A stretch of DNA of 64,000 bases. It comes from Capillimicrobium parvum. Lineage in GTDB: Bacteria > Actinomycetota > Thermoleophilia > Solirubrobacterales > Solirubrobacteraceae. Numbering within the stretch: position 1 is the first letter of the stretch; each line of letters starts with the position of its first letter. The notes under the pieces were generated by a model, which ran no database searches, was not told the origin of the DNA, and was given only the letters and a program-made list of their open reading frames with translations. The stretch spans positions 248,001 through 312,000 of the forward strand of contig NZ_CP087164.1 in the NCBI RefSeq assembly GCF_021172045.1, in the 5' to 3' direction. This document shows, in pieces, positions 1-64,000 of the stretch. The position numbers and the translations under genes were made by a program.

Positions 1-2
1 CC

Positions 3-413
3 AACGCGGTGCGCTACTGGGGCCCTGAGCGCGCGGACCGGATCTTCCCGATCCGCGAGTGGATCGAGGAGGGCGCGGTCGTCGGCGGCGGAAGCGACGC
101 GTTCGTGGCGGACTGGGACGTCCTCGCCGGCGTCCGCGGGATGGTGACCCGCGAGACGGCCGTCGCCGGCGTGCAGGGCGCGCGCTCGGCGATCGACCGG
201 CGCACCGCGTTCGAGCTCTACACGAATCGCGCAGCCGAGTTCGTCGGCGAGGGCGATCGCCGTGGCTCGCTCGTGCCCGGACAGCTCGCCGACATCGTCG
301 CCTTCCGCGAGGACCCGCTCACATGTGAGCTCGATGCGCTCACGGAGCTCGATGTGGCGCTCACGCTCGTCGGCGGGCGTGCGGTGCACGATCCGGGCGG
401 CGCGTTCGCGTGA
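3..413 (+). CDS. Amidohydrolase family protein, C-terminal part
   Basis: The reading frame is already open at the window edge, so only the last ~136 residues are seen. The segment GGGSDAFVADWDVLAGVRGM followed by a conserved R-x-E-T resembles the metal-binding Asp strand and C-terminal barrel of the Amidohydro_3/YtcJ family, and the end (GSLVPGQLADIVAFREDPL) is the usual return to the small beta domain. The family hydrolyses amide or cyclic amide bonds with metal ions; the substrate cannot be told. It lies 39 bases before a RidA gene and a benzoate-type transporter in the same direction, so it may serve the same catabolic block. The metal-binding N-terminal HxH is outside the window. Confidence 0.8.
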   Translation, partial: NAVRYWGPERADRIFPIREWIEEGAVVGGGSDAFVADWDVLAGVRGMVTRETAVAGVQGARSAIDRRTAFELYTNRAAEFVGEGDRRGSLVPGQLADIVAFREDPLTCELDALTELDVALTLVGGRAVHDPGGAFA

Positions 414-452
414 CCGCAGGACGATCACCATCATGAACGGAGAACGAGGAGC

Positions 453-812
453 ATGAGCATCCATCGCAAGGCGCACTCCGGCGGCGTCGGCTACAGCCTG
501 TCGACGAGCGTTCAGGGCCCGGGCGAGCTGATCTACGTCTCGGGGGTGATCGGTACGGGCGACACGCTGGCCGAGCAGACCGGCTCCTGCTTCGATCAGA
601 TCGAGCAGGCTCTCGCTGCGCACGGCGCGACTCTGGCCAGCGTCGTGCGGATAACGAGCTATCTGACCTCCCTCGATGAGTACGGCGACTTCTCGCGGAT
701 CCGCGGCGAGCGGTTCGACGACGACCTCCCGAGCTCCACCGCAGTGCAGGTTGCCGGTCTCCTCTTCGACGGTCTCATCGAGATTGATGCCATCGCTTTC
801 CTGCCTGCATGA
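453..812 (+). CDS. RidA/YjgF family protein (first of two)
   Basis: A 119-residue protein of normal family length. RidA proteins hydrolyse reactive enamines and imines, releasing ammonia, and some are dedicated deaminases in aromatic catabolism. Visible family features are the N-terminal strand ending LIYVSGVIG, the helix SCFDQIEQALAAHGATLASV and the C-terminal IEIDAIAFLPA. The usual catalytic Arg is not at its standard place (a VAGLLFDGLIEIDA strand is seen), so activity may differ from archetypal RidA. The start is supported by a GAGGAGC box directly upstream. Its last four bases overlap the transporter start (ATGA), implying translational coupling. A second RidA gene lies in the operon at 7.4 kb. 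Confidence 0.88.
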   Translation: MSIHRKAHSGGVGYSLSTSVQGPGELIYVSGVIGTGDTLAEQTGSCFDQIEQALAAHGATLASVVRITSYLTSLDEYGDFSRIRGERFDDDLPSSTAVQVAGLLFDGLIEIDAIAFLPA

Positions 813-1990
813 GCCGCGTCACGTCGCCGGTCATCGCCGGCGTCGTGACGGCGCTCGTGGGCTTCGCCGGCACGTTCGCGATCGTGCTGGCGGGCTACCG
901 AGCGATCGGCGCCACCAACGCCGAGGCGGCGTCCGGGATCCTGGTGCTGACGGTCGGGGCCGGGGTCGTGGGCATCGTGCTCGCCGCCCGCTACCGCATG
1001 CCGATCGGCATTGCCTGGTCGACCCCGGGCGCCGCGCTCCTGGCCTCCAACGGGGCGATCGACGGTGGCTATCCGGCGGCGCTCGGTGCGTTCGTCGTGT
1101 GTGGGCTGCTGCTCGTGGTGGCCGGGCTGTGGCGGCGGTTCGGCTCGGCTTTGGAGGCCATCCCGGCACCGCTGGCCAACGCGGTGCTGGCGGGTGTCCT
1201 CGTGCCGGTCTGCCTGGCGCCCCTCGAGGCGGTGTTCCGGTCTCCCTCCGTGGCGATCCCGACCGTCGTGACCTGGCTGCTGCTGATGTGGTGGCGCGCC
1301 CGTTGGGCCGTCCCGGGCGCGTTCGCAGTCATGGCGATCGCGGTCGCCATCGACCCGCTCGAGCCCGGCGGCGGGTTCGGCGGCGGCCTGCCGGAGCTGT
1401 CGTTCACGTTGCCGGCGTTCACGGTGGCCGGGGTGGCGGGGCTCGCCCTGCCGCTCTTCATCGTCACCATGGCCTCGCAGAACATCCCGGGGCTCAGTGT
1501 TCTGCGGAGCTACGGCTACCGGCCCCCGCTCAGGCCCATCCTCGTCTCCACAGGCGGCGCCAGCGCCTTGATCGCCCCCTTCGGGGCGCACACGCTCAAC
1601 CTGGCGGCCATCACCGCGGCGATGCTCGCAGCGCCGTCGGTCGATCCGGTGCCCGCTCGCCGGTGGATCGCGGCAGCCGGCGCCGGCGCCGTCTATGTCG
1701 TGCTTGGCCTGTGCTCGGGGCTCGTGATGGCCGTTCTGGCGTCGGCTCCGCTGCTGGCGGTCAAGGCGGTCGCCGGCCTGGCGCTCCTCGCGACGCTGCG
1801 CCGGTCGCTCACGGCGGCGCTCGAGCCTCCGGGGCAGCGCTTGGCGTCCATCGTCGCGATGGGCATCTGTGCCTCGCCGCTGATGTTGTGGGGCATCGGC
1901 GCACCGCTCTGGGGTCTGCTCGCCGGCCTCGTGCTGTTTGTGGCGATGGGGCGGGCGAAGCACTCATGGCAGTTGGCTAGAAAGTGGTGA
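809..1990 (+). CDS. benE: BenE family benzoate/H+ symporter-like permease
   Basis: A 393-residue, very hydrophobic protein with about twelve predicted membrane spans and no signal peptide, matching the BenE family. These inner-membrane symporters import benzoate or related aromatic acids with protons. Family-like segments are the N-terminal GVVTALVGFAGTFAIVLAGY and the central LPLFIVTMASQNIPGLSVLR, the latter strongly conserved in BenE. The ATG overlaps the preceding RidA stop by four bases. The neighbouring aryl-CoA enzymes suggest the imported acid is an aromatic carboxylate such as benzoate or an amino- or hydroxy-benzoate, which is an inference from context. Confidence 0.88.
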   Translation: MSRVTSPVIAGVVTALVGFAGTFAIVLAGYRAIGATNAEAASGILVLTVGAGVVGIVLAARYRMPIGIAWSTPGAALLASNGAIDGGYPAALGAFVVCGLLLVVAGLWRRFGSALEAIPAPLANAVLAGVLVPVCLAPLEAVFRSPSVAIPTVVTWLLLMWWRARWAVPGAFAVMAIAVAIDPLEPGGGFGGGLPELSFTLPAFTVAGVAGLALPLFIVTMASQNIPGLSVLRSYGYRPPLRPILVSTGGASALIAPFGAHTLNLAAITAAMLAAPSVDPVPARRWIAAAGAGAVYVVLGLCSGLVMAVLASAPLLAVKAVAGLALLATLRRSLTAALEPPGQRLASIVAMGICASPLMLWGIGAPLWGLLAGLVLFVAMGRAKHSWQLARKW

Positions 1991-2045
1991 AGAGCAAGAT
2001 GGCAGGCAACGAAGCGCCGACTGCACGGGCGCAGGTCAGACGCTG

Positions 2046-3233
2046 ATGACACAGGAAATGGGCTTCGGTGTGGTTGCAGACGGTGGAGGGCTCCGGAGGG
2101 CCCTCGGTGGGTATCCGACGGGCGTCTGCGTCGTCACGGGGATCGCCGAGGACGGCCTGCCCCACGGCTTGGTGACGAGCCGCTTCATCCCCGTATCGAT
2201 CGATCCGCCGCTCGTCGCGTTCGTCCCGCCCAAGGACTCTCCCGCATGGGTGGAGATCGCCGCTCGCCGGACCTTTTGCGTGAACGTCCTGTCGGCGCAG
2301 CAGGAGCATCTGTCACGACAGTTCGCCGTCGATGCGCCCCACCAGTTTGCGACCGTGCAATGGCACCCGAGCTCCGGCGGGGCGCCGGTCATCGACGGTG
2401 TCGTCGCGTGGATGGAATGCGCCCTCGACCGCGTCGATGACACGGGCGATCACCAGCTCGTCGTCGGGCGAGTCCGGGCAGTCGGCGAGAACGACGGCGT
2501 GCCGCTGGTCTCGTGCCGCGGCGGGTTCGGGCGCTTCGCCGCGTTGTCGCTTGCCGCTCGAGGGGCGGATCTGATGAATCCGCTGAACCTCGTGGACCGC
2601 GCCCGCGCCGAGATGGAGTCCGCCGCGGAGGAGCTCGGCGGTCGCGTCGTGGCCCAGACGCTCGTCGACAACGAGGTCGTGTTCATCGCCAGCGCGGGCA
2701 ACCTTCCCGACCTGCGCAGCACCGTGGCCATGACCATCGGCAGCCGGATCCCGGCGATCCCGCCGCTCGCATCGCTGTTCATGGCCTGGGAGGACCCCGA
2801 CCTGGTCGAGATCTGGCTCGGGTTCGTCGCCGGCGAAGAGGCCCGACAGTCCGCCCGGCTGCGCCTCGAGCAGGTCCGCGCCCGAGGGTACTCCGTGTAT
2901 CTCGCCGACCCGGCGAATCCGCGCAACGAGCAGCTGCTGCGGATGATGGCCGAGCAGCGGCTTCCCGCGCGGGCCGAGGAGCTCAGCCGCGATCAGCTCG
3001 AGCTGATCGAGAACCTCACCGTCGACGTCCTGGACTTCTCGCCGCGACGCGTCCAGGAGGTCGACTGGTTGGCGGTGCCCGTGTTCGGGCCGGACGGACG
3101 GGTGTCCTTCGTCCTCGGCCTTGAAGGTCTGCCCTTTCCCACCGGCTGGCAGGACTTCGAACGGCGGCTGGCGCGCCTCGAGCAGGCGGCGAGCAACGTC
3201 ACGTATGCGATCGGTGGCCAGGTCCCCGTGTGA
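2046..3233 (+). CDS. Flavin reductase domain fused to an IclR-type effector-binding domain
   Basis: About 395 residues in two domains. Residues ~10-170 are a flavin reductase-like FMN-binding domain (GGYPTGVCVVTG, then VTSRFIPVSIDPPLVAFVPP and a late GGFGRFAAL), as in the small component of two-component flavin monooxygenases. Residues ~185-390 resemble the ligand-binding half of IclR regulators (VVAQTLVDNEVVFIASA, a MTIGSRIPAIPPLASLFMAW stretch, and a final VFGPDGRVSFVLGLEG). No DNA-binding domain is present, so the IclR part probably senses or binds a substrate. The start chosen is the first ATG before the flavin reductase fold; an ATG at 2058 with AGGA just before it is an alternative. The GTGA overlap links it to the Lrp gene. 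Confidence 0.8.
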   Translation: MTQEMGFGVVADGGGLRRALGGYPTGVCVVTGIAEDGLPHGLVTSRFIPVSIDPPLVAFVPPKDSPAWVEIAARRTFCVNVLSAQQEHLSRQFAVDAPHQFATVQWHPSSGGAPVIDGVVAWMECALDRVDDTGDHQLVVGRVRAVGENDGVPLVSCRGGFGRFAALSLAARGADLMNPLNLVDRARAEMESAAEELGGRVVAQTLVDNEVVFIASAGNLPDLRSTVAMTIGSRIPAIPPLASLFMAWEDPDLVEIWLGFVAGEEARQSARLRLEQVRARGYSVYLADPANPRNEQLLRMMAEQRLPARAEELSRDQLELIENLTVDVLDFSPRRVQEVDWLAVPVFGPDGRVSFVLGLEGLPFPTGWQDFERRLARLEQAASNVTYAIGGQVPV

Positions 3234-3793
3234 ACGAGTCCTGTGGCGCGCGGCCGCCGCTGTCACGATACGCTCCGCCATCGAATCGGATGGCCGCCCC
3301 GGAGCTCCTTGACCAGATCGATCATGCAATTCTGGAGCTGCTTCGGGAGGACGCTCGACGGACCGTCACGGACATCGCCGGCCGGGTGAATCTGTCGCTC
3401 GCTCCGGTCAAGCGGCGGATAGAACGCCTCGAGCGCACTGGCGTCATCCGGGGCTACACCGTGGTACTCGACCCGTCGAAGGTGACGGCCGCGCTCGAGG
3501 CCTACACGGAGGTCTGTGTCGGCCCGGGGGCGCTGGAGGACGTCATGGACTTCGTGCAGTGCGTGCCGGAGGTCCAGGAGGTGTCGGTCATCGCCGGCGA
3601 CCCGGATCTCCTCCTCCTGCTCAGAGCCGAGAACGTCGGCGATCTTCACCGGGTCATCAACCAGATCCGGCGTGACAGCCGGATCAGCTCGACGAAGACC
3701 CTTGTGACCCTGAAGACGTGGGTCCGCTCCCAGTCACAGGACTACGAGGCACCGTCGCACCTCGTCGAGGGCTCAGCGTCTCCGGCGGCGTGA
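3230..3793 (+). CDS. Lrp/AsnC family transcriptional regulator
   Basis: Carries an N-terminal winged helix-turn-helix (LDQIDHAILELLREDARRT, then IAGRVNLSLAPVKRRIERLE) and a C-terminal RAM/AsnC ligand-binding domain (YTEVCVGPGALEDVMDFVQC, SVIAGDPDLLLLLRAENV). Lrp proteins form octameric DNA-binding particles that sense amino acids or related metabolites, some controlling catabolism of aromatic amino acids. I took the GTG that overlaps the previous stop (GTGA); an ATG at 3290 removes a 20-residue stretch that does not look like the family and may be the true start. It is last in the rightward run and converges on the flavoenzyme operon, a likely local regulator. Confidence 0.85.
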   Translation: MNESCGARPPLSRYAPPSNRMAAPELLDQIDHAILELLREDARRTVTDIAGRVNLSLAPVKRRIERLERTGVIRGYTVVLDPSKVTAALEAYTEVCVGPGALEDVMDFVQCVPEVQEVSVIAGDPDLLLLLRAENVGDLHRVINQIRRDSRISSTKTLVTLKTWVRSQSQDYEAPSHLVEGSASPAA

Positions 3794-3812
3794 CGCCGCC
3801 GCTCAGGCGGCG
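3784..3812. terminator. Overlapping hairpins between convergent genes
   Basis: The stop codons of both converging genes sit in GC-rich inverted repeats: GGCGGCG (3784-3790) pairs perfectly with CGCCGCC (3794-3800) over a TGA loop, and CGCCGCC also pairs with GGCGGCG at 3806-3812. These are mutually exclusive stems. No U-tract follows, so a bidirectional terminator is only a suggestion from position. Confidence 0.4.
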
Positions 3813-6175
3813 GCGGGCTTCCAGCGCCCGGACCCGCGCGCCTCGGCGGCGGTGTCGAAGGAGCGGGGTGGGGGCTTGGTGGCGTCGAGGCGGCCGTCCA
3901 TCGGGCGCCAGGAGCCGCCTTGGTATTGGGGGATCCAGTGTTCGCGGTGGTAGTAGCCCTGTTCGCTGGCGGCGTGCAGGGTCCAGAAGGGGTCGTAGAG
4001 GTGGGGGCGGCCGAGGGCGCAGAGGTCGGCGCGGCCGGCGAGGATGGTGGTGTTGACGTCGTCCCAGCTGGAGATCGCGCCGACGGCGATGGTCGGGATC
4101 CCGACCTCGTGGCGGATGCGGTCGGCGAACGGCGTCTGGAAGCTGCGGCCGTAGGCGGGCGCGTCGTCGGCCCACACCTGGCCGCTGGAGACGTCGACGA
4201 TGTCGACGTCGTGCTCGCGCAGCATCCGCGCCAGCTCGACGGCGTCGTCGCCGTCGAAGCCGCCGGGGGTCCAGTCGGTGGCTGAGATGCGCACCGACAT
4301 CGGCTTCTGCGCTGGCCACACCGCGCGGCAGGCGTCGAGGACCTCGAGCGGGAACTTGGCGCGCGCCTTCAGCGTGCCGCCGTATTCGTCGGTGCGCTGG
4401 TTGGTCAGCGGGGAGAGAAACGACGACAGCAGGTAGCCGTGGGCGAAGTGCACCTCGAGCAGGTCGAACCCGCAGTCGGCGGCGCGTTCGGTCGTGGCGA
4501 CGAAGTCGGCCGTCACCGCGTCCATGTCGGCGCGGGTCATCTCGCGCGGGACGGGGCTGTGCGGGAAGTAGGGCAGCGGCGAGGGCGCGATGACGTCCCA
4601 GCCGCCCTCGGGCAGCGGTTCGTCGATGCCCTCCCACATGAGCTTGGTGGAGCCCTTGCGGCCGCTGTGGCCGATCTGGGCGCCGATCCGTGCGGGGGTG
4701 TAGGCGTGGACGAAGTCGACGACCCGCTTCCAGCCGGCGATGTGGTCGTCGCGGTACAGGCCGCCGCAGCCGGGGGTGATGCGGCCCTCGGCGGACACGC
4801 AGATCATCTCGGTCATGACCATGGCCGCGCCGCCCTCGGCGCGTGTGCCGAGGTGGGCGAGGTGGAAGTCGCCGACCGTGCCGTCGACCGCCGAGTACAT
4901 GTCCATCGGCGAGACGATCACGCGGTTTGCGAGCTCGAGGTCGCGCAGGCGCAACGGCATGAACATCGGCGGCCGGGTCTGGCCGCGCCCGTTGCTGGCC
5001 GCGCCGCCGGTGCCGGCGCCGCAGAAGACCTCGTCGACGCGCTGCACGAAGTCCGCGTCGCGCACTCGCAGGTTGTCGTACGTGATGCGGCGGCTGCGCG
5101 TCAGCAGGTTGAACGCGAACGTGCACGGGTCCTGGCCGACATAGCGGCTGATGCCCTCAAACCACTCCAGGCTGGCCTGCGCGGCGCGCTGCGTGCTCGC
5201 GACGACCGGCCGGCGCTCGGCCTCGTAGGCGGCCAGCGCGTCGGGGACGTCGCCGTCGTGGTCGCGGAACGCCCAGGCCAGCGCGATCGCGTCCTCCATC
5301 GCCAGCTTCGTGCCCGAGCCGATCGAGAAGTGCGCGGTGTGCGCCGCGTCGCCGAGCAGGACGACGTTGCCCGCCGACCAGTGCTCGTTGCGCACGGTCT
5401 GGAAGTTCAGCCACCGCGAGTTGTTCGCGACGAGCGAGTGGCCCTGCAGGATGTCGGCGAAGGCCTCGCGGCAGAACGCGATCGCCTCCTCGTCGTTCTC
5501 GCCCGGGGCGAACTGGTGGTGCTCGGTGGCGTCGAGGCCGGCGCGCCGCCACGTCTGCTCGTCGGTCTCGACGATGAACGTGCTCATCGTCGCGTCATAC
5601 GGATACCCGTGGATCTGGAAGACGCCCCACTCGGTCTCGACGATGTGGAAGGTGAACGCCTCGAAGACGAGGTCGGTGCCCAGCCACATGAACTTGCACC
5701 TGCGGCGGTCCAGCGACGGCTCGAACCGGTCGGCGAGCGTCTCGCGCACCACGCTGTTGATGCCGTCGGACGCGATCACCAGGTCATAGCCGGCGGTCAG
5801 CTGCTCGATCGGCGGCGCCTCGGCCTGGAAGTGCACCTCGACGCCGAGCTCGATCGCGCGCGACTGCAGGATGTGCAGCAGCTGCTGGCGGCTCAGCGCC
5901 GAGAACCCGTGGCCCCCGGAGCGCTGGACCGTCCCGCGATAGTGGATGTCGATGTCCGACCACCGCGCGAAGCTCTCGGTGATCTGCGCGAACGTCGGCG
6001 GGTCGGCCGCCTCGAACGCGGTCAGCGTCTCGTCGGAGAACACGACCCCGAAGCCGAACGTGTCATCCGGCGCGTTGCGCTCCCACACCGTGACCTCATG
6101 GCCGGCGCCGAGGCGACTGAACAGGATCGCGGCATACAGGCCCCCCGGCCCGCCGCCCGTGATGGCGATCTTCAT
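3803..6175 (-). CDS. Bifunctional aryl-CoA flavin monooxygenase / Old Yellow Enzyme reductase (2-aminobenzoyl-CoA monooxygenase/reductase-like)
   Basis: A 790-residue fusion. Residues 1-~375 are an aromatic-ring FAD monooxygenase: [15 protein letters not shown] at the N-terminus and the second FAD motif [18 protein letters not shown]. After a short linker, residues ~405-770 are an Old Yellow Enzyme FMN barrel ([46 protein letters not shown]). This order and length are those of 2-aminobenzoyl-CoA monooxygenase/reductase, which hydroxylates and reduces the ring to a non-aromatic enamine CoA ester; database labels for such proteins often read salicylyl-CoA 5-hydroxylase/oxidoreductase. Both cofactor sites look intact. 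It is last in a five-gene leftward operon, its ATG overlapping the dehydrogenase stop. Substrate (anthraniloyl- versus salicylyl-CoA) is inferred from the RidA neighbour. Confidence 0.88.
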
Positions 6176-7371
6176 CGCTGGTCCTCGCTGACGGTGGCAA
6201 ACAGAGCGCGCGCGATGATCTCGCGCTGGATCTCGGATGCGCCTTCATAGATGCGCGGCGCACGAACCTCGCGGTACAGATGCTCCAGGACATGCCCACG
6301 CTCGAGCGCGCGGGCGCCATGCACCTGCACGGCGAGATCGACGGCTTCCTGAGCGGTCTCCGTCGCCATGAGCTTGGCCATCGCCGCGGTCTGCGTCACC
6401 GGGCGCACGCCGCGGTCATAGGCGGTCGCGGCGTGATGGACGAGCAGACGGGCGGCCTGCACGCGGGTGGCGACGTCGGCCAGGCGATGGGAGATGCCCT
6501 GGAAGTCCTTGATCGGCCGGCCGAACGCCTGACGCGTGGCGGCGTGGTCGCGCGCCGCGGCGATCGCGGCCTGCGCCATGCCGACCGCGAACGCGCCGAC
6601 GCTGGGACGGAAGAGGTCGAGCGTGCGCATCGCGACGCGAAAGCCGGCGTCGACGTCGCCGAGCACCTGCTCGGGCTCGACGCGCACGCCGTCGAACACG
6701 AGCCGTCCGATGGGGTGCGGCGAGAGGAGGTCGATGCGCTGCCCTTCGAGGCCGGGCGAGTCGCGCGGCACCCAGAACGCGGTCAGCCCGCGGGCGCCGG
6801 CGCCCTCGGTGGTGCGGGCGAACACGGAGTAGGCGTCGGCGTCGGGGGCGTTGGAGATGTAGACCTTCTCGCCGGTCAGGACGAAGCCGTCGCCGTCGCG
6901 GCGGGCCTGCAGCGCGAGCGCCGCGACATCGCTGCCCGACTGCGGCTCGGTGAGCGCGAAGCCGGCGACCGCCTCGCCCGTGGCCAGGCGTGGCGCCCAC
7001 GCCTCGACGAGCTGCGCGCTGCCGGACTGCAGCATCGGGAACGAGCCGAGGCCCTGGACGGCGAACGCCGTCTCGGCCTCGGTGCAGTAGCGGGCCAGGC
7101 CCTCGCGGATCAGGCACAGCTCCATCGCGCCGACGTCCGGCGCCCAGCGGTCGCCGTCGCGGCGAAACAGCCGGCCGAGCAGCCCGGTCTGCGCGAGGCC
7201 GGCCATGAGCTCGCGGTTGACCTCGCCGGGCGCGCCGGCCTCGGCGACCGGCGCCAGGCGCTCGCGCGCGGCCTGCGCCGTGCCGGCGAGCAGCTCGAGC
7301 TGGCCGTCGTCGAGGTGGGCGTCGAGCAGCGGCGCGGACATCGCCGTGGCGGTGGCGGCGGTCGCGGTCAT
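6172..7371 (-). CDS. Acyl-CoA dehydrogenase
   Basis: A 399-residue FAD flavoprotein of normal acyl-CoA dehydrogenase length, forming an alpha,beta double bond in an acyl-CoA. Seen are the FAD/substrate motif [20 protein letters not shown], the strand [40 protein letters not shown] and the C-terminal [19 protein letters not shown], whose Glu in YEGASE is the usual catalytic base position. The start overlaps the RidA stop (ATGA) and its own stop overlaps the flavoenzyme start, so all are co-translated. In this operon it could oxidise the alicyclic CoA ester made by the flavoenzyme, an assignment from context only. Confidence 0.92.
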
Positions 7372-7778
7372 CTCGACTCCTCGACGACCGCGACGGCCAT
7401 GAGCTCGATGAGCGCCTCGTCGTCGTAGAGGCGCGTCACGCCGAACAGCCCGGCGGCGGGATAGCGGCGGCCGAAGTGCTTGTGCCAGAGCGGCCCGAGG
7501 TCGCGCAGCGCCGCCTTGTAGGCGGGCACGTCGGTGACGAAGATCTGCATCGAGATGATGTCCGAGGGCTTGCCGCCGGCGGCGGTCAGCGCGGCGATCA
7601 CGTTGCCGGCCGCGGCGTCGAACTGCTCGGCCATCGTGCTGCCCTGGATCGTGGTGCCGTCGGGGCCGAGCGCGGTCTGGCCGCCGAGCGCGACGTAGCG
7701 CCCGGGCGCCGCGATCACGGCGTGCGCGTAGCCGACCGGCGGCGCGAGGTCGGGTGACGTGACGGTCTCGTGTGCCAT
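7368..7778 (-). CDS. RidA family enamine/imine deaminase (second copy)
   Basis: A 136-residue RidA-fold protein. I start at MAHETVTSPDLAPPVGYAHA, which begins one base after the hydratase stop; the frame stays open for 20 further codons upstream, but those are antisense-like and lack a ribosome site. Family features are YAHAVIAAPGRYVALGGQT, the helix AEQFDAAAGNVIAALTAAGG and the terminal LIELMAVAVVEE. The expected product of a neighbouring 2-aminobenzoyl-CoA reductase is a ring enamine, so a dedicated enamine deaminase here is chemically sensible. Its sequence differs clearly from the RidA at 0.45 kb, so this is not a recent duplication. Confidence 0.88.
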   Translation of the reverse strand: MAHETVTSPDLAPPVGYAHAVIAAPGRYVALGGQTALGPDGTTIQGSTMAEQFDAAAGNVIAALTAAGGKPSDIISMQIFVTDVPAYKAALRDLGPLWHKHFGRRYPAAGLFGVTRLYDDEALIELMAVAVVEESR

Positions 7779-7779
7779 C

Positions 7780-8607
7780 TCAGCGGCCCTGCCAATCGGG
7801 CTTGCGCCCCTCGCTCCACGCCGTGTAGAACTCGCCATGGTCGTGGCTGAGCATCAGCAGCGCCTGGGTCATCGCGTCCATCTCGATCGCGCCCGACAGG
7901 TTCATGTCGAGCTCGCGCTGGATCAGCGCCTTCGTCGTCCCGTAGGCCAGCGCCGGCCCGTCGGCGAGGCGGCGCGCGAGCGCGCGGGTCGCCTCAGGCA
8001 GCTCGTCGGGCTCGACGACGCTGGAGGCCAGGCCCGCGGCGAGCGCCTCCTCGGCCGTCACCTTGTCGCCGAGCATGAGCATCTGCGTCGCGCGGCCCGC
8101 CCCGACGATGCGCGGCAGCAGATACGCCGAGCCCATGTCCGCGCCCGACAGCCCGACGTGCGTGAACAGGAAGCGGAACGACGCCGACCGCGACAGCAGC
8201 CGGAAGTCGCTGGCCAGCGCGAGCACCGACCCGGCGCCGGCGGCGACGCCGTTGATGGACGCGATCACCGGGATCGGCACCGTGCGCAGCGCCTCGACGA
8301 CGGAGCCCGTCATTCGCGTGAACTCCAGCAGCTCGGCGGCCTTCATCTTCTGCAGCTCGCCGATGATCTCCTCGACGTCGCCGCCCGAGCAGAAGCCGCG
8401 CCCCTCGCCGGCCAGCACGAGCACCTTGACGTCGCCGCGCTGCGGCAGCTCGGCGACGAGGTCGCGCAGATCGGCGTAGGACTCGAACGTCAGCGCGTTG
8501 AGCTTGTCCGGCCGGTCGAGGGTGACCGTGGCCACCCCGTCAGAGACCTCGAAGCGGAAGTGCTCCCACTTCTCGGTGATCGCGGCGGATGCGCGAAAAG
8601 GACTCAC
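7780..8607 (-). CDS. Enoyl-CoA hydratase/isomerase (crotonase) family protein
   Basis: A 275-residue crotonase. The oxyanion-hole strand GEGRGFCSGGDVEEI and the second loop NGVAAGAGSVLALASDF are present. The usual catalytic Glu pair of hydratases is not obvious: the first position reads AGSVLAL and the second loop VGLSGADMGSAYLLPR has an Asp, as in isomerases or C-C hydrolases such as PaaG or BadI relatives, so ring hydration, isomerisation or ring opening are all possible. The GTG start overlaps the SDR stop (GTGA). The frame continues upstream but only in the SDR's shadow. Confidence 0.9.
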   Translation of the reverse strand: MSPFRASAAITEKWEHFRFEVSDGVATVTLDRPDKLNALTFESYADLRDLVAELPQRGDVKVLVLAGEGRGFCSGGDVEEIIGELQKMKAAELLEFTRMTGSVVEALRTVPIPVIASINGVAAGAGSVLALASDFRLLSRSASFRFLFTHVGLSGADMGSAYLLPRIVGAGRATQMLMLGDKVTAEEALAAGLASSVVEPDELPEATRALARRLADGPALAYGTTKALIQRELDMNLSGAIEMDAMTQALLMLSHDHGEFYTAWSEGRKPDWQGR

Positions 8608-9359
8608 GTCTGGATGCCTCCTCCGTCCAGGACCAGCGCCTGGCCGTTGATCGATGCCGCTTCGGGCGAGGCCAGCCACACAACCGCGGCCGCCACCTCG
8701 TGCGGGTCCAGCAGGCGACCGAGCGGCGCCGCGGCGGCCAGAGCGGCCACGCCGTCCTCGGCCGGGCGCCCGGTCCTCTGGGCGATGTGCGCGACCGAGC
8801 GCTGCGTCATCTCCGTGTCGACGTACGTGGGGCACACGGCGTTCGCGCGCACCCCGGTACCGGCCATCTCGGCGGCCGTCGCACGCATCAGGCCCACGGC
8901 GGCATGCTTGGACGCCGTGTACGCGGCGGTGTACGGCGCACCGACCTTCGCCACCGTCGAGGCGACCGTCACGATCGCCCCGTGGTCACGCTCGCGCATG
9001 CCGTCGACGACCGCCCGCGTGCACAGGAACGCCCCGGTCGCGTTGACCGCGAAGTGGCGCTGCCAGCTCTCCAGGCTCGTGCGCGCCAAGGGCGCGCTCT
9101 CCGCGATCCCCGCGTTGTTGACGAGCACGTCGACCGGCCCGATCGCGTGGAACGCTTCGGCGACCTGCGCCTCGTCGGCCACGTCGCAGACGCGCGTCTG
9201 CACCGTCTCGCCGGGCAGGCCGAGCGACGGCGCGAGCTTCGCCAGCGCCGTCTCGTCGCGACCGAGCGCGAACACGCGGTCGCCGAGCGCGGCGAACGCG
9301 CCCGCCGCGGCACGGCCGATCCCTTTGGCCCCCCCGGTCACCACCACGACCCGGCTCAT
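8604..9359 (-). CDS. Short-chain dehydrogenase/reductase, first gene of the flavoenzyme operon
   Basis: A 251-residue classical SDR: the cofactor motif TGGAKGIGR at residues 8-16, NNAG, a catalytic YTASK, and the C-terminal ASINGQALVLDGGGIQT typical of 3-oxoacyl reductase-type members. It probably oxidises or reduces a hydroxy/oxo acyl-CoA intermediate. The ATG is preceded at a good distance by GAGAGG on the minus strand. It heads the operon SDR, crotonase, RidA, dehydrogenase, bifunctional flavoenzyme. The first 24 bases of this gene are found again, exactly, at 26948-26971 beside another catabolic gene (see findings). Confidence 0.92.
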   Translation of the reverse strand: MSRVVVVTGGAKGIGRAAAGAFAALGDRVFALGRDETALAKLAPSLGLPGETVQTRVCDVADEAQVAEAFHAIGPVDVLVNNAGIAESAPLARTSLESWQRHFAVNATGAFLCTRAVVDGMRERDHGAIVTVASTVAKVGAPYTAAYTASKHAAVGLMRATAAEMAGTGVRANAVCPTYVDTEMTQRSVAHIAQRTGRPAEDGVAALAAAAPLGRLLDPHEVAAAVVWLASPEAASINGQALVLDGGGIQT

Positions 9360-9773
9360 TGGGCAACCTCTCGGACCTGACGCCGACCGTAGCTTCGCGC
9401 TGGCCACGGCCCCCGCCGGGTGAAGGCCGGTCGCGCTGTCCCCTGGGAGGGCCGTCGTGCGACCAGCCTCGCCCGGCTGTGTGCTGTACCGCAAGCGGCT
9501 ACAGGACGGAGCCCCGTAGAGGACCAGTCAATGAGGAGCCGCAATCTCTGCGTCGCGGCCACAAGTCCGCCGTTGACCCCGCCGTCCTGCGGGCTGGGGT
9601 GGGGGACTGCCGCGACCACGCGAGCGCCAGAGGCAGCTGCCACGCCATCCGCAGCCTCTCCCGCGCCCGGTGTGGCGTCCTGTCGCGCCTGCGGCACGAC
9701 GGCCACGTCTCCTGTCCCACCCGACGCGGCGCCCTTCGACGGCTCGTCGGACATACAGGTTGACCCAGGGAGC

Positions 9774-9919
9774 CTCATGCGCGGGATGGGTTCCGCAGCG
9801 ACCACATGAGCCAACAGTCTACATGGCAGCCCGGTGGGATGTCGTCTAATTTTTTTGCCGGCCCGTCCCTGGGTCGAGGAGCAGTGGTTCCCACGCCCGC
9901 GGATGGCGCCGCGCGGAAC
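9774..9919 (+). repeat. Duplicated promoter/5'-gene segment, copy 1 (decayed)
   Basis: Aligns along its length, with only small gaps, to 26967-27107. Identical or near-identical blocks are CTCATGCGCGGGAT, a CATGAG-x-CAACA run into TCTACATGGCAGCCCG, TGTCG before the -10, a GAGGAGCAG block and CGCGCGGAAC. In copy 2 the segment is the promoter and first codons of a 3-hydroxyacyl-CoA dehydrogenase. In this copy the GTG start is lost and no dehydrogenase follows, so it is a remnant. Confidence 0.75.
9818..9850 (+). promoter_or_regulatory. Shared catabolic promoter motif, site A
   Basis: TCTACATGGCAGCCCG, six bases, TGTCG, then TCTAAT at the -10 place. Same layout as the sites at 27011, 28634 and 33194. 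The nearest rightward gene is the creatininase-family gene 318 bases downstream, so either there is a long leader or this site no longer serves a gene. Confidence 0.55.
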
Positions 9920-10167
9920 GGGGTCCGAGGCGGCGTCCGGCGCGGCGCGGTTCAGTACTGCGATGGATTGCCGACACCTCGACGTTGGATCTACGGTCTG
10001 GTGCGACCGGAGGGCGCCTGCGCGGCAATCGGTGGCGATCAACCCGCAATGCGGCGTTGTCAAGGGTCCCGGAACACAGCGCCACCCGGGCCGTGTGCGG
10101 CGATAGTCGACAGGACAGCAGACCGACATGTACAGTTTCCGCGGCACGGCACGAGGGAGAGGAACGG

Positions 10168-11028
10168 TTGGGACAACGCGCACGGCGTGACCAGGCCGCA
10201 GGCCGCCCGGATCGGATCGCGGATGACGAGGGTCTGTACTTCGCCAACCGCACGTACGCCGAGGTTGCGCGCATGATCGAGGACCCGCGCCCGGTGGTGT
10301 TGCTGCTGCCGGTGGGGTCGACCGAGCCGCACGGGCCGCACTCGCCCCTGGCCACCGATCCGATCATCTCGGCGGAGATGTGCCTGCGCGTGGCGCGCGC
10401 GCTGCGCGACGACCCGGACGTCCAAGTCTCGATCCTGCCCGAGATCGGCTACGGGGTGACACGATTCACCAAGGCGTGGCCCGGCGCGATCCACATTGAG
10501 GAGGAGACGCTGCTGGCGCTGCTCGTCGACATCTGCGTCTCCTTGGCCCGGCAGGGGCTGGGGCACGTGGTGATCGTCAACAACCACTTCGAGCCCGAGC
10601 ACATCAAGACGCTGCATCGAGCGATGGACGAGGCCGAGCGCCGCACCGGCAACGTCGTCGGCTATCTCGACCTCACCCGCAAGCGCCGCGCCGAGCAGCT
10701 GACCGACGAGGTTCGCGAGGGTGGCAGCCACGCCGGTCGATACGAGACCTCGATCGTGCTCGCAGCGCGGCCCGGGCTCGTCGACGAGCAGGTCATGGCG
10801 GCGCTCGAGCCGATGCCGAAGAACCTCGCCGCCGAGATCGCGCACGGCGCCAAGGACTTCGTCGCCATGGGGCTGCCGAAGGCCTACAACGGCACGCCGG
10901 CCGACGCGACCGTCGATGAGGGTCGGCAGAGCCTCGTCACGCTCACGGACATGCTGACCCAGCAGGTACGGGACCTCGCGGCGGGAACCGGCGGTCGGGA
11001 CACGCCGGGGCTCTACATCCGCGTCTGA
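10168..11028 (+). CDS. Creatininase family amidohydrolase
   Basis: About 286 residues. The family's metal motif is clear near the N-terminus (LLLPVGSTEPHGPHSPLATD), with VIVNNHFEPEHIK (usually NGHGGN-type in creatininase) and GGSHAGRYETSIVLAARPGL supplying further metal ligands. Members hydrolyse cyclic or linear amides such as creatinine or formamido pyrimidines. The start is a TTG preceded by GGGAGAGGAA at good spacing; the frame upstream has no ribosome site and no family similarity, and the first downstream ATG (10273) would cut a conserved strand. It leads an operon with hydantoinase/carboxylase-type subunits, consistent with N-containing ring chemistry. Confidence 0.85.
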   Translation: MGQRARRDQAAGRPDRIADDEGLYFANRTYAEVARMIEDPRPVVLLLPVGSTEPHGPHSPLATDPIISAEMCLRVARALRDDPDVQVSILPEIGYGVTRFTKAWPGAIHIEEETLLALLVDICVSLARQGLGHVVIVNNHFEPEHIKTLHRAMDEAERRTGNVVGYLDLTRKRRAEQLTDEVREGGSHAGRYETSIVLAARPGLVDEQVMAALEPMPKNLAAEIAHGAKDFVAMGLPKAYNGTPADATVDEGRQSLVTLTDMLTQQVRDLAAGTGGRDTPGLYIRV

Positions 11029-11044
11029 CTCAGGAGGGCAACCG

Positions 11045-13222
11045 ATGACAGTCGCCGAACAGGCAGCAGGAGGCGGACAGGGCGCGGCGATCGATCCCGT
11101 CACCTTCGAGATCATTCGCCACAAGCTCCTGCGGGTGACCGACGAGACGATCATCGCCCTCGAGAACGTCTCGGGCTCGCCGATCACCAACGAGGGCCAC
11201 GACATGATGGCCTCGCTCTACCTCCCGGACGGCGGGCTCATGGTGGGCGGCGTCGGGTTCCTGCACCACCTGACCAGCGCTGCCCAGGCGGTCAAGCACA
11301 TCATCGAGAACTTCAGCGACGACCCGGGCATCGACGAGGACGACGTCTACTTCTTCAACGACTCCTACACGGCCGCCCTGCACCCGCCGGACGTGTACAT
11401 GATCTCGCCCATCCACTACGAGGGCGAGCTGACCGGGTTCGTGGCGAACTTCGTCCACGTCACCGACATCGGCGCCGTCGATCCCGGCGGCTTCTCGCCC
11501 AACGCGGTCGACAACTTCCAGGAGGGCTTCCAGACGAAGGGTCTGAAGATCGTCGAGCGCGGCAAGCTGCGCAAGGACGTCGTCGAGACCTTCCTCAACC
11601 TGGTGCGCGACCCGGGCATGACGCAGCTCGATCTCAAGTCGCAGCTGGCCGCCAATCACGTCGCGAAGATGCGGATGAGGCGCATCTACGCCGACTACGG
11701 CGTCGAGACGGTCCGCGCCGTCGCCGACGAGCTCATCAACCAGTCCGAGCGCCTCGTGCGCCGGCGCCTGGGAGAGCTGCCGGACGGAACCTGGCATGTG
11801 CGGGAGTACGTCGACCTCCCCGACGACACCACCTGCCGCGTCGAGCTGGCCGTGACGAAGCGAGACGACACGCTGACCTATGACTTCACTGGGACGAGCC
11901 CGGAGGCGAAGTTCGGGATCAACTGCTGTTACTGGGCGACGTGGGGGGCGATGTTCGCGCCGATCTTCCCGCTGCTGGCCTGGGACGTGACGTGGAACGA
12001 GGGCGTGACGCGGGCCCTCGAGCTCGTCGCGCCCGAGGGCTCGGTCGTCAACTGCCGTCGCCCGGCGCCGATCTCGATCGCCACGGTGGGCACCGTCCAG
12101 ATCGTCAACAACCTGTCGACGCTGGCGCTGTCGAAGATGTTCGGCGCCAGCGAGCGCTACCGCGACCGCGCCACAGCGGTCTGGCACGGGAGCCACGCCC
12201 ACGTCGAGACGCACGGCATCGCGCCCGACGGCAGCTTCTTCATCGCGCCGCTGACCGACACCTTCGGCGGCTCAGGAGGCGCGCGTGCGTTCGCCGACGG
12301 CGTCGACATCGGAGGGGAGATCCCGAACGTCGTCTCACGCTGGGCCAACGCCGAGAGCCAGGAGCTCAACACCCCGCTCGTCTACCTCTTCCGGCGGGTG
12401 GTCGTGGACTCTGGCGGGCCGGGCAAGTTCCGGGGCGGCGTGTGCCACGAGTACGCATTCGCCCCGACCGGCGTCGGCGGCGCCGAGCTCGGCGTGGTCC
12501 TGTTCGGCAAGGGCACGCGTGCGCCGATGAGCCTCGGGATGTTCGGCGGCTATCCGGGATCGAACGTGCGCTACAGCACCTTCCGGGACACCAACGCGGC
12601 CGATCTGCCGGACAGCCTGCAGGAGATCGTCGCCGGCGAGCGCGTGGACCAGTTCTGGGGCAGCGTCGACCTCGGCGTGACGGACATCCAGTACGTACGA
12701 TTCATGGGCGGCGGCGGCTACGGCGATCCGCTGGACCGCGAACCGGACCGGGTGCGCGACGACGTCGAGCGCGGCCTCGTCTCGGCGGAGGCGGCTCACG
12801 ACGTCTACGGCGTGGTACTCGCCGGCGCGGCGGTCGACGCCGCCGCTACGGAGCGGCGGCGGCTGGCGATGCGCGCCGCGCGCATCGGGCAGGAGGTGGA
12901 GCCGGCGCTGGGGACGCGCGCCGACGTGCCCTTCAGCGGGCGCCCGCTCGGCGAGTACCTTCAGCAGACGGCGACCGGAGCGACGCAGTGCACCTGGTGC
13001 GCTGCCGAGGTGGCGCCCGCCGGCGAGATGTGGAAGCGCCGCGCGACGATCGTGCGCTCGCCGATGGCCAGGGCGGGCGCCTTCCGCTCCGAGGATCCCG
13101 ACTTCGCGCTGCTCGAATGCTGCTGCCCGACCTGTGGCACGCTGCTCGACACTGAGGTGGTATGGCGGGACGACCCCCCGCTCGACGATTCCGTGACGTC
13201 CTGGCCTGGACAGGAGAGCTGA
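11045..13222 (+). CDS. hyuB: Hydantoinase B/oxoprolinase-family subunit with C-terminal zinc ribbon
   Basis: A 725-residue protein, longer than the ~560 usual for HyuB. Residues ~15-570 are the HyuB/ATP-dependent carboxylase fold (DPVTFEIIRHKLLRVTDET, VYFFNDSYTAALHPPDVYMI, later MGGGGYGDPLDREP). The extra C-terminus (~610-725) has two Cys pairs, CTWC and CPTC (preceded by CC), forming a likely zinc ribbon similar in layout to small subunits of acetone/acetophenone carboxylases. The ATG has AGGAGGG six bases ahead. It is followed after two bases by hyuA. With HyuA it could be an ATP-dependent hydrolase of a cyclic amide or a carboxylase; sequence alone does not decide. Confidence 0.87.
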   Translation: MTVAEQAAGGGQGAAIDPVTFEIIRHKLLRVTDETIIALENVSGSPITNEGHDMMASLYLPDGGLMVGGVGFLHHLTSAAQAVKHIIENFSDDPGIDEDDVYFFNDSYTAALHPPDVYMISPIHYEGELTGFVANFVHVTDIGAVDPGGFSPNAVDNFQEGFQTKGLKIVERGKLRKDVVETFLNLVRDPGMTQLDLKSQLAANHVAKMRMRRIYADYGVETVRAVADELINQSERLVRRRLGELPDGTWHVREYVDLPDDTTCRVELAVTKRDDTLTYDFTGTSPEAKFGINCCYWATWGAMFAPIFPLLAWDVTWNEGVTRALELVAPEGSVVNCRRPAPISIATVGTVQIVNNLSTLALSKMFGASERYRDRATAVWHGSHAHVETHGIAPDGSFFIAPLTDTFGGSGGARAFADGVDIGGEIPNVVSRWANAESQELNTPLVYLFRRVVVDSGGPGKFRGGVCHEYAFAPTGVGGAELGVVLFGKGTRAPMSLGMFGGYPGSNVRYSTFRDTNAADLPDSLQEIVAGERVDQFWGSVDLGVTDIQYVRFMGGGGYGDPLDREPDRVRDDVERGLVSAEAAHDVYGVVLAGAAVDAAATERRRLAMRAARIGQEVEPALGTRADVPFSGRPLGEYLQQTATGATQCTWCAAEVAPAGEMWKRRATIVRSPMARAGAFRSEDPDFALLECCCPTCGTLLDTEVVWRDDPPLDDSVTSWPGQES

Positions 13223-13224
13223 CG

Positions 13225-15390
13225 ATGGCCGACCACACTCCCGACCCCCAGTACGTCGTCGGCATCGACATCGGCGGCACGGGCACCGACTGCGTCGTGG
13301 TGGACGCCGAGGGGACGGTCACGCTGGGCAAGGCGTTCTCGACGCCGCCTGACTTCGCGACCGGCATCCTCAATGCGGTCGCGAGCGCGGCACGCGAGCT
13401 GGGCATCGATCGCGCGGATCTGCTGTCGCGGACGACGCTGTTCCTGCACAGCACCACGGTCGCCGAGAACGCGGTCGTCGACGGGACCCTGGCCACGGCG
13501 GGACTGCTCGTCACGGGAGGGTTCGAGGACACGCTGTTCGCGATGCGCGGCGGGTACGGCCGCTGGTCGGGGCTCACGGAGGAGGGCAAGCGCAACCCCA
13601 TCGACACCGACAAGCCGGAGCCGGTCGTGCCGCGCAGCCTCATCCGAGGCATCCGCGGGCGCACGGACGCCCAGGGCAACGTCCGGGTGCCGGTGGATCC
13701 AGCCCAGGTCGAGGCCGCGCTGCGCAGCCTCCTCGACGCCGGCGCCGAGTCGATCGGCGTGAGCCTCATCTGGTCGGTGACCAACCCGGAGACCGAGGAG
13801 GCGGTCGCCGAGGTCGTGCGACGGGTCTGTCCGGACGCGTTCTTCACCGCCTCACACGAGATCGCGCCGATCGTCGGCGAGTACGAGCGGACCTCCACCG
13901 TGGCGCTGAACGCGCGCCTCGGCCCGGTGGTGCACCGATACCTCGACGCCCTCGCCTCGGAGCTGCGCGACGAAGGCTTCGCCGGCGTGCTGCTCGTCAT
14001 GCAGGCGTACGGCGGCCTCCTGCCGTTCGACAAGGCGGCGCGCGCGCCGGTCGGCATGATCGAGTCCGGCCCGGTCTCGGGTCTCGTCGGCTCCAAGAGC
14101 CTGGGCGAGCTCATCGGCGCCAAGAACATCATCGCCGCCGACATGGGCGGCACCACGTTCAAGGTCGGCGTCGTGCGTGACAGCCTGATCGAGTACCAGC
14201 GCGAGTCGATGGTACTCCGCTACCACTACGCGCTGCCGAAGATGGACATCGTCTCCCTCGGTCTGGCGGGGGGCAGCATCATCTCGATCGATCCGCGCAC
14301 CGGCACTCCGCAGATCGGGCCGCAGAGCGCCGGGTCGTACCCCGGGCCGGTGGTCTACCAGCATGGCGGGACCGAGCCGACGATCGTCGATGTGGATGCG
14401 CTGCTGGGCTACCTCAACGCCGACTACTTCTTCGGCGGCCGAGAGTCGCTGGACGTCGACCTGGCCAGGCGCGCGTTCGCGGAGAAGGTCGCCAAGCCGA
14501 TGGGCATGGACGAGATGGAGGCGGCGGCGGCGATGTACAAGCTGGCCAACAGCCTCTTCCACGACCTGCTGCACAAGACGACCGTCCAGCGGGGCCTGGA
14601 CCCGCGCAACTTCGCGCTGTTCTCGTTCGGCGGCACGGCCGGCATGCACGTGGGCGCCTACGCGGAAGAGCTCGGCACACCGCAGATCGTGGTTCCGTAC
14701 TCGGCGTCGGTGCATGGCGCGTTCGGTCTCATCACGTCGGACATCGCCCACGAAGATCAGGTCACCCAGCCCGTCCAGCACCCGGCTGACGCCGCGGAGG
14801 TGGCCGGCATCTACGAGCAGCTCGAGCAGCGGATGCTCGACCAGCTCGGGGACGAGGGTTTCACCGGAGATGCCGTGCACCTCCAGCGGTCGGTCGACAT
14901 GCGCTACCGGCGACAGGTCCACATCCTCACCGTGCCGGTGGACACCGACGGGCCGCTCGACGCCGCGACGCTCGAGCGCGCCGTCGATCGCTTCGAGAGC
15001 CTCTACCGGGAGAAGTACGGGCAGGAGTCGGCTTATCGCGAGGCGGGCATCGAGATGGTCAGCTTCCGCATGCGCGGCGAGGGCCGCGTGCGCAAGCCGG
15101 ACTTCCGTCACGCCGACGTCGGCGACAGTGCGGCCGAGCACGCGATCGTCAAGCGCGTGGAGGCCTGGGTGCCCATCGCCGATGAGATGCGGGAGATCGA
15201 CGGCTACGACTTCGAGCGTCTCGAGCCCGGCAACGCTTTCGAGGGTCCGGCCGTGGTGTGGACGCCTATCACGACGGTCGTGGTCGCCGAGGGCCAGCAG
15301 GCGCGCGTCGACGAGTACAAGAACCTTGTCATCGCGACGTCGATCGGACGGCGCGGTGCGGTCGCCGCGGCAGCTGGCGCGAGCGCTTGA
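13225..15390 (+). CDS. hyuA: Hydantoinase A/oxoprolinase-family ATP-binding subunit
   Basis: A 721-residue HyuA-type subunit of the actin-like ATPase fold: VVGIDIGGTGTDCVVVDAEG at the N-terminus (phosphate loop 1), TLFLHSTTVAENAVV, and the second nucleotide segment IIAADMGGTTFKVGVVRDS, then FSFGGTAGMHVGAYAEELG. The ATG at 13225 follows GGAGAGCTGACG; an upstream in-frame start lies in the hyuB end and is unlikely. Together with HyuB it couples ATP cleavage to ring opening or to carboxylation. Neighbours (creatininase family, aryl-CoA ligase) suggest the product is an aromatic acid later made into a CoA ester. Confidence 0.9.
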   Translation: MADHTPDPQYVVGIDIGGTGTDCVVVDAEGTVTLGKAFSTPPDFATGILNAVASAARELGIDRADLLSRTTLFLHSTTVAENAVVDGTLATAGLLVTGGFEDTLFAMRGGYGRWSGLTEEGKRNPIDTDKPEPVVPRSLIRGIRGRTDAQGNVRVPVDPAQVEAALRSLLDAGAESIGVSLIWSVTNPETEEAVAEVVRRVCPDAFFTASHEIAPIVGEYERTSTVALNARLGPVVHRYLDALASELRDEGFAGVLLVMQAYGGLLPFDKAARAPVGMIESGPVSGLVGSKSLGELIGAKNIIAADMGGTTFKVGVVRDSLIEYQRESMVLRYHYALPKMDIVSLGLAGGSIISIDPRTGTPQIGPQSAGSYPGPVVYQHGGTEPTIVDVDALLGYLNADYFFGGRESLDVDLARRAFAEKVAKPMGMDEMEAAAAMYKLANSLFHDLLHKTTVQRGLDPRNFALFSFGGTAGMHVGAYAEELGTPQIVVPYSASVHGAFGLITSDIAHEDQVTQPVQHPADAAEVAGIYEQLEQRMLDQLGDEGFTGDAVHLQRSVDMRYRRQVHILTVPVDTDGPLDAATLERAVDRFESLYREKYGQESAYREAGIEMVSFRMRGEGRVRKPDFRHADVGDSAAEHAIVKRVEAWVPIADEMREIDGYDFERLEPGNAFEGPAVVWTPITTVVVAEGQQARVDEYKNLVIATSIGRRGAVAAAAGASA

Positions 15391-15397
15391 GCGTGGG

Positions 15398-16978
15398 ATG
15401 CCGCTGGAGCTCGAAGACATCCCGCCGGAGTTCAACCTCGCGAGCTGGGTGATCGATCGTCAGCTCGACGAGGGACGTGGCCAGCGCACCGCGCTCGTGA
15501 GCGGCGACACGACGGTCAGCTACGCCGACCTCGCCGCGCTCACCAACCGCGCCGGGCATGTCATCCGCGCCGCCGGCGTCCGCCCAGGCGACAGGGTGCT
15601 CCTGGCGCTCTCCGACGGCTTTGAGTTCGTTGCCGCCTGGTACGCCACGATCAAGATCGGCGCGGTCACCGCCGAGGCCTACACATTCCTCCAAGCCAAG
15701 GACATCGCGTACTACCTGAGGTACTCGCGCGCCCGTCTGGTGGTTGCCGACGCGACCACGATTGAACGGGTCCGCGAGGCGGCGGCCGACGCTCACGTGG
15801 ACGCGGTCGTGCTCGTGGTGGGCGTTGAAGAGACGGAGCTGCGGGCGGGCGAGGTGGCGTGGGAGGCCGCGGTCCGTGAGGCGCCCGACACGCTCGAGCC
15901 CGAGCCGACCCTCCGCGACGACATCGCGATCTGGAAGTTCACGACAGGCAGCACCGGCGCGCCGAAGGCCGCCGTCCATACGCACAGCGCGCCGCGCCTG
16001 AGCGCGGAGTGGTACGGCCAGCAGGTGCTCGGGCTGACCGCCGACGACGTGGTCCTGCCGGTCCCGAAGTTGTTCTTCGGCTACGCGCGGGACCTGGCCA
16101 CGCTCTTTCCGTTCGCGGTCGGCGGCGCGGGCATCGTGTTCCCCGAGCGCTCCACCGCCGAGCGGATCTTCGACCTCGTCGAGCGCCATCGCCCGACCGT
16201 CCTCGCCACGGTCCCGACGATGATGCAGCAGATGCTCGACCTACCGGGAGCAGACGAGCACGATCTCTCGGCGCTGCGGTTCTGCACGTCCGCCGGCGAG
16301 GCGCTTCCTGCGCCGCTGCTCGGCCGCTGGATGGAGCGCTTCGGCGTCGAGGTGCTCGACGGCCTCGGCTCCTCGGAGGTCTACCACGTCTACATCTCGC
16401 AAGCGCCCGGGCGGATGCGTCCGGGGACCATCGGGCGCCTCGTTCCCGGCTACACCGCGCGGCTCGTCGGCGCCGACGGCGCCGACGTCGGGGATGGCGA
16501 GGACGGCGAGCTCTGGGTGCAGGGGGCGACGGCCGCGCTCATGTACTGGGCCGACCGTCCCAAGAGCCTGCGGACGTTCGCGGGCGATGTCGTGCACACG
16601 GGAGATCTCCTGCGCCGCGACGAGGACGGCTACTTCACGTACCGCGGTCGCGCCGACGACCTACTGAAGGTCGGGGGCATCTGGGTGGCGCCGGCCGAGG
16701 TCGAGCAGTGCCTGCTCGACCACGCGGCGGTCGCCGAGGCGGCGGTGGCCGGCGTCGCGCGCGACGGACTCGTCCTGACGTGCGCCTACGTCGTTGCGCG
16801 ACCGGGCCACGACCCTGGCGAGGCGCTGGCCGATGCGCTGCGCGAACATGTCAAGCGCACGCTCTCGCCGCACAAGTATCCGCGCGAGATCGTCTTTCTG
16901 GCGGACCTGCCGAAGACCGGGTCCGGCAAGATCGATCGTGCCGCCATCCGTGGCCTCGACGGAGTGACGGAGAGCTGA
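15398..16978 (+). CDS. Benzoate-CoA ligase family AMP-forming acyl-CoA synthetase
   Basis: A 526-residue ANL-family enzyme. The P-loop IWKFTTGSTGAPKAAVHTH at ~185, the aryl-specific helix LPVPKLFFGYARDLATLFPF, DGLGSSEVYHVYIS at ~325, the hinge YRGRADDLLKVGGIWVAP and the C-terminal PKTGSGKIDRAA with its adenylation Lys are all present. The YARDL region and LFFGYA are typical of benzoate/aminobenzoate-CoA ligases. It is the last gene of the creatininase-HyuBA operon and is the best candidate in the window to make the aryl-CoA used by the two-domain flavoenzyme at 3.8-6.2 kb. Start ATG chosen just after the hyuA stop; a TTG overlap at 15386 is also possible. Confidence 0.9.
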   Translation: MPLELEDIPPEFNLASWVIDRQLDEGRGQRTALVSGDTTVSYADLAALTNRAGHVIRAAGVRPGDRVLLALSDGFEFVAAWYATIKIGAVTAEAYTFLQAKDIAYYLRYSRARLVVADATTIERVREAAADAHVDAVVLVVGVEETELRAGEVAWEAAVREAPDTLEPEPTLRDDIAIWKFTTGSTGAPKAAVHTHSAPRLSAEWYGQQVLGLTADDVVLPVPKLFFGYARDLATLFPFAVGGAGIVFPERSTAERIFDLVERHRPTVLATVPTMMQQMLDLPGADEHDLSALRFCTSAGEALPAPLLGRWMERFGVEVLDGLGSSEVYHVYISQAPGRMRPGTIGRLVPGYTARLVGADGADVGDGEDGELWVQGATAALMYWADRPKSLRTFAGDVVHTGDLLRRDEDGYFTYRGRADDLLKVGGIWVAPAEVEQCLLDHAAVAEAAVAGVARDGLVLTCAYVVARPGHDPGEALADALREHVKRTLSPHKYPREIVFLADLPKTGSGKIDRAAIRGLDGVTES

Positions 16979-17048
16979 TAGGCGGGCCGCTGCGGTTACT
17001 TCACATGACGTCCGTGGCCCATGGTACTTCGCAACCTGGAAGTCCGTA

Positions 17049-17097
17049 CAAGTGTCGTTAGAAACACTTGACACTGCGCCGCGGTGGCCTGTAAACT
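17049..17097 (+). promoter_or_regulatory. Promoter with inverted repeat over the -35 box
   Basis: TTGACA (17068-17073) is followed after 16-18 bases by TGTAAACT, a near-consensus housekeeping promoter. The -35 overlaps the right arm of a perfect 7-base inverted repeat, CAAGTGT (17049-17055) and ACACTTG (17064-17070), spaced by eight bases, a natural repressor site. It reads toward the MOSC gene. Confidence 0.6.
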
Positions 17098-17101
17098 ACG
17101 G

Positions 17102-17130
17102 CCGGTTCGGGCTTTGAGGTACCGAACCGG
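17102..17130 (+). promoter_or_regulatory. Leader hairpin or operator
   Basis: CCGGTTCGG (17102-17110) pairs perfectly with CCGAACCGG (17122-17130) across an 11-base loop, immediately after the expected transcription start. It could be an operator or a 5'-leader stem of the MOSC transcript. Confidence 0.45.
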
Positions 17131-17204
17131 TGAGGGGAGAGGGTGGCAGGGTGGAGTCCGCGAGGACTCGGCGAATAGCAACGATCCCGTATGGAGAGGA
17201 CACG

Positions 17205-17921
17205 TTGAGCGCTAGACCCACGGTAGTCGCTGTCAGCGTCGGGAAGCCAGCCGACGTCCCGTACAGAAGCGGCACTGTTCGCACCGCCTTTGTGAAGCAC
17301 GAGCAAAAGGGCCCTGTTGCTGTCGGGCCTCTCGGTCTGGCTGGTGACGAGCAGGGAGACCAGATCCGGCACGGAGGGCCGGACAAGGCGATCCTTGTCT
17401 ACGCGGAGGAGCATTACCCGTACTGGCGACAACGGCTCGGGCGCGACGTGCCGGTCCCTGGTTTCGGAGAGAACCTCACCGTCAGAGGCTTGACCGAGGA
17501 GCAGGCGTGTATTGGAGACGTCTTGCAGATCGGGCAGGTCGTAGCTGAGGTGACGCAGGCGCGCCAACCGTGCTTCAAGATCGCCGCCCGCTACACGCTG
17601 CCGAAGATCGCCAAGTGGGTCCAGGACGCTGGCTTCACTGGCTACTATCTTCGCGTTCTGGAGCCCGGATCTGTTCAAGCCGGGGACTCGGTCGAGCGGC
17701 TGGTGTCACCACATCCCGCGCTACCGATCAGTGAAATCAACCGGCTCCTGTACCGCGACCGCCGAGACGGCGCCGGGATGCGGCGTGCCCTCGCGGCCGA
17801 GCAGTTTGCGGCCCAGCAGCGCGCCGTCTTCGAGCAGCGTCTCGGGGGGCCGCTGGAGGATTTCGAGATACGACTGTACGGATCGGACGAGGTCCTGACG
17901 AACGCGGCGGATGCGGGTTAG
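17205..17921 (+). CDS. MOSC domain protein (YiiM-like)
   Basis: About 238 residues. MOSC domain residues ~5-165: VSVGKPADVPYRSG, DEQGDQIRHGGPDKAILVYA, GFGENLTVRGLTEEQACIGD and the conserved Cys in TQARQPCFKIAARY, the residue that carries sulfur or contacts molybdopterin in this family. The tail (~170-215, HPALPISEINRLLYRDRR) matches the three-helix '3-alpha' domain found after MOSC in YiiM proteins, which help reduce N-hydroxylated or similar substrates. The TTG start has GGAGAGGA at optimal distance and removes an upstream run without family similarity. It has its own well-formed promoter with an inverted repeat, so it is separately regulated. Confidence 0.85.
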   Translation: MSARPTVVAVSVGKPADVPYRSGTVRTAFVKHEQKGPVAVGPLGLAGDEQGDQIRHGGPDKAILVYAEEHYPYWRQRLGRDVPVPGFGENLTVRGLTEEQACIGDVLQIGQVVAEVTQARQPCFKIAARYTLPKIAKWVQDAGFTGYYLRVLEPGSVQAGDSVERLVSPHPALPISEINRLLYRDRRDGAGMRRALAAEQFAAQQRAVFEQRLGGPLEDFEIRLYGSDEVLTNAADAG

Positions 17922-17981
17922 TGATCCCGATGCGTCGTACGTGCGATGTGTGCGCCGGCAGCTTCGACGGAAGGAGAGGGC

Positions 17982-19037
17982 ATGGTTGATGTGGCGGTGG
18001 ACACTGCGGTGGGAGTGCATCTCGTCGGCGGCATGAAGGCGGCTGACAGCGAGACGGCGATGCGGCTCGCGGCCCGCATCCTGTCGGGGCATCTGTACGC
18101 GCTGCCCGACGGCGAGACCGGTGAGCGCAACCAGTGGATCGCGTGGCAGCTTGACAAGCTGACCGGGATCGAGGGAATCGAGCACGCCGGTACGAAGACG
18201 ATGCCTGCGCCGGAGAATCGGGCGTATGCGGAGATGCCGGCCCTCGCGGTGGACGCATCGGTGACGGAGCTCCCGGCCCGGTCCCTCGGGTATGCCGACG
18301 CGGCCGAGGAGTCCTACGCGATCTTCCGGCGCCTGCGCGAGGAAGGCGCGGTTCCACCCGATGTGAAGTTCCAGGTGGCGGTCCCCACGCCGTATGCGAC
18401 CGTCGTCGCGTGGGTTCACGAACAGGACCAGGAGCGGTTCTTTCCGGTGTACGCGAAGGCGATCGCCGAGGAGGTGAAGGCGATCGGCCGCGTGGTGCCC
18501 GCGAACGACCTGCTCCTCCAGTTCGACGTGACGCTCGAGGTCGGTGTGCTCACCGGCGCCTTCGTCGCGGCGGGCCGGATGGGGACGATGGAGTTCATCA
18601 CCGGGGCGCTCAGGGATGCGCTGGACGCCGCGCCGGGCGTCGAGCGAGGCGTCCACTTCTGCTACGGCGATCTGGGACATCGTCACTTCACGGTCCCGAA
18701 GGATCTGTCGCTGTGCGTGCAGCTCGGCAACGCGATCGCGGACCAGATCGAGTTCGCGCACATGCCGGCGGACCGTGAGACCGGCCGGAGTCCCGGCTAC
18801 TACGAGCCGTTGCGCGATCTGAAGGTCAAGCGACTGGCGCTCGGCGTCATCGACTTCGAGGGCGAAGAGCAGCGAACGCGCGAGCTGATCGAAGCGGCGG
18901 CCAAGGGCAGCGGCGGGATGCGATTCGCAGCTGCCACGGAGTGCGGCATGTCCAAGATCGATGAGCGCAGGGCAGGTGCTCCGTCGCTGGAGGATCTTCT
19001 CGCTCTCCACGCGCGGTTCGCCGAGCCGATCCGGTAG
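17982..19037 (+). CDS. Single-domain MetE-like (cobalamin-independent methionine synthase family) protein
   Basis: A 351-residue TIM-barrel protein of the UROD/MetE superfamily. Sequence signs are LPDGETGERNQWIAWQLDKL near residue 45, FQVAVPTPYATVVAW, LQFDVTLEVGVLTG, and the likely zinc ligands in GVHFCYGDLGH (H-x-C) and a late ATECGMSK (Cys). Zinc-thiolate activation for methyl transfer is the family mechanism, but the methyl donor and acceptor are unknown and the folate-binding N-terminal half of MetE is absent. Start ATG follows GGAGAGGG. It precedes a sugar-type ABC importer in the same direction, so it may process the imported compound. A second, distinct MetE-like gene is at 48.6 kb. 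Confidence 0.7.
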   Translation: MVDVAVDTAVGVHLVGGMKAADSETAMRLAARILSGHLYALPDGETGERNQWIAWQLDKLTGIEGIEHAGTKTMPAPENRAYAEMPALAVDASVTELPARSLGYADAAEESYAIFRRLREEGAVPPDVKFQVAVPTPYATVVAWVHEQDQERFFPVYAKAIAEEVKAIGRVVPANDLLLQFDVTLEVGVLTGAFVAAGRMGTMEFITGALRDALDAAPGVERGVHFCYGDLGHRHFTVPKDLSLCVQLGNAIADQIEFAHMPADRETGRSPGYYEPLRDLKVKRLALGVIDFEGEEQRTRELIEAAAKGSGGMRFAAATECGMSKIDERRAGAPSLEDLLALHARFAEPIR

Positions 19038-19093
19038 CGCGGTTCACAACAATCATTGGGTCATCGATGTCGAGTTCGTGGGGGTGGGGTCAC

Positions 19094-20311
19094 ATGCCGA
19101 AGAGGGACGGATCGTGGTCGTGGCGTCGGCGCGGGCGACCGGCGGGGGCGTGTGTGCTCGGCGCCGTGTCTGTGGTCGCGGTGGCGGCCATGCTGGCAGG
19201 CTGCGGAGGCGGGGACTCGTCCACGACCGCGACCGGCGGCGCAGGCACATCGGCGACAGGTACGCAGAATGCGGCGCTTGATGAAGCGCGCACGTCGCTC
19301 GACCAGCTCCGGGCGCCCGTTCAGTTCAAGGCGCCCGGTCCGGCGTTCGACGCTGGCGGCCTGACCGGCAAGACCGTCTACGCGATCGTGCCGGGACTCA
19401 GCTTCCCGTTCGTGCAGTCCGTCGTCCAGGGCGAGAAGGAGGCGGCCGAGGCGCTCGGGATGAACCTGGTCGCGGTCGATTCGCGCGGACAGGTCGGGAC
19501 GGCCTCCGGGCTGATCGACCAGGCCGTGTCCCGCAAGGCGGCGGCGATCATCCTGCAGTCGGTCCCAGCCGAGGCGCTGGCCGCGCCACTCAAGGAGGCG
19601 GCACGCGCCGGGATCCCGATCATCGAGCTGACCGCCCGCGATCCGCAGGCGCCCCCCGCATCCCTCGAGCAGCTCGGCATCAAGGGGATCGTCTCGTTCT
19701 GCTACACGTGCGCGGCCAGGCAGATGGCCTCCGTCGTCGCCACCGATTCCGGCGGCAAGGCCAACACCGTGCTGGTGGGCTCGCCTGATCTCGCCACCAC
19801 CGGCCCCATGCTGAAGGCGTTCACGGAGGAGTACACGCGCCTGTGCCCAGGCTGCAAGCTCGCCACCAAGCAGGTGCAGCTCGTCCAGTGGAACACCCAG
19901 CTGCCGTCGCTGACGTCCTCCGTGCTCAAGAGCGATCCTGACGTCAACTACATGGTGCCGCTCTATGACGCGATGGAGCCGTCGATGGCACCGTCCGTGG
20001 CGAGGACGGGCAAGGCAGGGAACGTCAAGTTCGTCAGCTACAACGCCACCCTCCCGGTGATGCAGGCGCTGAAGCGCAAGGACATGGTGCTGGCGGACAT
20101 CGGCTCTCCGCTCGTCTGGCTCGGCTGGGGCGCGATCGATCAGACCGCTCGGATCCTGAGCGGGAAGCCGCCTGTCGAGAGCGAGAACCTGCCGAACCGG
20201 CTGTTCGACGCATCGAACATCGACTCCCTCGACCTGAGCAAGCCGGAGGAGGCGTGGTACGGACCCGCCGACTTCCGGACGGAGTACAAGAAGCTGTGGG
20301 GGCAAAATTGA
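19094..20311 (+). CDS. Sugar-type ABC transporter substrate-binding lipoprotein
   Basis: About 405 residues. A lipoprotein signal peptide is clear: basic N-terminus, hydrophobic GAVSVVAVAAMLAGC with the lipobox Cys, followed by a Ser/Thr/Gly linker. The rest is a periplasmic-binding-protein type 1 fold (KTVYAIVPGLSFPFVQSVVQ, LVAVDSRGQVGTASGLIDQA, AAAIILQSVPAEAL), as for ribose/xylose-class importers. It captures a small ligand outside the membrane. I start at the ATG after GGGGTGGGGTCAC; an ATG at 19067 is possible. The next genes encode its ATPase and permease. Confidence 0.9.
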   Translation: MPKRDGSWSWRRRGRPAGACVLGAVSVVAVAAMLAGCGGGDSSTTATGGAGTSATGTQNAALDEARTSLDQLRAPVQFKAPGPAFDAGGLTGKTVYAIVPGLSFPFVQSVVQGEKEAAEALGMNLVAVDSRGQVGTASGLIDQAVSRKAAAIILQSVPAEALAAPLKEAARAGIPIIELTARDPQAPPASLEQLGIKGIVSFCYTCAARQMASVVATDSGGKANTVLVGSPDLATTGPMLKAFTEEYTRLCPGCKLATKQVQLVQWNTQLPSLTSSVLKSDPDVNYMVPLYDAMEPSMAPSVARTGKAGNVKFVSYNATLPVMQALKRKDMVLADIGSPLVWLGWGAIDQTARILSGKPPVESENLPNRLFDASNIDSLDLSKPEEAWYGPADFRTEYKKLWGQN

Positions 20312-20352
20312 ACGATGTCTCCAGATGACGAGCGAGCGCGCGGCGCATCACT

Positions 20353-21849
20353 GTGATCGAGCTGCGCAACATCTCGAAGACCTTCGCGAGCCGCCCCGTT
20401 CTTCAGGGGGTAGATCTGACACTGGTGCCGGGCGAAGTCCACGGCCTGGTGGGCGAGAACGGCTCGGGCAAGTCGACCCTGATCAAGATCCTCTCGGGCT
20501 TCCACGCCCCCGACGATGGGGCCCAGATATTGGCTGCTGGCCGGCCGCTCGAGCTGCCGATCAGCCCGCATGACGCGAATGCCGCCGGCATGCGGTTCGT
20601 CCATCAGGATCTCGGCCTCTTCGAGGGCGGGTCAGTGCTCGAGAACATGACCGTCGGCCGCTACGACCTGAACAGGTTCTGGCGGATCGACTGGCGCGAG
20701 GAACGAAGGCGCGCGGCGCGGCTGCTCGGGGAGTTCGGCGTGGCGCTCGATCTCGACGCTCGCGTGGGGAGCCTGAGTTACGTGGAGCGGACGCTTCTGG
20801 TGGTGGTCCGAGCGCTTGGCCAGGAAGCTGGCGGAGGGACGATCGTGCTCGACGAGCCGACCGCTCCGCTGGATTCGGAGAGCGCCGGCCGGCTGCTGTC
20901 GACCCTGAGACGGGTTGCAGATCGCGGCAGCTCCGTTCTCTTCGTGTCCCATAGGCTCGGTGAGGTGCTCTCGATCAGCGACCGCGTGACGGTGCTCCGT
21001 GACGGCCGGGTGGTGGCACAGGACCTTGCCGGGTCCTTCACGGAGGACTCGCTGATCGAGGCGATGCTCGGTGTGCCTATGACGGAGATGTACCCTGAGG
21101 TGAGCACGGCCCAGGGGACTGAGGTGGTCCTTGCATTGAACGGGTTCGCGGGAGACGTCTTGCGCCGCAGCGTGTCTCTGGAGTTGCGATCCGGCGAGAT
21201 CGTCGGCGTGACCGGGTTGGCCGCCATGGGTCACGATGATCTGCCGTACCTCATGTTCGGGGACGAGGAGACTCGCGTGGGCGCGCTCGCCGTCGGCGAT
21301 CGGACCATCGGCGCTGCCGATCTCTCGCCCCAGGTGGCCATGCGGGCCGGGCTCGGGCTCGTGCCTGCGAACCGTCTGAGCGACGGTGGCGCCCAGGCGA
21401 TGACCGCCACGGAGAACATCACATCAGTGACCCTCGGGAAGTACATGCGCAAAGGCACGCTGCGGCTCAGGCGCGAGCGCCGAGCTGTGGCCGGTCTGAT
21501 GGCGCAGTTCGAGATCCGTCCGCCGGTGCCCGAACTGCCGCTCGCGTCGTTCAGCGGGGGCAACCAGCAGAAGGCGATTCTCGCGAAGTGGTTGAGTCGG
21601 AACCCCTACGCGCTCATCCTCCACGAGCCGACGCAGGGAGTCGACGTGGGGGCCAAGCGCCAGATATTCAGGCTGATCGCTGATGCAGCGCGTGCCGGAA
21701 CTGCGTTCTTGTACGTGAGTTCCGAGCACGAGGACATTGCGCACCTCTGCACGCGGGCGGTGATCTTCCGCGATCGCGCCGTGGTGCGCGAGCTCGCTGG
21801 TCCGGCGCTGACGTACGAGAACCTGATGTCGGAGTGTCTGAGAGCATGA
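20353..21849 (+). CDS. Sugar-type ABC transporter ATP-binding protein (two nucleotide domains)
   Basis: A 498-residue RbsA/XylG-type double ATPase. Domain 1 has a full Walker A (VGENGSGKSTLIKILSGF) and Walker B (TIVLDEPTAPLD). Its signature motif reads GSLSYVERTLLVVVRAL instead of LS-x-G-Q-x-Q, an unusual loss. Domain 2 has a degenerate Walker A region (GLAAMGHDDLPYLMFG), normal for the class, but a good signature SFSGGNQQKAILAKWL and Walker B (YALILHEPTQGVDVG). It powers import with the permease, whose ATG follows one base after this gene's TGA. The GTG start is the only sensible one before the first strand. Confidence 0.9.
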   Translation: MIELRNISKTFASRPVLQGVDLTLVPGEVHGLVGENGSGKSTLIKILSGFHAPDDGAQILAAGRPLELPISPHDANAAGMRFVHQDLGLFEGGSVLENMTVGRYDLNRFWRIDWREERRRAARLLGEFGVALDLDARVGSLSYVERTLLVVVRALGQEAGGGTIVLDEPTAPLDSESAGRLLSTLRRVADRGSSVLFVSHRLGEVLSISDRVTVLRDGRVVAQDLAGSFTEDSLIEAMLGVPMTEMYPEVSTAQGTEVVLALNGFAGDVLRRSVSLELRSGEIVGVTGLAAMGHDDLPYLMFGDEETRVGALAVGDRTIGAADLSPQVAMRAGLGLVPANRLSDGGAQAMTATENITSVTLGKYMRKGTLRLRRERRAVAGLMAQFEIRPPVPELPLASFSGGNQQKAILAKWLSRNPYALILHEPTQGVDVGAKRQIFRLIADAARAGTAFLYVSSEHEDIAHLCTRAVIFRDRAVVRELAGPALTYENLMSECLRA

Positions 21850-21850
21850 G

Positions 21851-22885
21851 ATGAGGGAAGGAACGAAGATCGCAAGCACGACCGAGCGGCCACCCGGTAA
21901 CCCGGAGGAATCCGGTCGGCGCAACCGCGGGTCATGGCAACGACTCAAGGCGGAGGACATCGCCAACCGGTACGGTCTCGTCGGGGCCTGGATCGTGCTC
22001 ATCGCGGTGTTCGGCGCACTCGAGCCCGACAAGTTCCTGACCCTCTCCAACTTCCAGGACATCTTCAGTTCGCAAGCCGTTCTCGTAGTCCTGAGCATCG
22101 GGGTCCTGCCCGCCCTCGCGGTGGGTGCCATCGACCTATCGATCGCGGGAACGATGGGGCTCGCCCTTGTGATCGTCGGCTGGCTCAACGTCTTGCATGG
22201 ATGGCCGATCGCGCTCGCGGTGCTGGTCGCGCTTGCCGCAGGCGTCATCGTCGGCGGCATCAACGCACTCGTGATCGTCAGGCTCGGGATCGACTCGATC
22301 GTCGCGACGCTCGGGATGGGCACGTTGCTTGCCGGCATCGCCATCGGCATCAACAACCTGGCGATCAGCGGCATCTCGACGAGCCTGATCGACGCGGCCC
22401 GCACGAACGTCGGCGGGCTCCAACTCGTCTTCTTCTATGCGCTGGCGCTCGCTCTCGTGCTGTGGTACGTCTTCCGGTACACGCCGCTCGGCCGCTACCT
22501 GTTCTTCATCGGCGGGGGCGGCGGCGTGGCGCGGCTGTCGGGTATCCCGGTCGACCGCGTCCGTGCCGGGTCCCTCGTGTTCTCAGGACTCGCCAGCGCG
22601 TTCAGCGGCGTCCTCCTCGCCGGGGTCCTCGGTGCCGCGGATCCCACGGTCGGCCCCTCGTATCTCCTGCCCGCGCTAGCCGGCGCTTTCCTCGGCGCCA
22701 CCGCGATCGTGCCGGGCCGATTCAATGTCTGGGGAACGGTCATCGCCGTGTACTTCCTCGCCACGGGCATCACCGGTCTGGAGCTGCTCGGTCTGTCCGG
22801 ATACATCGAGCAGGTCTTCTATGGGGGCTCGCTCGTGCTGGCCGTGGTCCTCTCCCGGCTCGCCAGCCGGCGAACTCAGAGCTGA
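21851..22885 (+). CDS. Sugar-type ABC transporter permease (RbsC-like)
   Basis: A 344-residue membrane protein with about nine to ten hydrophobic spans after a ~38-residue polar N-terminus. The BPD_transp_2 family marks are VGAIDLSIAGTMGLALVIVG, GGINALVIVRLGIDSIVATLG and VFRYTPLGRYLFFIGGG with the downstream cytoplasmic loop R-x-S-G-I-P-V-D contacting the ATPase. It forms the channel of the importer. It is the last gene of the rightward run and converges on the first PaaX-type regulator. Confidence 0.9.
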   Translation: MREGTKIASTTERPPGNPEESGRRNRGSWQRLKAEDIANRYGLVGAWIVLIAVFGALEPDKFLTLSNFQDIFSSQAVLVVLSIGVLPALAVGAIDLSIAGTMGLALVIVGWLNVLHGWPIALAVLVALAAGVIVGGINALVIVRLGIDSIVATLGMGTLLAGIAIGINNLAISGISTSLIDAARTNVGGLQLVFFYALALALVLWYVFRYTPLGRYLFFIGGGGGVARLSGIPVDRVRAGSLVFSGLASAFSGVLLAGVLGAADPTVGPSYLLPALAGAFLGATAIVPGRFNVWGTVIAVYFLATGITGLELLGLSGYIEQVFYGGSLVLAVVLSRLASRRTQS

Positions 22886-22909
22886 GCACAACGTGGCCTG
22901 TATGAAGCC

Positions 22910-22935
22910 AGCGTGTCCGGCGAGCGGGTCACGCT
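22910..22935. terminator. Weak hairpin between convergent genes
   Basis: AGCGTG (22910-22915) can pair with CACGCT (22930-22935) across 14 bases in the 58-base gap between the permease and the PaaX gene. Short stem, large loop and no T-run, so support is positional only. Confidence 0.25.
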
Positions 22936-22943
22936 CCGGCTGA

Positions 22944-23876
22944 TCAGATCATCGTGCTGCCGCTGCTGCCGCGGTTGGATTCACGACTCGTCGTGACTGC
23001 ATCGAAATGACGTTGCGCGGGCTCGGCCAGCGCCGGGTATAACGCGTCGAAGACCTCCACCGCCGCTACGCTGTGCCCCAGCTCAGGCATCAGCTCGTCC
23101 GGCAGTTCCGGGTCAAGGGATGGAAAAGCCCTGAACGTGTGCACCAGGCGAGTCCGGAGCAGAAAGCTCTCGTGGTCTGTCAGCCGGGCCCGCGCCCTAG
23201 GAGCGAGGTAGACGGAGAACTCCTCGGCAAACGACAGGTAGCGCGCCGCCAGAGCATCCAGGTCCCAGGCTCGGCGGGCGAACCGCTCGAAGTCAAATGA
23301 TTTCGCGGGGCGGCTCAACAATACGGCGACGTCCTGGTACAGCCCAAGTGAAGACGCGAGCGCCGCGACCTCGTCTTCGCGGTCATGGGGCGAGATCCAG
23401 ATGCCGTCCTGAAGCGAGCCGAAACCGAGAAATCGCAAACGATGGGTGAAACGCGTCTTCTCGAGACGCTGATTGTCGGGGATCGTTTGCCACACGACGG
23501 TCCACTCTTCGACCGGTCGAACGCGCCGCCGGAGGGAGAAGATCCGCCGATCACCCTCCGACAGCAGAGCCATCGACCGCGGCGTGAGCGCGTAGTGAAC
23601 GAGTCGGCCATCCTTGACGCGGGTGAGCAGTTGTCGCCGGACCATGCGGGTGAGAGCGACTCGCGCGGCGCCGGTCGAGAAGCCGAAATCATCGAGGATC
23701 TGGACTAGTCCTCCGGACCACACCGTGTCTCGACGGGACTTGACGTACGCGCCGAGCAGTGTGATGACAAGATCCTGGGGCTGAGGGACGAACCAGCTCG
23801 AACCCGTGGCAAAGCCGAGCCCGGTCTTGTTCATGGATGCGTTGATCTGGGCCACGGCTCGGTGCACCGTCGACAT
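22944..23876 (-). CDS. PaaX family transcriptional repressor 1
   Basis: Up to 310 residues. After a short leader comes the PaaX DNA-binding helix-turn-helix (PQDLVITLLGAYVKSRRDTV, then LVQILDDFGFSTGAARVALT), the central segment RRIFSLRRRVRPVEEWTVVW, and the C-terminal PaaX domain (LRTRLVHTFRAFPSLDPELP). PaaX represses phenylacetate genes and is released by phenylacetyl-CoA; relatives sense other aryl-CoA thioesters. An ATG at 23834 is an alternative start, neither having a good ribosome site. It is divergent from the P450 operon at 24680 and is paralogous to the PaaX gene at 32.2 kb, both sharing the motif F-G-F-S-T and L-R-F-L-G-F-G-S. Confidence 0.88.
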   Translation of the reverse strand: MSTVHRAVAQINASMNKTGLGFATGSSWFVPQPQDLVITLLGAYVKSRRDTVWSGGLVQILDDFGFSTGAARVALTRMVRRQLLTRVKDGRLVHYALTPRSMALLSEGDRRIFSLRRRVRPVEEWTVVWQTIPDNQRLEKTRFTHRLRFLGFGSLQDGIWISPHDREDEVAALASSLGLYQDVAVLLSRPAKSFDFERFARRAWDLDALAARYLSFAEEFSVYLAPRARARLTDHESFLLRTRLVHTFRAFPSLDPELPDELMPELGHSVAAVEVFDALYPALAEPAQRHFDAVTTSRESNRGSSGSTMI

Positions 23877-23890
23877 TGCGTGACGCGGTG

Positions 23891-23920
23891 GGACCTGCCA
23901 CGCGTCGCTTTGTCAGGTCC
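23891..23920. promoter_or_regulatory. Inverted repeat upstream of PaaX 1
   Basis: GGACCTG (23891-23897) and CAGGTCC (23914-23920) form a perfect 7-base inverted repeat spaced by 16 bases, 15 bases in front of the PaaX start. A TATTCT box on the minus strand follows it upstream. This is a candidate autoregulatory operator. Confidence 0.45.
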
Positions 23921-23957
23921 AGAATAGATGATTGGTGCGGTGGGCCGGGTGGTCCAG

Positions 23958-24185
23958 TCGACGCCTGAGGCCGAGCTGACCGGCCATCTTTCCTATAACG
24001 GGGGCGGTATGCCGCTGGGCTCCAGCGTCCGCAACGGCACGGGCCACGAGACGGTCCAGACGGATCTCGGGCCGGTCGAGGTCCCCACCCCGCGTGATGG
24101 CAACAGTAGCCCGTCCCCGAGCGCGAGCTCGTGGTTAAGGGCCAGACACGTCTGGCCGGCCCCGATGACCGCGTTTCCGCCTCGA
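23958..24185 (+). pseudogene. Decayed IS256/Mutator-family transposase fragment
   Basis: Frame 1 (23958-24104) reads AELTGHLSYNGG, then SVRNGTGHETVQTDLGPVEV and TPRDGN, matching the N-terminal part of IS256-type transposases (E-x-T-x-H-L-x-Y, N-x-R-N-G-T, K-T-V-x-T-x-x-G-P-V-E, V-P-R-D). The match continues in another frame from 24116 (PERELVVKGQTRLAGPDD), as expected for the next stretch of the same family. So the gene is truncated at both ends and frameshifted. No terminal inverted repeats were seen. Confidence 0.7.
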
Positions 24186-24679
24186 TCCACCATTTCGGCA
24201 GTTCGGCCCGTCCTTTGACGTGGTCAACCGCATCCGTGCGCTCCCCGCCGTCTGACTGCGCCTGGCGGCCCCCGACACCACCGCTTGGTCCACCTCGGCG
24301 ACCGGCCGCGATAACTGCCCGGGAACACCTCCGATCTGCCCCACGCATGCACCGATCCAGCGTCCCCCTCGATCACAGTTCCGAGATCGACCCCGGACCA
24401 CTTGCGACGCCGCGGCACCACATTTCGCAACCGGTCGATCGGTCGAGCTGGTTGCGTGGGGTCTGGGATGGGTGCCGTCTCATCGGAGGGCCGGTGCGCA
24501 GCGGGGCCCGCTTCCTCTGAGTGACGTAACGGGCGCACACGCCGCCCGTCAAAATTGTTCACACGTCTCTCGGCAGCAGTGTATTATTTTAGGGCTGGCT
24601 CGGCGTGGTGGGCGCAGCACGCGCTCCCTTGCAAGAGCAGCTCTCGCTCGTGGTAGTCACATCCGAAGAAGGCGGGCAA
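24186..24679. other. Non-coding stretch upstream of the P450 operon
   Basis: About 490 bases with no gene I can support. Open frames on both strands lack family features. It contains a promoter-like element at 24556-24590 and otherwise shows nothing. Proximity to the transposase fragment suggests it is scarred DNA. Confidence 0.5.
24556..24590 (+). promoter_or_regulatory. Shared catabolic promoter motif, site E (weak)
   Basis: TCAAAA upstream (24549-24554), then TGTTCAC in place of TCTRCAY, and TGTATTATTTT running into the -10. It shares the TCAAAA, the CA-x-AC part and the spacing with site D, but the central GGCAGC block is displaced. It points to the P450 gene. Confidence 0.35.
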
Positions 24680-25903
24680 ATGAAACCCTCGGACTTCCCC
24701 CGAGACGCAAAGTTCCACGATCCGACGACCCCTCCGTTTCGGGACGACGAAGGCGTCCATCACATCTTCAGCTACGCGGATGTGATGTCGGTCCTCATGA
24801 ATCGCGACGAGGCCTTCTCGCGGGATCCCGCGCCGTGGCTCCCCGGAACGGGACCCGTCCACATGGCGTTCGACTTCATGTGGATGATCGAGCCTTTCAC
24901 CCTGGACGGCGAGGCGGGTCGACACGACCCGCTGCGTCGGGTCGTCGAGCCGTGGTTCAAGCTTCGGGCCGTCGGGACCATGGAGCCGATCATCCGCGAC
25001 ATCATGGTCCAGGGCATCAACGACGTCGTCGCGAAGGGCACGGGCGAGGTCAACGTCGCCACAGAGCTCTGCTCGCGGCTCTCGATGCGCGTGATCTGCC
25101 GGCTGACCGGCATCGAGTTCGAGCGCGAGCAGTGGATGCGCGAGAAGCTCGACGAGTTCAATCAGGCGACCTGGGACAACTGTCCGCCGCAGTGGGACGT
25201 CCAGGCCTACTTCTGGCAGCTGATCGCCAAGCGGCTCGCCCGGCCGCAGGACGAGCTCCTCGACATCCTCGTCCAGGCTTGGACCGAGGGCGCCATCGAC
25301 GATCACGAGCTCATCGGCTACCTCTACGGGTTCAGCGCGGCGGGCACTGACACCACCGGGGCGAGCCTCGCGAACACCTTCACCTATCTCGCGGAGTTCG
25401 ACCTCCTCGACTACGCCCGGAGCATCCAGGGCGACGAGGAGGCCGTCGGGATGCTCATCGAGGAGATCCTGCGCTTCGGGACGCCGTTCCCGATGAAGCC
25501 ACTCTACGTTTGCAAGGACTCGCAGTTCGGGGATCTGAAGGTGCCGGCCGAGAGCGTGCTGGGCGTGTGGTTCGCTGCGGCCAACCGGGACGAGGCCGTA
25601 AACGGCGGAGACGCGGACGGTGCCGACCCGAACCTCTTCGACCCCAAGCGCTCGCCGAACAAGCACATCGCGCTGGGCCGCGGCAAGCACTACTGCCTCG
25701 GCAAGGACCTCGCGAAGCTCGAGATGAAGATCCTGCTCGAGGAGTCGCTGCGGCGGCTGCCGGAGTTGCAGATGGATGCGACCAAGCCCTTCCGGCGGTA
25801 CGGGGGCATCGTCGACAGCGTTACCGACGCACACTTCACGTTCGACCAGGAGCAGGCGGAGCGGATCAAGGCAGGCGAACGCGAGCCGACGCCGGTGGCA
25901 TGA
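24680..25903 (+). CDS. Cytochrome P450
   Basis: A 407-residue soluble bacterial P450. The C-helix segment GRHDPLRRVVEPWF, the I-helix oxygen-activation motif AAGTDTTGASLANTF, the K-helix E-x-x-R (EEILRFG) and the heme loop ALGRGKHYCLGKDLAKLEMK with the Cys ligand are all present; the usual Phe at the start of the heme loop is Leu. P450s of this type hydroxylate small hydrophobic substrates using ferredoxin partners, and none is encoded nearby. Start ATG is preceded by GGCGGGCAA; the frame also opens at a GTG 75 bases upstream, close to the -10. Its stop overlaps the next start (ATGA). Confidence 0.92.
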   Translation: MKPSDFPRDAKFHDPTTPPFRDDEGVHHIFSYADVMSVLMNRDEAFSRDPAPWLPGTGPVHMAFDFMWMIEPFTLDGEAGRHDPLRRVVEPWFKLRAVGTMEPIIRDIMVQGINDVVAKGTGEVNVATELCSRLSMRVICRLTGIEFEREQWMREKLDEFNQATWDNCPPQWDVQAYFWQLIAKRLARPQDELLDILVQAWTEGAIDDHELIGYLYGFSAAGTDTTGASLANTFTYLAEFDLLDYARSIQGDEEAVGMLIEEILRFGTPFPMKPLYVCKDSQFGDLKVPAESVLGVWFAAANRDEAVNGGDADGADPNLFDPKRSPNKHIALGRGKHYCLGKDLAKLEMKILLEESLRRLPELQMDATKPFRRYGGIVDSVTDAHFTFDQEQAERIKAGEREPTPVA

Positions 25904-26808
25904 CGTACGTCAACGACGGCAGCGACCGGCCGCCGCGCTTGGGCGTCTATCAGGCGGAGTGGGGGCTCTGGGGGCTCGGCACCGCAGGCCGGGAGTGGAC
26001 GTGGGAGGAGAAGGTCGACCGGTGCCGCGAGGCGGGTTTCGAGGGGGTGCTCGTCTTCGGCGCGCCGGCCGCCGGCGCCGAGCCCGACGGCTGGCATGAG
26101 CTCATGCGAGACCGTGAGCTGATGCTCGGCTACGGCACGTTCGCCGCCACCGCCGAGGGGATCGAGCAGGAGGTCGCGCGCGCGCGCGAGTTGGGCGCAG
26201 CGTTCGTCAATGCGCAGATGCGCGACTATTTCCTGACCGGGAGTGCGGCGACGGACTTCCTGAAGACCGCCGTGCGCATGGGGCGGGACGCTGGCGTGCC
26301 GTTTTTCGTCGAGACGCACCGCGCCTGCCTCACGCAGGACCTGATCCGCACCGTCGAGTACGTCCATGCCGTGCCGGACATGGTGATGTCCCTCGATCTG
26401 TCCCATTTCGTCGTCTCCGGTCAGGTACCGACGGTCGATGACGCGTCCGGACCGATCTCGAGCCAGATCGAGGACGCCCTCGCCCCGCTTCTCGAACGGA
26501 CCGCGAGCCTCCACGGTCGGGTGTCCAACGGCCAGGCCGTCCAGGTCGACATCGGACGTGACGGCGACCATCCGGCGGCGACCGACTTCAAGCGCTGGTG
26601 GCGCCGGGGCATGGAGCACTGGCTCGCAAACGCGGGGCCCGGCGATGTCCTGCCGTTCGTCACCGAGCTCGGCCCGCCGCCCGTCTCGATCACGATCCGG
26701 TCGGCCGACGGCGGGGCGGAGGCCGAGATATCGGATCGCTGGGAGCAGTCGCTCGTGCTCATGCGGGTGGCGAGGGCCATCTGGGAGGAAGTGGCCGCGG
26801 GCGCCTAA
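25900..26808 (+). CDS. Sugar phosphate isomerase/epimerase-like TIM-barrel protein
   Basis: About 302 residues of the xylose-isomerase-like/AP-endonuclease-2 fold: RLGVYQAEWGLWGLG, a helix WEEKVDRCREAGFEGVLVFG, then the metal-site strands VPFFVETHRACLTQDLIRTV, MVMSLDLSHFVVSG and LHGRVSNGQAVQVDIG. Glu, Asp/His and His ligands are where the family binds a divalent metal. Members isomerise or lyse sugars and ring compounds such as myo-inositol derivatives or hydroxypyruvate, and the true substrate is not clear. The 4-base overlap with the P450 means tight coupling and perhaps a two-step conversion. Confidence 0.8.
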   Translation: MTYVNDGSDRPPRLGVYQAEWGLWGLGTAGREWTWEEKVDRCREAGFEGVLVFGAPAAGAEPDGWHELMRDRELMLGYGTFAATAEGIEQEVARARELGAAFVNAQMRDYFLTGSAATDFLKTAVRMGRDAGVPFFVETHRACLTQDLIRTVEYVHAVPDMVMSLDLSHFVVSGQVPTVDDASGPISSQIEDALAPLLERTASLHGRVSNGQAVQVDIGRDGDHPAATDFKRWWRRGMEHWLANAGPGDVLPFVTELGPPPVSITIRSADGGAEAEISDRWEQSLVLMRVARAIWEEVAAGA

Positions 26809-26947
26809 CAGCCACGGGCCCGCGCCGAACGTGGCGCAACCGTCATCGGTGTCAGCCTGACGCACGCACCCGCGCAGCGTCTCGGCCTTATCCCGAACTC
26901 CTCGGCCATCGACGTGATCGCCGGCATTGCGACTCATGGCCCCTCGA

Positions 26948-26971
26948 GGTCACCACCACGACCCGGCTCAT
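26948..26971 (-). pseudogene. Remnant of the 5' end of an SDR gene
   Basis: Twenty-four bases identical to the start of the SDR at 9336-9359, in the same orientation (encoding MSRVVVVT on the minus strand). A weaker match (TGGCCCC block) extends it to about 26940. Downstream in that direction there is no SDR frame. It joins copy 2 of the duplicated promoter at the shared bases CTCAT. Confidence 0.6.
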
Positions 26972-27107
26972 GCGCGGGATTCGCTGCCCCTGGTGCTCAT
27001 GAGACAACACTCTACATGGCAGCCCGCTGACGTGTCGTATAAAATCAATGGCGTGTCCCAGGTGGAGGAGCAGGGCCCCACGGCGACGCCGGCCGCCCGC
27101 GCGGAAC
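26967..27107 (+). repeat. Duplicated promoter/5'-gene segment, copy 2 (active)
   Basis: Counterpart of 9774-9919. Here the segment carries a working-looking promoter and the start of the 3-hydroxyacyl-CoA dehydrogenase gene. Together with the SDR remnant next to it, it shows that the ancestral arrangement was SDR, promoter and dehydrogenase back to back. Confidence 0.75.
27011..27043 (+). promoter_or_regulatory. Shared catabolic promoter motif, site B
   Basis: TCTACATGGCAGCCCG, six bases, TGTCG and then TATAAA as the -10 box. The expected transcription start falls at about 27050, three bases before the GTG, so the mRNA is probably leaderless or nearly so. Confidence 0.65.
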
Positions 27108-28612
27108 CGGCGCCGCGGCTCGCCGTGATCGGCGCCGGCGCGATGGGCGCCGGCATCGCCGCCGTCGCGGTCCGGGCGGGCCTGCCCACGGCACTGTGCG
27201 ACGTCGACGCCGCGGCGCTGGACCGCGGCGTGCAGCGCCTGCGCGGCAGCCTGGAGCGAGCGGTCGCGCGCGGCAGGCTCCCCGGGGCCGAGGCGCGGGC
27301 CGCGCTCGAGCGCCTCGCGCCCACCATCGACCTCGCGGCCGCGGCCGCCGGCGCCGCGGTCGTCCTGGAGGCGGTGCCCGAGCGCCTGGACCTCAAGCGC
27401 GAGATCCTCGCCCGCGCGGCCGCCGCGGCCCCGCGGGCGGTCCTCGCGTCGAACACGTCGTCGCTGCCGATCGCCGCGCTCGCCGCCGCCGTGCCGGCGC
27501 CCGAGCGGCTCGTCGGCCTGCACTTCTTCAACCCGCCGCAGGCGATGGCGCTCGTCGAGCTCGTGCGCTCGGCGCGGACCGACCCGCGGGCCGCCGCCAC
27601 GGCCCGCGCGCTCGCGGAGCGCATGGGCAAGGTGGTCGTCGAGGTCGCGGACGGTCCCGGGTTCCTCGTCAACCGCTGTGCGCGGCCGTACTACCTCGAG
27701 GCGCTGCGGATCGTCGAGGACGGCGTCGCCGAGCCGAGCCAGATCGACCGGATCTGCCGCCTGGCCGGCGCCTTTCCCATGGGGCCGTTCGAGCTGATGG
27801 ACGTGGTCGGCCTCGATGTCAGCCTCGCGGTCACGGAGTCCATGTGGGAGCAGGCCCATGGCGAGCCGCGCTGGCGCCCGAGCCCCATCCAGGTCTCCAT
27901 GGTCGCCGCCGGTCGCCTGGGCCGCAAGGCGGGCGGCGGCTTCTACCCCGGCGAGCCGGCGCCGCCCGAGCCCGACGCGGCCCCCGCCGTCGTCGGTCCC
28001 TCCCCCCCGGTGATCACGATCGCCGGAGGTGAGCCGGCGCTGCTGGCGCTGCGGGAGCGGGCCCGGCGCGCAGGGATCGACGTGCACAGGGCGCCCGTGG
28101 CGGGAATGCCTCTGATCACGACGTTCGAGCGTGTGCCCTCCGGCCACGACGGGCCCGTCCTGATGAGCAGCGTCGACACCACCCTCGCGGCGCGCCAGGT
28201 CGCCACGGCCTGTGCGTTCTCGCTGCTCGAGCCGGCGCCCGAGGAGGGTGGCCTCGTCGAGTTGGGCGTCGGGCCATGGACGCCGCGGTCCGCGGTGCGA
28301 GCGGCGACCGCGCTGTTCTCGGCGCTGGGCTACGCCACCGAGCAGGTCGCCGACGCACCGGGCGGCGTGCTCGGCCGCATCGTCGCCCAGATCGTCAACG
28401 AGGCGTCGTTCGCCGTGGACGCCGGGGTGGCGTCCAGCGAGGACGTCGACCTCGGCATGACGGTCGGGCTCGGGCACCCTCGCGGGCCCGCGGTCTGGGG
28501 CGGGCTGATCGGGCTCGCCCGGGTCACCGGCGTGCTCGACGAGCTGGGGGACGTTGAGCGCGACCCGCGCTACCGCGTCGCGCCCGGCCTGCGCCGGCGG
28601 GCGTGGTCCTGA
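27053..28612 (+). CDS. 3-hydroxyacyl-CoA dehydrogenase
   Basis: About 519 residues. The NAD-binding Rossmann motif LAVIGAGAMGAGIAAVAVRA opens the catalytic domain; SNTSSLPIAALAAAV and VGLHFFNPPQAMALVELV are highly conserved in this family and carry catalytic Ser/His/Asn neighbours. A second helical 3HCDH_C domain follows near the end (VSSEDVDLGMTVGLGHPRGP), giving the ~500-residue two-C-domain form seen in phenylacetate (PaaC/PaaH) pathways. It oxidises a 3-hydroxyacyl-CoA with NAD+. No ribosome site precedes the GTG start; a -10 box ten bases upstream suggests leaderless translation. Confidence 0.9.
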   Translation: MSQVEEQGPTATPAARAEPAPRLAVIGAGAMGAGIAAVAVRAGLPTALCDVDAAALDRGVQRLRGSLERAVARGRLPGAEARAALERLAPTIDLAAAAAGAAVVLEAVPERLDLKREILARAAAAAPRAVLASNTSSLPIAALAAAVPAPERLVGLHFFNPPQAMALVELVRSARTDPRAAATARALAERMGKVVVEVADGPGFLVNRCARPYYLEALRIVEDGVAEPSQIDRICRLAGAFPMGPFELMDVVGLDVSLAVTESMWEQAHGEPRWRPSPIQVSMVAAGRLGRKAGGGFYPGEPAPPEPDAAPAVVGPSPPVITIAGGEPALLALRERARRAGIDVHRAPVAGMPLITTFERVPSGHDGPVLMSSVDTTLAARQVATACAFSLLEPAPEEGGLVELGVGPWTPRSAVRAATALFSALGYATEQVADAPGGVLGRIVAQIVNEASFAVDAGVASSEDVDLGMTVGLGHPRGPAVWGGLIGLARVTGVLDELGDVERDPRYRVAPGLRRRAWS

Positions 28613-28633
28613 ATGAGGAGCCGTCATCATTCG

Positions 28634-28666
28634 TCTGCACGGCAGCCCGTAGTACTGTCGAGTATC
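28634..28666 (+). promoter_or_regulatory. Shared catabolic promoter motif, site C
   Basis: TCTGCACGGCAGCCCG, six bases, TGTCG and AGTATC at the -10 place, in the 76-base gap before the PaaK-like gene. The layout is the same as sites A and B. The bases before it, AATGAGGAGCCG, recur at 9529. Confidence 0.55.
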
Positions 28667-28688
28667 CCGGACGCTGAGAGGGACTGAC

Positions 28689-30044
28689 ATGCACACGTCG
28701 TACTGGAATCCGCGGACCGAGACGCTCTCGCGGGAGCAGCTCGACGCGTTGCAGTTGCGCAAGCTGCGCGATCTGGTCGCGTGGACGCTGCAGAACGCAC
28801 CGTGGCAGGCGGCGCGGCTGCGCGAGGCGGGCGTCACACCCGATGTCCTTCGCACGCTCGACGACGTGCGCCGGATCCCGTTCCTCACCCGCGCGGAGTG
28901 GATGGAGAGCCAGATCGCCGATCCGCCGTTCGGCGCGGTGCTCTCCCAGCCGCGCGAGGCGGCGATCCGCTACCACACGACCTCGGGGACGACGGGCAGC
29001 CGCCCGCTCGCGGTGCTCGACGGCCCGAAGGACTGGGAGTGGATCGCCGAGCTGTGGTGCTACGCGCTGTGGGGCTTCGGCATCCGGCCGGGCGACACCA
29101 TCTTCTTCGCGTTCAGCTACGGCACGTTCGTCGGGTTCTGGGGCGCGCACTACGCGGCGGAGAAGCTCGGGTGCCTCGTCCTGCCCGGGGGGAACATGAC
29201 CACCGAGGGGCGCGTACGCCAGATCGTCGACACCGGCACGACGGTCGTGTGCTCGACCCCGACGTACGCGCTGCGGATGGCTCAGGAGGCGCAGGCGCTG
29301 GGGATCGACCTGCCGGGCAGCGCGGTGTCGCGGCTGATCCTGTCCGGGGAGCCGGCCGGGTCGATCCCGGCGACGAAGCGGCTCATCGAGGAGCAGTGGG
29401 GGGCCAAGGCGGCCGACACGGCGGGCATGACCGAGGTCGGCACGATCGTCATGTTCGAGTGCGAGCATCAGCCCGGCGGCGCGCACATCATCGAGGACCA
29501 CATCCTCGAGGAGGTCGTCGACCCGATCACCGACGAGCCCGTGCCGTACGGCGAGGAGGGCGAGCGGATCGTCACCTCCTTCGGCCGGGGGTTCATCCCG
29601 CTGCTGCGCTACCGCACGCGCGACCTGGTGCGCCGGGTGCCGGCGTCGACATGCCCGTGCGGCCGCGGCTTCGACATCTACGACGGCGGGATCCGCGGCC
29701 GGGTCGACGACATGAAGGTCGTGCGCGGCACGAACGTCTACCCGCGCGCGATCGAGGAGATCGTTCGCCGGCGCGAGCAGATCGACGAGTTCCAGATCCA
29801 CCTCTACACGGTCGACGGGCTGCGCGACGAGATCGAGGTGCTCGTGGAGTGCGAGGCGGTCTCGGGCGAGGAGGACCCGCTGCTGCGCGAGCTGCGCCGC
29901 GAGCTGGCCGACGCGCACGAGGGCCTGCGGATCGGCGTCAAGCTCGCCGAGCCGGAGTCGCTGCCGCGCTTCGAGCTGAAGGCCAAGCGCCTCGTCGACG
30001 ACCGCGAGGTCTGGGGATCGCAGGGCGACAGGAAGGCGATGTGA
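28689..30044 (+). CDS. PaaK-like aryl/acyl-CoA ligase (AMP-forming)
   Basis: A 451-residue member of the phenylacetate-CoA ligase family. The short N-terminus (EQLDALQLRKLRDLVAWTLQ), the P-loop YHTTSGTTGSRPLAV, the TAGMTEVGTIVMFECEHQPG acceptor motif and the hinge RGRVDDMKVVRGTNVYPRAI are all there, with a C-terminal Lys in RFELKAKRLVDD. The family activates phenylacetate, coumarate and other acids. GAGAGGGACTGAC supplies a ribosome site. It heads an operon of four genes under site C, a second CoA ligase in the window beside the one at 15.4 kb, so two acids may be activated. Confidence 0.9.
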   Translation: MHTSYWNPRTETLSREQLDALQLRKLRDLVAWTLQNAPWQAARLREAGVTPDVLRTLDDVRRIPFLTRAEWMESQIADPPFGAVLSQPREAAIRYHTTSGTTGSRPLAVLDGPKDWEWIAELWCYALWGFGIRPGDTIFFAFSYGTFVGFWGAHYAAEKLGCLVLPGGNMTTEGRVRQIVDTGTTVVCSTPTYALRMAQEAQALGIDLPGSAVSRLILSGEPAGSIPATKRLIEEQWGAKAADTAGMTEVGTIVMFECEHQPGGAHIIEDHILEEVVDPITDEPVPYGEEGERIVTSFGRGFIPLLRYRTRDLVRRVPASTCPCGRGFDIYDGGIRGRVDDMKVVRGTNVYPRAIEEIVRRREQIDEFQIHLYTVDGLRDEIEVLVECEAVSGEEDPLLRELRRELADAHEGLRIGVKLAEPESLPRFELKAKRLVDDREVWGSQGDRKAM

Positions 30045-30046
30045 CG

Positions 30047-30259
30047 ATGTCCGACACGACCACCGGACCGTTCGAGCTGACCGCCGGCGAGCAGGAGCTC
30101 GTCCGCTGCTACGAGAGCGTCAAGCGCGTGCTGACCGAGCACCGCGACGAGCTGCCGCCGTTCGCCGAGCGCAACGCGATCAAGGCGCTCGCCGCGCTAT
30201 GGCAGATCGCCAACGGCGCCGGCCTGCAGCCGGGCCACATCTACGAGACCGGCGCGTGA
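30047..30259 (+). CDS. Small helical protein of unknown function
   Basis: 70 residues (72 if the GTG at 30041, which overlaps the ligase stop, is used). Charged and mostly helical: ELTAGEQELVRCYESVKRVL, then an Ala-rich helix IKALAALWQIANGAGLQPGH ending YETGA. I do not recognise a family. Its position, squeezed with overlaps between the ligase and the alcohol dehydrogenase (its stop overlaps the next GTG start), and AGGAAGG upstream argue that it is translated. It may be a regulatory or scaffolding subunit of its neighbours. Confidence 0.65.
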   Translation: MSDTTTGPFELTAGEQELVRCYESVKRVLTEHRDELPPFAERNAIKALAALWQIANGAGLQPGHIYETGA

Positions 30260-31296
30260 GGGCACTCGTCTGCGAGGACGGTGGGGCGCTGCGCCTGGCC
30301 TCCGTCGACGCGCCCGTCATCGAGGCGCCCGGCGACGTTCTGGTCCGCATCACCACGACGACGATCTGCGGCGGCGACGTCCACCTGCGCCACGGCGTCA
30401 TCCCTGCGGAGATGGGATTCGTCATGGGCCACGAGTACGTCGGCGTGGTCGAGGCGGTGGGCGAGGGCGTGCGCACGCGGCGCCCCGGCGACCGCGTCGT
30501 GGGCGCGGCGATCATCTCCTGTGGCGTGTGCGACCGTTGCGCGAAGGGAGCGGCGCAGCAGTGCCGTGACGGCGGCATCCTCGGCGCCGGCCGGTCGTGG
30601 GGCGGCTTCGGCGGCACCCACGCCGAGATGCTGCGCGTGCCGTTCGCCGACCGCACGACGGCCCTCGTCCCCGGCGAGCTCGACGACGAGCAGGTGCTGC
30701 TGGTGGGCGACATCCTGTCGACCGGCCTGCACGGGGCACGGACCGGCGGCGTCCGGCCCGGCGACGTCGTGGCCGTCCTGGGCGCCGGGCCGGTCGGCCT
30801 GTGCGCGGTGCACGCGACGACGCTCTTCGGGCCGAGCCGCATCGTCGCCACCGACCTCGAGCCGGCGCGGCTGGCGGTCGCGCGGCGGCTCGGGGCGGAC
30901 GCCGTGGTGGACGCCGGCGCGCCCGACGTGGTCGGCGCGGTGCTCGAGGCGACCGGCGGCGTGGAGCCGGACGTCGTGATCGAGGCGGCCGGAAGCCAGC
31001 CGACGCTGCTGCAGGCCGCGGAGCTGGTGCGACCGGGCGGGCGCGTCGCGATCATCGGCAACCCCGGCGCGGCGCGCGAGCTCCCGCTCATCGACCTCTT
31101 CAACAAGGCGGCGACGGTCACCGGCGGCCTCGCTGCGCTGGACCGGATGCCGGAGCTGATCCGCCTCATCGCGGCGGGCCGGCTGGACCTGCGGCCGCTG
31201 ATCACCCATCGCTTCGCGCTGGACGAGATCGCGGCCGCCTTCGATCTGTTCGAGCGACGTCAGGAGAACGTGGTGAAGGTGGCGGTGCAGGTATGA
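30256..31296 (+). CDS. Zinc-dependent alcohol dehydrogenase (MDR family)
   Basis: A 346-residue medium-chain dehydrogenase. Catalytic zinc ligands are in TTICGGDVHLRHG and MGHEYVGVVEAVGEGV; all four structural-zinc Cys are kept (CGVCDRCAKGAAQQC), and the Rossmann motif is VVAVLGAGPVGLCAVHATTL with an acidic D in IVATDLEPARL, favouring NAD+. It oxidises an alcohol or reduces a ketone. The GTG start gives a GTGA overlap with the small gene upstream, and its stop overlaps the hydrolase start, so the operon is coupled. The substrate is probably an intermediate of the same catabolic path. Confidence 0.9.
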   Translation: MRALVCEDGGALRLASVDAPVIEAPGDVLVRITTTTICGGDVHLRHGVIPAEMGFVMGHEYVGVVEAVGEGVRTRRPGDRVVGAAIISCGVCDRCAKGAAQQCRDGGILGAGRSWGGFGGTHAEMLRVPFADRTTALVPGELDDEQVLLVGDILSTGLHGARTGGVRPGDVVAVLGAGPVGLCAVHATTLFGPSRIVATDLEPARLAVARRLGADAVVDAGAPDVVGAVLEATGGVEPDVVIEAAGSQPTLLQAAELVRPGGRVAIIGNPGAARELPLIDLFNKAATVTGGLAALDRMPELIRLIAAGRLDLRPLITHRFALDEIAAAFDLFERRQENVVKVAVQV

Positions 31297-32171
31297 GCAA
31301 CAGTGAGTTCGATCCCTTCGCGGGACGCTCGACCCCGGACTCGGGGCGGGTCGTGGAGACCGACCGCGTCGCGCTGTGGTGTCACGACGACGGCGCGGAC
31401 GGCGAGCCGGTGCTGATGGTCGGCGGCTTCACGGCCGGCCACTTCGCGTTCGACCACGCGCGGCCGTACCTGCGCGACCACCGGCTCATCACGTGGGAGC
31501 CGCGCGGGCTGGGGCGCTCGGCGTGCCCGGACCCCGCGGCCGAGCCGTACTCGGTGGCGATGTGGGCGGAGGACCTGCGCGCGCTCATGGACGCACTCGA
31601 CCTCGAGCGCGCGCACGTCTGGGCCGTGGGCTTCGGCAGCTACATCGGCCACCGCTTCGCCGCGCAGTACCCGGAGCGCGTCGGCGCCTACGTGACGTAC
31701 ACCGACGTGTGGGCGCGCGACCCGCAGAAGGGCTATCCGCAGATCTGGGAGGTCTACTCGGCGATCGTGCGCAACTTCGGCACGACGGGCTTCGGCGGCC
31801 GTGTCCTGGCCAACGTGTTCGACGTCTCCGACGTGCCGTGGTTCGGTGCGTGGGAGGCGAGCAACATCGAGGACGTCCTGCACCCGGAGACGGTTGACGC
31901 GACCGTCGGCTACTGCCTCACCGAGGCCGACGTGCGCGACGACCTCGCGGGCATCCAGGCGCCGACGCTGGTGCTCCAGGGCGACCGGACCTGGGACGGG
32001 CGGACGATCGACCCGGCCGAGGATCCGTCGCTGCAGCTCATGGTCGAGCGCGTCGCGAACATCGAGACGAAGCTCATCCCGGACGCCCATCCCGGCTACG
32101 TCGCGGTCCAGAAGCCGGCGGAGTTCGCGACGGGCGCCCGCGAGTTCCTGGAGCGCCATCCGCTGGGCTGA
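31293..32171 (+). CDS. Alpha/beta-hydrolase fold protein with altered nucleophile elbow
   Basis: A 292-residue alpha/beta-hydrolase: PVLMVGGFTAGHFAFDHARP, RLITWEPRGLGRS, and a tail APTLVLQGDRTWDGRTIDP with final HPGYVAVQKP (likely acid and His). The elbow before the YPERV helix reads VWAVGFGSYIGHRF; with the standard G-x-S-x-G alignment the nucleophile is Gly, not Ser, unless the elbow is shifted by one. Such members may be lyases, isomerases or non-catalytic. It is the last gene of the site C operon, overlapping the dehydrogenase stop (ATGA). Confidence 0.82.
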   Translation: MSNSEFDPFAGRSTPDSGRVVETDRVALWCHDDGADGEPVLMVGGFTAGHFAFDHARPYLRDHRLITWEPRGLGRSACPDPAAEPYSVAMWAEDLRALMDALDLERAHVWAVGFGSYIGHRFAAQYPERVGAYVTYTDVWARDPQKGYPQIWEVYSAIVRNFGTTGFGGRVLANVFDVSDVPWFGAWEASNIEDVLHPETVDATVGYCLTEADVRDDLAGIQAPTLVLQGDRTWDGRTIDPAEDPSLQLMVERVANIETKLIPDAHPGYVAVQKPAEFATGAREFLERHPLG

Positions 32172-32202
32172 GCGCCGGGGCTCCGCAGAGCGTCCGCGCG
32201 CG

Positions 32203-33048
32203 TCAGGCGGCGGGCGGGGCGACGGCGACCGGTGCGGGCGATTGGCCGAGCGCGACCTCCGCGAAGTGTGCGGAGGCGGGCTCGGCGAGCGCCTCGTAGA
32301 TCGCGTCGAACGTCGTCACCGCCTCCGCCCGCGCGGCCGCGCCCGGGGCGATCGTGTCCGGCAGCTCGGGGTCGCCGAACGGGAAGCCGCGGAAGCTGTG
32401 CAGCATCCGGGCGCGCACGACGAAGGCCTCGCGCGGGTCCAGCTTGTCGCGCTGGTCCGCGTCGAGGTAGCGGCCGTACTCGGCGATGAACCCGCCGTAG
32501 CGGCGCTCCAGGTCCTCGACGTCCCAGGCGCCCGAGAGCAGCAGCGCCTGCTCGGTGCCGCGCGAGATGCGGCCGAGGAACATGCAGGCGAAGTCCGAGA
32601 CGTCGAGCGCGTCGAGCAGTGCGCGGACCTCCTGCTCGCGGTCGCTGGCGGCGATCCACGTCGCGTCCTGCACGGAGCCGAACCCGAGGAAGCGCAGGCG
32701 CTGGGCGAGCTGCGCGCGCTCCACGCGCCGGTCCTCGGGGATCGTGTGCCAGACGACCGTCCACGCGTCCGCGGCCGGAGCGCCGCGGCCGAAGGAGAAG
32801 ATGCGCCGGTCGCCCTCGGCGAGCAGCTCGTGCGCGCGCGGGCTGAGGACGTAGAAGACGAGCCGGCCCTCGCGCTGGCGCTGCAGCAGCCCGCGCGAGA
32901 CGAGGCGCGAGAGCGCGGCGCGCGCCGCCTCGGTCGAGAAGCCGAACTCGCCGAGGATCTCGACCATCCCGCCGGACCAGACTCGCTCGCCGGGCCGGCG
33001 CAGGTGGGCTCCGAGGATGGTGATCGCCAGGTCCTGGGGTTGCAGCAT
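32203..33048 (-). CDS. PaaX family transcriptional repressor 2
   Basis: A 281-residue PaaX protein. The start is the ATG at MLQPQDLAITILGAHL, supported by GGAGAGG just upstream and by alignment with PaaX 1. Conserved stretches are MVEILGEFGFSTEAARAALS (wing-helix), RRIFSFGRG, WTVVWHTIPEDRR, and the C-terminal RARMLHSFRGFPFGDPELPD. The family binds aryl-CoA effectors. It is divergent from the TPP-enzyme operon, and site D lies in between, so repression of that operon is the simplest expectation. Confidence 0.9.
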   Translation of the reverse strand: MLQPQDLAITILGAHLRRPGERVWSGGMVEILGEFGFSTEAARAALSRLVSRGLLQRQREGRLVFYVLSPRAHELLAEGDRRIFSFGRGAPAADAWTVVWHTIPEDRRVERAQLAQRLRFLGFGSVQDATWIAASDREQEVRALLDALDVSDFACMFLGRISRGTEQALLLSGAWDVEDLERRYGGFIAEYGRYLDADQRDKLDPREAFVVRARMLHSFRGFPFGDPELPDTIAPGAAARAEAVTTFDAIYEALAEPASAHFAEVALGQSPAPVAVAPPAA

Positions 33049-33193
33049 CGCCTCTCCGTCCGCGAGGGTCCGGACCCGGGCGCTCACGTGCGCCACCGGG
33101 CTCGATGCGCGATGGTAGAGGCGCGGGCGGCGCCTCGCGCCCCGGGGTCTTCACGTCGGGCCCGGGCGTGCCGCGCGACCATCAGATCAAAAG

Positions 33194-33232
33194 TCTGCAT
33201 ACCATCTCGCTGCCCTGTAGCATATCTATATA
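33194..33232 (+). promoter_or_regulatory. Shared catabolic promoter motif, site D
   Basis: TCTGCATACCATCTCG, six bases, TGTAG, then CATATC/TATATA as -10. The start and end of the motif and all spacings match sites A-C, while the middle has diverged. A TCAAAAG precedes it (33187), similar to CAACA in A and B. It sits between PaaX 2 and the TPP-enzyme gene, 12-18 bases before the start. Confidence 0.55.
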
Positions 33233-33243
33233 GGCGCGCAGAG

Positions 33244-34956
33244 ATGAAGCTCGTCCAGCATTCGGATGCCCCTGAGAACATGAGCGATCCCAGCGGTGGT
33301 GGACGGCTGTCGCCGACCGTGGCGGACGCCGTCGGCCGGCGGCTCGCGGCGCTCGGGGTGGACACCTTCTTCGGGGTCGTCGGCAGCGGGAACTTCGTCG
33401 TCACGGCCGCGTTGTCCGGGGCCGGAGCGCGATTCGTCGCCGCGCGCCACGAGAGCGGCGCAGTGTGCATGGCCGACGGGTGGGCGCGGGTGACCGGCCG
33501 CGTCGGAGTGTGCTCCCTGCACCAGGGCCCCGGGCTGACGAACGCGGTCACCGGCATCGCCGAGGCGGTCAAGAGCCGCACCCCGCTGCTCGTCCTGGCC
33601 GGCGACACGCCGCCGGCCGCGCTGGCCTCGAACTTCCTCATCGACCAGGACGGTCTGGTGACCTCGGTCGGCGCGATCGCCGAGACGATCTACAGCGCCG
33701 AGACCGCCGAGGCCGACGCGGTGCGGGCGCTGCGCCGCGCGCGGCTCGAGCGCCGGCCCGTCATCCTCAACCTGCCGATCGACGTGCAGGCCCAGCCCGC
33801 CGCCGGCGTCCCCGACGTGGCGGCCGCCCCGCTGCCGGGCGCACCCGGCCCGCGGCCCGCGGACGTCGCCGCCGCGGCGGACCTCCTCGAGCAGGCGCAG
33901 CGCCCGCTCATCATCGCCGGCCGCGGCGCGGTCATCTCCGACGCCGGCCCGGCGCTGGCGGCGCTCGGCGAGCGCTGCGGCGCGCTGCTCGCCAACAGCG
34001 CGCCGGCGCACGGCATCTTCGCGGGCGAGCCGTTCGGCCTCGGCATCGCCGGGGGGTTCAGCACGCCGCTCGCGGCCGGCCTCCTGCCGCAGGCCGACGT
34101 GGTGATCTCCTTCGGCGCCGGCCTCAACCACTGGACGACGCGCCACGGCGAGCTGATCGGAGCGCAGGCGAGGCTGATCGGAGTGGACGTCGACCCCGGT
34201 GCGATCGGCAAGAACCGGCGGGCGGACCTCGCGGTCGCCGCGGATGCCTCGGCCATGGCCGAGGCGCTGGACGCCGAGCTCGCGCGGCGCGGCGTGTCGC
34301 CCGCGCCCTGGCGCACCGAGGAGCTGCGCGACGAGCTCGCGGCGCGCCGCTGGCGCGACGAGCCGTTCGAGCCGAGCGACGCCGGCGGCGTCATCGACCC
34401 GCGGACGCTGTCGATCGCGCTCGCCGACCTGCTGCCCGCCGACAAGGCGGTCGTCATCGACTCCGGCCACTTCACCGGCTGGCCGGCGATGTTCCTCGAC
34501 GTCGAGGATCCGCGCGCCTGGCTGTTCGTCAACGGCTTCCAGTGCGTCGGCCTCGGGCTCGGCTGCGCGATCGGCGCGGCCGTGGCGGCGCCGGAGCGCA
34601 TGACCGTGCTCGCCGTCGGCGACGGCGGCCTGTTCCTGTCGCTGCCGGAGCTCGACACCGCCGCGCGCGTCGGCGCCCGCCTGCTCGTCGTGGTCTACGA
34701 CGACGCCGCCTACGGCGCCGAGCTGCACCATTTCGGGCCGATGGGCCACGACACCGACACCGTTCGCTTCCGCGACGCCGACCTGGCGGCGATCGCCGCG
34801 GCGGCCGGATGCGGGGCCGTGACGGTCCGGTCGCTCGACGACCTCGCCCCGGTCGAGGCCTGGGCGCGCGACGGCGGCGGGCCGCTGCTCGTCGACGCCA
34901 AGGTCGATCCGGCGATCGTCGCCGACTGGCTCAAGGATGCCTTCCGCGCCGGCTGA
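33244..34956 (+). CDS. Thiamine pyrophosphate-dependent decarboxylase/synthase
   Basis: About 570 residues of the acetolactate synthase/benzoylformate decarboxylase superfamily. The N-terminal Glu that activates TPP is in RFVAARHESGAVCMADGWAR, with VCSLHQGPGLTNAVTGIAEA; the middle domain runs ~200-330; the TPP/Mg motif starts AVGDGGLFLSLPELDTAARV and ends VVVYDDAAYGAE, with Asp for the usual Asn. It decarboxylates a 2-oxo acid or forms a C-C bond. No FAD-specific sequence was recognised. The start is near a -10 box, with no good ribosome site; an ATG at 33280 is an alternative. It is followed by a cyclase-fold hydrolase, a pairing that fits hydrolysis of a cyclic 2-oxo amide to a 2-oxo acid and then decarboxylation. 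Confidence 0.88.
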   Translation: MKLVQHSDAPENMSDPSGGGRLSPTVADAVGRRLAALGVDTFFGVVGSGNFVVTAALSGAGARFVAARHESGAVCMADGWARVTGRVGVCSLHQGPGLTNAVTGIAEAVKSRTPLLVLAGDTPPAALASNFLIDQDGLVTSVGAIAETIYSAETAEADAVRALRRARLERRPVILNLPIDVQAQPAAGVPDVAAAPLPGAPGPRPADVAAAADLLEQAQRPLIIAGRGAVISDAGPALAALGERCGALLANSAPAHGIFAGEPFGLGIAGGFSTPLAAGLLPQADVVISFGAGLNHWTTRHGELIGAQARLIGVDVDPGAIGKNRRADLAVAADASAMAEALDAELARRGVSPAPWRTEELRDELAARRWRDEPFEPSDAGGVIDPRTLSIALADLLPADKAVVIDSGHFTGWPAMFLDVEDPRAWLFVNGFQCVGLGLGCAIGAAVAAPERMTVLAVGDGGLFLSLPELDTAARVGARLLVVVYDDAAYGAELHHFGPMGHDTDTVRFRDADLAAIAAAAGCGAVTVRSLDDLAPVEAWARDGGGPLLVDAKVDPAIVADWLKDAFRAG

Positions 34957-34995
34957 GCCCGGCGCCCCACCACCGCAACTACCACGAGGAGCAGC

Positions 34996-35784
34996 ATGTC
35001 GTCCACGTCGTCCACCCCCACCGCCGCCCTCCTCGACGCCCTGGCCGACGGCTCGGTCCGGGTCGTCGACCTCACGCAGCCGCTGAGCGAGAAGACCCCC
35101 GTCCTGCAGCTGCCCGAGCCGTTCGCCAACACGCCGCCGCTGTCGCGCCGGCAGCTCAGCCGCTACGACGACGACGGCCCCGCCTGGAGGTGGGACGTCC
35201 TCGAGCTCGGCGAGCACACCGGCACGCACTTCGACGCGCCGATCCACTGGATCAGCGGCAAGGACGGCAAGGACGTCGCGTCGGTCGAGCCCGGCCGGCT
35301 CGTCGGCCCGGCCGTCGTCATCGACCGCGCGGAGGCCTGCGCCCAGGACCCCGGCTACCTGCTGACGGTCGCCGACTTCGAGGCGTGGGAGGCGGAGCAC
35401 GGCCGCATCCCCGAGGGCGCGTGGATCCTGTTCCACAGCGGCTGGGACGCCCGGGCGCAGGACGCGGAGGCGTTCCTGAACGTGGGCGCGGAGGGCCCCG
35501 TGACGCCGGGCCCCGACGTCGAGGCGGCGCGCTGGCTGGGCTCCGAGCGCGGCATCTCCGGCTTCGGGGTGGAGACGGTCGGCATCGACGCGGGCGCCGC
35601 GGGCGGCTTCGACCCGATCTTCCCGGTGCACCAGTACCTGCTCGGCAACGACCGGTACGGCCTCACGCAGCTGGCCAACCTCGGCGAGCTGCCGCCGGCC
35701 GGCGCGGTGGTCGTCGTCTCGCCGCTGAAGCTCGTCGACGGCACGGGGTCGCCCTCGCGCGTCCTCGCGCTCGTGCCCGCCTGA
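34996..35784 (+). CDS. Cyclase family hydrolase (kynurenine formamidase / isatin hydrolase-like)
   Basis: A 262-residue cyclase-fold enzyme. The signature metal motif H-x-G-T-H-x-D-x-P-x-H is seen exactly in LGEHTGTHFDAPIHW; further ligand regions are VIDRAEACAQ and FHSGWDARAQ, and a typical C-terminal GFGVETVGIDAGAAGG. Members hydrolyse formylkynurenine, isatin and cyclic imides. A GAGGAGC box precedes the ATG. Position directly after a TPP enzyme is reminiscent of isatin hydrolysis followed by isatinate decarboxylation to anthranilate, which would feed the 2-aminobenzoyl-CoA-like operon; this is an inference. Confidence 0.88.
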   Translation: MSSTSSTPTAALLDALADGSVRVVDLTQPLSEKTPVLQLPEPFANTPPLSRRQLSRYDDDGPAWRWDVLELGEHTGTHFDAPIHWISGKDGKDVASVEPGRLVGPAVVIDRAEACAQDPGYLLTVADFEAWEAEHGRIPEGAWILFHSGWDARAQDAEAFLNVGAEGPVTPGPDVEAARWLGSERGISGFGVETVGIDAGAAGGFDPIFPVHQYLLGNDRYGLTQLANLGELPPAGAVVVVSPLKLVDGTGSPSRVLALVPA

Positions 35785-35798
35785 GGCGCGCGCGCAGC

Positions 35799-36515
35799 AT
35801 GACGGAGGATCCGTTCCACGAGGGCTCGCGGGCCCTCCAGGACCGCTTCGACACGCGGCGGATGGCCGACCACGCCATCGACCTGCTCGGGTTCCGCGAT
35901 CCGGAGCCCGAGCTCGACGAGGAGGCGCAGGCGTTCGTGCGCCGGATGTCGTTCGTCTTCCTCGGGACGGCGGACGCGGACGGCCGGCCCCACTGCTCCT
36001 ACAAGGGCGGTGAGCCCGGTTTCGTCCGGGTCCTGGACGCACGGACGCTGGCGCTGCCGGACTACAACGGCAACGGCATGTTCGACTCGCTGGGCAACGT
36101 CAGCGTCAACCCCGCGGTCGACCTGCTGTTCATCGACTTCGAGGCCGAGTCCCCCTGGCGCCTGCGCGTCAAGGGGCTGGCCTCGATCTCCGCCGACGAC
36201 CCGCTGATGGCCGAGTACCCCGGCGCCCAGCTCATCCTGCGGGTCAAGGCGACGCGGATCTACCCGGTGTGCCCGCGCTACGTGCACCGGATGAAGATCG
36301 TCGAGCCGTCGAAGTTCGTGCCGCGCGCCCAGGAGCCGCCCCCGCCGCCGCCCGAGTGGAAGCTGGACCCGGCCGACGTGCCGCCCGAGACGCTCCCGGC
36401 CGGCGATCCGGCGCGCGCCGAGCTCGAGCGGCGCGCCGCGGCCGCCGCGCGCGGCGAGGCGCCGGCCGAGCCCACGCACGGACCGTGGGTGGGCGGCGTG
36501 CCGGGCCGCCGCTGA
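35799..36515 (+). CDS. Pyridoxamine 5'-phosphate oxidase family FMN-binding protein
   Basis: A 238-residue protein. A helical N-terminus (GSRALQDRFDTRRMADHAID) is followed by the split-barrel FMN fold: FVFLGTADADGRPHCSYKGG, LALPDYNGNGMFDSLGNV, VDLLFIDFEAESPWRLRVKG. This resembles the MSMEG_1061/PPOX-type class that reduces or binds FMN or F420. The C-terminal third is Pro/Ala-rich and probably disordered. It lies 14 bases after the cyclase gene in the same direction and likely ends the operon. Confidence 0.82.
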   Translation: MTEDPFHEGSRALQDRFDTRRMADHAIDLLGFRDPEPELDEEAQAFVRRMSFVFLGTADADGRPHCSYKGGEPGFVRVLDARTLALPDYNGNGMFDSLGNVSVNPAVDLLFIDFEAESPWRLRVKGLASISADDPLMAEYPGAQLILRVKATRIYPVCPRYVHRMKIVEPSKFVPRAQEPPPPPPEWKLDPADVPPETLPAGDPARAELERRAAAAARGEAPAEPTHGPWVGGVPGRR

Positions 36516-36572
36516 GCCAAGGCGGCCGGCCGCCATCGCCATCGCGGTGGCGCCGGCCGTCCGGTCGCGTGA

Positions 36573-36644
36573 TGGAGGCGGGGGGAATCGAACCCCCAAC
36601 TCAGCCTTGCAAAGGCCGCGTGTTCCCGTTAGCACCACGCCCCC
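36573..36644 (-). tRNA. tRNA-Ala (anticodon TGC)
   Basis: On the minus strand the acceptor arms GGGGGCG and CGCCTCC pair with the G3-U70 wobble that defines alanine tRNA, with A as discriminator. The anticodon stem CGGCC/GGCTG closes a TTTGCAA loop, and the T arm is GGGGG-TTCGATT-CCCCC. The D arm is slightly irregular. CCA is not encoded. Palindromic GC-rich DNA (36524-36537) separates it from the upstream operon. Confidence 0.9.
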
Positions 36645-36718
36645 GACGCCCTCAGGATAGGGTCGGCCGGCGACCACCAGGATTTGGTCGCCGGACGAGC
36701 GGGCAACGGAGGTGCGGA

Positions 36719-38002
36719 ATGGCAGGAGTGCAGGAACGCGAGCCGCCGGACGTCACGCGCCCGGCGGGGATCTCGAACATCGAGGTCGTCACGCAGAACT
36801 TCGACGCCGCCGCGGATCGGATCGGCCTCGAGGACGACCTGCGCGCCGTGTTCCGCGGCTCATACCGGGAGGTGCAGGTGCAGATCCCGGTCCGGCTCAG
36901 CGACGGGCGGGTCCGCGTCTACCACGGCTACCGCGTGCAGCACAACGGCGCGCGCGGGCCGTACAAGGGCGGCCTGCGCTACCACCACGAGGTCGACCTC
37001 GACGAGGTGCGCGCGCTGGCGTCGCTGATGACCTGGAAGACCGCGATCGTCGGGGTGCCGTTCGGCGGGGCGAAGGGCGGGGTGAACTGCCCGGCTCACG
37101 AGCTCGAACCGGCGCAGATCGAGGCGATCACCCGCCAGCTCGTCGACAAGCTCGACCAGACGATCGGGCCGCACCGCGACATCGCCGCGCCCGACATGAA
37201 CACGAACGCCCAGGTGATGGCCTGGATGATGGACGAGTGGGCCAAGCTGCACGGCCACGAGCCCGCGGTCGTCACCGGCAAGCCGATCTCGCTGGGCGGC
37301 TCGTACGGCCGCGAGAACGCCACCGGCCGCGGCCTCGTGTACTGCTTCCGCGAGGCGGCGCCGCAGCTGCGCATGACGCCCGCGGAGACCCGGATCGTCG
37401 TGCAGGGCTTCGGCAACGTCGGATCGTGGGCGGCGCGGATCGCGCACGACCTCGGCTGTCGCATCGTCGGGGTCGCCGACGCCTCGGGCGCCATCAGCGC
37501 CCAGCAGGGGCTCGACCCCGCGGCGCTGCGCCGTCACCTCGACGAGGGCGGGACCCTCACGGAGTTCCCCGGCGCCGAGCGCATCAGCGGCGAGGAGTTC
37601 CTCGCCCTCGAGTGCGAGGTGTTCATCCCCGCGGCGCTCGGCGGGCTGATCCATCGCGACAACGCCGACCTGCTCAACTGCCGGCTGGTCCTCGAGGGCG
37701 CCAACACCCCGACGACGCCGGCGGCGGACGCGATCCTCCGCGACAAGGGCATCCACGTCGTGCCGGACGTCCTGGCCAACGCCGGGGGGGTCGTCGTCTC
37801 GTACTTCGAGTGGGTGCAGAACCTGCAGAACTTCCGCTGGACCGAGCGGGAGGTCAACGACCGCCTCGGCACGAGCATGCGCCGCGCCTTCCGTGAGGTC
37901 AGCGTGCGGGCGCGCGACCAGGACGTTCCGCTGCGCCTCGCCGCCTACCAGCTCGGGATCGAGCGCGTGGTCGAGGCGGCCAGGACGCGCGGGTACGTCT
38001 AG
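36719..38002 (+). CDS. Glu/Leu/Phe/Val dehydrogenase (glutamate dehydrogenase type)
   Basis: A 427-residue NAD(P)-dependent amino acid dehydrogenase of normal length. Substrate-domain motifs GARGPYKGGLRYHHEVDLDE and VGVPFGGAKGGVNCPAHELE carry the active-site Lys; APDMNTNAQVMAWMMDEWAK follows. The nucleotide domain has VVQGFGNVGSWAARIAHDLG. It interconverts glutamate and 2-oxoglutarate plus ammonia. GGAGG is at the right distance before ATG. It stands alone after the tRNA, on the plus strand, and is followed by a strong hairpin. Confidence 0.95.
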   Translation: MAGVQEREPPDVTRPAGISNIEVVTQNFDAAADRIGLEDDLRAVFRGSYREVQVQIPVRLSDGRVRVYHGYRVQHNGARGPYKGGLRYHHEVDLDEVRALASLMTWKTAIVGVPFGGAKGGVNCPAHELEPAQIEAITRQLVDKLDQTIGPHRDIAAPDMNTNAQVMAWMMDEWAKLHGHEPAVVTGKPISLGGSYGRENATGRGLVYCFREAAPQLRMTPAETRIVVQGFGNVGSWAARIAHDLGCRIVGVADASGAISAQQGLDPAALRRHLDEGGTLTEFPGAERISGEEFLALECEVFIPAALGGLIHRDNADLLNCRLVLEGANTPTTPAADAILRDKGIHVVPDVLANAGGVVVSYFEWVQNLQNFRWTEREVNDRLGTSMRRAFREVSVRARDQDVPLRLAAYQLGIERVVEAARTRGYV

Positions 38003-38003
38003 C

Positions 38004-38031
38004 GTCCGCGGAGAAGGGTCCGCGGAGAAGG
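38004..38031. repeat. Two perfect copies of a 14-base unit
   Basis: GTCCGCGGAGAAGG at 38004-38017 is repeated without change at 38018-38031, directly after the glutamate dehydrogenase stop. It lies just ahead of the strong hairpin. Confidence 0.8.
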
Positions 38032-38035
38032 TGGA

Positions 38036-38079
38036 TGCCGGGAGGCGCCCCCTGCTCATCGTGGAGGCGCCTCCCGGCA
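38036..38079. terminator. Strong hairpin after glutamate dehydrogenase
   Basis: GCCGGGAGGCGCC (38037-38049) pairs perfectly with GGCGCCTCCCGGC (38066-38078); an outer T-A pair makes 14 base pairs, with a 16-base loop. It lies between convergent genes and is a likely transcription terminator, though without a T-run. From 38080 to 38214 I see nothing more. Confidence 0.65.
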
Positions 38080-38214
38080 GTCCGGGCGCGCGGCGGCCTG
38101 TTCCCCGGAGGCGCCGCGCGGTGTGTGGCTTCCCTGTGGTCGGCAGGCGTCCGGGGACCTTGCGCACGGAATGTTCGCCCATGGACGGATGGCCACCGCG
38201 CCACCGGCCGGCGG

Positions 38215-39063
38215 CTACAGCGCGACCTCGCCCACGGCCAGGACGACGACGCTGCCGCCCACGCGCGTCCGGTCGCCCTCGGTCGCGCACTTGATGACGC
38301 TGGGACGGCCCATCGCCACGCCCTGCGCGATCCGCAGCTGCGGCGCGCCGGTCCGGGCGTGCACGAACGCCATCAGCGGGCCCGCGGCCGACCCCGTCGC
38401 GGGGTCCTCGCGGACGTTGCCGTCCTGCAGGAAGAAGCTGCGGGCGTCGGCGTGCTCGCCGTCGACGGCGGCCAGGTACAGGCACGTCGCCCCGCTCGCC
38501 CCCAGCAGCGACGTCATCCGCTCCGTATCCGGCGCGGCCCCGCGCAGCGTCGCCTCGTCGCGGACGGGCGCCATGAGATGCAGCAGCCCGGTCGAGACGA
38601 GCTGGCACGGGAGCCCGGCATCGGCGTCGGCGGGGTCGAGCCCCGCGGCCGCCATCACCTCGCCCGCATCGAGCACGTCGCCGAAGCTGGCGGGCGCCTG
38701 CAGCATCGATGCGTACGCGGCGTCGCCCTCGAAGCGGACGTCGACCGGCTGGAGCCCGGCGCGGGTCTGCTGGACGTAGGACGCCTCGCGCTCGCCGCGG
38801 GCGTGCGCGACGGCGACCGCGGTCCCGAGCGACGGATGCCCCGCGAAGTCGAGCTCGGCCGCCGGCATCCAGATGCGGTTGCGGTAGTCGGCGCCCTCCA
38901 CGGTCGCGGTCTGCACGAACGTCGTCTCGGAGAGGTTCGTCTCACGGGCGAACGCGTGCATGGCCGCCTCGTCGAGGCCGTCCGCCTCGTGGACGACCGC
39001 AAGTGGGTTGCCCGCCATCGGCGTGGCGGTGAAGACGTCCAGCCAGGCGAGCGGCCGGGCCAC
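38215..39063 (-). CDS. PhzF family isomerase
   Basis: A 282-residue PhzF-fold protein. The N-terminal WLDVFTATPMAGNPLAVV and the catalytic Glu segment FARETNLSETTFVQTA are typical, as are LDFAGHPSLGTAVAVAHARG and, in the second half, the anion-binding EDPATGSAAGPLMAFV. PhzF-like proteins catalyse hydrogen shifts on small carboxylates; apart from phenazine makers their role is mostly unknown, and no phenazine genes are here. It is leftward and followed by an acidic hypothetical gene. Confidence 0.92.
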   Translation of the reverse strand: MARPLAWLDVFTATPMAGNPLAVVHEADGLDEAAMHAFARETNLSETTFVQTATVEGADYRNRIWMPAAELDFAGHPSLGTAVAVAHARGEREASYVQQTRAGLQPVDVRFEGDAAYASMLQAPASFGDVLDAGEVMAAAGLDPADADAGLPCQLVSTGLLHLMAPVRDEATLRGAAPDTERMTSLLGASGATCLYLAAVDGEHADARSFFLQDGNVREDPATGSAAGPLMAFVHARTGAPQLRIAQGVAMGRPSVIKCATEGDRTRVGGSVVVLAVGEVAL

Positions 39064-39069
39064 GCGGGC

Positions 39070-39702
39070 TCAGCCGTCGAAGTCGAAGTCGCGCGGCGGG
39101 CGCTGCTCGAACCAGAGCCGGTCGTGCTCCGGCGTCTCCTGCAGGAAGTCCGGGGTCTCCTCGAGGACGTCCTCGTCGCGGCCGGCGTCGAAGGGGGGCG
39201 GCGGCTCCTCGAGCGGCTCCCGGCGCGGGCGCCGCTCGGCGTCCTGGATGTCGGCCGCGTCGAAGGCGACCGTCTCCTGGTCGGTGTGGCTGCGCGGCGG
39301 CGGCTCGGGGTCGGGCTGCGCCTCAGCCTCGGCCTCGGCCTCAGGCGCCTCCCAGTCGACCTCCGCCTCCTCCGGCACGGCGGCCGAGCGCTCCGGCTCG
39401 ACGGGCGGTGCCTCGGCCAGCCGCTCCGGCTCGGCCTCGGGTCGCGAGGGCTCGGGCGGCGGCACGTACTCCGGTACGTCGTCGGGCTCGTGGTGGATCG
39501 GCGCGTCGACCTGCGGGTCGATCAGCGCGGGGTCGGCCCCCTCCTGCGCGGGGGCCGACTGCTGGGGCACCTCGAGCGGCTCCGGCCCGCGGCGCGCTGG
39601 CCCCAGGGCCTCGCGCTCCTGGCGGGCCACCTCGGACGGGTCGGCACCGCTCCGCCGCTTGAGCTCGAGGTGCTCGCGAATGGCGTCGTCGAGCAGTCCC
39701 AT
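39070..39702 (-). CDS. Acidic, proline-rich hypothetical protein
   Basis: 210 residues. A short helical N-terminal module (LLDDAIREHLELKRRSGADP) that I have the impression of seeing in many actinobacterial proteins is followed by ~160 residues of low-complexity Glu/Pro/Ala/Asp, probably disordered. No catalytic motif. High GC and codon use like the neighbours support coding. Function unknown; such N-modules often sit on cytoplasmic regulatory or adaptor proteins. Confidence 0.7.
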   Translation of the reverse strand: MGLLDDAIREHLELKRRSGADPSEVARQEREALGPARRGPEPLEVPQQSAPAQEGADPALIDPQVDAPIHHEPDDVPEYVPPPEPSRPEAEPERLAEAPPVEPERSAAVPEEAEVDWEAPEAEAEAEAQPDPEPPPRSHTDQETVAFDAADIQDAERRPRREPLEEPPPPFDAGRDEDVLEETPDFLQETPEHDRLWFEQRPPRDFDFDG

Positions 39703-39711
39703 CTCTCTGCG

Positions 39712-41586
39712 CTACACCCTACCGGGCGCTCGCACCGTCTTGTTCTTCCCACCGCGCTTGGCTTCGTAGAGCGCCGCGTCGGCGGCGGCCAGGAGCGTCC
39801 GGGGATCGCCGGCGCTCTGGGGCAGCGAGGCCACCCCGAAGCTCGCGGTCACGGTGATCGGCCCGTTGTCGGCCGTCGCCATCTCCAGGCGGGCGATCCC
39901 CTGGCGCATGCGCTCGGCGAGCTGGTAGGCGCCTTCGATGTCCGTGCCGGGCAGCACGACCGCCAGCTCCTCTCCGCCGTAGCGCGCGGGAGCATCGATC
40001 TCGCGGGAGCTGTCGCGCAGGACGCGCGCGACCTCCGCGAGCACGCGGTCGCCCTGCTGGTGGCCGAAGTTGTCGTTGATCGTCTTGAAGTTGTCGATGT
40101 CGAGCATCACGAGGCTCATGGGCTGGCCGAAGCGGCGAGCGCGCTCGACCTCGTCGACCATCGCCTCCTGGAAGCGGCGGTGGTTGTACAGGCCGGTGAG
40201 CTCGTCGGTGACCGCCTGGCGCTGCACGGCTTCGTGCAGGCCGACGTTCTGCAGCGAGATGCCGGCCGTCCCCGCGAGGTAGGCGAGCAGCTCGCGGTCG
40301 CGGTCGGTGAAGGGCTGGGCGCGGGCGATCGAGAGCAGGCCGACGAGCTCGCCGCGCTCCGTGCCGAGCAGCGGCTGCGCCAGCGCGTGGACCTCGCCCT
40401 CGGACGCTTCGCTGCCCGTGCTCGACAACAGCGCCTGGGCCTCGGCGGCGCGGATCACGTCGAGGTGGCCGTCCAGGCGGCCCGTGCGCGCGACCTCCTG
40501 CAGCGCCCGCTCGGCCTCCGGGCGGGCACTCGCGCGGCCCCCCGTCGCGTCGAGTCCGTCGACCGCGGTGCGCAGGACGATCTCCAGCAGCGCGTCGCGA
40601 TCGAGGTTCGAGGCGAACGTCTGGCCGATGCGCCTCAGCGAGGTCTGCAGGCGCGCGCGCTCCTGGCGCAGGTCCTCCAGCCGGCTCTCGAGCTGGTGGG
40701 ACATCTTGTTGAACTCGTTGCCGAGCTCGGCGAACTCGTCGTGACCGCTCGTGGTCACCTCCGTCGAGAAGTCGCCGGAGGCGATGCGCCGCGCGGCGAG
40801 CAGGAACGAGCCGATCTGCGACTGCAGGGAGCGCGACACGGCGACCGCGAACGTCATGGCCAGCACGAGGAAGCCGAGCAGGATGCCGCCGACCAGCAGG
40901 CGGCTGCGGGCGATCGCGTCGCGCCGGCTCGCGTCGGCGTTCAGGAGCACCACCCGGATCCGCTGCCCGAGGAACCCGGCGGCCTCGAACGCGACGGCGC
41001 GGTAGTCGTGTCCGTTGACGGTCACGTCGTGCGGGTGGCCGGGGGCGGGCAGCGAGACGTCGTCCTGCGGCGGCAGCGTCGAGGCCAGCGTGCGCCCCCG
41101 CTCGGTGACGACGACGTCGGCGCCGGCGATCCGCCGGACCTGCCGCGCGTACTCACCGGCCAGCGTGACCGACACCTCGAGGCGCCCGAAGCGCTGCGCG
41201 CCCTGGCCGACGAGGTCGCGGGCCGACGGCGCCACGGCGTCCTTCGAGCCCTGGTCGAGCGTGATCGACCCCCCGGTCAGGACGACGCGCCGCGCGGGGC
41301 GGGTCTTCAGCAGCGTCTCGGCGCGGGCCTGAGCGGCCGCCTTGTCACCGGAGCGCAGCGCGGCGGCGAGCGCCTCGTCGGTCCCGACGACGCGGATCGC
41401 GCGGTCCGCGCGGCGGCGCGCGTCCGTGTAGAGGTTGATCGCCGCGCGCTGGCGCGCGGCCACGCTCGCATCGGCCTTGCCGGTCTCGTTGTCGGAGATC
41501 AGCCGGAACAGCACGATGGCCACGGAGAGCATCGGCACGATGACGATCAGGACGAAGAACAGGGTCAGCCGTGCGCGGAAGCTCAT
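39712..41586 (-). CDS. Membrane-bound diguanylate cyclase with HAMP, GAF and GGDEF domains
   Basis: 624 residues. TM1 at ~7-28 (LTLFFVLIVIVPMLSVAIVL), an extracytoplasmic sensor of ~195 residues, TM2 ~229-250, a HAMP linker (SQIGSFLLAARRIASGDFST), a GAF-like domain (~300-440) and a C-terminal GGDEF domain whose A-site reads RYGGEELAVVLPG (GGEEL variant, normally active). It makes cyclic di-GMP from GTP. The start codon follows CGAGG. Its minus-strand -10 (TAGTGT) overlaps the plus-strand -10 of the tRNA-Ala gene. Confidence 0.92.
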   Translation of the reverse strand: MSFRARLTLFFVLIVIVPMLSVAIVLFRLISDNETGKADASVAARQRAAINLYTDARRRADRAIRVVGTDEALAAALRSGDKAAAQARAETLLKTRPARRVVLTGGSITLDQGSKDAVAPSARDLVGQGAQRFGRLEVSVTLAGEYARQVRRIAGADVVVTERGRTLASTLPPQDDVSLPAPGHPHDVTVNGHDYRAVAFEAAGFLGQRIRVVLLNADASRRDAIARSRLLVGGILLGFLVLAMTFAVAVSRSLQSQIGSFLLAARRIASGDFSTEVTTSGHDEFAELGNEFNKMSHQLESRLEDLRQERARLQTSLRRIGQTFASNLDRDALLEIVLRTAVDGLDATGGRASARPEAERALQEVARTGRLDGHLDVIRAAEAQALLSSTGSEASEGEVHALAQPLLGTERGELVGLLSIARAQPFTDRDRELLAYLAGTAGISLQNVGLHEAVQRQAVTDELTGLYNHRRFQEAMVDEVERARRFGQPMSLVMLDIDNFKTINDNFGHQQGDRVLAEVARVLRDSSREIDAPARYGGEELAVVLPGTDIEGAYQLAERMRQGIARLEMATADNGPITVTASFGVASLPQSAGDPRTLLAAADAALYEAKRGGKNKTVRAPGRV

Positions 41587-41613
41587 CCTCGAGGGCTACA
41601 CTAGGGCCAACTC

Positions 41614-41686
41614 GGGGCTATAGCTCAGTTGGGAGAGCGCCTGGATCGCACCCAGGAGGTCGGGGGTTCGAGTCCCCCTAGCTCCA
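41614..41686 (+). tRNA. tRNA-Ala (anticodon CGC)
   Basis: Acceptor arms GGGGCTA and TAGCTCC carry the G3-U70 pair; D arm AGCTCAGTTGGGAGAGCG, anticodon stem CCTGG/CCAGG with loop ATCGCAC, and T arm GGGGG-TTCGAGT-CCCCC are canonical. The discriminator is A and CCA is not encoded. A TACACT box lies at 41597-41602, twelve bases upstream. Confidence 0.95.
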
Positions 41687-41783
41687 TCCTCGCAGTGCGG
41701 AGCGCGAACGCCGTTGTGAAGACCGCTCAGCAGACTTCGTCCGCTGGGGCGGCTAAAGTGGCATTGCTCACCGCGACGGACGG

Positions 41784-43112
41784 ATGGCACGGATGGCCGG
41801 TAGGAGGATTCGGGGGCTCGCGCTCTTGTGCGCCGTGGCGGCCATGGTGCCCGCCGCCGGCGCCCAGGCGGCGACGCCGCGCTACGTGGGACCGCAGGTG
41901 CCGTCGGCGGGGGACGCGCCGTACTCGGTGCTGCTGCTCGCAGGGTTCTCGTCGCGCACCGGAAGCATCCTCGACGAGTCGCGGATCCTGACCGCCGCCC
42001 ACTGCGTCTACGACGGTGGGCAGGTGCTTCCGCCGAACCTGTTCCTCGTCATCGCGGGGACGAACCAGACCGTGTCGCCCGCGCCCCCCGCGGGCACGGA
42101 GTTCCGCAGCGTCGCCTCGATCCGCGTGCACCCGGCCTACAACCCTGCGACCGGCGGGCCGGGGGACGTGGCCATCCTCCAGCTGACCCGGCCGCTGATC
42201 GTCAACGGGTCGGTCGGGCCCATCCCGGTCACGGAGGTGGGCGCGAGCCCGGCGCTCGGCTCGGTCGTCCGCGGCTACGGATGGGGCGTGCAGAGCACGG
42301 ACGGAGCGGACGACGGCTACGAGCACAGCCTGGCGGACATGACGGTCCGGGCGGCGACCGACTGCGCCCCCGGGGCGGCCGGCATCTTCTGCGTGCAGTC
42401 GCCGACCGGCGCCGCGTGTCCGGGCGACAGCGGCGGGCCGATCGTCTCCGGAGCCGGTCTGCTCGTCGGAACGATGTCGTTCCGGGTGAACGCGACGTGT
42501 GCCGCCGGCAACGTCGACGGGATCATCGATCTGGGAACGCCGGCGATCGGCCTCTGGGTGCGCGGCAACGACAGCCCGCCGCCGATGCCGTTCACCGACA
42601 AGCCGGCCACCTTGGCGCCGCCACCGCTCACGGGCGGAGCGGCCACGTGCACCGGGCCCGCCTGGTCCGGCTCTCCGACGCTCACGACGGTCTTCTTCCA
42701 CGTCGGCGACGGCGCCGTCGTGCAGAGCGGCCCGTCGACCACGTACGCGCCCGGGAAGTCGGACGTGGGCGCGACGATCGGCTGCCGCTCGCACGCGCAG
42801 ACGCCGGGCGGCACGGCTGAGATGGCCGCCGCCGCGACGATCAAGGTGCAGGCCGCGCCCCTGTCGGTGCGGGCCGCCGCGAAGAGCGCGACGGTCAGCT
42901 ACGGCGGCCCGGGGGACCTGCCGGTGAAGCTCGTGCTCTCGCGCGGCGGACACCAGGCGTGGAGCAGGACCACCGCGAAGCGCCGCGTGGCGTTGCCGAG
43001 CCGCGTGAAGGCGGGCCGGCGCTACCGGCTCTGCGCCGCCGCGCCCGCTGCCGGGCCGTTCGCCGCCGCCGAGTCCTGCGTGCGCTGGCGAGCGCCGAAG
43101 GCGGGCCGCTGA
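41784..43112 (+). CDS. Secreted trypsin-like serine protease
   Basis: 442 residues with a Sec signal peptide (RRIRGLALLCAVAAMVPAAG, likely cut after AQA). The S1 catalytic triad is intact: His in RILTAAHCVYDG, Asp in GGPGDVAILQLTRPL, Ser in ACPGDSGGPIVSGAG. The C-terminal ~165 residues, with a Pro-rich link, form Ig-like or beta domains of unknown role (ATCTGPAWSGSPTLTTVFFH). It degrades extracellular protein. A TAAAGT box 24 bases before the start may be the -10. An ATG three codons on is also possible. Confidence 0.92.
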   Translation: MARMAGRRIRGLALLCAVAAMVPAAGAQAATPRYVGPQVPSAGDAPYSVLLLAGFSSRTGSILDESRILTAAHCVYDGGQVLPPNLFLVIAGTNQTVSPAPPAGTEFRSVASIRVHPAYNPATGGPGDVAILQLTRPLIVNGSVGPIPVTEVGASPALGSVVRGYGWGVQSTDGADDGYEHSLADMTVRAATDCAPGAAGIFCVQSPTGAACPGDSGGPIVSGAGLLVGTMSFRVNATCAAGNVDGIIDLGTPAIGLWVRGNDSPPPMPFTDKPATLAPPPLTGGAATCTGPAWSGSPTLTTVFFHVGDGAVVQSGPSTTYAPGKSDVGATIGCRSHAQTPGGTAEMAAAATIKVQAAPLSVRAAAKSATVSYGGPGDLPVKLVLSRGGHQAWSRTTAKRRVALPSRVKAGRRYRLCAAAPAAGPFAAAESCVRWRAPKAGR

Positions 43113-43135
43113 GCGGCGACCCGCCGCGCGGCCGC

Positions 43136-43612
43136 TCAGGACGCGGTCGCGCGCAGGCGCCCGCGGGCGCTCGACGTCTCCGAGATCGGGACGAGCCGCC
43201 CCGCCTTGCCGAGCCCGTGCGGCGGCATGTTGCCGTAGACCGCCTCGTAGTCGCCCGCGCGCACGAGGTAGGTCTCGTGCCAGATGCCCGTGCGGTCGCT
43301 GCGGCCCACGCGGCGCCAGTAGTTGCGCCACACGTCGAGGTGCGGGTCGTCCGCGTCCTGCGCGAACGCCTCGAGATGCTCGAAGGACCGCCAGTACTGC
43401 ACGATCGTCGGGAACCCCATCTCGTACGCGAGCAGGCCCCGCTCCGGGTGGGCCACGAGGTGGTCGAGCATGTGCTTCATGCCGCGGCGCCCCCCGAGGT
43501 CGAGGAACGCCTGTACGGCCCGGAGCTTGCTGTTGAGCCGCGCACCGATGAGGAAGACGACGAAGTCCCCGTCGAGTTCGGCTGCCATCCGCCGGCCGGC
43601 CACCTCCGCCAT
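43136..43612 (-). CDS. DUF4188 family protein (monooxygenase-like)
   Basis: 158 residues beginning at an ATG with AGGAGGGGG upstream; the frame opens 11 codons earlier without support. The sequence (FVVFLIGARLNSKLRAVQAF, MGFPTIVQYWRSFEHLEAFA, HETYLVRAGDYEAVYGNMPP) matches DUF4188, a dimeric alpha/beta-barrel family that is similar to antibiotic-biosynthesis monooxygenases but of unproven function. Monocistronic between the protease and the CBS gene. Confidence 0.85.
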   Translation of the reverse strand: MAEVAGRRMAAELDGDFVVFLIGARLNSKLRAVQAFLDLGGRRGMKHMLDHLVAHPERGLLAYEMGFPTIVQYWRSFEHLEAFAQDADDPHLDVWRNYWRRVGRSDRTGIWHETYLVRAGDYEAVYGNMPPHGLGKAGRLVPISETSSARGRLRATAS

Positions 43613-43698
43613 ACGCCCCCTCCTCTCGAACGCCCGACGAGCCAACGCTACCGCCGCGCGGGGGCCTTCGCCGACGGTTTTGCGCCTATAGTCGGCCC

Positions 43699-45087
43699 AT
43701 GGGCAGCACCACGGGCGCCCCGGCCGAGATCCAGGACTCGATCCTCGACACCATCGGAGAGACGCCCCTGGTGTCGCTGCGACGGCTCGAGCCGGACCTG
43801 CGCACCCCGCTGGCGGCGAAGGTCGAGCTCTTCAACCCCGGCGGTTCGATCAAGGACCGTGTCGCGGTCGCGATGATCGAGGCGGCCGAGCGGGACGGGC
43901 ACCTGCGCCCGGGCGGCACCATCGTCGAGCCGACGTCCGGCAACACGGGCACGGGCCTGGCGCTCGCCGCCCGGCTGAAGGGCTACCGCGTGATCGCGGT
44001 CATGCCCGACAAGGTCTCCAAGGAGAAGATCGACCTGCTGCGCGCCTACGGCGCCGAGGTCGTCGTCTGCCCGACCAACGTGGACCCCCAGTCGCCGGAG
44101 TCCTACTACAACGTCGCCGACCGGCTGACCGCGGAGACGCCGGGCGCGTTCCGGCCCAACCAGTACGTCAACCCGGCCAACCCGGACGCGCACTACCGCT
44201 CCACCGGCCCCGAGATCTGGCGCCAGAGCGGCGGCCGGATCACCCACCTGGTCGCGGGCGTCGGCACCGGCGGCACGATCACCGGGTGCGCACGCCACCT
44301 GCGGGAGCAGAACCCGGACGTGGTCGTGATCGGCGCCGACCCGGTCGGCTCGATCTTCTCCAGCGAGGTGGTCAAGCCGTACCTCGTCGAGGGCGTCGGC
44401 GAGGACTTCTGGCCGCAGACCTTCGACCCCGCGGTGGTGGACCGTTACGTCACGGTCTCCGACCGCGACGCGTTCCTCATGACCCGCAAGCTCGCCCGGA
44501 CCGAGGGACTGCTCGTCGGCGGCTCGGGCGGCCTGGCGGTCCATGCCGCGGTCGTCGTCGCGCGCGAGCTCGACGACCCCGGGGCGCTCGTGGTGGTCGT
44601 CCTGCCCGACGGCGGCCGCTCGTATCTCTCGAAGGTCTTCAACGACGGCTGGATGGCGCAGCACGGCTTCCTCGAACGGTCGACGGATCGCACGGTCGGC
44701 GACGTGATGCTCGACAAGCACGGCGTCGGGGAGGTCCCGCCGCTCGTGGTCGTCGAATCCGAGCAGGAGGTGCGCAGCGCGGTCGCGCTGTTCCACGCGC
44801 ACCGCGTCTCGCAGCTGCCCGTCGTGTCCAGCCACGATCACGACGCGATCGTCGGCTCGGTCGGCGAGCGCGGGCTGCTCCGGCACGCCATCGTGGACGC
44901 CGCCGTCCTCGACGCCCACGTCTTCGAGGTGATGGAGGCGCCGTTTCCGTCGGTGTCCGTGGAGGACTCGGTGCGCGACGCGGTCGAGCTGCTCGCCGGT
45001 GACCGCCAGGCGCTGACGGTCACCGACCACGGCCGGGCCGTGGGCATCGTCACCCGGTCCGACCTCCTGGAGTCGCTGGCGCGATGA
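43699..45087 (+). CDS. cbs: Cystathionine beta-synthase
   Basis: A 462-residue PLP enzyme. The PLP Lys is in LFNPGGSIKDRVAVAMIEAA, the substrate loop is EPTSGNTGTGLALAARLKGY and the phosphate loop GVGTGGTITGCARHL. The C-terminus (~325-455) holds two CBS domains (TVGDVMLDKHGVGEVPPLVV). It condenses homocysteine and serine to cystathionine, the first step of reverse transsulfuration. A TATAGT -10 at 43687-43692 ends six bases before the ATG and there is no ribosome site, so the mRNA is probably leaderless. Its stop overlaps the next gene (ATGA). Confidence 0.95.
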   Translation: MGSTTGAPAEIQDSILDTIGETPLVSLRRLEPDLRTPLAAKVELFNPGGSIKDRVAVAMIEAAERDGHLRPGGTIVEPTSGNTGTGLALAARLKGYRVIAVMPDKVSKEKIDLLRAYGAEVVVCPTNVDPQSPESYYNVADRLTAETPGAFRPNQYVNPANPDAHYRSTGPEIWRQSGGRITHLVAGVGTGGTITGCARHLREQNPDVVVIGADPVGSIFSSEVVKPYLVEGVGEDFWPQTFDPAVVDRYVTVSDRDAFLMTRKLARTEGLLVGGSGGLAVHAAVVVARELDDPGALVVVVLPDGGRSYLSKVFNDGWMAQHGFLERSTDRTVGDVMLDKHGVGEVPPLVVVESEQEVRSAVALFHAHRVSQLPVVSSHDHDAIVGSVGERGLLRHAIVDAAVLDAHVFEVMEAPFPSVSVEDSVRDAVELLAGDRQALTVTDHGRAVGIVTRSDLLESLAR

Positions 45088-46184
45088 GCCGCGAGCTTCC
45101 CGCCGACGCGCGCTTCGCGACCAGGGCGGTGCACGCCGGGCTGACGCCGGACCCGTACACCGGCGGCGTCGTGCCGGCGATCCACCAGGCGACCACGTAC
45201 GTCCAGCCCGCGCCCGGCGAGTTCGTCGAGGACTACGACTACTCGCGCTCGGCCAACCCGACCCGCACCGCGCTGGAGATCGCGCTCGGGGCGCTCGAGG
45301 GCGGTGCGGCGAGCGCGTTCTCCTCCGGCATGGCGGCCGAGCACGCGCTCATCACGGCGCAGTGCCGCGCCGGCGATCACGTCGTCCTGCCCGACGACCT
45401 CTACGGCGGCACGTACCGGCTCGTCGACAAGGTGCTCACCCGGTGGGGGCTCGAGTACGCGATCGTCGACCAGCGCGACCTCGACGCCGTCGCCGCGGCC
45501 GTGCAGCCGGGCCGCACGACGCTCGTCTGGGTCGAGACGCCGACGAACCCGACGCTGAAGGTCATCGACGTCGCGGGCGTGGTCGAGCGCGCCGGCGGCG
45601 CGCTCGTCTGCGTCGACAACACGTTCGCGACGCCGGTCAACCAGCGTCCGCTCGAGCTGGGCGCGGGAGCGGTGGTGCACTCGACGACCAAGTACCTCGG
45701 CGGGCACTCGGACGCGGTCGGCGGCGCGGTGGTGGTCGCCGATCCGCAGCTGCACGAGCGCGTGCGCTTCGTGCAGAACGCCGTCGGCGCCGTTCCCGGC
45801 CCCCTCGACTGCTTCCTCGTGCACCGCGGCCTGCGCACGCTGCATCTGCGCATGGCCGCCCACGCGGCGAACGCGCAGGCGTGCGCCGGCTTCCTGCGCG
45901 ACCGGCCGGGGGTGAGCGAGGTCGCCTACCCCGGCTTCGGCGGCATGGTGTCGTTCCGCCACCCGGCGGCGGCGCGGATCGCGGCCGGCACCCGGATCTT
46001 CTCGCTCGCCGAGTCGCTCGGGGGCGTCGAGTCGCTGATCGAGGTCCCGCAGGCGATGACGCACCAGTCCGTCGAGGGCTCGGCGGCCGCGGTCCCGGCC
46101 GACCTCGTGCGCCTCTCGTGCGGCATCGAGGACCCCGATGACCTCGTCGCCGACCTGCGCCAGGCGATCGACGGCGCCGGCTGA
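45084..46184 (+). CDS. Cystathionine gamma-lyase/synthase family PLP enzyme
   Basis: A 366-residue Cys/Met metabolism PLP protein. YSRSANPTRTALEIALGALE, SGMAAEHALITAQCRAGDHV, VCVDNTFATPVNQRPLELGA and the PLP Lys in HSTTKYLGGHSDAVGG, with the C-terminal RLSCGIEDPDDLVADLRQA, are all standard. Coupling to cystathionine beta-synthase suggests cleavage of cystathionine to cysteine, 2-oxobutyrate and ammonia. Lyase and synthase activities cannot be told apart here. Confidence 0.93.
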   Translation: MSRELPADARFATRAVHAGLTPDPYTGGVVPAIHQATTYVQPAPGEFVEDYDYSRSANPTRTALEIALGALEGGAASAFSSGMAAEHALITAQCRAGDHVVLPDDLYGGTYRLVDKVLTRWGLEYAIVDQRDLDAVAAAVQPGRTTLVWVETPTNPTLKVIDVAGVVERAGGALVCVDNTFATPVNQRPLELGAGAVVHSTTKYLGGHSDAVGGAVVVADPQLHERVRFVQNAVGAVPGPLDCFLVHRGLRTLHLRMAAHAANAQACAGFLRDRPGVSEVAYPGFGGMVSFRHPAAARIAAGTRIFSLAESLGGVESLIEVPQAMTHQSVEGSAAAVPADLVRLSCGIEDPDDLVADLRQAIDGAG

Positions 46185-46202
46185 CGGAGCGAGCCCGGCC
46201 GG

Positions 46203-47642
46203 TCAGACGTAGGGCGGTCCGGCCGGAGCCGGCCCGGCCGCGGCGACGTCGCCGTTGCGGCCGAGCGGCAGCCCGTGGCGCTCGAGCAGCCGCGCGAGGT
46301 CGCCGGTGAGGTCCTCGACCTGCCGGGTCATGGCCACGCGCCCGTCCTGCTCGGACAGCAGCTGCTGCACCGCCGAGCGCAGCCCGGAGAGCGTCTCGGC
46401 GAGCTGATCCGTCGCGGCGCGCTGCTGTTCGGCGGCGAGCCGGCTCTCCTCGAGATCGTGGGTCGAGCCCTCCATCAGCTCCACGATCGCGTCCGCCTGC
46501 TTCGTGCCCTGCTCGGTCGCGAGGATCGTCGCGCTCGTCGCGTCCTGGACGCGCGCGATCAGGTCGCGGATGGACTCGGTCGACTGGCCCGAGCGCTCGG
46601 CCAGCTTGCGCACCTCGGTGGCGACCACGCCGAAGCCGCGGCCGGCATCCCCCGCACGCGCTGCCTCGATGGACGCGTTCAGGGCGAGCAGGTCGGTGCG
46701 GTCGGCGAGCTCGGTGAGCAGCGTCAGGATCTCGCCGATCTCCTGGCTGCAGCGTCCCAGCTCCAGCGAGCGTTCCGCGATCTGGATGACCTGCTCGCGC
46801 ATCTCCTGGCCCGTCGCGGCCGCCTGGCCGGCCGCGACGGCGAGCGACTCGGCCCCGGCGGCGATCGAGGAGGCGGTCGAGCTGAGCTGGTGCGCCGTCC
46901 CGGCGACCTCGACGATCGCTTCGGACTGCTGGGCGAGCGCCGCCGCCGATTCCTGCGTCGTGGCGTGCATGTCGAGCGCCGATTCGGTCAGGGTGCTCGC
47001 GGTGCGCCGCACCCCTTCGAGCAGCCGGCGCAGCATGCGCAGCACGTAGACGACGAGCGCGATCGTGATGAGCGCCGCGACGGCCCCGGCGAGGATGGCC
47101 ACGAGCCGTGCGGTCCTCGCGTCGTCGGCGGCCTGCGCGACGAGCGGTGGGACGTTCGCGGCCTGGGCGGCGGCGTACCCGCTCAGCCCCTTCTGCAGGT
47201 CGAGCAGCGCGGCGTTGGCCTGGAGATCCGCTGCCGGCCCTCCGCCCGTCAGGCTCGCCCGGCCGGCGTCGGTGGCCGCGTGGCTCAGCCGATCGAGGCG
47301 GCTGAGCGCCGTCGTCGTCCCCGCATCGTTGAAGCCGGTGCGCCGGGACCGGTCCACGAGGGTGCTGAACCGGCGGTCGAGCGTCTCGATCTGGGCGAGC
47401 GCGGCGGGGTCCTTCGTCACTCGGTACTGAACGGCCGCCTCGAGCCGCTCGACGACGTTCTGGCGCATGAGCCCGAGCGGGACGAGCGTCCCCTCCGCGT
47501 GCCGGGCGATGCGCTGGTAGCTGTCCTCGGCCTCGTTGAAGCGCCAGACCGCGACGCCGACCGCGGTGACGATCAGCATCACGATCACCACGCCGCTGAC
47601 CGCGACGGCGGTGGCGGGGTTGGCGCTGGTCAGCCGCCGCAT
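46203..47642 (-). CDS. Methyl-accepting chemotaxis-type protein
   Basis: 479 residues. TM1 at ~12-33 ([18 protein letters not shown]), a ~150-residue helical sensor region with four-helix bundle character, TM2 at ~185-207, and a cytoplasmic signalling domain with the hairpin tip [20 protein letters not shown] and [20 protein letters not shown]. No clear HAMP domain is seen between TM2 and the coiled coil. It would signal to CheA/CheW, none of which is nearby. It is leftward and alone between the transsulfuration genes and an SDR. Confidence 0.9.
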
Positions 47643-47737
47643 GCGCTACAGCTGCCCCGCGCAGACCGCGTGCTCCCGCAGGACGGCATCATCGACGGCA
47701 TGCTACCCACCAGGGCGGGCGACGGCCATCGCGGCGA

Positions 47738-48541
47738 TCAGACCATGAGGTAGCCGCCGTCGACCGGGAGGACGGCGCCGGTGACGAAGCTCGCGGCGTC
47801 GGAGGCCAGCCACAGCGCCGCCCCCGCGACCTCCTCCGGCTGCCCGAGCCGGCCGAGCGCGTGCGCCGCCTCGACGTCGATGCGCGCCTGCTCGGGATCC
47901 TCGAGCTTCGGCAGGTACTCGGTCACCATCGGCGTCTCGATGAAGCCCGGGGCCAGCACGTTCGCGCGGATGCCCAGCGGCGCGCCCTCCAGCGCGATCG
48001 TACGGGTGATCGCGATGACGCCGCCCTTGGATGCCGAGTAGGACACCGCTCCCGCGAGGCCCGCGAGGCCGAGCACGCTGGCGAGGTTGACGATCGCGCC
48101 GCCGCCGCCCGCCGCCATCGCCGGGATCACCGCCCGCGAGACGCGGAACGTGCCGCTGAGGTTGACGTCCAGCGTCCGCTGCCAGATGTCGTCGGGGGTG
48201 TCGGACACCTCCTGCGGGACGTCGGCGATCGTGCCCACCCCGGCGGAGTTCAGCAGCACGTCGATGCGCCCATGGCGCTCGAGGGCCGCCGCGACGAGCC
48301 CGGCGACGTCGTCGTTGGACGTCACGTCGCCGGTGACGGCGAGCAGGTCGTCGCCGTGGGACCCGCGCAGCGCCGCGAGTCCGGCCTCGTGGCGGTCGAA
48401 CGCGACGACGGTCGCCCCGGCCGCGGAGAACAGGCCGGTGGCGGAGCGGCCGATGCCGCTCGCCGCGCCGGTGATGACGGCGACCTTGCCGTGCAGGAGC
48501 GGCCGGCGACCCGTGGCCGCCTCCGCGTCGAAGGAGCGCAT
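47738..48541 (-). CDS. Short-chain dehydrogenase/reductase
   Basis: A 267-residue classical SDR: TGAASGIGRSATGLFSAAG at residues ~23-41, LLNSAG, the Ser in LASVLGLAGLAG, catalytic YSASK, and a C-terminus GAVLPVDGGYLMV of the 3-oxoacyl reductase type. The substrate is unknown. It lies 63 bases after the MetE-like gene on the same strand and could be in its operon. No regulatory motif was seen in front of it. Confidence 0.9.
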   Translation of the reverse strand: MRSFDAEAATGRRPLLHGKVAVITGAASGIGRSATGLFSAAGATVVAFDRHEAGLAALRGSHGDDLLAVTGDVTSNDDVAGLVAAALERHGRIDVLLNSAGVGTIADVPQEVSDTPDDIWQRTLDVNLSGTFRVSRAVIPAMAAGGGGAIVNLASVLGLAGLAGAVSYSASKGGVIAITRTIALEGAPLGIRANVLAPGFIETPMVTEYLPKLEDPEQARIDVEAAHALGRLGQPEEVAGAALWLASDAASFVTGAVLPVDGGYLMV

Positions 48542-48604
48542 GGGCGGTGCCTATCAGGGCCGGCCGGCGCCGCCGTCGCACCGGCCGGCCACCGGTTGGA
48601 GGAT

Positions 48605-49768
48605 CTACACGCCGACGGGCTCGGAGCCGACGCCGAGCTCCTCGGAGGCCATCTGCGTTCCCTTCAGCCGCGCCGCGATCTTCTGCATCGCGATGTCGCG
48701 GGCCGCGTCGGGCGAGCCGTGCTTGGGCTTGACGTCGCGGCTGAACGGCGAGAAGCCGCAGTCGTCGGTCGCCCCCAGGCGCTCGACCGGGATGTGGCGC
48801 GCGGCGGCGACGAGGGCGTCGCGGACCTCCTCCGGCGTCTCCACGCGGGGGTCGAGCGGGTTGATCACGCCGATGAAGCACACCTGCGCGACGCCGTCGG
48901 CATCCTCGCGGCTGTGCCGTCCGCAGAGGCGGTAGACCTTCTCGCGGTCGTCCTCGCTGGCGCACTGGATCAGGAAGTAGCCCGCATCGATGTCGAACAT
49001 GTGCTCCAGCAGCTGCTCGTACGGGACCTCCTTGGAGTGGACCGAGTCGCAGTCGCCGCCCGGGCACGTGTGGATGCCGATGTTGCGCCGCTCCTGCGGC
49101 GAGAACCGGTCGAGGACGCGGTTGTTGAGGTCGATGAACTCCTGCAGCATGTTCTTGCCGGTCCACGGGTTGCGCGCGTCGTTCTTGTTCGCGAGCCGGC
49201 CTTCGGTGAAGTCGACCGACACGCGGACGGCGCCGGCGGCGAAGCACCCGCGGATGTCCTTCTCGACCTCGTCGCACAGGTCGGCGAGGAACTGCTCGCG
49301 CGGGTACCCGTCGATCTCGCCCTCGAGCGGATAGAGCAGCATGAGCATGGACGGCGCGATGACCGCCTGCTTGACCGGGTGCGTCGCGATCGCGCGGTTC
49401 TTGCGCACGAACTCCTCGGCGAACGTCTTGTAGCGGAACGGCCCGCCGGTGAGGCGGGGCAGCTGGCGGTGGTGGCCGTCGTCGAAGATGGCGAAGAACT
49501 GCCCGTCGCCGGCGAGGTTCTCGGCCAGGCCGGTGCCGGCCAGCGTGTCGGTGATCGGGTACGTCGCGAAGCTCGACTCGCGCTGCTCGCCGTCGGTGAC
49601 GATCGGCTCGCCCACCTCCTCGAGGCGGCGGATCGAGTCCGCGGCGGCGGCGTCCTGCTCGGCCTGGAGCTGCTCGAAGGTGATCTTGCCCTCGTCGTGG
49701 TCGGCGTAGGCCTCCTGCAGCCGCATCGGCCGCGGCAGCGACCCGACGAGCTCGGTGGGAATCGGCAT
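48605..49768 (-). CDS. MetE-like cobalamin-independent methionine synthase family protein
   Basis: A 387-residue single-domain member. The N-terminal VGSLPRPMRLQEAY and IVTDGEQRESSFATYPITD are marks of the MetE C-terminal fold. The zinc ligand segments HTCPGGDCDSVHS (H-x-C) and TDDCGFSPFSRDVK (Cys) are intact. It likely transfers a methyl or related group to a thiol, but the folate domain is absent, so the methyl donor is unknown. GAGGAGG precedes the ATG. It is divergent from a TetR gene, 118 bases apart. Confidence 0.85.
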   Translation of the reverse strand: MPIPTELVGSLPRPMRLQEAYADHDEGKITFEQLQAEQDAAAADSIRRLEEVGEPIVTDGEQRESSFATYPITDTLAGTGLAENLAGDGQFFAIFDDGHHRQLPRLTGGPFRYKTFAEEFVRKNRAIATHPVKQAVIAPSMLMLLYPLEGEIDGYPREQFLADLCDEVEKDIRGCFAAGAVRVSVDFTEGRLANKNDARNPWTGKNMLQEFIDLNNRVLDRFSPQERRNIGIHTCPGGDCDSVHSKEVPYEQLLEHMFDIDAGYFLIQCASEDDREKVYRLCGRHSREDADGVAQVCFIGVINPLDPRVETPEEVRDALVAAARHIPVERLGATDDCGFSPFSRDVKPKHGSPDAARDIAMQKIAARLKGTQMASEELGVGSEPVGV

Positions 49769-49789
49769 GGATGCCTCCTCGCTGGGGGT

Positions 49790-49807
49790 GAGAGTGACCG
49801 TTCTCTC
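49790..49807. promoter_or_regulatory. Short inverted repeat in the divergent TetR promoter region
   Basis: GAGAG (49790-49794) and CTCTC (49803-49807) face each other across eight bases in the gap between the MetE-like gene and the TetR gene. TetR regulators usually bind such repeats in the intergenic region they control. The half-site is short and low in complexity. Confidence 0.3.
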
Positions 49808-49886
49808 TCTCGGCCTCCCCGGACGGTATCCCCGCGCCGTCGCCCCGTCAAATCGCGACGGCCGCACTTGCTACCGTCGCAGTGCG

Positions 49887-50480
49887 ATGAGCGCAGTGCG
49901 GACAGCCGGGGTCGGCGGCGGGGAGGCGCGCGAGCGCATCATGGCCGCCGCCTACGAGTTGTTCTCCACGCGCGGCGTGCGGGCCGTCGGCGTCGACGAG
50001 ATCGTCGCGACCGCCGGGGTCGCGCGCATGACGCTCTACCGCCACTTCGGCTCCAAGGACGACCTCGTCCTCGCCTTCCTGGCCCGCCGTGAGGAGCTGT
50101 GGACCGACGGCTGGCTGCGTCAGGACGTCGAGCGCCGCGCCCAGGACCCGGCCGACCGGCTCCTGGCCGTCTTCGACGTCTTCGACGGGTGGTTCCGCGA
50201 GCCCGCGTTCGAGGGCTGCGCGTTCATCAACGTCATGCTCGAGACGACGGACGCCGAGCATCCGGCGCACGCGGCCAGCGTCGCGTCGCTGGCCAACATC
50301 CGCCGGTTCCTCGAGGGCCTCGCGCGCGAGGCCGGCGTCGCGGATCCCGCCGGCTTCGCGCGCAAGTGGCACATCCTCATGAAGGGCTCGATCGTGGCCG
50401 CCGGCGAAGGCGACCACGACGCGGCCCTCCGCGCCCAGGAGATCAGCCGGCTGGTGCTGGCCGACGCGCTCGGGCGCTGA
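49887..50480 (+). CDS. TetR family transcriptional regulator
   Basis: A 197-residue regulator. The N-terminal DNA-binding module (ERIMAAAYELFSTRGVRAVG, VDEIVATAGVARMTLYRHFG, SKDDLVLAFL) is a good TetR helix-turn-helix, and the C-terminal all-helical ligand domain resembles the TetR_C group. The start is the ATG three codons before a conserved Arg; earlier codons have no similarity. It is divergent from the MetE-like gene and 55 bases before the VOC gene. A TACCGT box at 49872 may be its -10. Confidence 0.92.
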   Translation: MSAVRTAGVGGGEARERIMAAAYELFSTRGVRAVGVDEIVATAGVARMTLYRHFGSKDDLVLAFLARREELWTDGWLRQDVERRAQDPADRLLAVFDVFDGWFREPAFEGCAFINVMLETTDAEHPAHAASVASLANIRRFLEGLAREAGVADPAGFARKWHILMKGSIVAAGEGDHDAALRAQEISRLVLADALGR

Positions 50481-50535
50481 CCGGCGGCCGATGAACCCAC
50501 GCGACCACCCCCCGACCTCGCCGAAAGGAGTCTCC

Positions 50536-50937
50536 ATGGGCACCGACACGCACCTCATCAGCGGCGTCGACTTCGTCCCGATCTCGAGCAAGGACGTCGT
50601 TGCCGCCGCCGAGTTCTACGGCAGGACGCTCGGGCTCGAGCGCGCCGTCTACCTGCCCGACCGCGGCTTCGCCGAGTTCGACACCGGCAACCTCACGATC
50701 GGCATCATCGACGGCGAGCGGATGGGCATCGGCCACCACGTCAGCCGCAACGCGCTCGCGCTGCACGTCGACGACGTCGCCGCCGCCCGCGCGACGCTCG
50801 AGGGGCGCGGGGTGCCATTCCAGGGCGAGACGATGGACACGGGCGTGTGCCACATGGCGTTCTTCACCGACCCCGACGGCAACGCGCTCATGCTCCATCA
50901 CCGCTACGCACCGCGCCGCACGGAGGGCGACGGCTGA
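50536..50937 (+). CDS. VOC (glyoxalase/dioxygenase superfamily) protein
   Basis: A 133-residue VOC-fold protein. VDFVPISSKDVVAAAEFYGR, a helix, then SRNALALHVDDVAAARATLE and HMAFFTDPDGNALMLHHRYA form the two beta-alpha-beta-beta-beta modules; His and Glu/Asp metal ligands of glyoxalase type are partly present. The ATG follows AAGGAG. It is co-directional with the TetR gene and may be its target. Substrate unknown. Confidence 0.88.
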   Translation: MGTDTHLISGVDFVPISSKDVVAAAEFYGRTLGLERAVYLPDRGFAEFDTGNLTIGIIDGERMGIGHHVSRNALALHVDDVAAARATLEGRGVPFQGETMDTGVCHMAFFTDPDGNALMLHHRYAPRRTEGDG

Positions 50938-50978
50938 CAGGGGCCGCACCGCAACGCGATTCGTTACCGTGACGTCGC

Positions 50979-51950
50979 GTGACGGCGGCGATCGAGACGG
51001 ACGACCTCCAGAAGCGCTACGGCGACGTGCGCGCCCTCGACGGCGTCAGCCTGAGCGTCGATCAGGGCAGCGTGCTCGGCGTGCTCGGCCCCAACGGCGC
51101 GGGCAAGACCACCGCCGTGCGCATCCTCACGACGCTGCTGCGACCCGACGGCGGCAGTGCGCGCGTCCTCGGCCTCGATGTCGTGCGCGAGGCCGCCGAG
51201 CTGCGCCGGCGCATCGGCCTGGCCGGGCAGTACGCCGCGGTCGACGAGGCGCTGACCGGCCAGGAGAACCTCGAGCTGTTCGGCCGCTTGTACCGGTTGT
51301 CGCGCGCCGAGGCGCGCACCCGCGCGCGCGACCTGCTGGAGCGCTTCTCGCTCGAGGACGCGGGTTCGCGGCTCGTCGGCACGTACTCGGGAGGCATGCG
51401 CCGGCGCCTGGACCTCGGCGCCGCGCTCGTCGCGCGCCCGGAGGTGCTGTTCCTCGACGAGCCGACCACCGGCCTGGACCCGCGCAGCCGCCTCGGCCTG
51501 TGGGAGACGATCCGCGACCGCGTCGCCGGCGGCACCACGGTCCTGCTGACGACGCAGTACCTCGAGGAGGCCGACCACCTCGCCGACCGGATCGTCGTCA
51601 TCGACCACGGCCGCGTCATCGCCGAGGGGACCGGCAGCGAGCTCAAGGACCGCGTCGGCGGGGCGATGCTCGAGGTGCGGCTCGCCGACCCCGACGAGCA
51701 CGCGGAGGCGGCGATCGCGGCGCTGGTCGACGTCACGGCGGAGCGGCCCGCCATCCGCGACGGCGTCCTGCGCGCGGCGGTCTCGCGCCAGGACGGCACG
51801 GTCGTCGACGCCCTTAGGCGCCTGGACGACGCGGGGGTCGCCGTCGACGACCTGACGCTGCGCCGGCCGACGCTCGACGACGTCTTCCTGACGCTCACCG
51901 GCCACGCCGCCGAAGTGGACGCGGACGCCGAGCCCGAGGCGGTGCGCTGA
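50979..51950 (+). CDS. ABC transporter ATP-binding protein (DrrA-like)
   Basis: A 323-residue ATPase: Walker [18 protein letters not shown] at ~30, Q-loop [15 protein letters not shown], signature [16 protein letters not shown], Walker [14 protein letters not shown], and H-loop/switch region [13 protein letters not shown]. The C-terminal DRRPT-type extension ([20 protein letters not shown]) is typical of DrrA daunorubicin-resistance ATPases. It powers export with the next gene. GTG start; its TGA overlaps the permease ATG by one base. A TACCGT -10 lies just ahead of the GTG, so it may be leaderless. Confidence 0.93.
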
Positions 51951-52711
51951 TGGCCGCACTCAGCGACGCGCTGCTGCTCGCGCAGCGCAACCTGCGGCGC
52001 ATCCCGCGCAACCCGGACCTGCTGGTCGGCGTCACGTTCCAGCCGATCATGTTCGTGGTCCTGTTCACGTACGTGTTCGGCGGCGCGATCAGCACACCGG
52101 GCTTCGACTACATCGACTTCTTCCTGCCAGGGATCATCGTCCAGATGATCGCGTTCACCGGCTACGCGACGGCGCTGGGCATCTCCGACGACCTCCGCAA
52201 GGGCCTGATCGACCGCTTCCGCTCGCTGCCGATGGCGCGCTCCGCGGTGCTCGCCGGCCGCACGCTCAGCGACGTGTCGATGAACGTGATCGCGCTCGTC
52301 ACGATGCTCATCGTCGGCTTCATCGTCGGCTTCAGCTTCGATGCGACGGCCGGGAAGATCGCCGCGGGCGTGGGTCTCGTGCTGCTGTTCGGCTACGCGA
52401 TGTCGTGGGTCTACTGCTTCTTCGGGCTCATCGCGTCCTCACCCGAGTCGGCCTCGGCGATGATCACGATCGTCATCTTCCCGCTCACGTTCGTGTCGTC
52501 GGCGTACGTGCCGACGGACTCGATGCCCAAGGTGCTCGCGGCCATCGCCAACGCGAACCCGATCACCACCGTCGTGGACGCGCTGCGCTCGCTGTGGCTC
52601 GGCACCCCGGCGGGGACCGACGTCGGGTTCGCCCTGCTGTGGTGCGTCGGGATCGCGGCGGTGTTCGCGGTGCTCGCGACGGCGCGCTACCGGCGCACCG
52701 TCGCGCGTTAG
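51950..52711 (+). CDS. ABC-2 type transporter permease (DrrB-like)
   Basis: A 253-residue membrane protein with six hydrophobic spans ([40 protein letters not shown] and following). The motif [19 protein letters not shown] and the C-terminal [11 protein letters not shown] are those of ABC-2 exporters. It forms the channel for the DrrA-like ATPase; the cargo is probably a lipophilic compound or drug. Overlap of TGATG with the ATPase gene indicates translational coupling. It converges on the membrane protein at 52831. Confidence 0.92.
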
Positions 52712-52830
52712 CGCTGCGCGTGCGCTGGGTGGGGCAGACGCCCTCGTAGGGATGGCTCACCGAGCCGTCGGGCATCGGCGTGGTGCCGAAGATCGCGCCG
52801 ATGCGCCTCGCGCGGGCCCGCGCGCCACGC

Positions 52831-53862
52831 TCACGCGTCGCCCGGCGGCCGCGGGCGCGTGATGATGATCTGCGTCGTCGCGATGGCGAGGACCGCGAGC
52901 GTGACGACGCGCTCGCTCGGCCCGAGCTCGTGGAAGAGCCCGTAGATCTGGATCGCTCCGGCGAGGACCTGCGCCGCCACCGCCAGCGCGATCGCGCGCC
53001 AGCCGTAGACCTCGCGCTCGTCGTCCTCGGCGGCCGACGCCCACGCGGCGTACGTGATGACGATGGCGCCCACCGTGAGCGTGAAGGTCCAGTCGCCGCC
53101 GAACTCGCCGCGCGCCTGCTGTACGGCGAGGGCCGCGTCGCTGATGGCGATCAGCGCGCAGCCGAGGCCGAGGGCGAGCCACGCCCGGCTCGGCCGCCAC
53201 GCGAGCAGGCTGAACACCCCCAGCAGCGCGCCGACCAGCACGACGTCGAGGATCGGATAGCTGAAGTCCACGATCGTCGACAGCGAGCCGTTGTCCGTGC
53301 TCTCGCTGACCGGCTGCACGACGAACGCGAAGCCGGGGATGAGCACGATGAGCATGACCGCGAGTCCGTCCATCCAGCGGTGCAGCTCGAAGCGCGTGAC
53401 GTGCGTGCGGATGAGCAGGCCGATGGCCACGGCGACCACCGGGTACCACGCCAGCCACAGCGCGTCGGCGATCGTCGGATAGGGGGGATCGGGGTCGGCC
53501 CCGTAGAGGATCGTCCAGGTGAGGTCGCCAAGCGTCCACAGACCCAGCGCGGCGCCGAACGCCAGCCACGCTCCGCGGCCGTGCGGGTCGTGGACCGCGC
53601 GCGCGATGCACAGGCCGGTCGCGGCCACCATCGCCGCGTTGTGCAGCCAGTTGTCGACGAGGGCGTGGCCGCCGAAGCCGGTGAGCTCGTGCAGCCCCTC
53701 CAGGGCCGCCAGCACGGCCAGCACGATCCAGGCCGCGACCAGCCAGCCTGGGCGCGGGCGGGCGCGGGGTTGGGTCAGCCGCGCCGGGCCGGCCGCTTCT
53801 TCGGCTTCTTCGGCGTCGGCTTGCGCAGCGATCGGACGGTCGTGGGCGTCGATGCCGCCCAT
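52831..53862 (-). CDS. Multi-span membrane protein resembling the sensor half of a GGDEF protein
   Basis: 343 residues with about nine hydrophobic spans after a charged N-terminus. The segment LGLWTLGDLTWTILYGADPD, followed by IADALWLAWYPVVAVAIGLL, is like the membrane sensor module found before GGDEF/EAL domains in actinobacteria, but the gene stops soon after the last span (ITRPRPPGDA), with no output domain. The only start before the first span is an ATG inside the preceding glycosidase gene, making an 88-base same-strand overlap. Function unknown. Confidence 0.75.
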   Translation of the reverse strand: MGGIDAHDRPIAAQADAEEAEEAAGPARLTQPRARPRPGWLVAAWIVLAVLAALEGLHELTGFGGHALVDNWLHNAAMVAATGLCIARAVHDPHGRGAWLAFGAALGLWTLGDLTWTILYGADPDPPYPTIADALWLAWYPVVAVAIGLLIRTHVTRFELHRWMDGLAVMLIVLIPGFAFVVQPVSESTDNGSLSTIVDFSYPILDVVLVGALLGVFSLLAWRPSRAWLALGLGCALIAISDAALAVQQARGEFGGDWTFTLTVGAIVITYAAWASAAEDDEREVYGWRAIALAVAAQVLAGAIQIYGLFHELGPSERVVTLAVLAIATTQIIITRPRPPGDA

Positions 53863-55202
53863 CTTCCCGCCTTCGCCTGGATGCGGATGCGCCCGGGCCT
53901 GGAGAAGCAGCGCTCGGTGTGCCCGTCGTCGTCACCGGCGATGGCGGCGCGGTTGGCCCCCTGGACGTACTCGACCGGGATGCGGTTGACCGGCAGGCCC
54001 CGGTAGGTCACCACGGCGCGCGCGCACGTGCGGCCCTGGTCGCCGCGGGCGCGGGTGACCTTCATGTCGAGCGCGAGCGGCGCCGCGGTCGCGGGCGCCC
54101 CGCCGCAGACCGCCAGCGGGGCCCCCGCCGGCAGCTCGCGCAGGGAGGCGGCGGCCAGGGCGCCGGCGGCGGCCGTGGGCGCGCCGTCGGGGTGCACGAG
54201 GCCGAACCAGTCCTCCTGCTCGACCGGGTTGGCCTCCGGCGTGGTCCACGTGAACATGAGCAGCCGGTCGACGTTGCAGTCCGAGACCGGCAGGGCGTCG
54301 GAGATGAGCCCGATGTCGCCGGCGCGCGTGGCGTCCGGGATCGCGAACGCGGCGTTCGGACTCTGGTTGGGGCGGGGCCAGCCGAGCTCGGTGGCGGCGA
54401 TCGGCACGCCGCCGGCGCCGAGCGAGCGCAGCGTCTCGCGGATGCTGACGATCACGTCCATGACCTGGGCGGGGCCGGCCGCGTACGGGTGGATGCCGAC
54501 GCCGTCGAGGTTGCCCGCGAGATCGGGGCGCGCGGCGAACATCGTGCGCAGGAACGCCTCGGGCTGCGCGTACGGGCTCAGGCCCCCGGTGATGACCTTC
54601 ACGTCGGGCATGACCTCGTGGACGGCCGAGCGCGTCGCCAGGTACAGCGACGCGTATGTGGCGCCATCCGGCTCGGGGCGCCAGTAGGCGCGGAGGTTCG
54701 GCTCGTTCCACAGCTCCATCGCGGTGACCGGCAGGTACGGGAGCTCCGGGTGCGCCTGCCAGAAGGTGCCGCCGGGGCCGAAGCGCTGTGCGACGCCGGC
54801 GGCGTACGAGGCGAAGTACGCGTGGTTGGCGGGCCCTGCCTTGTCCGTGCCGGCGGCGGAGGTCGACCACGGCGTCGCGTAGCCGAGGATCGGGAACCAG
54901 CGGATGCGGCGCAGCGCGAGCGCGCCGGCGATGCGGTCCGCCGCCACCCAGTTGCGCGCGAAGCCGGGATAGGGGCCATACGGCTCGACCGAGTGCCACG
55001 TGGCGTCGACGCGGGCGACCGGGATGCCCGTGCGGCCGAGGCTGTCGAGCTGGCTCGCGCCGCCGGGCACGAAGTCGCGCTCGGCGTCGAACAGCGTGCC
55101 GACGCTGACGCCGAGGTAGTCGCCGGTGGCGGCGCCCGCGGGCGCGCAGAGCCCGGCGGCAAGTGCCAGGCCGACCAGGACAAGGACGATGCCCCCGCGC
55201 AT
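53775..55202 (-). CDS. Secreted glycoside hydrolase-like protein (clan A)
   Basis: About 475 residues with a signal peptide (GGIVLVLVGLALAAGLCAPA). The TIM-barrel shows the acid/base Glu in MELWNEPNLRAYWRP and the nucleophile Glu in PIAATELGWPRP, an arrangement of clan GH-A (families like GH39/GH5); GGLSPYAQPEAFLRTMFAAR and GVGIHPYAAGP lie between. The last ~95 residues are a beta-rich tail ending in Lys/Pro/Arg repeats. It should cut an extracellular glycan. Start is the first ATG; a TTG six codons earlier is in-frame. The tail overlaps the next gene. Confidence 0.82.
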   Translation of the reverse strand: MRGGIVLVLVGLALAAGLCAPAGAATGDYLGVSVGTLFDAERDFVPGGASQLDSLGRTGIPVARVDATWHSVEPYGPYPGFARNWVAADRIAGALALRRIRWFPILGYATPWSTSAAGTDKAGPANHAYFASYAAGVAQRFGPGGTFWQAHPELPYLPVTAMELWNEPNLRAYWRPEPDGATYASLYLATRSAVHEVMPDVKVITGGLSPYAQPEAFLRTMFAARPDLAGNLDGVGIHPYAAGPAQVMDVIVSIRETLRSLGAGGVPIAATELGWPRPNQSPNAAFAIPDATRAGDIGLISDALPVSDCNVDRLLMFTWTTPEANPVEQEDWFGLVHPDGAPTAAAGALAAASLRELPAGAPLAVCGGAPATAAPLALDMKVTRARGDQGRTCARAVVTYRGLPVNRIPVEYVQGANRAAIAGDDDGHTERCFSRPGRIRIQAKAGRWAASTPTTVRSLRKPTPKKPKKRPARRG

Positions 55203-55244
55203 CGCCACGAGTATCGGCAAGCGGCCAGAGAACCTTGAGCGCCG

Positions 55245-56549
55245 TCAGTGAGACGGCGCAGAGGCATGCGGCAGCAGCCCCTTGCGCACCAGCGGCAGGC
55301 CGTGTCGCCCGCCCGGGATCGCGAACACGGTCTGGTGCACGCCGATCTCGCCCGCCTCGAACGCCAGGGCGGCGCCCGTCATGTACAGGCGCCAGATCCG
55401 CTCGCGCTCGCTGCCGGCGATGGCGACGGCCTGTTCGCGGTGCGCGGCCAGGTTCGCCACCCACGCGCGCAGCGTCAGCGCGTAGTGCTCGCGCAGCGAC
55501 TCGTCGTCGCGCGTCTCCAGGCCCGCGCGCTCGGCCGCCTCGATCGCCGTCCCCAGCAGCGACAGCTCCCCGTCGGGGAACACGTAGCGCGACAGGAACG
55601 TCGCGTCCGACGCCCACGGCCGGCGCTTGACGTGCGGGGCGATGCGGGCGATGCCGTGGTTGAGGAACAACCCGCCCGGGCGCACGAGCGCCTTGACCGA
55701 GGCGAAGTAGGCGACGAGCTCGCCACGGCCGACGTGCTCGTACATGCCGACCGACGCCACCTTGTCGTACGGGCCGTCGGTGAGCTCGCGGTAGTCGGCG
55801 ACCCGGATCTCGACGCGGTCGGCGAGGCCCGCCCCGCGCACGCGCGCGCGGGCGAGCTCGGCCTGGGCCTCGGAGATCGTCACGCCGACGGCGCGCACGC
55901 CGTGCTCGCGCGCGGCGTGGATCACGAGCGAGCCCCAGCCGCAGCCGATGTCGAGGAAGCGCTCGTCCTCGGTCAGGCGCAGCTTGCGGCAGATCAGCTC
56001 GAGCTTGCGCTCCTGCGCCACGTCCACCGACTCCGACGGGTCGGCGAAGTACGCGCACGAGTAGACCATGCTCGGGCCGAGCACCAGTCCGTAGAACTCG
56101 TTGGAGACGTCGTAGTGGTGGCTGATCGCGCTGCGGTCGCGCACGAGCGAGTGCAGGCGGCCGTCCTTGCGGAACTCCGTCTCCGGGATCGGCGGCTTGC
56201 CGCCGCGGAGGGCGCCGAGCCGCCGCGCCGTCCTCGCCAGCAGCGCGAGCTCGGCGCTGCCGAAGTGCAGTCCCTCGAAGCGCGTGCGCAGGGTGAGGAT
56301 GCGCTCGATGTCGCCGTCGCTGTCGACCTCGCCGCTGACCCACGCACGCGCGACGCCGATCTCCCCGGGCCGCCAGGCGACGTGTGACAGCGCGCGCGGC
56401 GAGCGCAGGATGACGGCGGGGGCGTCCGGGTCGCCGTCGGCGGACGGTAGCTCGCTGCCGTCCCAGAAGCGGATGCGGATGGTGCGGGCCCCGGGTGCGA
56501 GCTCGTCGACCCGGGCGACGAGGGGGGCGGCGGTGTCGGCGGCGCTCAT
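55245..56549 (-). CDS. cfa: Cyclopropane-fatty-acyl-phospholipid synthase family methyltransferase
   Basis: 434 residues. The N-terminal domain (~1-140) is followed by the SAM methyltransferase core: ISHHYDVSNEFYGLVLGPSM, DIGCGWGSLVIHAAREHGVR, a later MYEHVGRGELVAYF and the C-terminal FLSRYVFPDGELSLLG typical of mycolic/cyclopropane enzymes. It methylenates an unsaturated phospholipid chain using S-adenosylmethionine. It lies downstream of, and probably cotranscribed with or separated by hairpins from, the acyl-CoA dehydrogenase pair. Confidence 0.93.
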   Translation of the reverse strand: MSAADTAAPLVARVDELAPGARTIRIRFWDGSELPSADGDPDAPAVILRSPRALSHVAWRPGEIGVARAWVSGEVDSDGDIERILTLRTRFEGLHFGSAELALLARTARRLGALRGGKPPIPETEFRKDGRLHSLVRDRSAISHHYDVSNEFYGLVLGPSMVYSCAYFADPSESVDVAQERKLELICRKLRLTEDERFLDIGCGWGSLVIHAAREHGVRAVGVTISEAQAELARARVRGAGLADRVEIRVADYRELTDGPYDKVASVGMYEHVGRGELVAYFASVKALVRPGGLFLNHGIARIAPHVKRRPWASDATFLSRYVFPDGELSLLGTAIEAAERAGLETRDDESLREHYALTLRAWVANLAAHREQAVAIAGSERERIWRLYMTGAALAFEAGEIGVHQTVFAIPGGRHGLPLVRKGLLPHASAPSH

Positions 56550-56573
56550 GGGTCGCTGCACCCTACGGCACGG

Positions 56574-56600
56574 CCCGTCCCGGCCGGCGGCCGGGACGGG
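56574..56600. terminator. Strong hairpin before the cyclopropane synthase gene
   Basis: CCCGTCCCGGCC (56574-56585) pairs perfectly with GGCCGGGACGGG (56589-56600) over a three-base loop. It lies at the end of the dehydrogenase operon on the minus strand, directly ahead of the synthase start, and may terminate or attenuate transcription. Confidence 0.6.
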
Positions 56601-56783
56601 CCGCATCCGTCCTGTGCCGCCGCGGCGGTCAGCTCGCCCGCCACCCGGTCGGTGGCGACGGGCCGCATCCGTCCTGTGCCGCCGCGGCGGTCAGCTCGCC
56701 CGCCACCCGGTCGGTGGCCGCGACGGCCCGCATCTGTCCTATGCCGCCGCGGCGATCAGCTCGCCCGCCACCCGGTCGGTGGC
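56595..56783. repeat. Three tandem copies of a 62-base unit at the 3' end of the dehydrogenase beta gene
   Basis: Units at 56595-56656 and 56657-56718 are identical; the third, 56722-56783, differs at four positions and is separated by three bases. The third contains the real C-terminal codons and TAG stop of the dehydrogenase beta gene (56739), so the duplicates are copies of that coding end moved downstream. Each is in the same orientation. Confidence 0.9.
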
Positions 56784-57809
56784 GCCGCCCGTGCCGCCGA
56801 GCAGCCGGCGCGAGAGCTGCGCGCGCCGGAAGTACAGCGGCGCGTCGTGCTCCCAGGTCGCACCGATGCCGCCGTGCACCGCGATGTTCGTCCGCGCGGC
56901 CGTGTCGAGCGCGCGGCCGGCCACCGACCGCGCCGCCGAGGCGGCGAGCGCGAACTCCTCCGGCTTGGACTCGCCCGCCCAGCCCGCGTAGTACAGCAGC
57001 GAGCGCCCGTTCTCCAGCACCCGGAGCACCTCGACGAGCTGGTGCTTGATCGCCTGGTAGGAGCCGATCGCGCGGCCGAACGTGAAGCGCTCCTTCGCGT
57101 ACGCGACGGCGAGCTCCAGGCACGTCTCGACGGTCCCCAGCGACTCGGCGGCGATCAGCGCCTGGGCGAGGTGCCAGGCGTTGGCGGCGTCGGTGGCGCT
57201 GACGTCCAGGGGCGTGGCGGTGTCCGCGCTCAGGTCGGCAAGGCCGAGGGAGCGCGTGGCGTCGTAGCGCGTGACTGTCTCGACCGTGACGCCCTCGACG
57301 ACGCTGACCGACCCGCCGGCGCCGACCACGACGAACACGTCGGCGCCCGGCGCGTCGACGACCCAGTGGGCGGTCGTGCCGTCGCCGGCCGGCACGCGGC
57401 CCTTGCCGTGCTCGCCGTCCCAGGTCCAGCCGCCGCCGAGGTCGCTCGGCGGCTGGGCGCCCACGAACGCCGCGCGCCGGGTGCCGGCGGCGACGTCCTG
57501 CAGCGCCGGATGGCCGCCGCGGTCCAGCAGCCACGACGCGGGGAGGTGGCCCAGCAGGGGCACGCCGGCCAGCACGCGGCCGCACTCGCCCATCACGAGC
57601 ATCGCGTCGAACGGGCCCAGCCCGGCGCCGCCATGGTCCTCGGAGACGAGCAGCCCGGGCCAGCCGGCCTCGCAGGCGGCCGGCCACAGGTCGGGCAGCG
57701 GCGCCCCCTCGAGCGCCTCGCGCGCGGCCTCGACGGTGTTCACCCGTGCGAGCGTGCCGCGCGCCGCCTCGCGCAGGAACTCCTGCTCGTCGGAGAGTGC
57801 GAGGTTCAT
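56739..57809 (-). CDS. Acyl-CoA dehydrogenase, short (beta-type) subunit
   Basis: 356 residues, shorter and more divergent than typical. The N-terminus FLREAARGTLARVNTVEAAR, GLLVSEDHGGAGLGPFDAML, ALIAAESLGTVETCLELAVA and the C-terminal HGGIGATWEHDAPLYFRRAQ place it in the ~350-residue class that pairs with a full-length partner to form alpha2beta2 enzymes, as in steroid side-chain ChsE1/ChsE2. No clear catalytic Glu is seen, consistent with a partner role. Its ATG overlaps the alpha gene stop (ATGA). Confidence 0.88.
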   Translation of the reverse strand: MNLALSDEQEFLREAARGTLARVNTVEAAREALEGAPLPDLWPAACEAGWPGLLVSEDHGGAGLGPFDAMLVMGECGRVLAGVPLLGHLPASWLLDRGGHPALQDVAAGTRRAAFVGAQPPSDLGGGWTWDGEHGKGRVPAGDGTTAHWVVDAPGADVFVVVGAGGSVSVVEGVTVETVTRYDATRSLGLADLSADTATPLDVSATDAANAWHLAQALIAAESLGTVETCLELAVAYAKERFTFGRAIGSYQAIKHQLVEVLRVLENGRSLLYYAGWAGESKPEEFALAASAARSVAGRALDTAARTNIAVHGGIGATWEHDAPLYFRRAQLSRRLLGGTGGATDRVAGELIAAAA

Positions 57810-59170
57810 TCGACCATCCCCGAGTTGTCGTCCCGGGTCGGGACGGTCGCGCGGGTGGTGCCCGCGACCACCCCCGAGCTGTCGTCCCGGGTCGGGACGG
57901 CCGCGTGGGTGCTGCCTCCGACCACCCCCGAGCTGTCGTCCCGGGTCGGGATGGCCGCCTGGGTGGTGCCCGCCCGCTCACGCGCGCGCAGCTCGGAGAA
58001 CGGGATGCCCTTGTCGAGGCGTGGCTCGGGGGGCAGCCCGAGGACGCGCTCGCCGACGGTGTTGCGCAGGATCTCCTCCGTGCCGCCGGCCGACTTCAGG
58101 CCGGGCAGGAACGAGATCGCATAGGACCACTCGGAGTCGGCCTCGAGCGCGTCGGGGCCGATGACGTCGGCGATGAGGTCGGTGGCGGCGATCGCCGCGT
58201 TCACCGTCGTGACCTTGGCCAGGGCCGCTTCGGGCCCGGGGATCTGGCCGGACTGCAGCGCGGTGAGCGTGCGGTAGGCCGTGAAGCGCAGCGCGAGCAG
58301 GTCCGCCCCCGCCTCGCCGAGCCGCTTGCGCACCTCGGGGTCGCGGCGCGCGGCCTCGTCGTCGGCGATCGGGGCGGCGAAGCGGTCGGCGCGGTAGCCG
58401 AGCCCCTCGGAGCCGAGGCCGATCGTCACGCGCTCGAACATCAGCGTGGTCAGCGCCGTGCCCCAGCCGTTGCCCACGCCGCCCACGACGGCGTCCTCGT
58501 CGAGGCGCACGTCGTCGAAGAAGACCTCGTTGAACTCGGCCTCGCCGGAGATCTGGCGCAGGCCGCGGACCGTGACGCCCGGCGCGTCCATCGGAACGAC
58601 GAACATCGTCAGGCCCTTGTGCTTGGGCACGTCTGCGTCGGTGCGCGCGAGCAGCAGGCCGTAGGCGGCGAACTGCGCGTTCGTCGTCCACACCTTCTGG
58701 CCGTTGAGCGTCCAGCTGCCGTCGTCGTTGGAGCGGGCGCGCGCCTGCACGCCGGCGAGGTCGGATCCGGCGGCCGGCTCGGAGAACAGCTGGCACCAGA
58801 CCTCGTCGCCGTGGAGCATCGGGCCGAGGTAGCGGCTCTTCTGCGCGTCGGTGCCGTGGGCGATGATCGTCGGCCCGAGCATCCCGACGCCGATGACGTC
58901 GAGGATCCCCGGCACGCCGGCGGACGAGATCTCCTGGTTGACGATCAGCTGCTCGATCGGCCCGAGACCCTGGCCGCCGTACTCCTTCGGCCACACGACG
59001 CCGGCCAGTCCGCCCTCCGCGAGCCGTCCCTGCCACCTCCGGCGGGCGGCGAGGTACGCGTCCTCGTCGCCGGTCGCCGCTCGCGGCGGTGCGCCGGCCT
59101 TGTGCTCGTCGAGCCAGTGCCGCACGCGATCGCGGTATGCGGCCTGCTCGGGCGTGTCGTTGAGATCCAC
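57806..59170 (-). CDS. Acyl-CoA dehydrogenase, long (alpha-type) subunit with repeat tail
   Basis: 454 residues. WPKEYGGQGLGPIEQLIVNQ, CQLFSEPAAGSDLAGVQARA, QKVWTTNAQFAAYGLLLART and a C-terminal SFLPGLKSAGGTEEILRNTV are all typical of acyl-CoA dehydrogenases. The family body ends near residue ~395; the last ~54 residues are three 18-residue repeats (P-T-R-D-D-S-S-G-V-V type), which are unusual. The GTG start is used; it is preceded by a promoter whose -35 lies in a perfect palindrome. It most likely works with the short subunit on a CoA thioester. Confidence 0.9.
   Translation of the reverse strand: MDLNDTPEQAAYRDRVRHWLDEHKAGAPPRAATGDEDAYLAARRRWQGRLAEGGLAGVVWPKEYGGQGLGPIEQLIVNQEISSAGVPGILDVIGVGMLGPTIIAHGTDAQKSRYLGPMLHGDEVWCQLFSEPAAGSDLAGVQARARSNDDGSWTLNGQKVWTTNAQFAAYGLLLARTDADVPKHKGLTMFVVPMDAPGVTVRGLRQISGEAEFNEVFFDDVRLDEDAVVGGVGNGWGTALTTLMFERVTIGLGSEGLGYRADRFAAPIADDEAARRDPEVRKRLGEAGADLLALRFTAYRTLTALQSGQIPGPEAALAKVTTVNAAIAATDLIADVIGPDALEADSEWSYAISFLPGLKSAGGTEEILRNTVGERVLGLPPEPRLDKGIPFSELRARERAGTTQAAIPTRDDSSGVVGGSTHAAVPTRDDSSGVVAGTTRATVPTRDDNSGMVE
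57812..57973. repeat. Three tandem 54-base repeats inside the dehydrogenase alpha coding end
   Basis: Units at 57812-57865, 57866-57919 and 57920-57973, each keeping the reading frame and encoding 18 residues. Each contains CGTCCCG and CGGGACG (CGGGATG in the third) as a 7-base hairpin over a GGT loop. They are absent from the typical family C-terminus. Confidence 0.92.
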
Positions 59171-59190
59171 CCGTGGTCCCCTCTCTGTGG

Positions 59191-59232
59191 CTCGTGGCCC
59201 GTCTCGTAACCACTAGTTGACTGGCCAGTCAA
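59191..59232 (-). promoter_or_regulatory. Palindromic operator over the -35 of the dehydrogenase pair
   Basis: TTGACTGGCCAGTCAA (59217-59232) is a perfect 16-base palindrome. On the minus strand its TTGACT serves as -35, with TTACGA exactly 17 bases later as -10 at 59204-59209. A TetR-type repressor responding to acyl-CoA is a natural guess; similar 'TGA-x-TG...CA-x-TCA' palindromes control fatty acid genes in other bacteria. Confidence 0.65.
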
Positions 59233-59310
59233 GGTGATCCTACGGGATGAGGTACGTGGGGTTCGGCAGCTTGATCCGGTGGTCGGGACCGAACCCAACA
59301 CCCGCGGCGA

Positions 59311-60276
59311 TCAGCGCTCGGCGCGGAACCCCGCGTCGAGCAGCTTGCGCGCCTGGCGCTCGGTGTCCGGCGAGTTCAGCAGGACGACGCCGAGCCGGCG
59401 CCCGTTGCGCGTCGCCGACGCGACGAGGCAGCGGCCGGCGGCGTCGGTGTAGCCGGTCTTGATGCCCGTCACGCCGCGGTAGCCCGTGCGGATGAGCGGG
59501 TTGTGCGAGTAGAGGTAGAGCTTGTGGCCCTTGATCGGGAAGGGCAGGATCGCCGAGCGGCGGCGCACGATGCGCGCGAGGCGCGGCTCGTCGAGCACCG
59601 CCCGGGCCAGCGCGGCGAGGTCGGCCGCGCACGAGTGGTTGCCACGGTCGGTGAGCCCGTCGGGGGCGGCATAGCGCGTGCACCGCAGGCCGAGGGCAAG
59701 GGCCTTGTCGTTCATCATCGCCACGAACTTCGGCACGGTGCCGCCGATGCGCTGCGCGAGCGCGATCGCCGCGTCGTTGCCGGAGACGATCAGCAGGCCG
59801 TTGAGCATCGTCTCGAGGCGGATGAGCTTGCCCTTCGGCAGCACGCCGAGGCCTGAGCCCTCGTAGGCGAGCGCCTGCTTCGTGACGCGCACCCGGTAGT
59901 CCGGCCGGCTGTTCTCGACGACGAGCAGGGCGGTCATCATCTTCGTCAGCGAGGCGATGGGCAGCACCCGCTCGGGCTGATGGCGCCACAGGACGCGCCC
60001 GGTGTCGAGGTCGAAGAGCAGGCCGCTGCGCGGCGGGTGCTTGAAGGGGATCACGACCGGGTCGGCGGCGCCGACGAGCCGCACGTCGAGCGGCTGGCGG
60101 GCGATGACGTCGCCCGCCGGCGGGCCGTTGGCGAGCGTCTGCTGGGCGAGCCGGCGGGGGACGGTCGCGCGCTGCGCGGCCGCATCGCTGCCATGGCGCC
60201 GGCTGTCGGTGACCAGCCACGCGGCGGCGGCGACGGCGATCGCGACGACGAGCAGGGCGGCGGCGACGCGCTTCAT
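59311..60276 (-). CDS. D-alanyl-D-alanine carboxypeptidase (serine-type)
   Basis: A 321-residue peptidase S11. A signal anchor (RVAAALLVVAIAVAAAAWLV) is followed by the three penicillin-binding motifs: S-x-x-K in LPIASLTKMMTALL, S-x-N in LIVSGNDAAIALAQRI, and K-T-G in GVTGIKTGYTDAAG. It trims the terminal D-Ala of peptidoglycan stem peptides. The C-terminal beta domain of PBP5 is missing, as in many Gram-positive-like forms. The ATG overlaps the stop of the small membrane protein gene upstream. Confidence 0.94.
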   Translation of the reverse strand: MKRVAAALLVVAIAVAAAAWLVTDSRRHGSDAAAQRATVPRRLAQQTLANGPPAGDVIARQPLDVRLVGAADPVVIPFKHPPRSGLLFDLDTGRVLWRHQPERVLPIASLTKMMTALLVVENSRPDYRVRVTKQALAYEGSGLGVLPKGKLIRLETMLNGLLIVSGNDAAIALAQRIGGTVPKFVAMMNDKALALGLRCTRYAAPDGLTDRGNHSCAADLAALARAVLDEPRLARIVRRRSAILPFPIKGHKLYLYSHNPLIRTGYRGVTGIKTGYTDAAGRCLVASATRNGRRLGVVLLNSPDTERQARKLLDAGFRAER

Positions 60277-60455
60277 GACGGCGAGGAGGGCGGCGGGTTG
60301 CGCAGCGCTCCGAGGATGCCGAACCCCAGGAGCGCCAGGACGACGAAGGAGACGACCGTCAGGGGGTCGGGCCCGTTGCGGACCGTCACCACGATCGTCA
60401 GTCCTCCGAGCACCGCGATCATGGCCAGCGCCGAGACGAGCGCGACGGTCCTCAC
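60273..60455 (-). CDS. Small two-span membrane protein
   Basis: 60 residues, nearly all in two hydrophobic spans (VALVSALAMIAVLGGLTIVV and VVSFVVLALLGFGILGAL) joined by a short polar turn RNGPDPL. The GTG start overlaps the rhomboid stop (GTGA), and its stop overlaps the carboxypeptidase start, so it is coupled on both sides. Unknown function. Confidence 0.7.
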   Translation of the reverse strand: MRTVALVSALAMIAVLGGLTIVVTVRNGPDPLTVVSFVVLALLGFGILGALRNPPPSSPS

Positions 60456-61093
60456 TGCCAGGCCGCGCGGCCGCGCCGAAGCAGCGACTCGGGGGTCTTG
60501 ACATGCGTGGCCACGAACCCGGCGGTCAGCAGGCCGAACGCGAACCCGGCGAGGTGCGCCGCGTAGGCCACGCTGCCCGGGTCGAGCAGCGCGAACCCGA
60601 CCTGCAGGGCGATCCAGCCGGCGAGCAGGACGGTGACCGGGATCGCGATGACGGTGAAGAAGAACAGACAGCACACGAGCGTCAACACGCGCGCCCAGGG
60701 ATAGAGGCGCAGGTACGCGCCCATCACCGCGGCGATCGCGCCGGACGCGCCGACCAGCGGGGCGGTCGACGACGGGTCGATCGCGACCTGCGCGCCCGCC
60801 GCGACGAGCCCGCCGACGACGTAGAACGCCAGGAAGCGCCCGCGCCCGAGCGCGTCCTCGACGTTCGGCCCGAACCACCACAGGAACAGGAGGTTGCCGA
60901 CGAGGTGCAGCAGTCCGGTGTGCAGGAACATCGAGCTCAGCGCGTCGCGCACGGTCGGGTCGGCGGGCACGAGCCCGTGGCGCGCCACCGCGTCGCCGCC
61001 CACGGCGAGGAACACCACCACGTTGGCCAGCAGCAGCGCGTACGTGACGAGCGGGGGGCGGTCGGTCGGGATGTCGTCCTTGACCGGGAACAC
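60452..61093 (-). CDS. Rhomboid family intramembrane serine protease
   Basis: About 213 residues with six membrane spans. The catalytic Ser is in APLVGASGAIAAVMGAYL (G-x-S-G) and the partner His in VAYAAHLAGFAFG; HTGLLHLVGNLLFLWWFG is the typical H-x-x-x-N membrane motif. It cuts substrate proteins within the membrane. I start at the GTG before FPVKDDIPTDRPPLVTYALL; the extended upstream frame is antisense to lipA's end. The gene precedes the small membrane gene and carboxypeptidase in one unit. Confidence 0.9.
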   Translation of the reverse strand: MFPVKDDIPTDRPPLVTYALLLANVVVFLAVGGDAVARHGLVPADPTVRDALSSMFLHTGLLHLVGNLLFLWWFGPNVEDALGRGRFLAFYVVGGLVAAGAQVAIDPSSTAPLVGASGAIAAVMGAYLRLYPWARVLTLVCCLFFFTVIAIPVTVLLAGWIALQVGFALLDPGSVAYAAHLAGFAFGLLTAGFVATHVKTPESLLRRGRAAWQ

Positions 61094-61118
61094 GGCGCCC
61101 GTCAAGGCTACCGACGGG

Positions 61119-62096
61119 TCAGGAGGCTGCGGCCAGCGGACCCACGCCCGGCCGGTCCTGCGGGACGTGCTGGTCGGCGTGGTAGCTGGAGCGCACGAGT
61201 GGGCCGGCGGCGATGTGGTCGAACCCGAGCGCGTAGGCGGCGGTCTCGAGCGCGGCGAACTCGTCGGGGTGCCACCAGCGCACGACGGGCAGGTGGTTCT
61301 CGGTGGGCCGCAGGTACTGGCCGACGGTGAGCACCTGGACGCCGGCGTCGCGCAGGTCGGCAAATGCGGCGACCATCTCGTCGTGGGTCTCGCCGAGGCC
61401 GACCATCAGGCCCGACTTCGTCGTGACCGCGTCGCCGCCCATCTCCTTGGCGTTGCGCAGCACCCGCAGCGAGCGCTGCCACGTCGAGCCGCGCCGCGCG
61501 ACCGGATACAGCCGCGGGACGACCTCGACGTTGTGGTTGAAGACGTCAGGGCGCTCAGCGATGACGGTGGCCAGCGGCATCTCGTGGCCCTGGAAGTCGG
61601 GGGTCAGCACCTCGACCTTGCAGTCGGGCGCCTGGCGGCGGACCTGGCGGATCGTCGCGGCCCAGATGCGGGCGCCCTTGTCGGGCAGGTCGTCGCGGTC
61701 GACGCTGGTGATGACCGCGTGGCGCAGCCCCATCCGCGCGATCGAGCGGGCGACGCGGGCCGGCTCGAGCGGGTCGTTCCAGGTCGGCTTGCCGGTCTTG
61801 ACATGGCAGAAGCCGCAGCGGCGGGTGCACGTGTCGCCGAGGATCATGAACGTCGCCGTGCCGCGCTCCCAGCACTCCCCGACGTTCGGGCACGCGGCCT
61901 CCTGGCAGACCGTGTGGAGGTTCTCGGCCTCCATCATGCTGCGCAGCTCGCGGTACCGCGCCCCGCCGGGCGGCGGGACCTTGAACCAGCGCGGCTTGCG
62001 GGCGCGCAGCGGCAGCACGTCCGGGCCGAGGACGGTGAGCACGTCCATGCCGCCCGGGTTGGCCCGCGAGCGCGTCTGGTGGGTGCGCTGGGTCAC
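61119..62096 (-). CDS. lipA: Lipoyl synthase
   Basis: A 325-residue radical SAM enzyme. The auxiliary cluster Cys are in CQEAACPNVGECWERGTATF and the SAM cluster in GDTCTRRCGFCHVKTG (C-x3-C-x2-C). TSVDRDDLPDKGARIWAATI and the later VGLGETHDEMVAAFADLRDA, plus a Ser-rich end (HIAAGPLVRSSYHADQHV), complete the family. It inserts sulfur at C6 and C8 of octanoyl groups. The GTG start follows a TACGCT box by seven bases, so it is probably leaderless. Confidence 0.97.
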   Translation of the reverse strand: MTQRTHQTRSRANPGGMDVLTVLGPDVLPLRARKPRWFKVPPPGGARYRELRSMMEAENLHTVCQEAACPNVGECWERGTATFMILGDTCTRRCGFCHVKTGKPTWNDPLEPARVARSIARMGLRHAVITSVDRDDLPDKGARIWAATIRQVRRQAPDCKVEVLTPDFQGHEMPLATVIAERPDVFNHNVEVVPRLYPVARRGSTWQRSLRVLRNAKEMGGDAVTTKSGLMVGLGETHDEMVAAFADLRDAGVQVLTVGQYLRPTENHLPVVRWWHPDEFAALETAAYALGFDHIAAGPLVRSSYHADQHVPQDRPGVGPLAAAS

Positions 62097-62199
62097 CCGA
62101 CGCAGCGTATCGTGGCGGCTGCTCGTGGAGCCGGCGCCGGCCCGAGCGTCGACGAGGTGGGGCCGGAGCCGCTGCCGGCAGCGGTGGGCCCCCGTGCGT

Positions 62200-63393
62200 C
62201 TACTTGGTCCTGCCGCTGCGCGAGGCCGTGACCTTGTTGCCGGCCGAGTCGGTGACCGTGACCTTCAGCCCGAAGCCCTGGGTGGCGTCCGCGCGCAGCA
62301 GCTTCTTCGCGTCTGCGTTCAGCTTGCTGGTCATCGTCACGTACCCGGCGGTGGAGAGCACCTGGCCGGTCACCGCGGTCGTCTTGACCTTGCCGACGGT
62401 CAGCTGGCCGGAGACCGAGCATGCCTCGTTGCACGACACGCTGAAGCGGTAGCCCTTCGACGTGAGGTTCGACGCCTTGATCGAGTTCGGCGCGTCGAGC
62501 AGCACGCGCGGGTCGACGCCGTCGTCGGGTACCGCGCCGAGCGCGGCCATCGCCACGATCGGCCGGACGGCCCGCGACGTGCTCGAGGACTTGTAGGCGA
62601 TCGTCGACTGCGCGGCGTTGCGGACGGTCGGCGTCGCGGCGCCCGTCGAGAGGTCGAGCGTGTAGAGGCTCGGCGTGGCGTTGCCGGTGTGCAGCGCCGC
62701 GTAGGCGACGCCCGTCGCGGTCAGGTCCATCGGGGTCTGGCCGTCGGCGTTCAGGCCCAGCGGCCCGATCGTGCGCACGAGAGCGGCGGAGGTCGGCGCG
62801 CTCACCAGCGCGTCGCGGCCGGTGTCGATGCCGAACAGCGACGCGATCCCGCCGCCGCCGGCCGGCGGGAGCGAGTAGGCGATGCCGCCGAAGACCGGGA
62901 CGGTGCCCGCTCCGGCGTCGCCCGCGTCGTAGGCGTAGGCCGCGTCGACGCCGGCGACCTGGCCGGTCGCCACGGAGATCCGTAGGTTCTGCGCGGTGTC
63001 CGACACCGAGCGGGCCTGGAACGTGCCCGGGTCGATCGAGAACGCGAACGCGGTGCCGTTCAGCGGCGGGCTGAACGGCGTGTTGCTCACGGCCGCGGCA
63101 ACGCCGGTGATCGGGTCGACGACGTAGATGCGGTTCGTCGAGCCCAGCGCGTAGAGGCGCCCGGTGGCGGCGAGGCTGTCGAGGCCCAGGAGCTGCTCGT
63201 TGCTGATCAGCCCGGTGACCGGCACGGCGTTCTGCAGATTGCCGGGCGAGTCGGAGCGGAACAGGAAGATCTGGTTGTCGGCCGTGAGGCCGGCGAGCTG
63301 CTCGGCCGCCTGTGCGGCGGACGGCGCGACGACGGCGGCAGTGGCGACGAGGGCGAGCGCGGCGGCGTGTCGCGCGCGCGGGCGGGGGATCAC
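62200..63393 (-). CDS. Secreted DUF4394 domain protein
   Basis: 397 residues with a signal peptide (RHAAALALVATAAVVAPSAA, cut after AQA). The body matches DUF4394: LAGLTADNQIFLFRSDSPGN, LLGLDSLAATGRLYALGSTN, RIYVVDPITG and PTPMDLTATG-type repeats of a beta-propeller-like fold. The C-terminal ~100 residues look like an Ig-type or surface domain. The GTG start has AAGGAG at a good distance. It lies between the two lipoate genes but is not related to them in function. Role unknown. Confidence 0.82.
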   Translation of the reverse strand: MIPRPRARHAAALALVATAAVVAPSAAQAAEQLAGLTADNQIFLFRSDSPGNLQNAVPVTGLISNEQLLGLDSLAATGRLYALGSTNRIYVVDPITGVAAAVSNTPFSPPLNGTAFAFSIDPGTFQARSVSDTAQNLRISVATGQVAGVDAAYAYDAGDAGAGTVPVFGGIAYSLPPAGGGGIASLFGIDTGRDALVSAPTSAALVRTIGPLGLNADGQTPMDLTATGVAYAALHTGNATPSLYTLDLSTGAATPTVRNAAQSTIAYKSSSTSRAVRPIVAMAALGAVPDDGVDPRVLLDAPNSIKASNLTSKGYRFSVSCNEACSVSGQLTVGKVKTTAVTGQVLSTAGYVTMTSKLNADAKKLLRADATQGFGLKVTVTDSAGNKVTASRSGRTK

Positions 63394-63485
63394 GGGCGGC
63401 TCCTTGGCGGACGCATTCGGCGGGCATTGTTCCTCACCGATGCACCGTCTGTTGCAGGATCGCTGGCGCGCCGGTGCGCCGGCGC

Positions 63486-64000
63486 TCAGACGGCGGGCGC
63501 CAGCAGCGGTGCCAGCGCCCGCTCGCGCGACACGATCCGCTGGCGCATGCCGCACTCCTGGGCGAAGCGCCACGCCAGCCGCTTGCGCAGGCAGGGCAGC
63601 CGCGCCCCGGTCGCGCCGGTCTGCTCGGCGACCGACGTCGTGCGCACGCCGGGCAGGCCGCACGGCACGATCCACGACCACGGCTCGAGGTCGTTGTCGA
63701 CGTTGATCGCGAGCCCGTGCGTGGTGATCCCGCGCGAGACGTGCACGCCGATCGAGGCGATCTTCGCCTCGCCGACCCACACCCCCGTCCACGCGGGCCC
63801 CTCCGCGCTGCGTCCTCGCGCCGGCACGCCCTCGTCGGCGAGGGCGGCGACGATCGCGCGCTCCATGCGGGCGACGTGCTCGCGCGCGCTCTCGACGCGC
63901 ATGATCGGGTACGCGACGAGCTGGCCGGGCGCGTGGTGGGTCACCTTGCCGCCGCGGTCGACGTCGACGATGTCGATGCCCCGCTCGCGGTACCAGGCCT
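63486..64000 (-). CDS. lipB: Lipoyl(octanoyl) transferase, C-terminal portion
   Basis: The gene runs off the window edge, so about 171 residues are seen. RGGKVTHHAPGQLVAYPIMR (the usual motif has Y-H-G for H-H-A), AKIASIGVHVSRGITTHGLA with the catalytic Lys, and PCGLPGVRTTSVAEQTG with the catalytic Cys identify LipB. It transfers octanoate from acyl carrier protein to lipoate-dependent enzymes, the step before LipA. The C-terminal segment GMRQRIVSRERALAPLL is species-specific. Confidence 0.93.
   Translation of the reverse strand, partial: AWYRERGIDIVDVDRGGKVTHHAPGQLVAYPIMRVESAREHVARMERAIVAALADEGVPARGRSAEGPAWTGVWVGEAKIASIGVHVSRGITTHGLAINVDNDLEPWSWIVPCGLPGVRTTSVAEQTGATGARLPCLRKRLAWRFAQECGMRQRIVSRERALAPLLAPAV

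Follow-up and report, generated by a model that had tools for sequence, protein, structure and literature searches.

Probable duplication of a divergent promoter-operator and later IS110 insertion within a predicted aromatic-acid degradation cluster of Capillimicrobium parvum

Why do two junctions in the genome of Capillimicrobium parvum, each with a different complete gene, share promoter DNA and the first bases of an SDR gene? The question arises in a stretch of 64,000 nucleotides (contig NZ_CP087164.1, positions 248,001 to 312,000 of the forward strand), here called the window and numbered from its first letter. As proposed earlier, an SDR dehydrogenase is intact at locus 1 (8604-9359, minus strand) and a PaaH-like 3-hydroxyacyl-CoA dehydrogenase at locus 2 (27053-28612, plus strand), both assigned by Pfam/NCBIfam matches. 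The original prediction held that a divergent pair of these genes had been duplicated, that each copy had then lost a different partner, and that the two resulting "islands" have a shared origin and perhaps a shared regulon. The analysis described here makes it probable that the divergent promoter-operator of a single cluster was duplicated and that an IS110-family element was later inserted at locus 1, the order of these events being our reconstruction.

The proposed alignment of 9774-9919 with 26967-27107 proved to be real and somewhat longer, reaching about 9949 and 27142: positions 9774-9949 and 26967-27142 are 71.6% identical over 183 columns (blastn, E 2.4e-16), and under full statistics their local score of 88 stays far above background, whereas 500 dinucleotide shuffles reached no more than 34 and 2000 random window pairs no more than 48. 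The 24 exact bases of the SDR start were also recovered (9336-9359 and 26948-26971, 24/24 identical; the latter an SDR 5' remnant on the minus strand), and the match there reaches 35 bp at 91%. At locus 2 the SDR start abuts the repeat, whereas at locus 1 a 417-bp insertion (9357-9773) lies between the two. The right part of the locus 1 copy (9850-9949, plus strand) aligns as a 5' leader remnant of the dehydrogenase that has lost the start codon (score 47 versus a shuffle maximum of 38). No third copy was found in the whole single-contig 5.95-Mb genome, leaving two copies only, and a DNA search for this junction across further genomes of the family returned only GC-rich chance pieces. The promoter segments of the two loci, P1 and P2, are mutually closest (31/40, versus at most 27/40 to nine relatives), so the duplicated segment appears to be lineage-specific; since the copies are only 71% alike, the duplication would be old. 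Self-comparison of the window also revealed internal repeats elsewhere, at 56571-56951 and 57811-57973 (73% over 259 columns and 89% over 55 bp).

Relatives carry the intact divergent SDR/3-hydroxyacyl-CoA dehydrogenase pair whose presence had been suggested as a check. In genome G377 the two genes stand back to back in a compact arrangement, about 80 bp apart, and the dehydrogenase side continues with an amidohydrolase on the opposite strand, then creatininase and HyuB. The creatininase-HyuB segment shares 84.8% DNA identity with window positions 10217-12307, and among 399 genomes of the class a creatininase of >58% identity occurs in G377 only. Locus 1 of the window shows the gene order of G377, except that the dehydrogenase and the amidohydrolase are missing. 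In four further genomes (G222, G249, G286, and G214) a thiolase is the first gene of the divergent operon and the dehydrogenase follows it, while in G032 two genes (3 kb) lie between SDR and dehydrogenase and in L028 a GntR-like regulator is divergent from the SDR. These arrangements support an ancestral divergent SDR/dehydrogenase pair. As the genes now found after locus 1 follow the dehydrogenase in G377, locus 1 has probably lost the dehydrogenase, which persists at locus 2 together with the copied promoter.

How the two copies came about can be explained in several ways. The core of the repeat is a 36-bp palindromic operator (consensus ATAsTcgACA-N16-TGTcgAsTAT) present at seven or more places in the cluster, and this might suggest that the similarity is that of a shared operator sequence alone, with no duplication; such an explanation is highly improbable, because the flanks beyond the operator include the coding starts of both genes and, with the operator excluded, the left 40 bp, the right 100 bp, and the SDR start each scored above all 5000 shuffles (p<=0.0002), whereas the DNA around five further operator sites of the window did not match beyond shuffles in the same test. 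That the whole divergent pair was duplicated and each locus then lost one partner, as first proposed, agrees with the intact pair in relatives and with the remnant of each partner; the comparison with G377 favours a divergent ancestor and a dehydrogenase lost at locus 1, and the duplication is supported too. The symmetry of the loss does not fare as well: at locus 2 no residual SDR similarity was detected beyond 24-35 bp and nothing is recognisable in 26809-26936, while a complete gene in decay would be expected to lose its similarity gradually, in the manner of the promoter flanks. Because the match stops so abruptly, a complete second SDR need never have existed and the copy may have been truncated from the outset, which makes the full version unlikely.

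It has also to be considered that two related clusters merged by recombination at P, the segment from creatininase-Hyu to PaaX1 having entered between SDR and dehydrogenase with a P of its own. The two PaaX regulators of the cluster belong to different old subgroups in the tree, and creatininase-HyuB is 80-90% alike to its G377 counterpart as compared with about 70% for the SDR operon, both of which would fit a merger. We nevertheless regard it as unlikely, since the closeness of P1 to P2 and the fully identical SDR start indicate copying inside the lineage. The tree ruled out an origin of PaaX1 and PaaX2 in one shared duplication. The difference between their subgroups suggests that the cluster was in part assembled from separate sources, and a merger may have included the duplication.

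Under the preferred reading, a duplication of the promoter-operator segment within one cluster, the ancestor would have had SDR and dehydrogenase back to back around P, and a segment reaching from the SDR start through P to the dehydrogenase leader would have become two copies, about 17 kb apart. After the duplication, locus 1 would have lost the dehydrogenase except for its leader, while locus 2 would have kept the dehydrogenase, its promoter, and 24-35 bp of the SDR. An IS110-family element would likewise have arrived after the duplication, before or after the loss of the dehydrogenase; it would have entered locus 1 at the CT core that overlaps the start codon of the SDR and then have shrunk by decay to 417 bp. 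The intermediate arrangement is carried by no relative examined.

The insertion was overlooked by the original prediction, as was the operator itself. The segment 9357-9773 (plus strand) separates the SDR from its promoter at locus 1, whereas P and the SDR start are close neighbours in relatives and adjoin at locus 2. Its left end, with a bridge-RNA region from 9357 to about 9590, was aligned with four IS110 elements; it is 75-76% identical to left ends in G234 and 72-75% to further left ends in G133, G386, G398, and G380. The first ~190 bp match two G234 IS110 left ends at 75% (E 3e-27 and 1e-28), and beside one of these lies a DEDD_Tnp_IS110 transposase (L183:10257-11609, with PF01548 at 3e-33 and PF02371). 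The donor loop CAATGAG matches the left-end tip CTCATTG, and in G386 loop and tip have changed together (CTATGAG/CTCATAG). CT cores stand at both junctions of the relic (9355-9356 and 9774-9775), and at locus 2 CCCGG-CT-CATGCGCGGG, with its CT at 26967-26968, corresponds to the site before insertion. As locus 2 preserves this empty site, the IS110 insertion would have followed the duplication. No tblastn match to a recombinase was obtained in 9357-9773, so the segment is assigned only as a deleted relic of the IS110 family and not as a complete element. Its last 183 bp (9591-9773) gave no match to IS110 or the examined loci except a weak 49-bp GC-rich one. An ordinary intergenic leader, a TIR element, and a structured RNA had been considered for 9360-9773 and were displaced by IS110 after the G234 match; Rfam had nothing at the junction, with two tRNAs elsewhere in the window. 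Searches for the left end gave no DNA match in plasmids, those of viral contigs no transposase relative, and 23 plasmids carry transposases of <60% identity.

Read outwards, the left end presents a purine-rich SD-like stretch followed by ATG-AGC (GAGAGGTTGCCCAATGAGC at the SDR). Comparison of starts places the present SDR start codon inside this end, and it appears that the SDR now uses a ribosome-binding site and an ATG taken over from the element. In eight related copies examined in detail, a long frame or an annotated gene opens at the tip ATG-AGC. The tips of the two G234 copies and of the one in G398 lead into a DUF6052 gene, a reading frame of at least 284 aa, and a gene that looks glgB-like by eye. 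Similarly, in five Streptomyces plasmid records with four different target genes (L219, L220, L222, L223, and L224), the annotated neighbour gene begins exactly at the tip ATG, which is always 240 bp from the transposase start. Tips in G133 and G386 open frames of only 20 and 14 aa, and no clear gene was seen at the tip ATG of the copies in L212-L216. From these observations we tentatively raise the possibility that a subgroup of IS110 elements hits ATG/GTG-AGC starts and that the SD and ATG of its left tip restore the start, so that insertion would be near-neutral, the tip having here become a permanent leader of a catabolic operon. Left ends that offer a tip SD and ATG-AGC to a neighbour gene are found at 9357-9773, L183:11843, L205, L207, and L219-L224. 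One G234 copy (L183:10243-11848) lies between a PaaK-like gene and the DUF6052 gene, before a monooxygenase, and its flanks suggest an original GTG-AGC start that overlapped the PaaK stop.

The operator was traced from a 40-bp block that is common to nine relatives upstream of the SDR, with invariant spacing. A PWM built from these nine blocks alone ranked P1 (9814-9849), which would serve the SDR operon, first in the window (36.8) and P2 (27007-27042) second (33.8). Four more intergenic sites scored at least 21.6, with shuffled windows at no more than 5.1: 10103-10138 upstream of the creatininase-HyuB-HyuA genes, 17064-17099 upstream of a MOSC gene, 24554-24589 upstream of a cytochrome P450, and 33190-33225 between PaaX2 and a TPP-enzyme gene. 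A second matrix, built from the window sites, added 28630-28665 before the PaaK-like ligase (28689-30044), which brings the palindrome to seven places. A whole-genome scan with one degenerate pattern returned cluster sites and one site elsewhere (G000:C1:3776853-3776888, L211:3354-3389), which precedes the gene of a putative ABC transporter solute-binding protein. On the minus strand, TAGACT (locus 1) and TAGAGT (locus 2) inside the operator likely represent the SDR -10. On the plus strand of locus 2, TATAAA about 10 bp before the dehydrogenase GTG (27053) is a candidate -10, and its locus 1 counterpart has drifted to TCTAAT, as would be expected of a promoter without its gene; the creatininase has its own operator site at 10103. 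Contrary to the original prediction, P1 is not a decayed promoter, being the best match of the relatives-only matrix in the window; the drift is confined to the -10 of its dehydrogenase side.

The genes around these sites point to a single pathway. Downstream of the SDR, the minus-strand operon (3803-8589), whose order relatives keep, encodes in turn an enoyl-CoA hydratase, RidA, an acyl-CoA dehydrogenase, and a fused flavin monooxygenase-OYE enzyme, the assignments resting on Pfam/NCBIfam matches. The fused enzyme exceeded the cut-off of NF006101 (bifunctional salicylyl-CoA 5-hydroxylase/oxidoreductase; 1182.9 versus 1078 bits), and its architecture is shared by 2-aminobenzoyl-CoA monooxygenase/reductases. 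The stretch between the repeat copies encodes a creatininase-family protein and hydantoinases/oxoprolinases B and A (10168-15390, plus strand, by domain matches), an AMP-dependent acyl/aryl-CoA ligase (15398-16978, plus strand; 71-74% DNA identity to counterparts in G249 and G286), MOSC, an ABC transporter, PaaX1, the P450, and a TIM-barrel protein. The second copy is followed by the PaaH-like dehydrogenase, the PaaK-like ligase, an alcohol dehydrogenase, PaaX2, and the TPP enzyme. Judged from gene content, this is a cluster for CoA-dependent degradation of an aromatic acid, predicted to be of the 2-aminobenzoyl-CoA/salicylyl-CoA type. The notion of two islands has therefore to be given up, as the aryl-CoA-ligase-like gene at 15398, PaaX1, and operator sites lie between the copies. 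With sites before creatininase, MOSC, P450, PaaK, and PaaX2/TPP, the supposed islands become one cluster, and the shared regulon is well supported; the seven sites very likely form one regulon.

Both regulators (PaaX1, 22944-23876, and PaaX2, 32203-33096, minus strand) match PaaX, PaaX_M, and PaaX_C, and PaaX2 also matched a PDB chain that bears the name repressor of phenylacetic acid degradation (E 3e-19). All 10 loci whose PaaX is at least 43% identical carried the operator, as did 5 of 84 others, which include short contigs; the loci are related to one another, and the five in the second group showed no close PaaX within the examined stretch. Most likely, the palindrome of P works as an operator for the PaaX-family repressors of the cluster, and an acyl-CoA of the pathway would release them, a proposal drawn from a co-occurrence that is confounded by kinship.

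If this history is correct, a catabolic cluster has been rearranged and its regulation kept: the switch was copied, each copy retained one partner, and the regulon stays tied together by the operator that its sites share. This operator sequence was absent from the literature searched, and it makes PaaX control of such clusters directly testable. In addition, the IS110 relic, with its internal empty-site control, would exemplify insertion at a start codon that preserves translation, which may explain the persistence of such elements.

IS900 is likewise a member of the IS110 family. The relic resembles IS621, also of this family (PMC11208160), in the DEDD/Transposase_20 recombinase of related copies, the long non-coding left end, the CT core, and a donor loop that matches the element tip, and differs from it in being a 417-bp copy without a recombinase. 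IS900 reportedly targets translation-initiation signals (Doran et al. 1997, cited in PMC8141618), which is a further likeness; descriptions of IS900 have it express a hed ORF of its own, whereas here the end of the element carries an SD-ATG that points outwards into the target gene. Start-codon targeting is thus not new, but the re-supply of ribosome-binding site and ATG may be.

MeqR2 of Arthrobacter sp. Rue61a is said to respond to anthraniloyl-CoA. Nothing direct on a PaaX operator in such aromatic clusters was found in the literature searched. In the same strain, PaaX relatives (ARUE_113p00160/00240) are encoded with a 2-aminobenzoyl-CoA monooxygenase/reductase pathway (PMC3534580), a likeness of gene content. 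In E. coli, PaaX recognises the long palindrome TGATTC-N27-GAATCA at the divergent paaZ/paaABCDEFGHIJK operons (PMC9493321); half-sites of this type are absent from the seven operator sites listed here, which would represent a different class if PaaX binds them. The two systems have in common PaaX-family genes beside a CoA-dependent aromatic pathway, divergent operons, and a long-span palindrome, whereas in the window the half-sites and spacing differ, the enzymes are of the aminobenzoyl/salicylyl-CoA type, and the switch is present twice.
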